From contig MU621200.1 in the NCBI GenBank assembly GCA_025399215.1, positions 1-53,072 of the forward strand: a DNA stretch of 53,072 bases. Direction: 5' to 3'. This document shows positions 1 through 53,072 of this stretch, one piece after another; positions within the stretch are counted from its first letter, which is position 1, and every line of letters begins with the position of its first letter. Below the pieces are notes generated by a model. It was not told where the DNA came from. It ran no database searches and saw only the letters and a list, made by a program, of their open reading frames with translations. This stretch comes from Globomyces pollinis-pini (taxonomy: Eukaryota; Chytridiomycota; Chytridiomycetes; Rhizophydiales; Globomycetaceae). The position numbers and the translations under genes are program-made.

Positions 1-9
1 CGGTTAAAA

Positions 10-774
10 ATGAATATCTGGAATGGTTCACATCCTTTAGATCCCAGATTTATATCTGTAAACATACCCAAAGAACCTTTAGTGAAAGAGCATCTGACAA
101 CAGAAGATCTACAGCGACTCTATTCCTCCCCACCAGACTCACCTTTCTTGGAAGCGAATAAATTTATTCGAATTCGAAAAAAATGGATGTGTCCTTGTCA
201 TGTTGATTGGAACGTTATGAAATCGAAGCCAGAAGTATCAACTTCAAAAAGACCTATATTCAAATTGCACTACAAGGAAGGTGATCAGTCCAAGCCGGCT
301 TCTGATGTTACGGCCAATTTACTTTGTAAAGAGAACGATAATTCCAATACTTCTTCAACTCCTGAAGTTGGTGGTGGTCCAGCAGTGACCGAAGCCACAA
401 AACGAAAAGAAATACAGACTAAAAATAAGGTAAAGAAAATGCCCAACGTTATAATACAAAACACCCCAGAAACAATTCAATATTTCGAGCATCCAAAAAA
501 AATTCCGACCGCTATTCCAGAGCATCGAGTTCAATTGAACTTTTTATCAAGTTGCAATACTATTGAAGATACTAGTTTGACCATGAATCCAGTACTTGAT
601 GCAAAATTCCGAGAGTTTGGCAATCAATTTACTACCAAAGTTGCAGAATTATATAAAAATACATCAAAGCAGATCCAGAAAGGGAAAGAATCAAGTAATG
701 AAAAGATTGTGGAGACTTTGCTGGAGACAGAGAATGTCAAAGAGTTGGATTTGCGAGATGTAAGTGATGAGTAA
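10..774 (+). CDS. Rco1/PHF12-like PHD protein, C-terminal part (5' end cut by window)
   Basis: The reading frame is open to the window edge, so the ATG at 10 may be internal and the true start may lie outside. Near residue 58 it has a KKWMCPCHVDW segment, resembling the end of the atypical PHD finger region of Rco1/PHF12 proteins (W-x-CP-x-H-x-D/E). Around residue 170 a PEHRVQLNF segment resembles the conserved stretch after it in Rco1. The rest is polar and probably disordered. Rco1-family proteins are subunits of the Rpd3S/Sin3 histone deacetylase complex that acts in transcribed chromatin. The family call rests on short motifs; the role is inferred. Another PHD protein is possible. Confidence 0.4.
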   Translation: MNIWNGSHPLDPRFISVNIPKEPLVKEHLTTEDLQRLYSSPPDSPFLEANKFIRIRKKWMCPCHVDWNVMKSKPEVSTSKRPIFKLHYKEGDQSKPASDVTANLLCKENDNSNTSSTPEVGGGPAVTEATKRKEIQTKNKVKKMPNVIIQNTPETIQYFEHPKKIPTAIPEHRVQLNFLSSCNTIEDTSLTMNPVLDAKFREFGNQFTTKVAELYKNTSKQIQKGKESSNEKIVETLLETENVKELDLRDVSDE

Positions 775-1043
775 ATTAATTAGTAGTACGCAGCATCGAT
801 GCTTCTCTTTCAATTGGATATCATGAGTCGGTTTATGGAGAAACATTTATCTTCCGATTGAATATTATAGATGATCATTTAATATAGTCCATGTTTATTT
901 CGCGATCAAATTATTAAGAATCAAATTAATTGCTTTACGCTTTATGTCAGTTGCTGCTTTTATTGAAACACAAAGCCAAAGAGCACGAGGTGGCAAATTG
1001 AAAAACTAAATTTCAGTCCTCTAAGTTTACAAGTTAAGAAAAC

Positions 1044-1583
1044 ATGGGAAAACAAGTTAATGAAGGAACGAATCCAAATGGAAAGGCTAACAATTTGGAA
1101 TCAGGATCAAACAATCAAGAAGTAGAAGCTTCTTTTGCTCCTCCTCCTGAATATACTGAACTGGAATTCGAACATTCTTCTTCTTCATTACAACCATTAT
1201 TATCACAACCTGCTGTACAACCTATTTACCCTACTGTTCCTACTATGCCTCCTACATTCAATATGAACCATCCAGTTAATCGTATGCAAGTTACAACTGT
1301 TTCCACTGGACAAGCTGTTCCTATTCGAATTGCAAATGGTTTACTACTATTAACTGTATCAGAACCTGTCAGGATGTATTGTCCATGTGACGACCGAGTT
1401 GTTGTCACTACATTGGAAAGAAAGGCTGATTGTATTCATTATGCTTGTTGTATCGGGATGTTCTTTATGTGCTTTCCTTTCTGTTTTGTTCCTTTTTGTC
1501 TGGATTCCACCAAGAGTAAGGTTCACAGCTGTTCTGACTGTGGATTAATGCTAGCAAAGGTTGTTGACGTTCATGATGTTTAA
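1044..1583 (+). CDS. LITAF-domain (SIMPLE-like) membrane-associated zinc protein
   Basis: Single exon, 179 aa. The first ~95 residues are Pro/Ser rich and include a PPEY motif near residue 35, the ligand type for Nedd4/Rsp5 WW domains. The C-terminal ~70 residues fit the LITAF domain: a CPC knuckle near residue 112, a hydrophobic Cys/Phe-rich membrane-inserting segment (about residues 132-152), and a second HSCSDC knuckle. LITAF proteins sit on the cytosolic face of late endosomes and lysosomes and act in sorting with Nedd4-type ligases. The gene ends 75 bp before the focadhesin-like gene on the same strand. Domain call is strong; biological role is inferred from animal LITAF. Confidence 0.8.
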   Translation: MGKQVNEGTNPNGKANNLESGSNNQEVEASFAPPPEYTELEFEHSSSSLQPLLSQPAVQPIYPTVPTMPPTFNMNHPVNRMQVTTVSTGQAVPIRIANGLLLLTVSEPVRMYCPCDDRVVVTTLERKADCIHYACCIGMFFMCFPFCFVPFCLDSTKSKVHSCSDCGLMLAKVVDVHDV

Positions 1584-1658
1584 TAAATTCGTTTTGCTTC
1601 TATTGTATTTTTATGGTTTAACTGAACTTGGTCTCTTTATAATTTTTTCCAATTCACG

Positions 1659-4600
1659 ATGGACTTTGAAATAATCAAGAAACGATTGTTCAGTGATCAT
1701 ATTTCAATTCAACAAGCTGCTTTGAATGAAGTATCAAAATCCATAAAGCAACTCAAAGATGGAAAGTTCATTGCACTATTGTATGAATCATTGGCAACGG
1801 AAAATGCGTTTCTAGCAGAGGAATCATTGAAGCTGCTTAGAAAAGGTATAGAATAGAATATCCATATTAAAAGTTAGGTACATATAATTTGATAAACGAG
1901 TTTAGGTGTTTTGGAGTTAGTCTTGAATCCAAAAACGATTGTATGTGAATTGATTTTACAATTAAGTAAATGCTTGGAAAAGTATCAATTGCTGATCATC
2001 AAAACCATTTACGACATCTTTTTGAACTTTCACAGTCAGCTAGATTTAGATCCACTAATATCGATACGAGAATCAAACAAGTCTCTTACTTATTTTCTTA
2101 TTCAAGAAATGAATACAATAATACGCTCATCAGATGAACGTGCAAAATTTAAAACACCCTTAGAGAGTCGAATTAAAATGATATTGCCATTTATCAATAG
2201 CATTCTATTCAAGGATCCCGATTCTAACGATACGGATAAATTAATGACAATTCATTTCTTAGCAAGTGTGTTAAACTATGTGTCTACTGAAAAATCTCAA
2301 GAGTCTATCAAAAGTATAACCAATGTCCTATTTTCAACCTTCGATCACTCTCAGCATGATTTAAATAACTTTATCCAGATCGAAGTATTAGAGATCCTAA
2401 CTAAACTTTTGCACTCTGATGTGATCACCAACGATGTTATCTTCCATCATCTTCTTTCTAGATTGATTGATATATGGTCGAGACAGTCAATTGTGGATCA
2501 ACGTACATTAACAGTTCTAACATCCATTATACAAACCTATGATGCAACCATAGATGTTTACAAGATTACAACTGTTGTCAGCTCAAGTATAATGTTAGAC
2601 CAACCTTTAAATAAGCAAATATTTCAATTGCTACAATGGAGCGTGAATGGTCTTATCAATTCCAGCTACTTGGATAGGATATATAAAGTAGCGTTTTTAC
2701 CAATCATTGCCTGTTTGATGTTACCAGTGGCTGTATTAACTGCGAAAGATAGTTATAGGCAGTCGGTGTATAATTTACTAAACGTTTTAGAAACTGCTAA
2801 AACAAATACCCCTGATGGCGACATAAGGGAAATGGATCCCGTCGATTTAAGAAATTCAGTTTATCAGCTTTACATAACATTTACCAGTTTTCTAAATGGA
2901 GACAAAATTTCCAAAAATTTTACAGCCATCGATTCATTGCATACTTTATTATTTTCAGCCAGGCTATTCAGTTCGAATAATCAAGTTGGATATAAAACTT
3001 TGCAATATTTTAATGAAAATATACTACTCTATCGAAAGACAGATATGTTAAAGGTGTTATCTCTTTATCTGTACCTCATCAAACGTCAACGCTTTCAGCA
3101 CTATATTTTAACAAAGTCCATCCCTTCTCTATGCTCATTTAAGGATCCATTTATTACCAACGCTTCGTTGAAAATCACTCTACAAATTATCAAGCCGCAA
3201 CAGTTTGTCACTGTATTAGAATTGATTGGTTTGGAATGCTTGATCGAAATATGGAAGATACAGCCCAGAATCTGGAATCATATTAAGATTTATATTTCAA
3301 ATTGGTCAAATCGATTTAAGAATAGTCAAGGTGGTGGTAAAATTAAACCACAAAGTGTTATTCAAAAGGAGAATGAATTGGAGATTGTTGTGACAAAATC
3401 GATTCTGTATTTTTGTGAAACTGATCCACTTAAATGTGGGGCAGATTTGATACCTGTTATTATAAGTCTTCTGAAACTTTCGTTGACACCTGATTTTGGA
3501 CACACGAGGAATGCATCATTTGAAGCAACAGGATATCTGCTATCTTCATTTAACGAGTGTATTATGGCTGATATTACTTCACCTAGATCAGGTATTCGTG
3601 TACGTCTAACCAGTAGCCTGGAATGTTGTTTATAAGTCCTACTTTGAGTCTCTTTCAACGGACTCGTATAGTATTGGTTATGTGAAAGTTTGCCAATTCT
3701 TTGGCTTAGTTGCTCAAAAGTGTGATGGTATGTGGTATACATTTAATTAAGCCATTAGATGCAAAAGAAAAGGATGTGCTATTTCGTACAGAAATTCTTC
3801 AACAATATCTCACACCATTACTTGATCATCCAAATGTAGAAATTCAGAATGAAGTGTACTCTGCTTTAAGATTTTTTCCCATGGATGAAATTTTAGAATT
3901 AATTCCATCTCCAGCTGAATTTCTTGAAATCTTCTACAAATCTAGTTTGCCAGATGCATACGCTTCTTTTCTAATTAAAAGAATTGAATTTGAATGTTTG
4001 AATATGTCTAGGCCTGTATTCAAAGGTCTCAGTTCGGAACCTGGAGCCAAAGTGACCAAGGCTAATTTGAACCCGTCGAGACAGCTAAAAGGAGTTGACA
4101 TGAAATCTTTGAAAAATATAGCGGATATATCTAAATCACTAACAAAATCATTCACTTCAGGAGCTCAGATTAATCGCTCTGCTTATGCCAGTACGTAATT
4201 ACATTTCTCACAATAGTGTCAATTCTCTATTACCCATATATTGAACAGATTAGTTATGACGATCAATCTTCTTTGAATCAATTACTTTCCCTGATACTGA
4301 AGGACATCTCCATTACTGACTCACCACTATTTTATCTAGATGCCATTGACGCTTGGCAATCTTTTTGGTGTCTTGTATTGACAAACTTATTTAAATCTCT
4401 ACCGACTACCACAGATGACTCACAAAAAGTTGAACTAATGTCAGATTTTTTCCAAAGAACTTATTCATATTTGTTTGACGATAGACTAGAAAAATCTGCC
4501 GTTCCCAGCACTTCATCAAACATTATACTTTCGATTTCTTCATTTTGCTTAGCTATTTTCCACCTACATTTTGTTCCTCCCACGAATTTTGTGCAAACCC

Positions 4601-6814
4601 TAATCAATCGATTATTATCAAAACTAAAAGAGCCGTTATTACCACTTGAGGTGGAATCTTCACTTTTGATATCTTTAACATATCTGGCAACTGGCTTACA
4701 GTTAAATGACAAGAAATTGATTGAAACTATTTGGTCTATATGTTTAAAGCCAGACCAATACAGTACCGATGGAGTATTTGCATATGGCATTTCTGTCGCT
4801 AAACTTTTATATCAATCATCGATATCGATGGAGGCTAATCAAACAAAGTTGCTGATGGATCAATTTTTGGACAGATTTTTTTCCACCGAATCAGGCTGGA
4901 ATAGTTTAGGTGCTGCTATTGGATTTTCAATGATGTTAAGCATACAAGATTTTCCTTTAAAAAGTCTTATTTCTGATGAAACACTACAATCAATCATGCA
5001 TTTGGCTATCAATTCTTTATCCAACGATGCTGAGTTAGACCATATGCAATTCAAGTCTGCATGTTGGATCATAAGTCATTCCTATCGCTCTTCTGATGAA
5101 TCAACTGATACTATCAATTTTGAAGATGTGTATGAAAGATGTAAGACGGAGGTACTTTACAAACTATTAATACAAATAGCAAAACCTTGATCTGTTACAT
5201 CATCTTTCCCTTGCTAAACTTCGGTACGAAATTTTACATTCTGTAGATATTGCCAAAATAATGGATAGAATTATTGAAAATTTGAACCAAAATCTAAATT
5301 TAAATTTGAAAGTGGCTACCATATATTCACTGCGTATTTTGTTTGGCTTAGATTATATGATAGAAGGCCAGCGAGGCTCTTATTTACCAGTCAGTCAAAT
5401 TCTTCAGCTCACAACAAACTGCTATAATATGTTGCTTCAGCCAAATGTGACACCAAAAGTCAGTCGCGCATTATCGCTTGCCATCGGAGCAGGTCTTTCG
5501 ACCGTCTATTCCACAGTACACGGAGTCAGTACAATTTCTGGTGCAATACAAAAATCAGGCGACCCAGAGGATTATCGAAGACTTAACCCAATGTCAAGCT
5601 ACTTGAAGGCAACTCACGACTCTTTGAAACATTATGTAAATAATGGAAGCCTGGATCTTGCCAGAAAAAGTTTGGATGTGTTGATCAATGTCAATACAAC
5701 TCTCCCTCCCGTTGATTGGACCGGTATATTCGAAAGTTTTAGTATTTCAGAAAAAAGCTATCTTAAATGTCTCATGTTTTCTTCCAAGCAAGTCTCTCCA
5801 AAATCTGCCAAATCATTGATTACGACCTTTATTCGAGCTTTTGAAGAAAATGCAACATTAGAAAAAGATGAACTGGCAGAACTGCTTTTATCAGATCTGG
5901 GAATTGGCAATCTGCTCAAGCTTGGTGGTAAGTTGATTTTCTTCTAATGTTCTACTAGATTCCTTGGTAATCAAGCAGGTCATCGCTGCATTAGGTCCGA
6001 TGCTAACTAATGCATCTCAAAATATTGGCAATCCTATCAATGTAAGAGATTTTGTTTAATGGAATAGTTGAAACTATTTCAAAAGATTAGTCACTTTATT
6101 AAAAAAGGTCATGTCAATGTGCAGTCCCTATTCTATAGAGATTTATCTGCAATATTAATGCAAATTTATCTAGATTTGGATATGGATAATTTTGATCTTG
6201 AATCGATGCACCTCTATATTTCAATAATAGAAAGTATATGCTCCGCTCTAGAGTTCCAAAATGTATTTTTAAAATCGATATCTGGACAAGAGCCGACAAG
6301 ACATGGATTATGGGCTCTGGCCATTGTGATGCCTAACCAATCAAACTTATCAAATGATTTTACACAACATTTGGGTAGCTTGCCAGATCGTTCTGAAATA
6401 GATCAAATGCATGTTGTCTATGCCTTAAATGCTTCTCTTAAACGTTGTACTCTTTCGGAAGAACAAAAATCAAAATGGTTGATTCGTCTATTAGATATTA
6501 CAATTCTTTCTGCGTCTAAAAATATTCCAAATATGGTCTCCTTCTATTGGCTTTTCACAGTATTGCCTTCAGTTCATTCTCTATGGGGTATGCAATTCAT
6601 TTTAGAACCAACCCCAAACTGGCCACAGATTCAATATGATGGGATATTATGGTTTCAGCGGGTAATTTCAAGTATCGAAGGAAATACTTTGCAGCAAGTA
6701 ATGTCCAGACTTAAAACATTACATACACGTGTAATCGATGAGGATTGTGTTAGTTTTAATGGTTCAGTTTTGTCTGATTTAGAAGAAATCTTGAATCATA
6801 ATAAATTTAGATGA
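1659..6814 (+). CDS. focadhesin/RST1-like HEAT-repeat protein, 8 exons
   Basis: Exons 1659-1845, 1906-3591, about 3617-3727, 3759-4190, 4217-5151, 5180-5927, 5959-6041 and 6068-6814 join into one frame of 1642 aa, close to human FOCAD (about 1800 aa). It is almost wholly helical repeats. A conserved-looking stretch (ALRFFPMDEI, then PSPAEF) lies mid-protein, and a TLPPVDW segment resembles the LPPVNW segment I recall from FOCAD. FOCAD in animals and RST1 in plants bridge the SKI complex to the cytoplasmic exosome in mRNA decay. Introns are 60, 25 (or 22), 31, 26, 28, 31 and 26 nt. A HEAT-repeat protein is certain from the sequence; the FOCAD assignment is by resemblance and could be tested by profile search. 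Confidence 0.6.
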
Positions 6815-6966
6815 TGATTGTCCAATGCAATAATAATTTTCATTCAATTTACTCTGCTTTTCTCAGCAGTGAAATGTTTTTTAATCAAATATATTACCTG
6901 AATTATGAATGACTTGTTTATTCCTCTAAAAAAGTCGCGTGTAATTATAACTAATTTCTTAAAAAC

Positions 6967-9187
6967 ATGGCCACTTTGACTGAAATTGGAGTGCGATTTA
7001 ATCCACCATACTTAGTTGCTTATTATGACTGTAAATTAGGAAGTAGACGTAGAAAAATTCCAGTTAGAGCAATAAAAGATGAGTTGGAAACAATTATGAA
7101 GAAAAAGTTGGATTCAACAAAACTTGCTGATGAAATTATTTCAAAGCATAAAACCTATCTAGGTGGATCAAGTAGACTTCAAGTAACTGGATTAATTATA
7201 ACCTTAGATTGTCAGACTCCTAGAAAAAATACTTGACCATCATCATTTGGATTTTGTACCATCAAATCAACAGAAAAGTCAGCCATCCAAATTACCAGAA
7301 CAGTCCAAGCCAAATGTGACGGAAAAGAATGATACACTAAAAAAATCATCGGATCCAGTAATGTCTGATATTGGTCATATCAGTACAAATTCAACTTTGA
7401 AGCAAGATTTAAAGGATATTAATTATGTGACAGAGAAAGCAAACTCATCGAAAGGAATTGATCCAAAAAATAAAGTGGACGCCATTGTACAAATTGACAC
7501 CAACAAAAATTTAAACAAATTGACGTAAGCTAACATATGACAAATCTAACACTTCAGTGACGAAGAACTGGCTAATGTAAAAAGCTTGATGCAGAAAGAC
7601 TTTGAAAAAAATCAAATAGCAAAAGGATCTAGTAATTTTACCTACGATTTAAAGGTAAATTGTTGGAGATTTATATATGATAGCGCGATTTTGGCCCTCA
7701 GACTGAAGGAAACGATTGGGACTCAGATGAAGAAGCTTCCCCTGTTCAAGCCAAATCTAAAATAGCTACTATTTCTGTCTCAAAATCAGATTCGGCCTCC
7801 ACTCAGCAAAAAGTGAATAACATCACTCCCTTAATCCCAGCAGCTTCAAATAATACCAGTGCATTATTGGCTGCACCTTTGCCGTTTTTAAAATCTGTGC
7901 CCAAAAAAAATGAAGCAAAAGACCTTGCAGATGATATGGATGCTTTGCTAAATGAGTTGGATTTTGATGATGAATCTTCTGTTAAAGAAAAACCAAATAC
8001 AGATGATTCTAAACAAGTGGTTATACAGGATAAGAAGGAACCTATCAAAGAGGAGAATGTTATTGATAAAACCGTTGATGTCAGTAAAGATGCCTCTAAA
8101 AGTGAAATCCAGCCCTTTAAGACGACAACAGCCGCACCTATAGATATCTCAAAATCGGAAGTAGACCAATCTCATATCAAAAGTGATTTGAAAAGTGGAA
8201 GTCTAAATTCTGGAATTCTTTCACTGCCAAAACCGTCACTATCAAGTTTACCAGCGCTTGGTGGCTCTCTATTAGGAACTCTTCCTCCATTAGGAGGTTT
8301 ACAAAAACCTTTAAACCCACTGAAAAGTATGATTCCTACTCCAATAGGCATAAGCGTTGAGAAAAAGATGGAACCAAAAGCAGACACTGAAAGAGTTGAT
8401 AACTCAAAATCTGAAAAGGAAATTTTTGACTCTATCATAAAACAAGAGCCACGTACAGCACCAACTCTAAACATTGGAGTATCGGATATAACCGGTTCTA
8501 TTGAAACGAAGGCATTAAAAGATAAAACACCCATTGTAAGTAAGTTGGAGGCGGACTATATATCCGATGATTTCGAGGAAGATTTCCACTTAGATGACGA
8601 CGATGAAGAAGATGAGGAATTCTCAAAACTTGGAAAGCAATCAATTGCCGAGAAAAACACAACAGCAAATGATTTAAAGGCGAAAGGAGTCGAAGCTTTA
8701 GCTATCACTAACAGTATTGCTACAAGGTTAGGAAACAGTGATACTAATGTAATAGAAATAAGCTGGTCGAACAGCCAAATAAAATTCCGTTAAAACCTAC
8801 AAATCAGTCGTCAATACCAATCAATAAGTAAATCAATTGTGTTTAACACCTAGAAATGATAACAACAAGGTTGATAAAGATACTTCAGAGAAAATAGTTG
8901 CCAGTGACAGTTTAAAAGCGAAAGACAATGAATTCAAGTCCTTGCAACCATTAACTCCCCAGGTTACATCTCTATCTAGTTTAGCCAACTTACCAAGTCT
9001 CAAGATGGGGAGTCTATTTAATGATAACGAGCTTAAGAGTTTAAAATCCGATCTTCAAGTTGAAAAGAAAGCTGCAGATTTTCAAGATGATTTTGGAATT
9101 GGTAATACCGATTCTGAAGGTGAAGAAATTGTATTTTCTGACGATGGACTATCTCTCGGATCTGGCAATGAAAATGATGCCTTTTGA
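6967..9187 (+). CDS. CEP19-like basal-body protein with long disordered tail, 6 exons
   Basis: Exons 6967-7182, 7208-7524, 7558-7654, 7684-8748, 8775-8827 and 8854-9187 give 693 aa; introns are 25, 33, 29, 26 and 26 nt. The N-terminus (GVRFNPPYLVAYYD, then KIPVR, then HKTYLGG) matches CEP19 (GIRFQPPAIILIYE, IMPVR, HKSYLEQ). After the second intron LNKLTDEELANVKSLM and DFEKNQ, NFTYDL and DWDSDEE match the second half of CEP19 in order. CEP19 sits at the mother centriole/basal body and recruits RABL2 for ciliary entry of IFT. Human CEP19 is 163 aa; here an acidic, Ser/Lys-rich tail of about 480 residues follows. The homology spans four exon junctions, which also validates the very short introns. 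Confidence 0.87.
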
Positions 9188-9616
9188 ATACAATGTTGGA
9201 GCCTATATGAATTATCAGATTTGCCATTACTAAATAAAGAAGTATAAATACCAACCGAATTATTTTTCTCTGTAATCTCTAATCATGGCCTGCACAGTTC
9301 ATTGCTAGCTTTTGTTCGAAGTGGCAAAACTGTAGATTTGAGTTTAATAACCACCACCTTCAGGCTTGCAAATTTCACTAGATACTATATTGCTGTTTCT
9401 TGGGTGTATATATGATTTTTAACAACGTGCTGATTTCTATTTGGAGTACGTAAACGTTTTTCTAATCTGGAAATGCTATAGAATTGTGACATTTTTAATT
9501 GCTTAACCATGAAATAATGCATAATTAATATGATTTTATCTTATTTGAGCTTACTAAATTTCTCTCATGCAATGCATTTATATCATCAATTTATTTAAGA
9601 GATATCACTGTTTTTG
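9188..9616. other. intergenic, no feature seen
   Basis: About 430 bp between the CEP19-like gene and a small minus-strand hypothetical. AT-rich, with no reading frame, repeat or RNA fold that I can support. Confidence 0.5.
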
Positions 9617-9919
9617 TTAATCATCACTGGGCTGGTATTTCCAAAACCCTTCTTCACGCATCTGACGGTGTATTTTATGCATGTCCCAATGAGTCTTTGG
9701 AACGTCTTTCACATCTCTAGATTTTGATTTTTTGTGTGGAGGTTTAATTAGAAATCTCAGCCATATTGGTTCCCATTTTGTGGGGATCACATTGACAGTT
9801 GCCAAAGACGATGAGTGTATCAATACTTTTAGGTAAGTATGATGATCTGGTAATTCTTCATCATTGGAGGAATAATCAGTTGAATCCTGATTAACAATGG
9901 TATGAGTTGAATTGAACAT
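9617..9919 (-). CDS. small hypothetical protein
   Basis: A 100-codon frame starting with ATG at 9919. The C-terminal half is basic and aromatic-rich (KWEPIWLRFL, KTHWDMHKIH, EEGFWKYQ), which looks more protein-like than random AT-rich sequence, but I recognise no family. No intron is needed. It could be the last exon of a larger gene or a chance ORF. Confidence 0.35.
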   Translation of the reverse strand: MFNSTHTIVNQDSTDYSSNDEELPDHHTYLKVLIHSSSLATVNVIPTKWEPIWLRFLIKPPHKKSKSRDVKDVPKTHWDMHKIHRQMREEGFWKYQPSDD

Positions 9920-9963
9920 TTCGTATGAGTCATCTTGAATTCATATTCTTAATTATTTATAAT

Positions 9964-10075
9964 GTTGACAAAACACTATTCAATCTTACAGTTTCAATTG
10001 GGTGGGATATTTTGGGTTCAACACCAAACACTATTCAATCTTACCGTTTCGATTTTGCAATTGAATGGAAAATAT
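9964..10075. repeat. imperfect ~56-bp direct repeat
   Basis: The segment beginning AACACTATTCAATCTTAC near 9971 recurs near 10027, each followed by a GTTTC-type run and ending in a TATTTTGGG/AATATTGGG stretch. It lies in otherwise featureless DNA upstream of the SIN Cdc14 gene. Confidence 0.6.
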
Positions 10076-10297
10076 TGGGCAAATCTGAGTACATTCTAAT
10101 GCAATGATTCGTATAAAATTTATCAATTTCCATCGTATCACAGTAAATCAACAACAGATGTTTAATAACAAAAGTTTACTTATTTAATTAAAGTAGTTTA
10201 AAAAATCGGTTTTATTTATTTATCCAGCTACCTTTTTTGGTATATTTTAATATTTTGTTGTTTAACTATTTTGACTTTTACGTGATCCCCATTCGAT

Positions 10298-11155
10298 ATG
10301 TTGACCCAAAACAATTCAATTCATGAATGGCAAAGACTTGAAAAGATCAGATTACAAATAAGTGGATTCATAGATGAAGGAGTGAGCATGGTATTCCTCC
10401 ATAGCTAATTATTGCAAGCTAGAAGCTGAATCAAGTAAAACTCGAATACAAGGCTTGACGCAATTGCGCACTTTAATCACCAAGTTTACAACAGAAGAGC
10501 GTTTGATGTTTACTGTAATTCATTCTCAGCGATCCTGTGATAGTATGATAATCACCGATGATAACTTGCTACATAGTTCAAAGAATAATTTATGAATTGC
10601 TCAAAAAATGTAAATCACCAAAAGCAGATGATTTGCTCGAGTTGTTAACGGTATTGGATCTTATTCAAGGTTTATCTCTAATCCATTATGAATCTAAGAA
10701 AATGGCATTGAGAAAACACCGACTAAATGTAACAAATAAGTGCTTTATTGATTTTTTAGATATTATTGACATATTTATCCAGCAGAGAAGAACATATAGT
10801 AGTGGCAACATTGGAAACTTTGCAGACAGTTCTCGTAGATTCATCGGAAAACATTCAGGTACGTGATCAAATCTATTTATCATAGGCATTTGAGCAAAAC
10901 TCTGGACTGGATTTGGTCTGTAATTTGCTCAAGAAGAAACGACAAAGTGAAGCAATTACGTAAGTTTACTGCATTCAGCTTAAACCACAAAGATACAAAT
11001 GCATAGAGCTACTCAACGTATATCTTCAAGATGAAAAGGAATATCCAGACTACAGCATACGAAATAAGTGCGTGGACAGCAATAACAAGAAAGGCAAAGT
11101 TGAGAAATTACTTGGAGTATCATTTGTAAAGCAACTTCTATCCACTTTCAAATAA
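10298..11155 (+). CDS. septation initiation network Cdc14-family protein, 6 exons
   Basis: Exons 10298-10390, 10419-10542, 10577-10728, 10760-10858, 10886-10959 and 10993-11155 give 234 aa, with introns of 28, 34, 31, 27 and 33 nt. The spliced protein contains VLDLIQGLSLIHYESKK followed by a conserved run ending VATLETLQTVLVDSSENIQ and AFEQNSGLDLVCNLLKKK, the signature of the fungal/amoebal CDC14 family (Pfam CDC14; not the Cdc14 phosphatase). In fission yeast this protein partners the Sid1 kinase in the septation initiation network at the spindle pole body. Four of the five junctions fall inside or beside conserved sequence, so the model is well supported. The last acceptor is AAG rather than TAG or CAG. 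Confidence 0.85.
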
Positions 11156-11240
11156 ATACAAATACATTATTGTCCAATTTACTTTATTTTGTGTTCTCTT
11201 GATCTCTCCGTTGTTTTGTCTCTTTGCCCTTTTTTGACTC

Positions 11241-13204
11241 ATGTCAACTTTATCCATACTCCCATTACCAGGACATGATTCATTTCTAAACGGTTACTAC
11301 GGACTAGAAGAATGTGTAGCAAGAGGTCTTATTCGGATACACTATCCCTTGCCAATCACTATTCAATCATTGACTATCACTTTTCGTGGAATGATGGAAA
11401 ATAGATTTACACATTCTGTAGAAACTCTTTATAGAAGCAAAACCTTGTTTGAAGAGTCTTACTGTTTGATAGATACATTGGAACTGGAAGGTGTGAACAA
11501 CTTTATAGATATACCCTTTGAAATCGCTATTCCAGGTCATGATCCTATTACGAATGGATTTGGACCTTGTTCACAGGTATTAGAGATCAGAAAAATCTTA
11601 TATTAGCTGCTCCCACCATCCACAAGAGTGTATGGCTACAAATATGGCAGTACCTATATGACTAATATATCGTACACTCTATCTGCTTCTTTCACGAAAC
11701 CATCAAGTTTTCCTTGGATTCCATCTGTTATTAAAAAGGATATCACTTTATCACCATTCTTTGTATATGACCCAAGACTCATTCCACTATTGTTACACCC
11801 AGAAGTATACCAATTCGATTTTAATTATTAAGGAAAGACATTGGAAGTCACATGTTGGAGCTGTGCCGATTGAATATGATATTGTTGTTGGTGCTAGTGT
11901 TTATGGACCTGATGATCAGATAAGGTTCGGGTATCGAATGTTGGTAAATGATGATTACGCAAGAATCCAAGGAGTTAGAATCTCAAATGTGACTTTCACA
12001 TTAAAAGAGACACATATAGTTGGTGAAGATAGATGTTGTGTTCAAGATGACTATCCAAACACATGGTCGCATGATAGACCTTCCAGAATTAAAGGTGTAA
12101 CTGAAATACTGAAATGGTCTCAAAGTGAATACTCTTCATTAAGTCGATTATCACCACAACGTAAAAGAACTATCATCCGTCGATCAGATGGCGAAATCGC
12201 AACTCCCGCCGATAGCGACAGCTCTGATGTATTCTATTTTCTTAATTGTTTTAGTTGGTCGAGAAAGCAGCAACACTTACAATTCCTGAAGATCGAGATG
12301 TTACTGGTGATGGAATATATGTCGAGCGAGAGGTTTACATTCAATTACCAGGTGTTGGTGGGTTCAGTCCAACTACTGCACGGCCAATCATACCATCTGA
12401 TGACCACATTTGTCATCAAATTCGACCTCGTCAAGCATTTTTGCAAGTCCGACATACAATTTCAGTTACGATTGATCTCTTTGGTGCAGACAGTATATGT
12501 ATAGAAGCTGGGTGCTATTTGTTTAATATCGGAAAAGTAGAGTGCGAAAGATTATTAGAACATGAACAGGATATTGTACCCACTCTTGTAAGTGACGAGG
12601 ATGACCTTAACGTTAGGATTATAACAAAGTAGTCGGTCCTCTAGAAGTATGGGTTCCTGAATACCAAGAAAAAGAAGATCATGGATGTACGCAGAAAGTA
12701 TACCAACCATCTGTCCTTAAACCTGTGTGTAACGATGGCAGACTGTCTCGTTGTAGCGAAACTATGTCAAATTATAGCGAAACTCCTTCATACAAGTCAA
12801 AAGTCTCGGCATTGCCAAATGCCATAGAGCCTATTGTATATTTGATATCAAACAAGCATATTATATCCCCTAAACCTCATCCTAATAATAGCCAAGTTAA
12901 TCCGAACGATTTGGATCTCGATGAAGATTCGACAGAAAGTGAATCCTCTTCAAGTTCTGTTAGTGGAGAAGCTTCTTTGTCACGTCGGGAATCTCCACCC
13001 CGCTTAAGTCCAAGTATATTGACAAATTTACCTGCAACACCAACACCAACTTATGAAACCTCATTATTCCACTCAACATCGTCGAATAATAACGATCCCT
13101 TTTTGGAACCACATCGTCAATTACGGCAGACATCTTTCAATGATTTGAGAGACTTTGAATTAGAACAAAGGATTGAAGAGGCAATGGAAGAGACAATATT
13201 TTGA
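11241..13204 (+). CDS. alpha-arrestin (ART/ARRDC-like), 5 exons
   Basis: Exons 11241-11576, 11607-11804, 11833-12228, 12255-12587 and 12617-13204 give 616 aa; introns are 30, 28, 26 and 29 nt. The first ~430 residues form arrestin N and C domains: an early ITIQSLTITFRG strand, LPPSTRVYGYKYG between the two strand sets, and a second beta-rich domain with IPIEYDI-like and SVTIDLFG strands. The C-tail is Ser/Pro-rich and acidic. Alpha-arrestins are adaptors that bring Rsp5/Nedd4 ligases to plasma membrane transporters. I see no PPxY motif in the tail, so ligase recruitment, if any, would differ. The start was chosen as the first ATG before the first strand. Confidence 0.75.
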
Positions 13205-13255
13205 GCTGCAAATAAACTCATCACATAATGTAAACTTTTTTGTACAGATATTATA

Positions 13256-14059
13256 TTACACAAGTGTGCTTCCGGTATTATACTGTGATGGGTCTCTAAT
13301 GCTTTTGATTGTAGAATTCAATTGGTTAGTTGCTGATCCATCTGCCTTAATGGCGAATGTTGAAGCCGTTATTGAACAATAGTTCTCAAGAGAGAATTCA
13401 ATTTGAAAGTTATTTCCCCAAACACCAGTAACTGCAAATATTGTTGAAATAAGAAATCCCATCATCGCAATTGCGACACGAAACGAAACCGAAAATAGAA
13501 TATCACCTAAAGAAGACCGAGAATTGGAGTGTGCGTTACTGTAGAAATTAAAAGCAGGAATCACAAATATTCCAAACAATGCCAGGTATATAAAGAAGTT
13601 TATCATTACATGGATGGTATTTGTTGTAGAAAACCAGATACTTGCACATAAACCATCATTATCAACAAACGTGTTTCTGTATGCATTTGAGTGGATTCCA
13701 AAGCTAGATGCAATCAAAAGCACTACGACCAGTGCAATTCTAGACATTTTTTGGTATTCTTTTGGAATCAGAATCGTAGTTCTAAAAATCAAAACTCCAA
13801 TGGATAAATTCTGAAAAATGTAGAAACAAATGAAATCAATATCCTGATACAGTCTACAATTCATACCAAACGTTTTGGCTTTAAAGTTTGAAAATGCAAA
13901 TAACCAGAGTTGATTGATTAATTGGAATATTGATGCAACGACTTGAACGTAATTAATTTGCAATGGTTTTCTGAGAGCCGCGTTGATACAAAGATACAGA
14001 TTATGAGCTCCTAGTACTAAGGATACAGCTAGAACCGAGTTCACTAGGGAAGAAACCAT
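13256..14059 (-). CDS. seven-transmembrane protein, unknown family
   Basis: Single exon, 267 aa, with seven hydrophobic segments: about residues 8-27, 38-57, 76-95, 107-124, 150-172, 188-210 and 217-235. Loops are short and the C-tail is Ser/Thr-rich, so the topology fits a GPCR-like or other 7TM sensor. No rhodopsin, STE2/STE3 or cAMP-receptor signature is evident. Its stop lies about 50 bp from the convergent arrestin gene. It does not visibly share sequence with the second 7TM gene at 42.8-43.7 kb. Confidence 0.55.
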   Translation of the reverse strand: MVSSLVNSVLAVSLVLGAHNLYLCINAALRKPLQINYVQVVASIFQLINQLWLFAFSNFKAKTFGMNCRLYQDIDFICFYIFQNLSIGVLIFRTTILIPKEYQKMSRIALVVVLLIASSFGIHSNAYRNTFVDNDGLCASIWFSTTNTIHVMINFFIYLALFGIFVIPAFNFYSNAHSNSRSSLGDILFSVSFRVAIAMMGFLISTIFAVTGVWGNNFQIEFSLENYCSITASTFAIKADGSATNQLNSTIKSIRDPSQYNTGSTLV

Positions 14060-14278
14060 AAATCTCGTGTCTCATTACACACTTTACTTTTAAAACTCAA
14101 GTGGCTTGCGAAATAGGCTACAATTACTTTGAGCCAGGCTTCAAAGCGATTCTTTTCCATGTCATAATTGACGCCCAATTCAAAATGTCATCACTCGTTA
14201 TCCCTCTTGTGAAGTTTCATTCCTGTGATAACAATTTTTATTCTTAATTGAAATGAACAGATCTACACCTTTTGTATT

Positions 14279-16519
14279 TTAAATTCTGAGATGTTGAATG
14301 AAAAACGATGCTCCTGCTTCAAAGCCATACCGTTCCGCTTCAAAAGTGTCCAGCGCATGTCCCACATTCGGAAACATTAAAGTTCTGTTCAAGTTAATTC
14401 GCAATCATTACTGAATATCATGACCAGCACCTTTAAGATATTCTGCCCAACGCAAACCCTGACTAGGAGGAACTCTTCGATCTCCCTTTCCAAGCATCAA
14501 CAGTGCTGGTGAAACTTTATCTTTGATTTGAGATGCTGGACTAGCCCCATACATCTTTACATAATCTATAGAATGAGAAGCACCATCTATAAAACCTTCA
14601 GGAGAAAGTAACTTTGGTACTCTGGAATCAAACTCAATTCCAGCTTCTCCAAACGTCCAATCAGGGATATCAGAATCGGATACCATTGCGCCGACATTAA
14701 TCACAGGGTTTCTTAGACACCCTGCTCTGTAAAAACCTGGATCCCTAGCCAATAAATGGGCAGTGATGAACCCTCCATGAGATCCGCCATGCAAGAATAC
14801 ATTCTGTGAATCAATGCCACTCTGCTTAGATGCCCACAATGCAGCTGAGTGAACATCATCAATGTCCAGAGTTCCAATTCTTCCAATCAATTTCCTGATT
14901 ATAAATACTCTTACTCAAATAATACTTGATCGAGTCATTTCCAAAGCCAGTCGAGCCTGTGTAGTTGACAACTAAACAAGAGAATCCTAAAGAACAGAAT
15001 GCCGCAATATTGAACGAAAATGAAGTTGAGGTACATCCATGCCTAGTGTTAATATTAGTTACTTACGGACCACCATGAGGCATTACTATCAAAGGTGTTG
15101 AACCTGTTTTTGCAAATGAATGAAGCTTGGAATTTGACTTGATCAATACCACTTCCAGGTTGGAGTCTCGGCCAGGAATACTATTAATACTATAACTTAT
15201 TTGCTGGAGAAGTGCCAATGTTTCTAAATTTAGCCAACTTAGCATTCTTACCTCGCTTTATTGGTGGTTTAGTGATAACATTCCAATCTATTGGCGATTC
15301 TGAGTCAAATTTTCCATAGACCAATACAGAGGGGTGATTTGGCGCAGACTTGGTTACTATAATCTGTCCGCATTCAGAGGTACCTAATAGACTCCAAGAC
15401 TCAGTTCCGGTGGGTGTCAAATTCACCACAGCCTTGGAATCGAGATGTACGGCCAATATAACCGTTCTACTTCTCCAATAGCTGTCTAATAGTATCACAT
15501 ATCCGTCCCCTACAGAAACCCATATCATTTCTTTCAAATTCGTTGTATATAATCCCGGAAATGTTTGATTAGAAGGAGCTACGTCAACAATTGGAACAAT
15601 GACTTCTTCAGCACCGGAAATGATATCATATTTGACTAACTCGGCGCAAGAATCGTGCGGTTTACCCACAGCACTGGATAAATAGACAAGTGCCATTTGG
15701 TGATAAACGTGGAAAACGAGCACTGTATCCTTCCCTAGAAAGTTTTCTGACATTTTTACCATCTAAATCACACTGATAAAGCGCAGCACGTCTATTGGTG
15801 CAAAATTTAATTCCAAGTTGGACAGCTTCTGTTGGAATACCAATAAAATACAGTGACGATGAATCAGATGTAAATAATGGCTGCGAGATTCCAAAGAACT
15901 CCAGATTACTTAATGCGGTAACGGAATCAACTTCAGAAAAAAGATCTATCAATACGATTGTTGAAGTACACCTTCCAGTATATCCTTCACCAGAATCAAG
16001 TATGTAATGATATCATCTTCTGGTGATAATGCCTGTGCAGTGTACATTATTTTACTTTCATCACTAGACCAAGTCATACTGCCATAATACCCTAATTCTT
16101 GTGAGTGAAATAACGCCACCCGTCAACATAAAAATCTCCATGGGCCTTTGTCACTTCAACGGTTCGAGATCCATTCAAACCCTTAACCTAATACTAAGCA
16201 AATTAGATTTACTTCAATAAATCGTTTTTCACCAACAGTTATTTGAGTTGCTTGAGATCGTTTGCTGGGAGAAGTAGCAACTAAAACCAATTGATTCATG
16301 TAAATGAACTGGATAGAATTCTAGAGCTTTTTTTCCATCTAAAGAATATTGAATATTCTGTAGAACTTTTCCTTTAGATGCCTGTGTAAAGTCTCTTGTG
16401 GACATTACAACAGTCAAGTTCAGATTGAGACCATCCACATCCAGATTGTTTAATCCAGAATATGATGGAATGACGGCCAATTGTTGGAATACTTTAGCTG
16501 CCACTGCGTCCTTGAACAT
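14279..16519 (-). CDS. acylaminoacyl-peptidase (S9C prolyl oligopeptidase), possibly frameshifted
   Basis: Human APEH-like features in order: WSSDESKIMYTA; LGIKFCTNRRAALY; PRLSPNGT; then the alpha/beta-hydrolase domain with PHGGPHG (oxyanion region), VNYTGSTGFG, the nucleophile GGSHGG, and the C-terminal NVGHAL histidine. APEH removes acylated N-terminal residues from peptides in the cytosol. Clear introns are 14385-14411, 14895-14925, 15043-15066 (24 nt), 15224-15251, 16092-16114 (23 nt) and 16188-16212. At three places (about 15688, 15995 and 16328) the conserved frame changes with no adequate intron; see findings. The catalytic half is intact. The ATG at 16519 is 41 bp from the divergent NEDP1 start. 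Confidence 0.75.
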
Positions 16520-16560
16520 ATAAATGGAAAAAGGAGGTCAAAATAATTTACCAAATCAAA

Positions 16561-17287
16561 ATGGCCAATAAATCCATTTTGATGTATGGGGATGTACAGA
16601 TATACGAAGAGGTACTTGAATTATGCTTATCCACAGGATTTAGCATCTGTTGGACCTGGAATGTGGTTAAATGATACAATCTTGGAATTTGAATACGAGT
16701 TTTTTGAAATTGATGCATTTTCAGATCAGTCCTCCATAGCATTTATCAGACCAGCAATCGTTTATTTAATGACTCAGTTCATTGATCCTGATAGCTTAGA
16801 GGGAGTTTGGCCTCCAGATTTAAAGTCTAAACAACTTATATTCTTACCAATTAACGATAATCAAGGCGATCAAGCTGGTGGATCCCATTGGTATGTGTGT
16901 CTTTAACTGACTTTTAGGTCTTTGTTAGTCTATTATCGACCCACCAACGCATTTTATTATTATGATAGTTTACACGATGCAAACAGGAAACTCACAGAAA
17001 CATATAAATCCAAATTAGCAAAACTAATTAATACATCGCCGCAATCATTTTTTGTTCCTATACCAACTCCTCAGCAAGAAAATGGATTTGATTGTGGAAT
17101 TTATGTATTGGCAATTACAGAGTTACTAGCCAAAAGATATCAGCAAATCGACAAAGATCTAACCATGAAGCCGGGTGATAATGCACTCTGGAGAATTTCA
17201 AATAGTAACTTGACTGCTGAACATATTCAAGAATTTAGAGAAGCATTGTTTGTGTTTATTTCGGAGTTAGCAACCAATTATCTATAA
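16561..17287 (+). CDS. NEDP1/SENP8-like deneddylase (C48 Ulp1 family), 3 exons
   Basis: Exons 16561-16611, 16637-16890 and 16918-17287 give 224 aa (human SENP8 is 212). Introns are 25 and 27 nt. Conserved blocks: WLNDTILEF; LPINDN followed by GGSHW with the catalytic His; YYYDS with the catalytic Asp; a Gln upstream of GFDCGIYV with the catalytic Cys. The domain set is that of SENP8/NEDP1, which matures and removes Nedd8 from cullins, rather than the larger SUMO proteases. The first short exon (ATG at 16561) is preferred over the in-frame ATG at 16586, because splicing yields a SENP8-like N-terminus. Confidence 0.88.
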
Positions 17288-17294
17288 TATAATC

Positions 17295-17657
17295 GTAAAA
17301 AATATTAGATTTGGTATTCGAATTTATTTGTTAGTGACCTTTAACTTTCATCTTAACAGGAATGAGAACGAGAAAGTGGCCTGCACTGAATAACAAGATA
17401 GTGACACTTGTATTGAATGGAGCTTCATTTAAGGAGTAGGCTATCCAGCCAAAGTATCCAAAAGACACAATTGTGCGGAGCAATAGGCAATCGTACCTAA
17501 TGATAAATCCATCTCAACTGTACGATTGATAATATCTTCATAGTCTACAAATGCTTCATTTTTCTTTCTGCCAAATCATAGTCTTTTTCATCAATTAAAC
17601 TCTTCATTTCCGACAGACGATTAGTATAATTGACCAAAGGTTTGAAGAATAGCAGCG
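17295..17657 (-). pseudogene. scrambled partial copy of PIG-N
   Basis: 17295-17399 is a near copy of the PIG-N 3' end at 17750-17863. It then jumps directly to sequence matching 19347-19640 of the same gene. A block of about 27 bp (19388-19414) is missing, and further small indels occur near 17520-17560. One 27-nt intron is retained in the copy, so it arose by DNA duplication and deletion rather than retroposition. No intact frame remains. It sits immediately beyond the stop of the functional gene. Confidence 0.85.
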
Positions 17658-17785
17658 TTAAGCCCAATCTTAACGTATAGAGAGGAAAGCAACCACACGT
17701 AAATAGGCTTCCGAATTTCCTGACCGAATTATCACTTTAAGGAGAGTGAGTAAAAAATATTAGATTTGGTATTTGAATTTATTTG

Positions 17786-20700
17786 CTAGTGACTTTTAAC
17801 TTTCATCTTGGCAGGAATTAGAACTCCACCAACGAGAAAGTGGCCTGCACTGAATAACAAGATTTGAAACACAATAAAGGCACTTGCAATACAGAAATGG
17901 GATATGGTTGTTCCAATTTCTAACCAACTACCTGAATCCTTGACCAAAAAGAAAAAGTTCAAGGTCATAATATCGGTAGTGGATAATACAAGTAGAAACA
18001 ATGAAAATGGTGGTAACTCCAGGGATCTAGATAGTAAAGATAGCACAGAACTGAGTAAAAAGAATGGAATCAAGATTTTCAGAATTACAAGGGAGCCCTA
18101 GGATTAACATCAGTTATATGTACCATTAAAAAAGGATCAAAGATAGTTGTAAATCGATAGACAGATTCAATTGTGAAGGATGATATTGATGCCATATTCC
18201 CAGTTCCAAAAAAACCAACATTGATAAATAATAAAAAGAAACTGGCTATTCTCATATCTCCTGTTTTCAAAGACCTGATATGTTGATTGGTGTCACGAGT
18301 AGTTATATCCTAATTCAATGTAAGTTCAAACGGTGTACAAACCATGTAAGTATAACCATTGTAAGCTTTGTTTTCAAAAAAGTAAACTTGTTGTTCAATC
18401 AACATCCATACAAAAATAGTTAAAGAATAGCAAATGTAAAAGAGAGTTTCAAAACTACAATTAGATAATAAAACTTTCTACCTAACACTCAACAACGTAA
18501 AAACCGGAGCAAAGGCAAGGTATACAATCACAAGTCGCTTCAGATAATGTTCTTTTTCTGAAAATCGATCAAAAATTGGAATAATGAAGCATGATGCTAC
18601 ATGATGTTAGTGGTTGAAATATACCCAATATCATCCAACTCAGAATTGCATTCAATGGTGGCAAACCGTTCTTTGCAGCCAAAGATCTTGAAGTATCAAA
18701 CATAATTAATAATGAAGCCATAATGATGAATAGCTGTAACCAAACAATATCCATCAAACCGCTGGATTGCACTAACGAAACACGTTTCTCTGCTAATGGT
18801 AATGCCGCATTGATATATCGGGGTACCACGATTACAGCTAAAATTCCAGTGATCACAATAAGCGATCCACCAAATATTCTAAACGTTATCAAAATCGAAA
18901 CTCACACTAAAATGATATTTTCTTCCAATTCCACAGGCAATAGTGTAAAGACACTTGTAACAACAGTTACCAATCTCCAGGTACGCAAAATAGAGCAGTG
19001 CCTTTCACAAAATTCCTTGTTCAAAGTCATTGGCCATATTAAACCGATAAATAGTAGGCATATAGTCAATAATTCACGATAGAAATAAGAAAGGACCTGT
19101 GGATAAGTGAACATGAATTACCAGAACTTCTAGAGTAAATATATAAAGTAAGGTATGTATAAATGTTGAAAAATTCTTCCCAGAAAATGTATTGGAAACT
19201 AAAGTTTTGATAAATGAATAGTCCTGTGCAATTCTAGACCAGAAAAAGATAGGGAATATAGAGTATGCATAGTAAGAGATTGGCGAATCCTTTGAATGCA
19301 AAAAGAAGCCTAGAATAGAAAACAATATAGCGGAAACTACCCTGGTAGTGACACTTGTATTGAATGGAGCTTCATTTAAGGAGTAGGTTTTGATGATAAA
19401 TACGGAAGAGAACACTATCCAGCCAAAGTATCCAAAAGACACAATTGTGCGGAGCAATAGCCAATCGTACCTAAGGGTAAATCCATCTCAACTGTACGTT
19501 TGATAATATCTTAAACCTTCAATGGCAAGGTCTACTAATAAGTCACTTTTTCTCTCTGCCAAATCATAGTCTTTTTCATCAATCAAACTCTTAATTTCTG
19601 ACAGGCGACTTGTATAATTAACCAAAGGTTTAAAAGGCTGGAACATGATCTCCGATTTTTCTTTTAATTCTGATTTGAGTATATACTGAGCTAAAATCTC
19701 TTTAGCATTTGCAAATTTTGCTTCTGCCTTGTATTCCTCAGTGTTGTCCAAAAAATCAATGGGTAACTTTCCAACTGAATTGACGGGAAAGGGGACTCCA
19801 ATTAAGCTTGACTGTAGATGTTTTAACACAGTTCGGTTACCATCAAGGGTGCAACGTCAGCTTGCTCAACATCGTTTCTCTGATATTTTTCAAGACCCCA
19901 GTCGCGCGAAATGCTGTCATGACCGGTTGGGTGCGTTTGGTTTGGTTTCGCGATTCCAGCTCCCCAACAAATTAAAGGTGTTTCTGTATTTTGGGGATCT
20001 CCATCTCCGTGAGATCCTAAATCGGTTCAGATAAATTGATGCATACCTCGATTACTCATCCCATGATCTGCTGTTACAACATACGCAGTTTTTCCATCTG
20101 CTCCATAAAAGTCTTCCATCATTTGTTCAACCTTTCGCAATCCTTCATCAACAATGTTAATATTTGATAAATATTGTGTAGAGTATGGTCGATGTCCATG
20201 GCCATTTGTATCAATCCCAAGTAGATGTAAAAAGAATACAATTTGATCGCTGTGCAACAAATCGTGTAAGGTTTTGTTCTTCTTTGCATTATCAAATAAC
20301 AATTCGAATTCATTAAATACCCAAGTATCCAAATCCGATGCATCTGAATGTTAACAGTTACTCTGTACCATCTTTTGCAAAGTCCTCTCCATCTGCTTCA
20401 TACATAAACATTTCTACACTACTAGGATCGGCAGCTCCATAAGAAAACATTGGAAGAATATCTGGCGATCCATACGACCAAGTATGTCTAGACTGGTTGA
20501 AGACTGAGTCAAAATTGACAGGATTGGTTTGCCAACCTTTGGTGACTGCTGATACATCCTCATAAAATCCAGCGATAAGGGCAACATGACCAGGCCTAGA
20601 TTCGGTTGGGACGTGTGTGTGTGAGACTCCCCATCGACCTAGTGAAGTTACTTTCTGTCTCAAAAATGGAGCTCTCTTCATATCGTCTTCATAAATCTTA

Positions 20701-20934
20701 TCAGCGCGAAGTCCATCGGCTAAGAAGAGTTAAGATCAAAAAGGATAGTATACCAACAGCCAATAAGAGTCGTTTTGCGGGAGGAGAAGGAGGAAGAACC
20801 GGGGTCATACCATGAATGATAGGAGAGGTGAAGTAAATATCAAAGATGGAGAATATATATATAACATGGAACAAAACCCTGGTTATTAGTCTATTTCGTT
20901 ACCCAATCAGCAGCACTTTGGTGACGGGTCTCAT
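17786..20934 (-). CDS. MCD4: GPI ethanolamine phosphate transferase 1 (PIG-N/Mcd4), 13 exons
   Basis: Exons on the minus strand: 20934-20903, 20878-20754, 20719-20369, 20343-20047, 20016-19841, 19811-19498, 19470-19122, 19096-18906, 18878-18625, 18596-18482, 18454-18343, 18309-18124 and 18097-17786. They join without a break into 937 aa (human PIGN is 931). Landmarks: N-terminal signal anchor; [21 protein letters not shown] metal site; [26 protein letters not shown] and SHGDG metal sites; [20 protein letters not shown]; then the multi-span C-terminal domain ending [20 protein letters not shown]. It adds ethanolamine phosphate to the first mannose of GPI precursors in the ER. All 12 introns are 24-34 nt. 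Confidence 0.95.
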
Positions 20935-21884
20935 TTGTAGTGATGAATTTTTAAACTCCACAATTTTTCCCTTCCAATTCATCAAAACGTTTTTTATTTG
21001 ATTTTAGATGGGATTATCAACTGATGATAATGATTCAAATGGGTTTGTAAATGAAAGATTCAATCATCTCAACTCAGGATTTTTTAAGTAACATTCAATG
21101 GACTAACAATATCCTGTTTATGATACCAGTATTCAGTTTAATCCTTTGTATAGGAAGAGACTGAGCCTTGGGCGAAGTGTTGAGTACTTTAGTGTTTCGT
21201 ATAGAATTTGATTGGCTGTGTAGTTACCAACCACATTTGTATTTCTATAGTGTTCCGTTAATAGTTGCAGTCTTACTATCTACTGTCATGTTATTCACAA
21301 TATTTTTGTTTTTACTATGTAGGCAGTAACTAGTTTTCACTACTGTTGTTAAGACTACAATGGTTTGCTTCTCCCATACTGACTTATTATTAGTCTTTGA
21401 TGATAACTGAGGTGTTTAAAGATGATACTTTGATCTGTAATATTTGTATTCCCTTATTTTCATTTCCTTATTTTAAAGTTTCCATCTCTAATGACACATG
21501 TAGGTTTTTTTTCGTTTGGGAGTCAGAGACCTTGAACACAGAATAAAGACCCATATTGAGCAAGATACTATTAATAATCAATGGAATAGTAGAATCAATA
21601 CTTGTAAACTAACTAATAAAATAATGTAAACAAGTAGATTATTTCATTTTTTTAAAGTAATAACTCTATAAGACAGTATCAATATATTAGATGATCAAAC
21701 CATGATCAAGCTGAAGGAAATCAGATCAAAGAATCATTAATGTCAGTGTTGTTGACTTAGATAGTGACCACAAGTGACTCTTAACGCAATTAAGAGCACG
21801 AAAAAATAAAGAACTTGGTTAAAATTTCACAGATTGGGAAGTTGATGGCACGAAGAAAATAAAGAATTTAAAGATTTTAACAGC
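20935..21884. other. intergenic, no feature seen
   Basis: About 950 bp between PIG-N and the secreted barrel protein. AT-rich and full of stops in all frames. I find no supported gene, RNA or repeat. Confidence 0.5.
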
Positions 21885-21893
21885 TATAAATAG
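21885..21893 (+). promoter_or_regulatory. TATA box of the DPBB protein gene
   Basis: TATAAATAG, about 50 bp upstream of the ATG at 21937, a good consensus TATA element. Most other genes here lack one so close to the start, fitting a strongly regulated secreted-protein gene. Confidence 0.6.
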
Positions 21894-21936
21894 ACAGTGT
21901 TAAAACATTATCTGTACAATCAATAAAATCATAGAA

Positions 21937-22359
21937 ATGATCTCAAACGTTTTAAGCCTATTATCCCTTCTCACTCTTGTTAATGCCGCTCCTATTGATG
22001 GTTCTGTTACTTATTATGGTCCTCCAAGTGAAAGAGGTCCTTTCGGTGTTGGTGCTTGTGAGAATAACCCTATCGATCAAAACTACTTTGTTGCCGTGGG
22101 TGCTTCTTTATATGATAGAAGCAGATGTGGTCAATGTGTTGCTGTAACTTATAATGGACGAACTACTGTTGGACCTGTTGCCGATCGTTGCGAATCTTGT
22201 GGAACTGGTGTAGATATCTCTCAACATATGATGGAAGAATTAGGTGCTGTTGGTGCTGGTCGAATCTACTCCAGTTGGGAATATGTTCCTTGTCCAGGTG
22301 GCCGTGGAGTCAGCTTTATGTCCAGAAGTACAGTTGTGGGATCAAATCCATCATCTTGA
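21937..22359 (+). CDS. secreted double-psi beta-barrel (expansin/RlpA-like) protein
   Basis: Single exon, 140 aa. A signal peptide (about residues 1-18, ending VNAAP) is followed by one DPBB domain: GSVTYYGPP, GACENNP, FVAVGASLYD, CGQCVAVTYNGRTTVGPVAD, CESCGTGVDIS and a closing WEYVPC. Six or more cysteines fit the disulfide pattern of barwin/expansin-like proteins, and the aspartate in the VxDxC-type motif is present. There is no C-terminal cellulose-binding expansin domain. Likely exported to the cell wall or medium, to loosen or bind polysaccharide; substrate unknown. Confidence 0.82.
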   Translation: MISNVLSLLSLLTLVNAAPIDGSVTYYGPPSERGPFGVGACENNPIDQNYFVAVGASLYDRSRCGQCVAVTYNGRTTVGPVADRCESCGTGVDISQHMMEELGAVGAGRIYSSWEYVPCPGGRGVSFMSRSTVVGSNPSS

Positions 22360-22953
22360 ATACCAGAAAATACCCTTTAATATTATTATTACCCTATAGA
22401 TATTGATGTAATAAAAACCTGCACAAATCTCTAACACTTTCTATTTGTTTCGCGATATTGAATTCTGTAGTTGCTAATACCAAATAGTTCACAGTGCATC
22501 TGAATCGACACCAAACTACCTAAAGTTCTATCCAATTTATATAAGAATTTTTGTTATAAGATTATATGAATATTGAGGAACTTATGCTACCTCATAGATT
22601 AAATGGCGGTCTCTACCCGAAGACTTAACCGCTCTTGATAGAGTAGCAAATACAGAATGCAGCTCATCGATCAGTTCCGGTCTTGATATGATATCAATCA
22701 TTGATATAATTGCCAATTAAGAGCACTTATTTGTTCATCATATTGAATCGAAATGATTGTTTTTCAACACGTTGAATACTTATAGAATGAAATACTGGCT
22801 TGCTAGGTGAAGGTTTATCAATATCTTAGGATTGTAATTCTAGCTTACAAAAACCAAATAGACAAACACCACACCTTTTTCAACAAACCCAAACAGTTTA
22901 TCAACAAGCTCCGCAACCGCAATTCGTATATCAACAGTTGATCCGTTTCTTTT
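22360..22953. other. intergenic, no feature seen
   Basis: About 590 bp between the convergent DPBB and prolidase genes. No supported gene or RNA; only AT-rich unique sequence. Confidence 0.5.
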
Positions 22954-24605
22954 TTATTTACTAGAAAAGATTTTGGTTAAAATCACAGACTTCCCTTCAT
23001 AATTGATTGCTACAACGTCTTCAATACGAACACCACCAATACCACGATACTGGTCAATTGTGTCCCAGTTAATCAAATGGGCCACCGCTAGTGATTCGTC
23101 ATTTTTGGCCAAATCCAAAAGATAAGGAACAAAATAGATACCAGGTTCCACTGTATGTACTTGACCAATATCAATTGTATAGTCAAACGACAGCTTCAAT
23201 GGATATTGATCGCGAAGTCCCATAAACGTCACATTGGCAGTCTTGAACGTTGCTGGAACAGGGTCATGTACATCTAATCCCACAGGATGCCCAATACCGT
23301 GAGGAGTGAAAATAGAAATGACACCTGAATCAATCAATGTCTTCAAATCTTGTGTCGTAAAAAAATTGTTGCTGATCAACCCCTCCAGTAACTTCTCATT
23401 GGTAGCATCCACTACATCTGACCACTACAATTATCGTTTCATAGATATACATACATTGTTGCCCACTTTATGCGCTTTGATACCTTCGCTTTGTCCATCC
23501 AGTACGATTTTTGACAAGACTCGTTTTCTTTCAGAATCAATACGAGAATAGGTTCTAGTCAGATCAGAAGCATATCCTTTGAAAGCACCAGCAGCATCAA
23601 TCAAAATTAAATCTTTCAAGCCAATATTGGAATTCCCACCATCATCGGTTTCACCAGTTGGAAAATGTAAAACAGCACCATGTGAGCCAGCACCTACAAT
23701 CGGATTATAAGCTTGCAGTCGACATTGACAAATAGTGGATACATATTCAAACAAAGAAGCTAATTTAGATTCACTAACGAAATCCAATTTATGAATACTT
23801 TCATTAATAAACAGATGTGAGATAGCAGCTACTTGACTACGAATATGAGTAAACTAAAATATACCTTGCATAAGTCAAATATTCTAATTCGGCTTTAGAT
23901 TTAATGAATCTAGATTCAATAAACAATTCATTGACTTCTTCACTAAACTTCACCGAACTACTTTTTGACTTCAAAGACTGTTTTAATTGATCAGACAGCA
24001 ATTTTTCAATTCCTTTTTCAGGTGATAGTATGGTAGAATGGTCATTGATAAAGTTTGATAGGTTTGTAATGTAATCTACAGACTCAACTGCATACTTTTG
24101 TTTGATAGATGATAGATCTGGCACAGCACCTGAGAATACAATTTCTTTTTGCGATTGGGCAGGTAATAGAATCGTTATTGCCAAAGAAGTTTCGGTTCGA
24201 TTAATGAGGATGTACGAATCTGAAATTGAATATTCACCCAACACATACATAATCTATATCAATTTTAATAATTGTGGAGATTACATTTGAAGACTGTCTC
24301 CAACCTGGAAGTTCCATATCCCCACCAAGACGAGTCACTCGAGGGGACGATGGCAAGATGATCAATTGATGATCTTCAGATAATAGACTGTGTAATCGTT
24401 TTCTGTTTTCAGGGACAGGAGAGTTGGATGGGACTATCAATGGGCATTGAGGATCCAGGGGAACGTCAGGTTTGATTGAAATTGACAGATCTTGCGTATT
24501 CAACAATAACCAACCAACAGTGAGGAGACATGTAATTGTAAATAATTGCGACATCACTTTTAGTTTAGGATAAAATCCATTCGATTTGGTGCTGATGGTT
24601 TTCAT
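22954..24605 (-). CDS. membrane-anchored Xaa-Pro dipeptidase (prolidase, M24B), 4 exons
   Basis: Exons 24605-24285, 24253-23865, 23836-23455 and 23424-22954 give 520 aa; introns are 31, 28 and 30 nt. The C-terminal pita-bread domain carries the M24 metal ligands: Asp in LILIDAAG, Asp in YASDLTRTY, His in HGIGHPVGLDVHDP, Glu in VEPGIYF and Glu in GGVRIEDV. Order and spacing match prolidase (PEPD), which cleaves Xaa-Pro dipeptides. Unlike cytosolic PEPD, the N-terminus has a hydrophobic segment (about residues 18-36) after a few basic residues, suggesting a type II membrane or secretory-pathway enzyme. The gene converges on the DPBB gene. Confidence 0.85.
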
Positions 24606-25129
24606 TCAAGTTTTGTGAAAAATACAGAGGGCAGACAATGAGATGAAGTATTACCATCACACTTGGACGATAACAGCCGTAACTACATCTCTGATCTTCA
24701 ATAATTTGAGTTAGTTTGCTCAACTGGGTTATACTACTAATCTGTTTTAACACTAATTTCCTTAGCTCTGGATATTCATTTCAAAACATAAAGAGCAATT
24801 AGAATTACACTCTTATGAATAATGTAAATTTCAAAGCTGCTCTATAACAACAATGGATACATCACATACAAATGGATGGTGCAAGTTAGATTATTCTTCG
24901 TCATTATGTCGTTAAACCGTAACTGATAACGAAGAACATGATTATGACTAAAAAATGAGTGCTTGAAGTTCTTGTTCTTCGTAAAGCCATTGTTGGAGGT
25001 TTAGTCTGAATATGCAATAAATGATTGTCAAAATATTCATTTGATTATAGTAATACTATACTCAAGTCGGGTACTAATAGGCAGTATGATGTAGATTGTG
25101 TAACATTATTTAATATCAATAAACTTTAT
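24606..25129. other. intergenic, no feature seen
   Basis: About 520 bp between prolidase and phosphoglucomutase, both on the minus strand. It contains the prolidase promoter and the PGM 3' region, with no gene or repeat that I can support. Confidence 0.5.
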
Positions 25130-27187
<2,058 letters not shown>

Positions 27188-27368
27188 TTAGAATTGGGAG
27201 TGAAAATTTCGAGGGTTTTTTATGATGAATAAAACTGAATGATAACATCACACAAATACGAAATAGGTTAAATTAAAACACAAAAAAAACCAATCAATTT
27301 CACACAGTTTTATTAGGACATTAAACTCATACTGTTGTAGTAAAGAGTTTCTTAAACGCGAAAAGTTA

Positions 27369-27879
27369 TCAATTTTGGTAAATGTTGGGAGTTAGAATGG
27401 TAGCCATGCCTTTGGTGATATCTCCTGTCCAAATTTGTTTATCTGCGTCTTGATATAAACTACTGCCATTCACACATTGCTCATTCCATTCTCCAGATAA
27501 TGTACTTCCATCACTCCAACCTGAACACGTTTAGTTACAAAACACAAATTACCATAAACACCCTGTCCTTGATATTGATTATCTTTCCAAAGACCCTATT
27601 TATTAATTCAAGTCTTTATTACTTCATAATGTGCTCCAGAAGCAAAATCAATCCTACCTATGGTTTAGTACTACAACGAGAAAACCTTTCCCATTCATTT
27701 TGTCGTTTTCCCACTGTCCTGTGTAGGTTGATTGTGTCAAATTACAATAATGAACTCCTTGTCCATTTCTTATCAATAATCCTTCTACTTCTTTATATTC
27801 TCCGTCTGGAATAAACGAAACAATTTATACCGTATTTTGAACCACTTGGAAATATAAAGGATCCGGTTTTATTCTCCAT
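27369..27879 (-). CDS. MORN-repeat protein, 5 exons
   Basis: Exons 27879-27831, 27805-27686, 27657-27623, 27595-27553 and 27520-27369 give 132 aa; introns are 25, 28, 27 and 32 nt. The protein is a string of degenerate MORN repeats: PSGSKYDGEY; NGQGVHY; YTGQWENDKMNGKGRIDF; HYEGLWKDNQYQGQGVYG; LSGEWNEQCVNG. Small MORN proteins bind membranes or scaffolds and in ciliated cells are often basal-body or sperm-flagellum proteins. An out-of-frame upstream ATG at 27942 begins a charged Lys/Arg/Glu-rich frame that overlaps the start, a possible upstream ORF. Function beyond scaffolding cannot be stated. Confidence 0.8.
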
Positions 27880-28292
27880 ACAATCTCTCTCTCTCGTTTT
27901 CTCTTTCTCTCTAGACTGCACTTTCTTTTCCTTGCTTGCCATTTTGTAGAAAAAGACAACCAACTAATATCGCGCTTTTTCATACCGAAGCTTAAACATA
28001 ATATTCAAAAGAGTCTGATCAAAACTTGGGATTAATCTTATAGATAGTGCAATATTAGTCAATGAAACTAAAATTATGCGCATATGATAATGCAATCTTA
28101 ACGAACCAAAATTCATTTGTTAGTAAGTTGTATGTATTCGAACAATGGTTAAGTGCAAAAAGTAAATTAACAGTTAACAGCTGTTAAAACATTCAATCTT
28201 CCATCCAAAATAGATGAGAACCCATTAACGGTGCTCTCCCAGCTTCGCATAGAGAATTCCATTACGTTTTTATGAACCTAGTCTCAATACAT
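27880..28292. other. intergenic with pyrimidine-rich tract
   Basis: Holds the MORN gene promoter and the 3' flank of NAA25. A CT-rich tract (27880-27915 on the plus strand) lies directly upstream of the MORN start. Nothing else is supported. Confidence 0.5.
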
Positions 28293-31240
28293 TTAACAAC
28301 CAACCTTTAAATCTAACAAATTTCCTTCAAAATACTGTGTGCTGCTTCTTGAATACGAGGTGATACTGGAGTGAAACTTACTTAGAGCTTTCTTTAATTC
28401 TTTCAACTGTTTCGTTAACTCTACACTCCATTCACGATCCTTCTCTAACACCGTAAATATACATGCCATATTATATGCTTCCAAAAGCCAGGTCATATCC
28501 TGACAAAAATCAAAAGTTAAGAGTGGGCGTTTTTGACTCATAAGCTTTTGTAAACGACTTGAAGTATCTTTTTTACAATATTAAAACGAAATGGATTACC
28601 TTTCATTTCGACAAAAATCTCGCTCATTTCTTGTTGAACTAAGATGCCGGCTTTATGTTTTTGTAATAATTCCAACACTCTAGCTTGAAGGGACTCCAAT
28701 GAAGACTGTGATGAAATATGAATGAAACATAGGATTACCATTTCACTTTCTTTGATAAATTTTTCAAAATCTTCAGTCGATACCATCTGCTTTGCGCTAC
28801 CTTCCGGTGATACAATATTAGACAAAAGTAAAGGAATATAAGTGAATAAATTTATCCATGAAGTTCTCGTAGTGCCCCGTGACTTAGGGAATTCTTGCCC
28901 TCTGATGTTTGACAAAATAGTCTGCTCCGTGTTGACAAACTTCGTGACAATTCGAACATCCCTGTTATCAGCCAATGTATCCACGTCTATATATAAGCCA
29001 GAATGGTTTACTTAAAAATGGACAAGCTCCATCTAGAATCAATTACCTAAAATTTTGTTACCTATACTTAAGGCTTCCAAATCAATCGAATGTAGCATTT
29101 CCTGCAATTCAGTCCAATTCATTGCACCCAAGAGTTTAACACGAACTAATTGTCTGTTGGTAATAGCCCGTTGTATTGATTGACTAAGTTGATCTCTGAA
29201 ATCGATAAACTCCGGTATTTTAGAGAATGATCCGAATTTAAAGGCCTGGAGTATCATTTCTGGTGTCTAGAAATGGATAAACTTAAAACTACTAAAACCT
29301 CTATCATGTTGCGTTCATAAATCGTCAAAGTTCGATTAAGTTGGGTGATTGTTGGTCTAACTTGCCCAAAATATTCCAATGAGTCGGTATAAAGAAAACT
29401 TAACGTATCCAGCTGAATTTGCTTAATTTCCATGGACACTGTGAGGTCCAATGGTCGTTGTGATACCCCTAAAAGTAAGGTGATCTTCACTATTTACCAA
29501 GTTCGAAATAAATTCGAATTAAAAGTATCTTGATTACATAATTGTATTTGCTTCTTTCAAAAGCAAACTCCAAAAGAACCAGTGCATCAAATAGCTTTTG
29601 TTTACATTCTGACATATATAAGCTACAGGTATTACCTCTGTCTACAAAATATTCATCTAATTTGTAGTGAACTGCCAAAATTAAATAGTCATCGCCTGGA
29701 TGCCTTTCTCTTTCTATCACATCTAAACGCTTAGATTGGGGAAGAATTACCTAAACTTTGAATATCTCTGTAAAAGTCCAAAAGTTGGTCAATTTCTCGT
29801 TGAGAATCAATTGTGTTCAAAGAATATTTCACAAATCTGATCAGTTTTAAGCAACTCAAATTAAGTCTGGTCTGGTTGATCTAAAAACGCTTGAGAACAA
29901 AATAACGAACTCTCTCAGAATCAGAACCATTCACTTTCAGTGTGATTAAATCTTCCAGGTTTTTCAACAAGTATTCATACTGATCTTCGGGCACACTTGG
30001 CAGGATTGGAAATAAGTCTTCAAAACATGACAAAGTGGTTCCAAATTGCTTCACATATTTTATGATTACGTTTGGTAACAAATCTATTCAATCAATTACT
30101 AGTGAGACGTCATACCGAAAGAACCTGACTGGCGAAGGAAATAAGCTTCTGCCATAAACGGTCCTCGTTTAACATATTTTTCCTCCAATACAGTGGATTG
30201 TAGTGAATGATAAAAATCTACTATAGCACTAGGTCTTTTAAGACATTCAAAATGTACCTTTCGTCTACATGGTTAGAAGATTGCTGAAGTGATTCCATAT
30301 AACTTAAATGTAGATCCCAATCATCCGGACTATAGTTCACAAAAATGAGAGTTTTACCTTTCCATTATCATTTGCTTGCTCAAGTCAACCACTGAATCGT
30401 AGTTGTTTAATTGTTTCATCAAATCCATGCACATTCTTTTCCTTTCTGCTTCTACTTTACAGGTATGTGCTAAAGGCCCTTCTAAAAGGTCCAATGCTTT
30501 TTGAAAGTTCTTTTGATCTTTCAACACGAATAAGTATAATTGTGTTGCTATATATTGAGTAGAACAATCCATACATTCAAAGTCGAAAGTTCTACCATCT
30601 TTGAGGCCCTTATCCATCATTCGTTCTGCAAGCATTAACAATATCCCCTTATTTTTATCCACTTTAATTTCTTTGGTCTGAATCAGGTCAGTGGTCCACT
30701 AATAATACTTGTAAATAAATTGCCATCACACTATAGAAATAGTATTTGTCATTATTAAATTGCTTAATAATTTTGGTTGCAGCCTAAATTAATGGAAAGT
30801 TCATACCTGTTGTAAAGCTTTCCAATCTGATTTTTGTGCAATTGTCATGAACCAAATCAATGCATATTCTTCATTATTTGTTTGATTGAATGCATATGAG
30901 TACATGTCAATAATATCATCAACTAAAAATTTAATTCTTTAGATTCAAAATAGTACACATATGAATAATCTTCAAGGTACGATAGACAGCCTGTAAAGTT
31001 GGTACATCTAACGGCTTCTGCTGTTTAACTTCGTATGCAACATCATAAGATTGTTGGTATAAGCCAGAACGACATAAAGCGTATGCTTTTAGAGCCTTAA
31101 ATGAGTGCATATCTCATTACTTTTAATGTAAGGAAGTCTTTTGCATTTGGATTCTTCTTCATTGCTTTATCACAAATTTGAATGGCGAATTTGTTTCTAT
31201 CCTGATCAATTGCATCGTAAATTGGATCTAATCGAGACAT
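28293..31240 (-). CDS. NAA25: NatB auxiliary subunit NAA25/Mdm20, 15 exons
   Basis: Fifteen exons from 31240 to 28293 join to about 846 aa. Introns are 25, 34, 23, 31, 28, 29, 32, 30, 28, 29, 32, 29, 25 and 32 nt. One exon (29032-29012) is only 21 nt. The N-terminus (LDPIYDAIDQDRNKFAIQI, ALKAYALCRSG) and SVMAIYLQ ... LMLAERMMDKGLKDG match NAA25 TPR repeats. Later KYVKQFGTTLSCFEDL, ERERHPGDDYLILA and MEIKQIQLDTLSFLYTD match the conserved core. NAA25 anchors the catalytic NAA20 to ribosomes, and NatB acetylates Met-Asp/Glu/Asn/Gln N-termini. Some mid-gene splice sites are chosen by frame and could shift by a few bases. Confidence 0.88.
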
Positions 31241-31479
31241 GAATTTTGTATGGTAAAAAAATCTTTTTAGAAAATAAGGATTGAACTAGCAACCATGGTA
31301 ACACATCTAAACGATAGTTTTGGATATGGTGAATTAATTTGAAAGTATTGGAATTATGTAACTGACTAAATTTAACTAAATGGCCGAGTCAAAGACGTGA
31401 TTGTTAATTTAGATCTTTACTATACTGATATAGATATATTGATATTCATTTCATTCTTGGTGCGCACGAATAGGAAGTA

Positions 31480-32475
31480 CTACCAAAATCCACCACAGTA
31501 GATCCCAGAATAGTTGTAATAGTCAAAGTGACGATTAATTATTGGTTTCCAACTATCTCGGTCAATGCAGGTCTTACTTTCATCAACCGGCCCAGTAGTG
31601 TGGCATGGAGTTACTGAGCTATCATCGCGTAGAGTATACTGTTTTCCGACATGTACGTATCCTTGGAAAAGTTTTGGTAGCAAGACAACGGGGTCACTGA
31701 TTCTATGCAATCTATAGTAAGATTTGGAAAATCCTAAGCTTTGAACAAATTTTGCAAATTCATAATTGGCAAATCGCGGTTGGGCATAGCTATACACAGA
31801 TAATTTAGTTGTATTATTGCTATTGTGTACAAAGAAATCAATCGCTGCCAAAGTAGCTAAAACACCACCAAGATAGTGTCCTGTAAATACAAGATTATAA
31901 TTAGGAAATTTTGATATTGTGTTCTGAAGAGTTGACTGTAACTTCTTCCGAATTGAAAGATAAGTTATTGTAAACCCAGCGTGGACCTGGGAATAATTTA
32001 CATGATAAATCTCAATACCTTCCATTTAGTTCTATTGTTATTGACGGGCAACAGATTTGGTGATACATTTAACCAATTGACATCTGAATGATAGAATAAA
32101 GCATCTCCAATGATTCCATTGATACTACGTGTTCCACGGAATGCGATTACAATAGTCCTATTTAGTGTATCATACGATACAAATCTAAAATCAATCGTTA
32201 TATTAAACAATACCCGGCACCTTTTGTACAATTATCAAAAGATGTGTCTGTAATTTTAGGTCCTTCAAAACATCGAGGACAATTGAATTGTCCACGTTGA
32301 TCCTTGAACCAAATCGAATCACAATCTGTTAGATCAGTAATTTCACGGTCTTCTTACATGATATCCCTGCATACTTCATGAAAAGAGGGAAGTTTTTCAA
32401 TATGGCATCATCTGTGTTGTTTGTATTGATTGCAACCACTGGTAAAAACATAGTCAAACAGATCAGGAAATTCAT
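31480..32475 (-). CDS. secreted class 3 lipase-like protein with Ser-to-Tyr nucleophile change, 4 exons
   Basis: Exons 32475-32358, 32325-32214, 32184-32019 and 31986-31480 give 300 aa; introns are 32, 29 and 32 nt. A signal peptide (about residues 1-16) precedes YAGISYC and RTIVIAFRGTRS, typical of the lipase-3 fold. The nucleophile elbow, normally GHSLGG, reads GHYLGG here (TAT codon). The acid (RISDPVVLLP) and the histidine (RHFDYYN) are present, as are cysteines for the usual disulfides. Without the serine, classical triacylglycerol hydrolysis should be lost, so this may be a binding or pseudoenzyme paralogue, or a base error. The frame is otherwise intact. Confidence 0.85.
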
Positions 32476-32632
32476 GGCCAAAAAATAGTTCAGTGCTCAT
32501 ACTGATATTGGTGTTGATTACTTCATCAGGGTTACACAACAGACATGTTGGTGTACATAATCTAATGGTCATGGTGATTTAAGAAGCGAAATTGTATAAA
32601 ATATTCACATAATTCTTGCAAAAAATAGTTTT

Positions 32633-35600
32633 TTATTTTTTAAGAAAGTTTTCAGAGAGTTTTTTCGTAATGGTTCTAAACAAAGATTTCCTAGGTGTCG
32701 GTGTGGTGGATCCAGATGGAGGACCAGATCGATAAGGATCCTCAAAGGTGTCTCGTGAATCTGGAAATGGATCGTATTCTTCTCCTTTTCGTGCTGGATT
32801 AAATATTTCACTTTGAGAACGACGAATCAACTCTTGGACTTCTGGATGTGATAACCGTTTAGACATATCGGAATAAGAATCATCCAATTCAGATTCAACA
32901 GGATTTTGAGTGCCATTGGGGGAGATGACATCTCCGAGACTAACGGTTTGACTTCTTGAAAGAGTATCCAATGCTTTGTAGATAACCTGTATATCTGCAG
33001 AGTCAAACTTGCTGGTATCCAGTTGCTTTAATGATTCATATACAGGTTTCAGCTCTTCACTAATCGATTGTAACTCGGGTTCGACAATATTTTCAGTGGT
33101 TACTTCAACTGGATCTGCAACAAGTACACTATTCTTCTCTATCGGTAGCGACCCTTTTCTACTCACCAAACTTGCATTATCCGATATACTCCCGTGCTCG
33201 CTGTGGATTTTGGATGCCTGAGAGTTAAAACTGATGCCACTTAATCTTCGAGATTCGGCATCCAAATTTGCAGGTTGTTTTCTTGCACCATCTCCTACAG
33301 GAGAAATAGGGCTCTCCAGCCCAAAGAGATCCGCTACTACGCCAGGCTTTATTTTTTCAGTTGCCTTTGAGAAAATGGTTGCTTCATTAGGGTCAGTGGC
33401 ACCTTTAGGTTTGAGTGTATGAATACCATCCACAGGAGGTTGAGTATGGTGAATTTTGACGACTTCATTTAAAATGACTATTTCCTCTTCATCAGAGTCT
33501 TGATTGGCAATTTTGGAAATCTCTTTGATGGCAGCATTCTTGATACGCAAAGCAGAAGATGCATTTCGATGGGCTTCATATGCCCCAACATAGGAAGGAG
33601 AGATAGGACTACTTTGACCAAATAATTCTGGGATCTGATTGAATTTTAACGAATCTCGAGGACTGAATACGCCATCTTCCTCCTCTTCTGGAATCAACTT
33701 CTTCGCTGCAAGACCAAGGTTATTGATTGTTGGATTGCTGGAATTATTGAAATCACTGGATTTATCAGACAGTGACATGGAAGATTTTCTTTTGTCATAA
33801 CCACCAATGTAAGAAGGAGATATCGGACTAGCTTGACCAAATAAATCTGGAATCAAATTTGGCTTTAGAGTGTCTCTGGCACTAAAGCAAGAGTCTTCTT
33901 CAGCATTAAAGACAACTTTGTTTTGAGTAACAATAGGACATAGTGGAGGCTTCCCTTTTTCTTCCATCTCGTCTTCATCATGTCCATTATCTGAAAAACC
34001 AACGGACATCCTATTGGGCATCTGTGACACTCTTCGTGAACCGGCGGTTGACTCAGGGAAAAATCCAAACGCGCTTACTCTTCTTGAACCATCTGTTGCT
34101 CTTTTGTTATACTGCCCAGTATATACAGGTGAAATAGGACTTGATTGACCAAACAGTTCGGGAATTTGATTTACTCTTATGTCCTTTGGACTGAAGATAA
34201 CGTCTGCATTTTGAGTATCCGGCTTAATTGACTTCTTTTTCGCTCGCGAATGGCGACCTGAACTTCTACCTGATGAACCACTATGACCACTATCAGACAA
34301 CACAGATCCAGAACTTAATCTTCTAATCCCATTCTGCATTAAATCAAGTGATTTTTTTCTTTGGCAATATGCACCTGTATAAACAGGTGATATTGGACTA
34401 GCTGTTCCAAATAATTCGGGTATTTGATTCATTTTGATATCTTTTGCACTAAATAGAACATCATCGGCTTTTGGTGATTTATCTGTTTTAATTGACAACC
34501 TTGATGCTTTGGAAATCAAACTTGCGTTACTTAACCGGCGAACTCCATTTTGCATCAAATCAACGGATTTTTTTCGTTGATTGTATGCCCCAGCATAAAC
34601 TGGGGATATTGGACTATCAGTACCAAACAACTCGGGAATTTGGGAAGCTTTTATATCCTTTGCACTGAACACAATCTCTCCACTTTCGATCTCCGATACA
34701 ATTGGTATTTGGCTCTTGTCTTGATAGGCATTTGCTGAAATCATACCTGCTTGACTCAGTCTCTTAACACCACCTTCCATTGCACTAACCCGCCGAGATT
34801 GAACCATTTGTGCGGTTGCACCAGATGTGCCGAACATAGATGATAAATATGCTGGGTCCATTTTATCTTTTGCACTGAATATCAAATCATCATGATCATG
34901 TTTGGTAGGGACGGGATGTTGCGTAATGATTGGATTCAACTTTGCACCTTTTGCTTTCACAGTGGTTTTTACACTAGAATCCACCAATGATTCGATTTTA
35001 CTTAAATGATCTAAAACTGGATCGTTGGCTTCTGATTTATCCCGATATGTTTCTGTTGAGATTCTACCACTTTCAATGCTATTGTTTGGCTGTCCACGAA
35101 TTGTATCAAATGACTGCTTCTCTTCTGCTTCTAACGTTGCGTCAATGACTTCAGGGACGTCATTTTTTGTAGATGATGGATTGCTATCAGGGTTTCCAAA
35201 TGCATCATCCATTGGTATTACTGATTCATTTGAGTTTACTGTACTAGGAGAGAATGCAGATTGAGATGTTGCAGATCCAGCAATTCTAGCCTGGATTTTT
35301 TCTTTAAGCCTGTCTTGAAGACGTTGTGCCTCAGGAGACACTGCCCTTTCCACCTTTTCTTCTTGCTTTGATGCCCATTTACTCAACCATGTAGAGGTAG
35401 TGGCAGAAGTTGTCTGACTTCTCTGTAGATTTGCAGGATTCGAGGAAACATTTGGATCGATTTCAACTATAGTTTAGACATGCTATTGTTGTTACCCTTT
35501 GGTGTGGGAGTTGTAGATCTTCTCCCGGAACCTAGCTATTAAACACATACGGAATCTATTACCTGGAAGAGATTTATTTTCCGGAAATGGATCAAAAGAT

Positions 35601-36415
35601 TGTGCCGATTCAAAAGAATTACGATTTCCAACCATATCAATATACTCATGTACACTATTATAGCCATCGCTTTCGCTCGCCTCCCAAGTATTACGAACTT
35701 CCTTTTTTGGTGGAGGTTTAGAAGTACCCATTCCCATCTCACTGAGGAACCTTTCCACATCATCCATTAAATTGTTAATTGAATCAAGAGCTGTGGAGTC
35801 CTTGGCTTGAAGAGTTTCATTATAAAATCTTCCATGGCCATGGACTGTTTCTGCTTCCAAACCCGAGGAAAATATATCCATACTTTCACGAACTTCAAAA
35901 TCATCGTTCTCTGTGACACCAAGCAAATCTTTGATTTTATCTTGTAAAGCTTTTTGTGGAGAGTCCACATTTTGAACATCATTGAATTGAATCATGGCTA
36001 ATGAGGCTGCAACAGATTGAATCGATAATCGCCTGGTTAATGCACTGGGTAAGTTTGACAATTCTTGAAAGTCTATAGATTCTTTTTCAGCAGGATAGTC
36101 ATCTTCAGATTGATAAGGCATATCATCTTTTTCATAATCTGCATCATCATCATCATTTGATACATCTGGGGAATCTACATACTAAGGGTAAGGCAACTAA
36201 ACCAATACCTCAGCAACTGGGGTTCTATTTTTTTTAGATTTAATTCCCAGGAATCGTTTTAATCTCTTTGATAATTTCTTTGATTTCTTTTTGATTTCTT
36301 CAGCGTGTGCTTTATTTGAATGAACTGGTTGATTTGTTGTTAAGTGTTGACTATGAATACTATCATCATCCTGGTCAGTCGAGAAATGATGTTGAAAATC
36401 ATCAGATTCTTTCAT
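32633..36415 (-). CDS. large disordered protein with seven 'FSxKD...ELFG..SPISP' repeats, 4 exons
   Basis: Exons 36415-36209, 36181-35563, 35531-35496 and 35466-32633 join to 1231 aa; introns are 27, 31 and 29 nt. I recognise no known domain. The N-terminus is acidic, then strongly basic near residues 45-65 (KKKSKKLSKRLKRFLGIKSK). Seven copies of a motif of about 30 residues follow, in coding order near 34890, 34680, 34450, 34200, 33890, 33670 and 33380: FSAKD-x6-IPELFG-x2-SPISP-x-Y-x-G-x-Y. Several are followed by RKKS and RRLS phosphosite-like runs. A DPFP ... TTPTP block occurs twice, at the exon 2/3 region and at the C-terminus. The C-terminal 18 residues form a basic amphipathic segment. 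Looks like a phosphoregulated scaffold; function unknown. Confidence 0.75.
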
Positions 36416-36699
36416 AATTCTTGATGCGTTTGAATGAGAAAATGGGAAATGAAAATGTACACATTTTGAGAACCCAACACCTTGACAAAGTATCAAGTAA
36501 TTGATAGGGTATTTCAAGCGAGTTCACTATTTAAAATATTAAGGAATTCTAATAACAAAATACTTTAAAATTTCTTTGATGTAATTATTCCTCTTACTTT
36601 ATTCAATTGGATCTTTAAACATATCAGTAGTAGTTTAATTTTAAAAGTCATTCGAGTTGTTTCCAATTGAAATGGTCATTTTCACTTTTCTTATTCATC

Positions 36700-38292
36700 A
36701 TGGAATCAGAAAATATCGCACTATTCGTTCAAATCACTGGATCAGATGTTAAAAATGCACAGGATTACCTTGATGTATAAAATTACTAAATATCATTGAT
36801 AATTAGTTTGCTGGTGGGGACTTGGATCAAGCAGTGACTTTGTTTATGGAGTCTGGATCACAGTCTTTAACTCATTTAAACAATGACAATCAAAACTTCT
36901 CAAATGATGATATGGATGATGATGTTCAGATTATCTCGGAAAATACACGAGCACCAATTCCTGTTGTACGTGAAGTTTTAAATCCATCATTCCAGGGAAT
37001 AACTGGTCAGAGGATACCTTTCACTTCACCACTTTCTGCCTTGAATGCTCAGGGAACAGAATCACAAACAGAAGATGCTGTTTGGAGTGAAAATAATCGA
37101 TTGGCTAACCTTTTCCAACCACCATTTGACATTATGTATACGGGCAGTTTTGATATGGTAAGAGTGCTTTTCAAAACAAGAATATTTGTGATTTCATTGT
37201 ATATCCCAAAAAAAGCATATATCTTTGTGAATATGCATTTCAATTTTTACAAAGCAATACTGAACTTTTTAGGCTCGAGATATGGCACAAAGGAAGAATA
37301 AATGGTTATTGGTGACTATTCATGATCCCAGTGAATTTGCATGTCAAGCTTTGAATCGCGATTTATGGAAAGACAGTTCCGTCAAAGAACTAATCAAAAA
37401 GCACTTCATATTCACACAAGTAAATTCAATCCATTTTTAACAAACTTAGTTCAATGTCAATAGTCCCGATGGTCTAGAACATCGCAATTACTATCCTTAT
37501 CATAATTATCCATATATTGCCATAATAGATCCTTTGACTGGTACTGACATAAATAATCTCATTAAATTTTCATAGGAGAAAGAATGAAGCAATGGAATCT
37601 TCCCATAGCACCTGATACATTTGTAATTGAAGGTAATTTCAGATTGTGTTTAATTTTAGTTGAGGTAAGTAACTGTCAATCTAATTCTCTTCAAGGTTTT
37701 TCTATTAGATCATCAACCTAAAGTATCAGAATCTAAACCAGAAAAGAAAAAAAAGGTATCGAAATATACTCTTAATGAAAGGATGTAACAATGCTTAGCG
37801 AAGAAGAACAGTTAGAATTGGCAATACAAGCGTCGATGGGTAACAATAGTGAGGCGGTTGACATGGATGAAGATGTTAAAGTCGTTGAAGAAGTATCACT
37901 TCCTCTTGACCCAGTGTCTAGTAAATCTTTAAAATATTCATTGATTTAGAATTTAAAAACATTAAAGCAGTTCAAAGTGTAGAAACTACTCTCCCTCCCG
38001 CACAATCCACAAGAATACAAATTCGATTTCCTGGTAATACTTTTAAAATTCATATCACAGACGGCAAAAGAGTTGTACGTAAATTTGAAAAGGTTGCAAA
38101 AGTTGTTCATATATTTGAATACATCAAATCAGCTTATCCAACAGAGTCTGAAAAACCATTTGATGTAAGATCCACTATGATTTTTAATCCACGTAGCTCT
38201 TTAATGTACGAGACTCTCTACTACAACATTTGGACTTGACTTTGGTAGAAGCCAAAGTGGAGGGTTGCTCATTGACCCTGGATTATATTTGA
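36700..38292 (+). CDS. UBXN7/Ubx5-like UBA-UAS-UIM-UBX protein, 10 exons
   Basis: Exons 36700-36774, 36807-37157, 37273-37419, 37450-37540, 37576-37632, 37660-37664, 37696-37755, 37782-37920, 37950-38164 and 38197-38292 give 411 aa. Order of parts: UBA-like helix bundle (FAGGDLDQAVTLFME); UAS thioredoxin-like region (KNKWLLVTIHDPSEFACQAL, NYPYIAIIDPLTG); a UIM (EEEQLELAIQASM); and a UBX domain (TRIQIRFPGN, then the second strand set ending VRDSLLQHLDLTL). UBXN7 recruits p97/Cdc48 to ubiquitylated and cullin-bound substrates. Most introns are 26-35 nt; one is 115 nt. The model needs a 5-nt microexon at 37660, the least certain point. Confidence 0.85.
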
Positions 38293-38398
38293 ATGATCTA
38301 TTCAATAATTGCGTGAATCAATATACACTATATTTGCTCTTGAACTTTTCCAATTTAAATAACTTTTTATTTGTAAGGCATTCAAAAGTATATCATAA

Positions 38399-39676
38399 TT
38401 ACTTTGGTAAAGTCTTCACCTTTTCATTATATAATTTTTCAGCATCAGACCAAACCGAACTTGCATGTCGATCCTTCAAAGCAAGTAAAGATGGTAATAA
38501 ATCTGCCGAGAACATATCGCTGGCTTCTCTAGGCAAAAGAGTTGGTAAATGATCAATGGCGATGACATCTACAGGGCTATAAAAAAAAATTAGCAATATG
38601 TCAATGATTACTTTGTTTTGGATTGAACATTGATTAAAGGTTTGTCAAAGGTGGTTGCACCAAAATATACAGGAATAGGATTGTGTGGATTGGTAGCATC
38701 ACAACTGACATCAGACACTACAGACAATTTTTTAGGTCCATCCAACATTTCCTTGGTCAAGAAAGGAGGAATTGGCTTAGATAAGTAGATACAATTAACA
38801 AAAATATCTTGCTCCAAGATTTCACTAAAAGGACCTCCTTTAGCTGTCTCTGCCATATCCCATTCAACAATTTTGGAACTACCAATTAGTACAAATATGA
38901 CAATCTACCTATCGATTCCGGCTTTCTTTGCGAAATCTGTTGCACCAGTACCACATCTTCCTTTTGCACCCATGACCATCACAGATGGTGACTTTCCACT
39001 CTTTTCCAACGCTTCAGCTAACCTTTTCTTGGTATGAGAAATCAGCAATGCTTCATTCGGATAAGGATTAATCTTTGGATAAACTCTAATTAAGATAAAT
39101 GTTATTCAAGTATTACTGATTTGGGGTTAAAATTTGGTGTGCCCAAACATCCAGACCAACAGCACAACCAGCAAATCCAGCATAATAACCATAAGCAGCA
39201 ACTCGTCGATTATTCAACATCAAAAATTCAATATCTAATAAAAGTCCATTTCCACGAACAAACTATCGATATAAGTAATACAATGATCATACTCTTGATA
39301 AAACATCTGCCCAACCATCCTGTTCTTTGTAACAATGAGCAAACATAATATGAGTATGATGAAGTGGAGAATCATCATTTTCAGGCAATTCTTTTAAACC
39401 AATGATGTAAGCATCTTTAGGAGCACTTCTCCAAGTACCTTTTTCCACCAGCGTACAACCAACACTATAAAAGAGTAAGAAATGACCATCAAAATAGATA
39501 CGAAGTAAATTCATCATCTTTAAAGATACGTTGATTACACTTTTCCACGGTGATAGTGAAATCTTTCATTAAGAATGAATGTTACCATTAGCAAGTAGAG
39601 TTTTTGCGATTGAAGGAGTTAAAGCAGATCTTGCTTCATTGAGTTTAGTTTCAGCACGTAACCAAAGATGAACCAT
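38399..39676 (-). CDS. LYS1: saccharopine dehydrogenase (NAD+, L-lysine-forming), 7 exons
   Basis: Exons 39676-39586, 39562-39502, 39464-39293, 39262-39117, 39085-38909, 38878-38612 and 38576-38399 give 363 aa; introns are 23, 37, 30, 31, 30 and 35 nt. Landmarks of fungal Lys1: [63 protein letters not shown] (dinucleotide site); [34 protein letters not shown]. It catalyses the last step of the alpha-aminoadipate lysine pathway, a strong marker for a fungus. The gene converges on the UBX gene with about 100 bp between stops. Confidence 0.95.
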
Positions 39677-39998
39677 TTTGAATGAAATCACGAGAGAATT
39701 TGGTTTAATTTATACCATTGAATGAAAGCCACATCAGAGATTCAAGACACCGATATCACCAGAAGTAACCATTAACATCACCATATAAATTACTATGGAT
39801 AGTTGTTGATATCATCAAAGAGTTACTTTTGACATCTACTTTAACTTAAGAATACTTGGGTTTTTTAATTGTCACTAGATTGAAATGTAATTCATAATTG
39901 TACTTTGAAGGTTGTTTATATTTTCATGCTTGTCATTATCATTTACAGTATGTTATGAGCAGCAATCATAAAAGTTTTTATTTTCTTGATCAATTTCA
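39677..39998. other. divergent promoter region between LYS1 and LSM6
   Basis: About 320 bp separates the two divergent starts. No strong element stands out; AT-rich. Confidence 0.5.
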
Positions 39999-40316
39999 AT
40001 GGATGTACAAAAACCTGCAGAGTTTTTACAACAAGTGATTGGAAAAACTGTCTTAGTAAAACTAAATTCTGGAATCGAGTATAGAGGTATAAATCTACCT
40101 TTAATTCTTATTGTAGGAACTATGTCTTGTCTAGATGGATACATGAAGTATGTTATCTTGATCATTCACTCTTTAGTATCGCATTAGAAAACACTCAAGA
40201 ATATGTTGATGGTGATATAACAAATGAATACGGGGATTGTTTTATTCGTGGAAATAATGGTACTTGAATTCAATGGATTGACAATAGTATTATTCATTAG
40301 TGCACTACCAGAGTAA
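39999..40316 (+). CDS. LSM6: U6 snRNA-associated Sm-like protein LSm6, 4 exons
   Basis: Exons 39999-40086, 40117-40147, 40177-40259 and 40288-40316 give 76 aa, typical for LSm6. Introns are 30, 29 and 28 nt. Sm1 is FLQQVIGKTVLVKLNSGIEYRG ... CLDGYMNIAL, and Sm2 is FIRGNNVLFIS. LSm6 is in the LSm2-8 ring on U6 snRNA and the LSm1-7 decay ring. Two of three junctions fall inside near-invariant sequence (YRG|T and YMN|IAL), making this gene a firm control for the short-intron calls. It ends 47 bp from the convergent DUF3128 gene. Confidence 0.96.
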
Positions 40317-40363
40317 GAGTATATTAATAAATGTTTTGATTCCCAATTCCAACAGCCGGGTTT

Positions 40364-40768
40364 TTAAATTGGAGGAGGAAAGTTCTCCAATGGTTTCTCT
40401 CTTAGCTAAGGATAAGAAAATATCAACCATTACATCCCAAACATCCAATGAAGGCCTTTGTGTAGTTTTGGCTAAATCATTCTCCAATTCTCTTTTCACT
40501 ATCGCATCCTAACATCAGTTTACTACCACTTTAAATACATGGGCATCTTTTCTAGACATGGCTTTGGTAGAAACACAGAATGTTAGTTCAGACTGCAGTC
40601 TACTACAATCCTTTATTTTCCCATAACGATAATAATAAGTCATTTGAGGTGAAATCGCTAAAGAAATGAATTGAACGATAGGATACTATAGCAAAGTTGA
40701 AGCTTATCGAATGCTGTCATTACACTGCAACTTCGTAATTCCTCTTTATCTTCTACTGTCTCTGGCAT
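40364..40768 (-). CDS. DUF3128/Emi1-like small protein, 4 exons
   Basis: Exons 40768-40687, 40657-40539, 40508-40434 and 40405-40364 give 105 aa; introns are 29, 30 and 28 nt. The pattern matches DUF3128 (yeast Emi1/Emi2 family): SCSVMTAFDKLQLCY with two Cys, YYYRYGKIKDCSRLQSELTFC with two Cys, then a helical tail ending VWDLREKP. The paired Cys spacing resembles twin CX9C-type small mitochondrial proteins. Biochemical role is not established. Convergent with LSm6. Confidence 0.8.
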
Positions 40769-41078
40769 TTTGTTCAAAAGAAAATTTCAAAGTGTGTTAA
40801 CGTGAAGTGCTAAACAAGAACGAAGAGTGAGTTCATTGTATCCATTTATCTGTCAAGAATAGGATTGAGAACCATACGGGATTATACATTGGAAACCAAA
40901 GGGATGATGGATGCCTGTTGCATTGCGAAGTGACTCTGAATCAGTACAATCCTACAATGTTTTGCTTACTATATCACAGAGAAGAAGCAATTCCACTATT
41001 TGGGTTCTTGGTGCCCTGTGATTGATTGTCAATCCAAATGTATTGGGACCAAATCGTTTCAGTATTAAAATTATTAAC
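40769..41078. other. divergent promoter region, no other feature seen
   Basis: About 310 bp between the starts of the DUF3128 gene and the F-box/ankyrin gene. I see no conserved element. An upstream in-frame stretch before 41079 lacks an ATG. Confidence 0.5.
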
Positions 41079-42616
41079 ATGGGCAACCAAACGATAGAGA
41101 GTCTGCCATACGATGTACTAATGATCATAACCGAATATTTAAATATTGATGACTATTGGTCCCTTCAACTTTCCAGTATTCATTTCAATCTGCCCAGCAA
41201 ACCATCCCTATGCTGGAACAATTACATGAATTCAGTGGATATCGTGAATCCATCTAATCTACCAAACTTTGTTTATTCAAACTATTTTACACCAAAGTTG
41301 GATGTCTTTAAAGATTTTAAATTACAGACCTTACTCTTTCATCGTCAATACACTATATTGGAATATCTGTTGGACAAAAACAAATTAACAATTGAATTTA
41401 AGCAATTACTCTTTGAACAAACGATTCTTGAACAGAATGATTTATGTTTTCGATTATTGGAAGATAAAGATATTGACTTGAACAATGAATTGATTCCATT
41501 ACAGAATGCTTCCAAAGTTGGAAATTTGAAAATATTAAAGGAAATATTAACTCGTACTAATATTGATCCATCTACAGACAGTAATATTATTGTCAACAAT
41601 ATAGTTCTCAATGGACACCTAGATTGTTTGAAATACCTACTACATGATGATCGAATATCATTTTCAAATACTTTATTGTTGGCAACTAAATATTGTCAAA
41701 TAGAGTTGGTCAAACTCTTATTAACATTACCTATTGTAGACTTACATAATGCAATATTGATATCATGTCATTACGAGTTCAATCAAATTACAGAATTATT
41801 ACTTTTGGGTATATTTACATCAAACTAAATCTTTTTAGATGATCGTACTAATATTGATTTTGGGGTAGAAAAATCATTATTGTATGAATTTGACAATATC
41901 CTTCTATATTATCTTACGCACCGCATTATAGATATATCACTAAGTTGGATTGAAAAATTATGGATTTATTGTTGTTCAAATGGACTATATACTCATATAA
42001 AGTTATTGCTATGTCATGATGAATTAGATCCTACCATAAAATCTAATCGAGGGATTCGTTTAACTTCATCACGTCAACATCATGAATGTATGAAATTATT
42101 ATTACAAAATGAAAACATATTCAATCATGATCATGGTAGTTTAATTCAAATTGCAATCAAAGATGGTTTACCAATGTTACTTGAAGCAATTCTAGATGAT
42201 GATAGATTACAACAAAAAAGATTAACTATTAATTTGTTCAAGTTATCAATTCAATTAAATCATTTGGATTGTTTTAAAATCTTATTAAATGGTAAATAAC
42301 TATAAATGATTGAATGATAGATGGAAGAATAGATATCAATCAACAACAAGATGAATATTTAATGGATTGGATCATCAAACATAACTATATCAAAGCATTA
42401 AAAATCATTTTAAAAGATTCAAGAATACAAAATAAATCCAATGGATTATTAATATCAATATCAAAAAATCATACAGAATGTTTAACCATTTTATTAAAAA
42501 ATGAATTAAAGATTGAAATGACTTTTTTAAATCGATTAATGGGGAATTGTATTCAACTTGGAAATGAAAAGTGTCGATTGATTATTAGTCAACATTTGGA
42601 TGATTGTTTAAAGTAA
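41079..42616 (+). CDS. F-box plus degenerate ankyrin-repeat protein, 3 exons
   Basis: Exons 41079-41808, 41839-42291 and 42321-42616 give 492 aa; introns are 30 and 29 nt. The N-terminus (ESLPYDVLMIITEYLNIDDYWSL) fits an F-box. The rest is repeats of roughly 30-35 residues with the pattern ...HLDCLKYLLHDDRIS, HHECMKLLLQNE, HLDCFKILLN, HTECLTILLKNE, weak ankyrin-like helical pairs. F-box proteins are substrate receptors of SCF ubiquitin ligases. Such F-box/ankyrin proteins often belong to expanded lineage-specific families. The start was taken at the first ATG (41079), directly before the F-box. Confidence 0.75.
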
Positions 42617-42768
42617 TAAAGTAATTCATATATTAAATATTCAATTTGTTATTCTATATACTTGTCTTGCTTGTAGTATATTGATTGACCCTCTTTTCAA
42701 GTGATTATTGATTGGTATTTAACAGTACAAGTGATGATCCAAAGATCTTATCCAACTGGTTAGTCCAA

Positions 42769-43693
42769 TCATATAACAGCATGAACAGTCGCCTTTTTAT
42801 CAAATTTGATTTCGCGTATTGTTTGAAAGATTCTGGTATATAGATAAACCATAAATGGGTAATATGATAATGCAATTGCATATCCTAATTTACAAATTTG
42901 ACTTTGATACCCTGTCAAATCTGATTCCCTATAAGATGTTTCTACCATCACATAAAAGCTAGAATCTAATTGTTAATCTACCATTTTTTACCCAACATGG
43001 TTAAACTCCAAAATAAGATAATATATCGAATGGTTTTTTGATACTGTGATTTAATTTCTGTACTGCTACTCTTTTTTTTGGAAAATATATACATTTTGTA
43101 TGAAATAAATGAACATTGAATGGTAATTACAAAAAATCCTATCAGATAGTATAATGGTGTTCCATATGAATACCACTACTATTAAACTATAATTAAAAAC
43201 CTTTGCCAATAATTCTGTCCATGGTATTAAACCAATCAATAACTTTACTAGATATCAATGAAATTATTGATTTCTTACCACCACCAGTACTGAACGCGAC
43301 TATAATCTCGACTATTTGCACCAGGGTAATTACCTTATCCGTGAATTGTGGTGCTATTGATTGGAGCAATCGCAGCATTTCCATATCAGCTAACATCATG
43401 CATAATACATAGAAAAAGTCGGGCCAATTGGTCAAGACTAGATAAATCTGATGAACTCCAATGGTGGTTCTTCCAGGTAAATTGAATTGTATCAATTGAT
43501 TTGCTACTATCAGTAGAGACAAGCAAATCAATATGAGCAGTATCTTCTGATAGGCACGAACAGCCGGTTGTCTGTAAAACTTGACAAACTTTGATACAGT
43601 ATGCCAAAGTCCAAATGATAAAGATATTGAGCAGATAATATTAGCAACTATATATGCTTTGTTGTAGTTGCTTTCATTGAATTCCAATAACAT
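42769..43693 (-). CDS. seven-transmembrane (GPCR-like) protein, about 3 exons
   Basis: First exon from ATG 43693 encodes four hydrophobic segments (IVANIICSISLSFGLW; ILLILICLSLLIVANQLI; IYLVLTNWPDFFYVLCMML; VITLVQIVEIIVAF). The next carries two more (LYYLIGFFVITIQCSFI; YIILFWSLTML), and the last (after a 26-nt intron near 42965-42990) one (YAIALSYYPFMVYLY). A charged loop with KKK lies between segments 5 and 6. Seven spans fit a GPCR-like receptor of unknown family. The first junction, near 43170-43250, is uncertain: the frame needs an intron ending at a TAG near 43178, and the donor is ambiguous. There is no ATG upstream of 43693 before an in-frame stop. Confidence 0.55.
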
Positions 43694-43831
43694 TGCCAAC
43701 AAAATGATGTCATTTCCTTCAATAAAATCACCTACCCAATGAGATATTTAATTGAATGATACACGACAAAAAATACTACAACAGAATCTATGCTATGCTT
43801 TAATCTGCATGGATTGTTTATTACAAGAAAA

Positions 43832-44717
43832 TTAAAACTTCATGGCATGTGGGAATTGACCTTTGGAAAGAGCAAAGGAAGCATTCAAGTAAGCCTTAAG
43901 AGCTGGGGTTTTCTTGACGATAGCTAAAAGTTGAGTGTCAACTGCTTTTTGGTCAGCAACACGAGTTGGTTCAACAGTCTTCTTCTACAAATATTAGCAA
44001 TTGAAAGATTTTAGATAATTAAATGTAATAAAGTTCAATCAGAGTATAAGTTACGTGCATGTACAGCAGTGTGAGGTGCTGTATTAAACAAGAGGTGTCA
44101 GAATAAAACGAATTTTCATCAAGTTGAACATTGATAGATTTTAAACTTACATCTTTTCCTTCACCGAAAAGAGCTTCAGCAGTTGGTTTAACTTTAGCGT
44201 CTTTAGCAATCTTGAAGTAATCGTCGTTTAATTTAGCATCAACTTTAACTTTAGAGATATCGAGTTTGGTGGAGGTGGCAATGACGTAAGCTTGGTTAAC
44301 ACGACGAAGTGGGACACCGTTGATTTTGTGTGGTCCAGATACCAATAACAAACCGGATTCGAGTTGCTTTAAGAAAACAACACGTTTTCCCTTGAAACGT
44401 CCAGAGAGGAGGATAAGGACAGTTCCTGGGGTGATGGTAGCACGAAGGGTGGTTGGACGTTGAGTCTTTCTGGTCTTCTTTGGGACTGGAACATCATCAG
44501 CTTCGTAGAAACGTGGAGCCTTCTTGGTAGGGATGACTCGGGTTTTACCGTTCTTGGCACCACCAACCTTGACAGTTTTGGTGGTTGGAGCAGCCTTTGC
44601 TGGAGCAGCAGCAGCCTTTTTAGCTTTCTTGAACAAAGCTTTTTTGGCGTATGCTTGGGAACGAGACAAACGACTGATACCTGGGACGAGTGAAGGGTTG
44701 ACAGGAGCGTAAGCCAT
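43832..44717 (-). CDS. RPL6: 60S ribosomal protein eL6 (RPL6), 2 coding exons
   Basis: Exons 44717-44151 and 43984-43832 give 239 aa. Conserved: [76 protein letters not shown], and the C-terminal helix [15 protein letters not shown]. eL6 is a large-subunit ribosomal protein. The coding intron (43985-44150, 166 nt) is far longer than the genome norm and contains a C/D snoRNA candidate. Just before the ATG an acceptor-like TTAG (44720), with a GTAGGTC donor near 44886 on the same strand, suggests a 5'-UTR intron, as is common for ribosomal protein genes. Codon use is more GC-rich than in neighbours, as expected for high expression. Confidence 0.95.
44033..44129 (-). ncRNA. C/D-box snoRNA candidate inside RPL6 intron
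   Basis: On the minus strand a GTTCAAC / TTGAAC terminal stem (44123-44129 and 44033-44038) flanks a C box TGATGA (44116-44121) and a D box CTGA (44039-44042). An internal D'-like CTGA sits at 44098-44101. Size is about 97 nt. It lies in an unusually long intron of a ribosomal protein gene, the classic location for C/D snoRNAs. The guide stretch next to the D box contains GTAACTTATACT, complementary to AGTATAAGTTAC, which I recall as similar to a segment near the 18S rRNA 5' end; the target is unproven. A near-identical copy exists at 45656-45752. Confidence 0.7.
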
Positions 44718-45033
44718 TTCTAAAATAATTAGTGAACTGAATAATTGAGAAAAAATGTTGTATAATCCAAGAATCACATCCAAATTAAATTCAATCAAGA
44801 GTACTGCTATTAAAGTATAATATCAAAGCAGTGTATGCCAATGATGGATGGATGGATGAATCTCGATGGTTGTGATTGAGACCTACCTTCAAAATAATGT
44901 AAAATTCTAGTTGAAATTTTTTGCCAAAGTCTCCCCCAAGCGCCACACCAAAACTGGATTCAACTTTTCATGGAATCAAAAACATTGAACTTTAAGGGAG
45001 GAATCAGAGCAAAGATTCAGTTGAAAGCGACAG

Positions 45034-45215
45034 ATGAGAGACAATCGGATACGAATATTAACAGTTGTTTGTTATTAGACTATTGGTAGAATGAGAGACA
45101 ATCGGATACGAATATTAACAGTTGTTTGTTATTAGACTATTGGTAGAATGAGAGACAATCGGATTCAAATGTTTCTTATTAACAGCAGTTGCTTGTTGTT
45201 TGACTATTGGTATAG
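45034..45215. repeat. 57-bp tandem repeat, about three units
   Basis: Units beginning ATGAGAGACAATCGGAT start at 45034, 45091 and 45148, exactly 57 bp apart. The first two are essentially identical (each contains AACAGTTGTTTGTTATTAGAC). The third is diverged and slightly longer. It lies upstream of RPL6, outside any gene. Confidence 0.85.
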
Positions 45216-45600
45216 ACTTTTTATAACAGAAGTGTCTGCATTGCAAAATGGATTGTAATTCACACTAGCAAATTTACTGACTAGCACATTGAGTATAAGT
45301 GTGTATGTACATAAGCGAATTTAAATGGGTGCTTATCTCTATTATATGTGTTTCCATCACAAAGGTAATTAACTGCTTACTGTGGTTTGCAAGAACAAAA
45401 TACTTCATTACAATACTGAGTAAACAACATTTTATTGGAACGAGTATTTATTGAAATGAATAATAGACCACTTCATTTACCAATTACGCATGCGATACTG
45501 AGCAATATAGCCTCACCCCACGTTCCAAACAAGATTTCAATCATATCAATGGCCTGATTGAAGTTCATAGCAGTGCAACATACACATGCTTTGGCATTCC

Positions 45601-45960
45601 AACTATCTACAAACATTAGCAAAAGAACAACATTGAATTGTTAAATGAAGACATGGTTCAATCAGAGTATAAGTTACGTGCATTTACAGCAGTGTGAGGT
45701 GCTGTATTAAACAAGAGGTGTCAGAATAAAACGAATTTTCATCAAGTTGAACATTGAAAGGTAGTTGACTGAACTTACATCTTGTGGATCCAATTCAAAA
45801 GGAGAGTATTTATAGATCAACGATTAGAATATCATTTGGCCATGGCAGATGGATGGATAGATGGATGAAATTTTTGATCGTGTTGGTCACGTCAGAAATT
45901 TTGGTCTTTGAATTGTTTTATATGTCTATAAGGAGCGCCACACGTATATTTGAGATGGAC
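45601..45960 (-). pseudogene. RPL6-derived relic keeping intron and snoRNA copy
   Basis: The region repeats the RPL6 intron from acceptor-like CTACAAACATTAGCAA (plus strand, 45607) through the snoRNA to the donor-like AACTTACATCTT (45773). On its far side (45840-45960) it has short resemblances to the RPL6 5' flank (GATGGATGGAT-type run, AGCGCCACAC). The coding exon between is missing. It is either a decayed duplicate of RPL6 or a noncoding snoRNA host gene derived from it. No protein frame is conserved. Confidence 0.6.
45656..45752 (-). ncRNA. second copy of the C/D-box snoRNA candidate
   Basis: Almost identical to the RPL6-intron copy over 97 nt, with one clear difference (TTTACAGC against TGTACAGC on the plus strand). 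The terminal stem, C box (45739-45744) and D box (45662-45665) are all kept, while sequence just outside is diverged. Conservation restricted to the snoRNA body suggests it is still a functional RNA. Confidence 0.65.
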
Positions 45961-47420
45961 TTCATTTTATTAAAAGAAATCAATATCAAGAAGAATAAAG
46001 CAAAGTGATAATAAATAAATATTGAAGCATTGGTCGAATACTATTTTTAATCTGTTTCCAATTTTAGCAAGAGATGGGCTTCCTTCCATCTGAAATTTTT
46101 ACCATTTAAAGAAGTATTGGACATCTTAATTTGGGATGAAATTTAGCAGATTACTGATCGGTTAAATTGGCAAGATGTCTAATTACGATACTAGTTGGCA
46201 ATCAAGAGCCATTAACAAACAAAAACTAAATCATCCTGTTATGGTGTACACGGGTGTATGGAAATAGATTCCACTTCATCGTTACAAACGGGTCTTTGCA
46301 TTTAAAGCTCATGACCTAAAATCGGATACTTGACCTAAATCACCAAATGCGATATAAGTAGCAGCAATTTGTAAAAAGCGTTCTTAGTAAATCCTAATCG
46401 AGAGCGGGACATTTTAAGCGTAGTTGAATGGTGTATTGTTGGTTTAATATTGTTTGGAGTCCCTTGAGGTAGTGAATTGTTTTTTTTGGAGGATTGGAAA
46501 GAGGGCAGTGGCTGCACATTCCAAATCCAGTTTCATGAACCAACTGAGTATTAAAATTTTGTTTCAAAGGAATTAAAAAAAGTACAATCAGAACAACATT
46601 AAAAAAAGGATAAGTGAAAGTAAGAAATCAATGTAGTGTGGGTTTGAAGCACAAATGAGAACGGTCAGCACAAGCTTTGGCCGATACAACAGACCCAACT
46701 GAAAGACCCCACTGACAAAATACAAGCGGACTGGTAACTTTTCATTTCTGTGTTTCATTTCATTTATGGCAGACGCCTCTCAAACTTCCAAAAAAACGAT
46801 ATTGACGAAATTAAAAACCATGATGGAAATCCTCTATTATTCGTATGTACTTATGGGGCTGTTGTGCTGGCGAGGTAATGAATTGAAAAGTGTCTGGCTC
46901 ATAAACTCAAAAAAAAAGGATCCTTCATTCTATATCCGACGTCAATTCTTTCCTTTGGCGGTTGATCGTGAGCCCAACCTAATGCCAAAACCACTCATTG
47001 ATTCTTCAATTGGATCAGATAGATGTTCTGGTAGTATACAACTGAATCCAACTTTTGATAAGAGACCCATAATAGGTCTTGCCATTGCGAAATGAGGGAA
47101 TTTGTAACTGTTTGTGCTTCTGTGAAACAACTCTTTGAACACTGAAAAAAAAATCCAAGTGAGTTTTTGCAGCGCCTAAAAGCGAATTAAACCAATCGAT
47201 GAAATTCTTAATAAGTGGGAAAACTGTTTGAACATACAATCGAATTCTAGAAAGATTTTGAGCGAGCATTGTCCTCAAGGTGAGTCTTTGAGGTGAGTCT
47301 CTGGCTTTTTCGTTTCATAATTTTCATCCGATGGGTCAAAACCCCAAGTTTAGAAAGAGATCGCAATGTGTGTTACACCAAAATTGATGGTTATAGCAGG
47401 TTTCACAAAAGTTTGCATCT
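45961..47420. other. intergenic, no supported gene
   Basis: About 1.45 kb. ORFs of 60-110 codons occur on both strands (for example 46766-47095 on plus and 47015-47278 on minus) and overlap one another, with no recognisable family or convincing splice structure. I do not annotate them as genes. Confidence 0.45.
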
Positions 47421-47428
47421 TATAAAGG
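47421..47428 (+). promoter_or_regulatory. TATA box of MADS-like gene
   Basis: TATAAAGG about 45 bp upstream of the ATG at 47466; spacing fits a core promoter. Confidence 0.5.
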
Positions 47429-47465
47429 AACAATTCCCCCCAAATTTACTAAAACAAAAAAAATC

Positions 47466-48167
47466 ATGTCAAACGTCAATCAAAACAAAAGAAGATATGA
47501 ACTGTCTGCTGCTGAACTAGAAGGTGAAGTTGTTGCTTTCCAGAAACGAAAGTTAACAATTGTCAAAAAAGCACATGAATTGTCAGTAATGACTGGTAGT
47601 CAAGTATTCCTATTATTGGCCCATGAAGGAGACGTTGATTCTTATGTCACTTCCAAATTCCTTCCAATCATCAACCAAAAGAATTTGAACCCTTTGGTGA
47701 AAACTTGCTTTGATTCCATTGGTATCAAACCAAGTCAAATTAATCAAAATCAATCTTGGAGTGTAAACTCAAATAAACCTGCCCGACCAAGTGACCGAAT
47801 CTATTCCGCCAGAAATATCTTTCGTCCATTCAAAATCCCTAAAAATGTGACTTCACTCAGCAAGAAGGTCCGTCGAGATTCTTATGATACCCCTTCATTG
47901 ATTCACTCCCCAGTATCAAATGAAGATTCTTCTTTTGATACCCATTCCCCTAAACCATACTTTGGACAAGAAAGAAATACAAAGACTTATAGTCCTAGAA
48001 CTCCTCCTATATCCCCACGTTTAAAATCCGGCTTCTCTATCGGGTCGATTGTCAATCAGTCTAGAGAGAGAGTTCCTGATCGTCTTCGTTTCCTTTCCAA
48101 TGTGTCTCTCCAAAGAGTTTCCCGACCAATGCATAAAAGGATAAGAGTTCAAGATTTACTTAATTAA
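47466..48167 (+). CDS. divergent SRF/Mcm1-type MADS-box protein
   Basis: Single exon, 233 aa. Residues about 8-67 fit a MADS box of the SRF class: FQKRKLTIVKKAHELSVMTGSQVFLLLAHEGDVDSYVTSKFLPII parallels the KRKxGIMKKAYELSVLTGTQVLLLVASE...F.T.K..P.. core. The first 15 residues, normally the basic GRKKIxI DNA-contacting arm, read KRRYELSAAELEGE and are atypical. The remaining 150 residues are Ser/Pro/Arg-rich, with SP/TP sites such as DTPS, HSPV, SPRTPPISPR. MADS proteins dimerise and bind CArG-type sites. DNA binding here may be altered. Confidence 0.72.
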   Translation: MSNVNQNKRRYELSAAELEGEVVAFQKRKLTIVKKAHELSVMTGSQVFLLLAHEGDVDSYVTSKFLPIINQKNLNPLVKTCFDSIGIKPSQINQNQSWSVNSNKPARPSDRIYSARNIFRPFKIPKNVTSLSKKVRRDSYDTPSLIHSPVSNEDSSFDTHSPKPYFGQERNTKTYSPRTPPISPRLKSGFSIGSIVNQSRERVPDRLRFLSNVSLQRVSRPMHKRIRVQDLLN

Positions 48168-48272
48168 AAAGATCATTTTCAATAATATATATATAGTTGT
48201 CATAAATCACTAACTTTTGAAGTGCTAATTGTATTGTTGCTTAGTGTTTTACAGTTCCACCTACATAATCAC

Positions 48273-48322
48273 CTTAAGTATTTCAGCAATCTTTGGTCTT
48301 AAGTATTTCAGCAATCTTTGGT
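48273..48322. repeat. perfect 25-bp tandem duplication
   Basis: The unit CTTAAGTATTTCAGCAATCT plus TTGGT occurs at 48273-48297 and again at 48298-48322 without mismatch, between the MADS-like and eIF3e genes. Confidence 0.9.
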
Positions 48323-48523
48323 AGTAATTATCAATTCTTTGAGACTTTTTCCAGAATCTATTGGTGTCTCAAATGGTTCACCCTCTCCCAGCTTTCTCCC
48401 CCAATAAACAAATCCTATTTACCTTACTCTAATGAAGATAACTTCAACAACAAACTACGACAAGCAACTTTCTTCAGTTGTGACATTTTGATTTGATTTT
48501 TTTTTTTCAACACAACTCTCATC

Positions 48524-49979
48524 ATGACAGATTTAACAACAAAAATATCAGCATTTTTAGAACCTCAAATGCTTCTTTCGATATTAGATTTCCAAGCAAA
48601 CAATTCCGTATAGATATATATGTAAATTGACCTTCAGGATTTCCAAAAGAATGATGTATTGAAACAAAAATTGGAAGTGTTGAAAACAACTCATTTATTG
48701 GAATTGAGAAATCAAGTACATAAGCAATTAAACTCCAAAGGTGTGTCTTTATCTATTAACATGTGGTTTTCTAGATTTACCTAATCTTAAAGAATTACAA
48801 AAGGAATTATCAAGTCAAAAGAAAGATTGGGATATCAAATTCGAAAAGATTTCCAAATTCATTCAAAATCCAAATACATTACAACAGATTAAACAAAATC
48901 CAATTGCCTTCAAACAATCTATTGATGTAAACTTAAATTACTAACCATAGCCATCTATTCTCACTGATTTGTATGATTATGCGTTGTTCCAGTATAGTGT
49001 AGGAGAGTATAAAGTGACTTCAGAAGCCTTGTATCATTACAGGATTTTATCTAATGATACTAAGCAAATCTTTAGCTCATTATGGGGAAAAATTGCATCA
49101 GAGATCTTGTTAAAGAATTGGGATGTCGCATTTGAAGATTTATATATTTTAAAGGATTTACTAGACTCATCTAGTGAAGATCAAAAGGTGCTTGTGCATA
49201 ATCGTAGTTGGTTATTACATTGGAGCTTGGTTATCTTTTTCAACCACCCTAAAGGAAAAGATGCATTCTTGGATTTATGTTTGCTTCCAAACTATTTGAA
49301 TGCTATCCAAACTGTTTGTCCTTGGATCTTGAGATATGTTACTGCAGCAATGATCATGTCCTCAAAGAAATATCGATATCAATTGAAAGACTTGATTGTT
49401 ATTCTTTCTCAAGAAATTCATCAGGTGAGTTAGACCATCTTCATTTATTGAACCCATTTACATTAAATGTTTTTTCAATTTCTCTAATATTGTAGTACTG
49501 CGACCCGTTAATTAATTTGATTCAATCGTTGGCCATTAACTTTGACTTCAATGAAGCAATCAAGAACTTGAAAGATTGTGTTGAGTTTGTCAAGAAAGAT
49601 TACTATCTTGTGAAGGATAGTGAGCCTTTATTGGAATCTTGTAGAGTATACTTTTTTGGTAACCATATATATCATTAATGTTCAGAACATTATTGTCGAA
49701 TTCATCAAACCGTAACTTTGGATAATCTCGCAAAATTGCTTATATTACCATCCAAGAACATGGAAAGTTGGGTGAACAAAGCTGTTCAAGAAACTCGATT
49801 AGAAGTTCGAATTTCCAAGGTATTGTTATCCTAATTTTAATTATTAGGGATCTGTTGAACGAGTATTTACTTCTCACACTGTGTTCCGACAAATTCAAGA
49901 TAAAACTAAACCATTAAATCAAAAATCCCAACAAATCATTAATGCGATTGAGAAGAAAAGTGGAGTTGAATGTGCTTAA
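48524..49979 (+). CDS. eukaryotic translation initiation factor 3 subunit e (eIF3e/INT6), 7 exons
   Basis: Exons 48524-48607, 48638-48740, 48775-48926, 48951-49424, 49496-49658, 49686-49819 and 49848-49979 give 413 aa; introns are 30, 34, 24, 71, 27 and 28 nt. The PCI protein matches eIF3e throughout: LTTKISAFLE; DLYDYALFQYSVGEY; SLWGKIASEILLKNWDVAFEDL; LLHWSLVIFFNHPKGKD; PNYLNAIQTVCPWILRY; the PCI winged helix ICRIHQTVTLDNLAKLL-like region; and a conserved C-terminal NAIEKK. It is a subunit of the eIF3 complex that recruits mRNA and the 40S subunit. It is slightly shorter than human eIF3e (445 aa), lacking the acidic end. Confidence 0.94.
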
Positions 49980-50124
49980 TTATCAATAAAATTCTTGATA
50001 CAATTAAATCGCTAAAGAATGGTTCTTTATATAATGTATTTTATAGCGAATTATACTAGACAAATGTCAAACTGTACCAAAAGTGCAAGAAATTCGAACA
50101 ACCAAAACTGAAGCAAATAATGTT

Positions 50125-50577
50125 TTATAAATTGGAAGCTAGAATATAAAAGATTGCAAATAGAGTAAAAGAAAGTAACATCCCCAATAACCAAAAGTTC
50201 AATTCTTGACAAAACTTGCTTTTCAACCTTTCAGTCCAAGTCAATGTGACTTTATGATTCTCTTCCGATTCTACTTTTAATATAGCAATATCCTGGGGTT
50301 CTTGTACATCATCCACAGAAAAGTCCATGGAGTGATTGCTTTTATTTGGTAGTATCATTTCAACACCATTCACAAACGTTGATGTTTTTTCTAGTTTTGG
50401 ACAATCTGATGGCTGATGTTGATGTAGAGTAGCATCAGCAGGTAATGGTAAAAATTGAATTTGTGTTGGATTATATATACCATTAGGAGGGAGGTTTTTT
50501 GTTAGAGAAGTGTCAAATTCAACCTGCAAAGCATCGTTTAGTATTATCCTGTCTTTATTTCTATCACTGAGCTCCAT
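50125..50577 (-). CDS. tail-anchored membrane protein, unknown
   Basis: Single exon, 150 aa. About 125 polar residues are followed by one hydrophobic segment (LNFWLLGMLLSFTLFAIFYIL) five residues from the stop, the layout of a tail-anchored ER or mitochondrial protein. No family is recognised from the cytosolic part, which has an NDALQVEFD segment near residue 15 and an acidic VDDVQEPQD segment. The gene is convergent with eIF3e. Splicing with an upstream exon cannot be excluded. Confidence 0.5.
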   Translation of the reverse strand: MELSDRNKDRIILNDALQVEFDTSLTKNLPPNGIYNPTQIQFLPLPADATLHQHQPSDCPKLEKTSTFVNGVEMILPNKSNHSMDFSVDDVQEPQDIAILKVESEENHKVTLTWTERLKSKFCQELNFWLLGMLLSFTLFAIFYILASNL

Positions 50578-50804
50578 TGTGTTGTTACAAGGTTGACTTT
50601 GCTCTGGTTAACAAGAAGTAAGAAAGTGACTAAAAAATAAAATCCAGAAAAAAGTAAGGCGAAGTGAATGGGAAGGTACCTTGGATTCATGATTTAATAT
50701 CGTAGACAGGATACATATTGAATCTGTTGTTGGTTTTCAGATCTAGGTAACAATGACTGGATTGCTCAACACGATAGCTCAGAATCTGTCACTCTGTATA
50801 GAGA
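50578..50804. other. intergenic, no feature seen
   Basis: 5' flank of the tail-anchored protein gene; nothing further supported. Confidence 0.4.
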
Positions 50805-51064
50805 ATGAGTCATTCGTTCACTTTCTAATTTGTATGTTTAAAGCGTTGAAGAATTGAGTCATTCTGATCAAACAGATACGTTTTGTATTTCTTATGATGA
50901 TAAGAATTCTTTAAGTCATCAACACACAGCAATTACTCCTTTAGTCATTTGGCTACACATCGACCATGATTTTTATCTACCCCCCTAGCTGAGCCTTGAT
51001 GTACACTCAGAACATTCGATACGTTTCTACCACTCAGCTTATTTGGATCATGTGACGTGACTCA
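50805..51064. promoter_or_regulatory. cluster of AP-1/Gcn4-type sites
   Basis: A perfect ATGAGTCAT palindrome at 50805-50813, TGAGTCA at 50855-50861 and TGACTCA at 51058-51064, with an overlapping TGACGTGA (CRE-like) at 51053-51060. These bZIP target sequences lie 66-325 bp upstream of the small protein gene at 51130. Presence is seen; function is inferred. Confidence 0.5.
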
Positions 51065-51090
51065 TATCACATCATGATTTTGATCAACCT

Positions 51091-51098
51091 TATAAATA
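51091..51098 (+). promoter_or_regulatory. TATA box of first small paralogue
   Basis: TATAAATA, 39 bp upstream of the ATG at 51130. Confidence 0.6.
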
Positions 51099-51129
51099 CT
51101 CGCTTATTCTAAACTAATTCCTCATCAAA

Positions 51130-51324
51130 ATGGCAAAATCATTCCCTCCAAGTTACTACGCAAACTTCCAAACTAAAAATACTGTCATGATTCCTCAACG
51201 GAAATCATTGGAGTCTTTCCCTACAAATATCTCTTTGGAAACTTATCCTACCTATCAATCTACAAAGTCTACCAGCTCAATCAAGTCTGTCAAGGATAAA
51301 ATAGCGTCATTCTTCACCCGCTAA
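51130..51324 (+). CDS. small Ser/Lys-rich protein, paralogue A
   Basis: 64 aa, single exon. Its first 14 residues (MAKSFPPSYYANFQ) are nearly identical to the gene at 52342, and both share LESFPT ... STKSTSSIKS and a basic amphipathic C-terminus (VKDKIASFFTR). PPSYY includes a PPxY-type motif. No known family. TATA box and bZIP-type sites upstream suggest regulated expression. Conservation between the two copies at protein level, with diverged flanks, supports a real gene. Confidence 0.7.
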   Translation: MAKSFPPSYYANFQTKNTVMIPQRKSLESFPTNISLETYPTYQSTKSTSSIKSVKDKIASFFTR

Positions 51325-52299
51325 AAATGCACGGTTAGTGTAATTCGTTTCTGTAAATTATGTTCGACGCGAAATGCTTAACTATATTTGACTTTCCAAA
51401 TAATAAAAACGACTTAATTCGAACACGTTAATTTATTCTATTGAGTTACAATCTTGTTTTCTGTCTGCTACAGAATTTTGAATCTCTTCATCTTTACATC
51501 AATTCTAAAATCAAACACATACCTCTTCGTATCCAGAGAATAACATCGTTCAGATCTGAATAACCAAACAGTTCTTCTTGTGTTTTTAAGAGATGTTACA
51601 TTCCACCTAGTTGGAATGCAATGGCATCGCTCAAATATGAGTTATACACGTAGAGTATAGTAATTAATCTATTTTAACCGAACTATTCATCTTAAGCGTA
51701 TTAAACACAATAGTCATCACAAGAAAGCTTAAATATGAAAATCAACCAACCATGCTTGAAAAATGATAGGTAATTTAAATCCAAGCATTGGATTCATGTT
51801 TGATGAGCTCTGGGTGCATTTCTCAAACTTGCACATGTCAACTAATGCAGAAGACACTATATATTATGCATTAGACACAAAAACAAGAACACATGATCTG
51901 GTTAAACAGATAAGATCGATAAACTTACTTGGTGTATGGTATTAGGCTGGTTTTTTTCCAATCAATCAGTTAAAAAGTTACACATGCCATCGGCTATGTA
52001 AGTCTGAAACTAGTTCTAATCTGATCGAAATCGCATTTGCCTTGTATTTCACAAATCAAGTATTTTTTGTGCATCTAAAGATATCCATGCAGCTTTATCA
52101 AATCATTGTTGATTGAAATATGGTCTGCAAAATACTGATTTATGCGCTTACGTGGACTTAAAGGGAGGGGATAAGAATCACATGATCTAGCCCCCTCTTT
52201 CCTTTGGCTCAACACTTGGTGGATCAATCGCTGTGTGGACATGAAGCATAATGGTCATGTGATGGAGGCAAAAAGCATCACGTTCTAGATCTGGACAAG
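51325..52299. other. intergenic between the two small paralogues
   Basis: About 975 bp. A 60-codon ORF at 51763-51945 has no support. Just upstream of paralogue B there is a short C-rich element (TAGCCCCCTC near 52188) that has a weak counterpart (ACCCCCCTAG near 50980) upstream of paralogue A. Confidence 0.4.
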
Positions 52300-52307
52300 T
52301 ATAAAAA
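52300..52307 (+). promoter_or_regulatory. TATA box of second small paralogue
   Basis: TATAAAAA, 42 bp upstream of the ATG at 52342. Confidence 0.6.
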
Positions 52308-52341
52308 GACAGATAAACCATCATGGTTACTATCAAATCAA

Positions 52342-52530
52342 ATGGCCAAATCGTTCCCTCCAAGCTACTACGCAAACTTCATCAACAAGAACGCCAGTTT
52401 CATTCCTAAAGACAATTCTGACGTGAACATGACTTTGGAATCTTTCCCTACTGGACAATCTGCTAAATCAACAAGCTCTATGAAATCCATCAAGAAACGA
52501 TTATCCAATATATTCTCAATGAACCGTTGA
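52342..52530 (+). CDS. small Ser/Lys-rich protein, paralogue B
   Basis: 62 aa, single exon. Shares the N-terminus (MAKSFPPSYYANF), the LESFPTGQSAKSTSSMKS block and a basic amphipathic C-terminus (IKKRLSNIFSMNR) with paralogue A 1.2 kb upstream, same strand: a tandem duplication. The middle differs by indels. No recognised family; it may associate with membranes through its C-terminal helix. Confidence 0.7.
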   Translation: MAKSFPPSYYANFINKNASFIPKDNSDVNMTLESFPTGQSAKSTSSMKSIKKRLSNIFSMNR

Positions 52531-53072
52531 ACCGTTCTTACTGTCTAATAGCTCTGCAAATTTCCTACAATACATTCATACTAATAAACGTTTTAACAAT
52601 TGAACAAATTCATTTGCATATAATTCTTAATTGAGTTTTTATAAGTTTAGAAGGTTAACCTATTAGGTCTTATTAGTAGGTTTTCAAACAAGCAGTTAAT
52701 GGCAAATTTCACAATCTATATTAGTACCAGATTAACGGAAAATACTATTATTGAATAGCCAAGCACATTATACTACAAGTACAAAATAGCCTTTACCAAA
52801 AATTTGGCAAAAGAAAGAAACGCTACACTTAAGGTTTCTTTTTCTATACTTCCGTACTTATTGACGACCGTTTAGTTGAAGTGATATGTACTTGCACAAA
52901 AACGTATACCTAATAAACGAAATATGGAATTGGTGCTGCATAAATCTGAATCCCCAAAATTGCTGATACGGTTGTATACGCCATATCGCGTCCATATGTT
53001 GAAGTTACAGACCGGATAGTCATCTACGTGAGAAGCGAATAATCATAACTTCCAAACCACCCAGATAATCAG
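52531..53072. other. window end, no feature seen
   Basis: About 540 bp of AT-rich sequence after paralogue B; no ORF, repeat or RNA that I can support. Confidence 0.45.

Follow-up and report, generated by a model that had tools for sequence, protein, structure and literature searches.

The question raised by this locus is whether the many short segments that interrupt its conserved genes are genuine introns and, if so, how a fungal spliceosome deals with them. The window, i.e. the whole stretch of 53,072 nt under analysis, is contig 111 of the 18.5 Mb genome of Globomyces pollinis-pini (Chytridiomycota), for which the initial annotation had claimed about 110 introns, all but about seven of them 22-37 nt long. 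The existence of these ultra-short introns is upheld here, and it is highly probable that they are ordinary U2-type spliceosomal introns, now very short (mostly 24-35 nt) genome-wide, which are presumably old and would have shrunk to a working minimum. On the whole, the earlier interpretation is partly supported.

Intron lengths in the window and across the genome

Introns were called with a purpose-built ab initio gene finder, whose initial intron-length prior was flat over 12-300 nt; gene models scoring 8 or less, as well as those sharing at least 100 bases with a better one, were excluded before the training and hold-out counts. In the 253 kb used for training, 652 introns were called in 56,973 codons, a density close to the published chytrid figure (3.93 introns per kb, as given for two chytrids in PMC8476143). 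Training from the flat prior converged on a median of 29 nt, with 571 of the 652 introns at 22-37 nt and 584 no longer than 40 nt. Outside the training set, 227 of 254 introns were of 22-37 nt under the trained length prior, and 139 of 214 under a flat prior, which placed another 50 at 101-300 nt. Short introns were present in each part of the genome sampled, in agreement with their earlier description as genome-wide. Introns above 40 nt are also real and not very rare, as exemplified by those of 98 and 67 nt in the phosphoglucomutase gene and that of 71 nt in the eIF3e gene. Lengths divisible by three are found in 175 of the 571 short introns, with no clear deficit; among these, 44 are stop-free (51.0 expected from shuffles) and 131 contain a stop (124.0 expected), a Paramecium-like direction which is too weak to count.

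In the window itself, 125 introns were called ab initio, a total which is approximate since models 36700-39037 and 42769-44717 are partly wrong; 111 of them are 22-37 nt long and 114 do not exceed 40 nt. Doubtful introns, among them some of 13-19 nt, occur in both of those models. Of the 57 introns tallied in seven genes anchored to homologues or solved structures, 54 measure 22-37 nt, the tally omitting the third intron of LSm6 (41 nt) and the last of LYS1 (105 nt). Scans of the window for tRNA and Rfam families gave nothing useful. Four of the five introns initially put forward as examples were called unaided, and the fifth (39563-39585) with the minus strand alone, an overlong plus-strand model having covered it in the two-strand run. 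The features concerned are the following, with those five marked as examples:

1659..6814 (+): long gene model of 1606 codons with 11 introns, of which one is 60 nt long and the other ten 25-31 nt; ab initio only
1846-1905 (+): the 60-nt intron of the long gene model, at the start of the region flagged earlier
14279..16519 (-): ab initio gene model, interrupted by nine introns (23-31 nt), which we take to be acylaminoacyl-peptidase-like
15043..15066 (-): 24-nt intron; ab initio only; example
16561..17287 (+): NEDP1/SENP8 gene with two introns (25 and 27 nt); aligned to SENP8 over residues 6-177
17786..20982 (-): PIG-N gene model of 953 codons with 12 introns of 24-34 nt; ab initio and deposited protein
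20879..20902 (-): first intron of PIG-N, 24 nt; called ab initio; example
25130..27187 (-): phosphoglucomutase gene of 546 codons; of its 11 introns, nine measure 25-32 nt and the other two 67 and 98 nt
26524..26590 (-): 67-nt intron of phosphoglucomutase; homology and deposited protein
27024..27121 (-): 98-nt intron of phosphoglucomutase, starting GTT and ending AAG; homology and deposited protein
28167..31240 (-): NAA25 gene model of 852 codons, whose 18 introns measure 23-34 nt; the C-terminus is uncertain
29267..29298 (-): NAA25 intron 13, for which homology favours 32 nt; 26 nt (29267-29292) in the final model
30784..30806 (-): 23-nt intron of NAA25; ab initio; homology rank 3 of 208, 0.1 bit under the best; example
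38201..39676 (-): LYS1 gene model (saccharopine dehydrogenase, lysine-forming), aligned to solved structures
39563..39585 (-): 23-nt intron of LYS1, called with the minus strand of 38000-40000 run alone; example
39999..40512 (+): LSm6 gene with three introns (30, 29 and 41 nt); aligned to LSm6 over residues 4-72; end of the model doubtful
48524..49979 (+): eIF3e gene of 413 codons, introns of 30, 34, 24, 71, 27 and 28 nt
48927..48950 (+): 24-nt intron of eIF3e; ab initio; example

It is quite possible, if somewhat short of probable, that the trait is ancient within Rhizophydiales, or shared more widely by chytrids, and was overlooked because surveys either filter out very short introns or leave them unmentioned. 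A pan-eukaryotic survey is described as having dropped introns below 30 bp (PMC10639083), and the same exclusion would lose 395 of the 652 introns of the training set. In the titles, abstracts and passages covered by a search of open-licence papers, among which the description of the genome (Amses et al. 2022) did not figure, no intron lengths were given for Globomyces or its order.

Splice signals and spliceosome components

The introns have GT-AG ends, and the information at the donor resides chiefly in a G at position -1 followed by GTA. The A at +3 is retained (0.90 bit); positions +4, +5 and +6 carry 0.19, 0.04 and 0.05 bit, with base shares alike in hold-out sequence, and a G at +5 occurs in only 18 of the 68 introns above 40 nt. 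Since the introns scored in this way had been picked with the very matrices concerned, any AUC derived from them is an upper bound. Motif discovery initiated at random recovered a branch motif, yTnAy, with a log-likelihood of 200.4, as compared with 19.1 in shuffled interiors. It lies some 17-21 nt from the donor and, in most cases, 6-10 nt ahead of the terminal G of a YAG acceptor. The compressed donor-branch-acceptor layout that had been proposed is supported. The motif passes a threshold of 2.5 in 361 of 571 real introns and also in 185 of 571 shuffled ones, so that many individual branch points are uncertain. The interval between branch and acceptor has no pyrimidine run above the U-rich background; the acceptor profile alone comes from a version of the gene finder permitting empty exons, all other counts deriving from the corrected version. 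The 67- and 98-nt introns of phosphoglucomutase are flanked by the same signals as the short ones. Minor-spliceosome introns were also considered, and seem unlikely in view of the U2-type motif and the GT-AG termini.

From these signals we infer splicing by intron definition, in which U1 would rely on the exon side together with the GTA, the branch site would be read by SF1 and U2, and the nearby YAG would be used in the second step. Within exons, GTA..TAG pairs spaced 22-37 nt apart are not depleted (193 seen, 188.7 expected), an observation against a simple length-based intron definition, which might predict such a depletion.

Splicing genes were inspected, as the initial annotation had suggested. 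The genome encodes a canonical U2 RNA with its branch-recognition stretch intact, as well as SF1, U2AF2 and Prp18 (193.2 bits); U1 and U6 RNA gave no convincing match in Rfam or pattern searches of the draft assembly. A U1-like hit at C9 and a U6-like hit at C70 were rejected, as neither matched Rfam even at E up to 1 and both resemble coding sequence on inspection, and a second U6 pattern had four matches with one mismatch each, against three for a control pattern. In an exon-by-exon search of the genome, Slu7 and RED_N had no match, not even a first-look candidate; these misses are weak because exons were searched singly and the control genomes gave no matches either, and the absence of both proteins is to be taken as a lead only.

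A second alternative builds on this lead: the splicing machinery would have been pared down or rewired along ciliate lines, with loss of Slu7 and RED, U1 recognition on the exon side (LUC7L3-like) and a preference for short introns. Such rewiring would agree with the unmatched Slu7 and RED_N and with the nearly informationless donor positions +4 to +6, and has parallels in Paramecium bursaria, described as having neither a consensus from +3 to +6 nor LUC7L (PMC12862383), in Stentor, for which Slu7 and Prp18 are marked as not found in the table of PMC9505925, and in yeast, where both proteins are reported as dispensable if the branch is close to the acceptor (PMC10711555). We nevertheless consider it unlikely: little weight attaches to the misses, Prp18, SF1 and U2AF2 are all present, and the +3A is kept, unlike in the description of P. 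bursaria. Moreover, RED is reported to be required for human short introns (PMC6692369), so that its loss would be odd, and the introns above 40 nt also do without the +5G, so the donor may not track length. Equally doubtful is the broader proposition that this fungus independently reached ciliate-like splicing, with introns of some 29 nt, a donor recognised from the exon side plus GTA, +5 no longer used, a branch 6-10 nt from the acceptor making Slu7 unnecessary, Slu7 (perhaps also RED) lost, and Prp18, SF1 and U2AF2 kept. If true, it would provide a natural experiment, near to the yeast models, for telling apart the spliceosome components on which short introns depend and those that they render redundant.

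Controls, homology and deposited proteins

The short segments could also be artefacts, either sequencing frame errors or introns invented by the gene finder to dodge stop codons, and false calls do occur, namely in models 36700-39037 and 42769-44717. Against this, the class of 23-37 nt comprised 568 of 652 introns with GT-AG and, under five other dinucleotide pairs trained identically, 162/799, 105/528, 203/803, 98/540 and 156/634, none of these controls having a comparable peak at 22-37 nt. Furthermore, reversed hold-out sequence yielded 2 introns, against 132 in the real orientation, and the branch motif emerged although it is absent from the gene-finder model.

The junctions were also ranked by homology, among about 209 alternatives per intron, with GT/AG ignored and homologues of at least 1100 aa left out. 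The called junction came first or tied in 11/11 cases for phosphoglucomutase, which again argues against an artefact, in 8/12 for PIG-N and in 3/18 for NAA25; since homology alone picks these junctions, the GT-AG ends are backed independently of GT/AG. In 40 of 41 cases, the homology score was lower with the intron retained. The remaining PIG-N junctions ranked second within 0.4 bit (two), 29th and 30th of 209, the last being that of the first intron (20879..20902), where the N-terminus is weakly conserved. NAA25 is poorly conserved and most of its junctions are not top-ranked; for its intron 13, the 32-nt version scores 173.1 bits and the 26-nt version 163.0. The structure-aligned part of LYS1 contains six introns of 23-37 nt, and a further intron, of 105 nt, lies past this part; the junction of 39563..39585, at residue 30, falls in a gap-free alignment to 2q99. 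Residues 3-408 of eIF3e align to eIF3e of solved structures.

The deposited phosphoglucomutase equals the spliced model over 546 of 546 residues, the deposited PIG-N is identical to model residues 51-953, and the deposited NAA25, of 817 residues, matches 817 model residues apart from one gap. Nearly all the tested introns are therefore already implied by deposited proteins, contrary to the statement that standard gene finders would fail here. That worry is not empty: the deposited PIG-N starts at residue 51, omitting the first exon and its 24-nt intron.

Backed by homology and by splice signals, the segments stand as genuine introns; the artefact reading is already largely refuted, and we regard it as very improbable. 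Scarcely credible is their removal by non-spliceosomal means, or their skipping by ribosomes, which would suit segments far smaller than human splicing is reported to tolerate (PMC6692369) but not their GT-AG ends, the branch motif at a preferred distance, the encoded U2, SF1, U2AF2 and Prp18, or the 67- and 98-nt introns with the same flanking signals.

Comparison with other short introns and significance

For ordinary U2-type introns that have become short, the probable history is one in which old chytrid introns were shortened by deletions within a gene-dense genome, rather than recently gained, and present lengths may be about the smallest size tolerated by the Globomyces spliceosome. The introns are now only a little larger than those of Paramecium (medians of 22-26 nt, according to PMC5485702). 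P. tetraurelia, P. caudatum and P. bursaria are likewise described as intron-rich, with most introns below 40 nt (PMC5485702, PMC12862383), and share the lack of a donor consensus around +5 and the U-rich interiors; Globomyces differs in its median of 29 nt, its tail above 40 nt, its retained +3A and the lack of a clear deficit of 3n lengths.

The initial placement close to the known lower limits was too strong, the median of 29 nt comparing with a limit of 15-17 nt elsewhere: PMC10245619 gives 15-16 nt for heterotrich ciliates, 16-17 for mikrocytids and 18-21 for nucleomorphs. Stentor, a heterotrich, resembles Globomyces in having very short introns, and Slu7 was found in neither, but Globomyces introns are twice as long and its Prp18 is present, whereas that of Stentor is marked as not found (PMC9505925). 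The introns of mikrocytids (16-17 nt) and of chlorarachniophyte nucleomorphs (18-21 nt) similarly occupy a narrow length range, although that of Globomyces is wider and its sequence conservation weaker, and those systems are parasites or remnant nuclei, the mikrocytid spliceosome being described as highly reduced (PMC10245619). Among fungi, Cryptococcus neoformans also has many short introns, but its mean of 63 bp, cited as a short example in work covering 644 fungal genomes (PMC8476143), contrasts with the median of 29 nt in Globomyces. Human splicing reportedly requires about 50 nt from donor to branch (PMC6692369), as against about 17-21 nt here.

Ultra-short introns have been described in ciliates, nucleomorphs and mikrocytids, all distant from the structurally known spliceosomes of yeast and human. 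Dicyemid mesozoans, whose introns are of similar size to those of Globomyces, are animals. A fungus with a median intron of 29 nt moves the question of the minimal intron nearer to the yeast and human models, and Globomyces provides a fungal case in which to ask where the lower size limit for splicing lies.

Short introns in the gene models

The assembly comprises 18,547,825 bases in 459 contigs, the window being contig 111. Introns were called with a custom gene finder that weighed codon scores, GT/AG sites and a flat intron-length prior (12-300 nt) and was iteratively retrained on the window and twenty 10-kb stretches of other contigs. The first pass over this training set gave 468 introns, 242 of them no longer than 40 nt, and the converged finder 652 in 120 gene models, with 584 up to that length. 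The range 22-37 nt held 571/652, with a median of 29 nt and 395 below 30 nt, at a density of ~3.8 per kb (652 per 56,973 codons). GT-AG training placed 568/652 introns at 23-37 nt with a total score of 9582, versus 162/799, 105/528, 203/803, 98/540 and 156/634, and scores of 6614-7467, for five control dinucleotide pairs under the same training.

Moreover, six further stretches (60 kb) read with the flat prior yielded 132 introns, 88 of 23-37 nt, versus two when the same sequence was reversed. Across 93.9 kb outside the training set, introns of 22-37 nt made up 227/254 with the trained prior and 139/214 with the flat one, under which 50/214 measured 101-300 nt. The results from training-free sequence therefore establish the short intron class as real and genome-wide within the samples, while the proportion of longer introns varies with the length prior.

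Ab initio, 125 introns were called in the window, 111 of them of 22-37 nt. Four of the five ultra-short introns singled out in the initial annotation (15043-15066, 20879-20902, 48927-48950 and 30784-30806) are among these calls, and the fifth, in LYS1 (39563-39585), was recovered once the minus strand of that region was run by itself; in the joint-strand run a plus-strand model, 36700-39037, overlay LYS1. That model and the one at 42769-44717 are partly wrong. Other features of the window are as follows.

6967-9187, plus strand: CEP19-like gene (Pfam PF14933, 80.9 bits)
21937-22359, plus strand: small protein, weakly matched to cerato-platanin (23.3 bits, cut-off of 24.4 not reached)
32633-36415, minus strand: 1231-codon model with several imperfect FSAKD..IPELFG..SPISP-like copies
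44718-47365: largest gap without a gene model, 2648 bases

The CEP19-like gene is consistent with a flagellated fungus, and the first 673 residues of the 1231-codon model have no Pfam family match. Gaps between gene models are below 600 bases in 20 of 24 cases. The GC skew of the window peaks at 44001-46000.

Junctions, homologues and deposited proteins

In seven genes (PIG-N, phosphoglucomutase, NAA25, LYS1, eIF3e, NEDP1 and LSm6), 54 of the 57 introns tallied measure 22-37 nt. For the first three, profiles were built from homologues, leaving out the Globomyces protein itself, and 208 or 209 frame-keeping removals were scored per intron, with neither GT nor AG required. The called intron came top or tied in 11/11 cases in phosphoglucomutase, including introns of 98 and 67 nt, in 8/12 in PIG-N, where two more lay within 0.4 bit of the best, intron 1 came 30th and intron 11 came 29th, and in 3/18 in NAA25, where homology favours for intron 13 a donor 6 nt off that of the final model. 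Pooling the short introns of these genes, 20/39 were top or tied, the ties being mostly joint shifts of both intron ends that leave the protein unaltered. Retention cut the homology score for 40 of 41 introns, all but the final one in NAA25. Furthermore, the other spliced products can be aligned with solved structures along residues 2-358 of 394 (LYS1), 3-408 of 413 (eIF3e), 6-177 of 224 (NEDP1) and 4-72 of the 83 submitted (LSm6).

A deposited Globomyces pollinis-pini protein is identical to the spliced PIG-N model over 95% of the query, with Boothiomyces and Terramyces next (63%), and deposited proteins of the species are also the top matches for phosphoglucomutase and NAA25. Identity extends over 546/546 residues in phosphoglucomutase and model residues 51-953 in PIG-N; for NAA25, deposit and model agree along 817 model residues, interrupted by a single gap. 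The deposit was compared as proteins, rather than as exon coordinates; since proteins that stay identical through the junctions imply shared introns, nearly all those tested are therefore already in the deposit. The deposited PIG-N begins downstream of the model's first exon, and the longer form is favoured by the 95-98% coverage found for four of the top five chytrid homologues beyond the species' own protein (P0002, P0004 and P0005, 98%; P0003, 95%).

Splice signals and splicing machinery

Motif search from random starts in the 571 short introns found y-T-n-A-y, with a log-likelihood of 200.4, versus 19.1 for shuffled interiors. A score threshold for the motif was passed by 361/571 real and 185/571 shuffled introns. 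Above this threshold, the branch A lies 6-10 nt upstream of the terminal G in 250/361 introns and the median donor-to-branch A distance is 17-21 nt, depending on the length class; intron length correlates with both of these distances (0.43 and 0.31). Besides GT, donor information resides at -1 (0.62 bit) and +3 (0.90 bit), with 0.19, 0.04 and 0.05 bit at +4, +5 and +6, and +5G is likewise weak in introns above 40 nt (18/68). Interiors contain 42% T and 11% G; T at acceptor positions -4 to -6 (44-45%) barely exceeds this background, so there is no distinct pyrimidine tract upstream of the acceptor. Combined, the donor, acceptor, branch and composition scores discriminate called introns from same-length GT..AG pairs in open frames with an AUC of 0.976, an upper bound. 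GTA..TAG pairs at intron spacing are not depleted in exons.

The assembly holds one U2 RNA gene (135.4 bits) with an intact branch-recognition stretch. SF1 is encoded with helix-hairpin, KH and zinc-knuckle domains, in a gene itself carrying six introns of 25-31 nt; on the same stretch (L036), single-exon models at 2825-3136 and 64-987 adjoin it. U2AF2 matches the paired RNA-binding domains of solved U2AF65 at residues 54-248 and its C-terminal domain at 281-381; in the U2AF2 gene model, five introns measure 25-30 nt and a further one 126 nt. Prp18 (193.2 bits) is also encoded, whereas exon-by-exon search of the draft assembly gave no candidate for Slu7 or RED_N, both weak misses with no control genome matched. 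U6 is usually the most conserved spliceosomal RNA; Rfam and pattern searches (two patterns for U6) of the draft found neither U6 nor U1, again a weak miss with no control genome matched, and both may be missing from the draft, intron-split or divergent.

Mechanism and place among short-intron lineages

Splicing most likely proceeds through intron definition, carried out by an ordinary U2-type spliceosome that would tolerate a donor-branch spacing of ~17-21 nt; in human splicing, ~50 nt has been reported as needed (PMC6692369). As in P. bursaria, donor weight lies on the exon side with none at +5, although Globomyces keeps +3A; the P. bursaria pattern has been tied to LUC7L loss and LUC7L3 retention (PMC12862383). 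In yeast, Prp18 and Slu7 are reported to be dispensable when the branch is very near the acceptor (PMC10711555), and the Globomyces branch-acceptor spacing is such a case. Two chytrids are reported with an intron density of 3.93 per kb (PMC8476143), and the nearness of the Globomyces value favours old introns having probably shrunk, rather than introns having been gained.

Reported medians are 22-26 nt in Paramecium (PMC5485702) and 24 nt in P. bursaria (PMC12862383), with 15-16 nt in heterotrichs, 16-17 nt in mikrocytids and 18-21 nt in nucleomorphs (PMC10245619). Cryptococcus neoformans, mean 63 bp, serves as the short-intron example in a fungal study across 644 genomes (PMC8476143), and a pan-eukaryotic survey left out introns below 30 bp (PMC10639083). 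No description of ultra-short introns in Globomyces pollinis-pini or its order appeared among the open-licence papers listed. Globomyces is a fungal addition to the known ultra-short-intron lineages, with introns already implicit in its deposited proteins.
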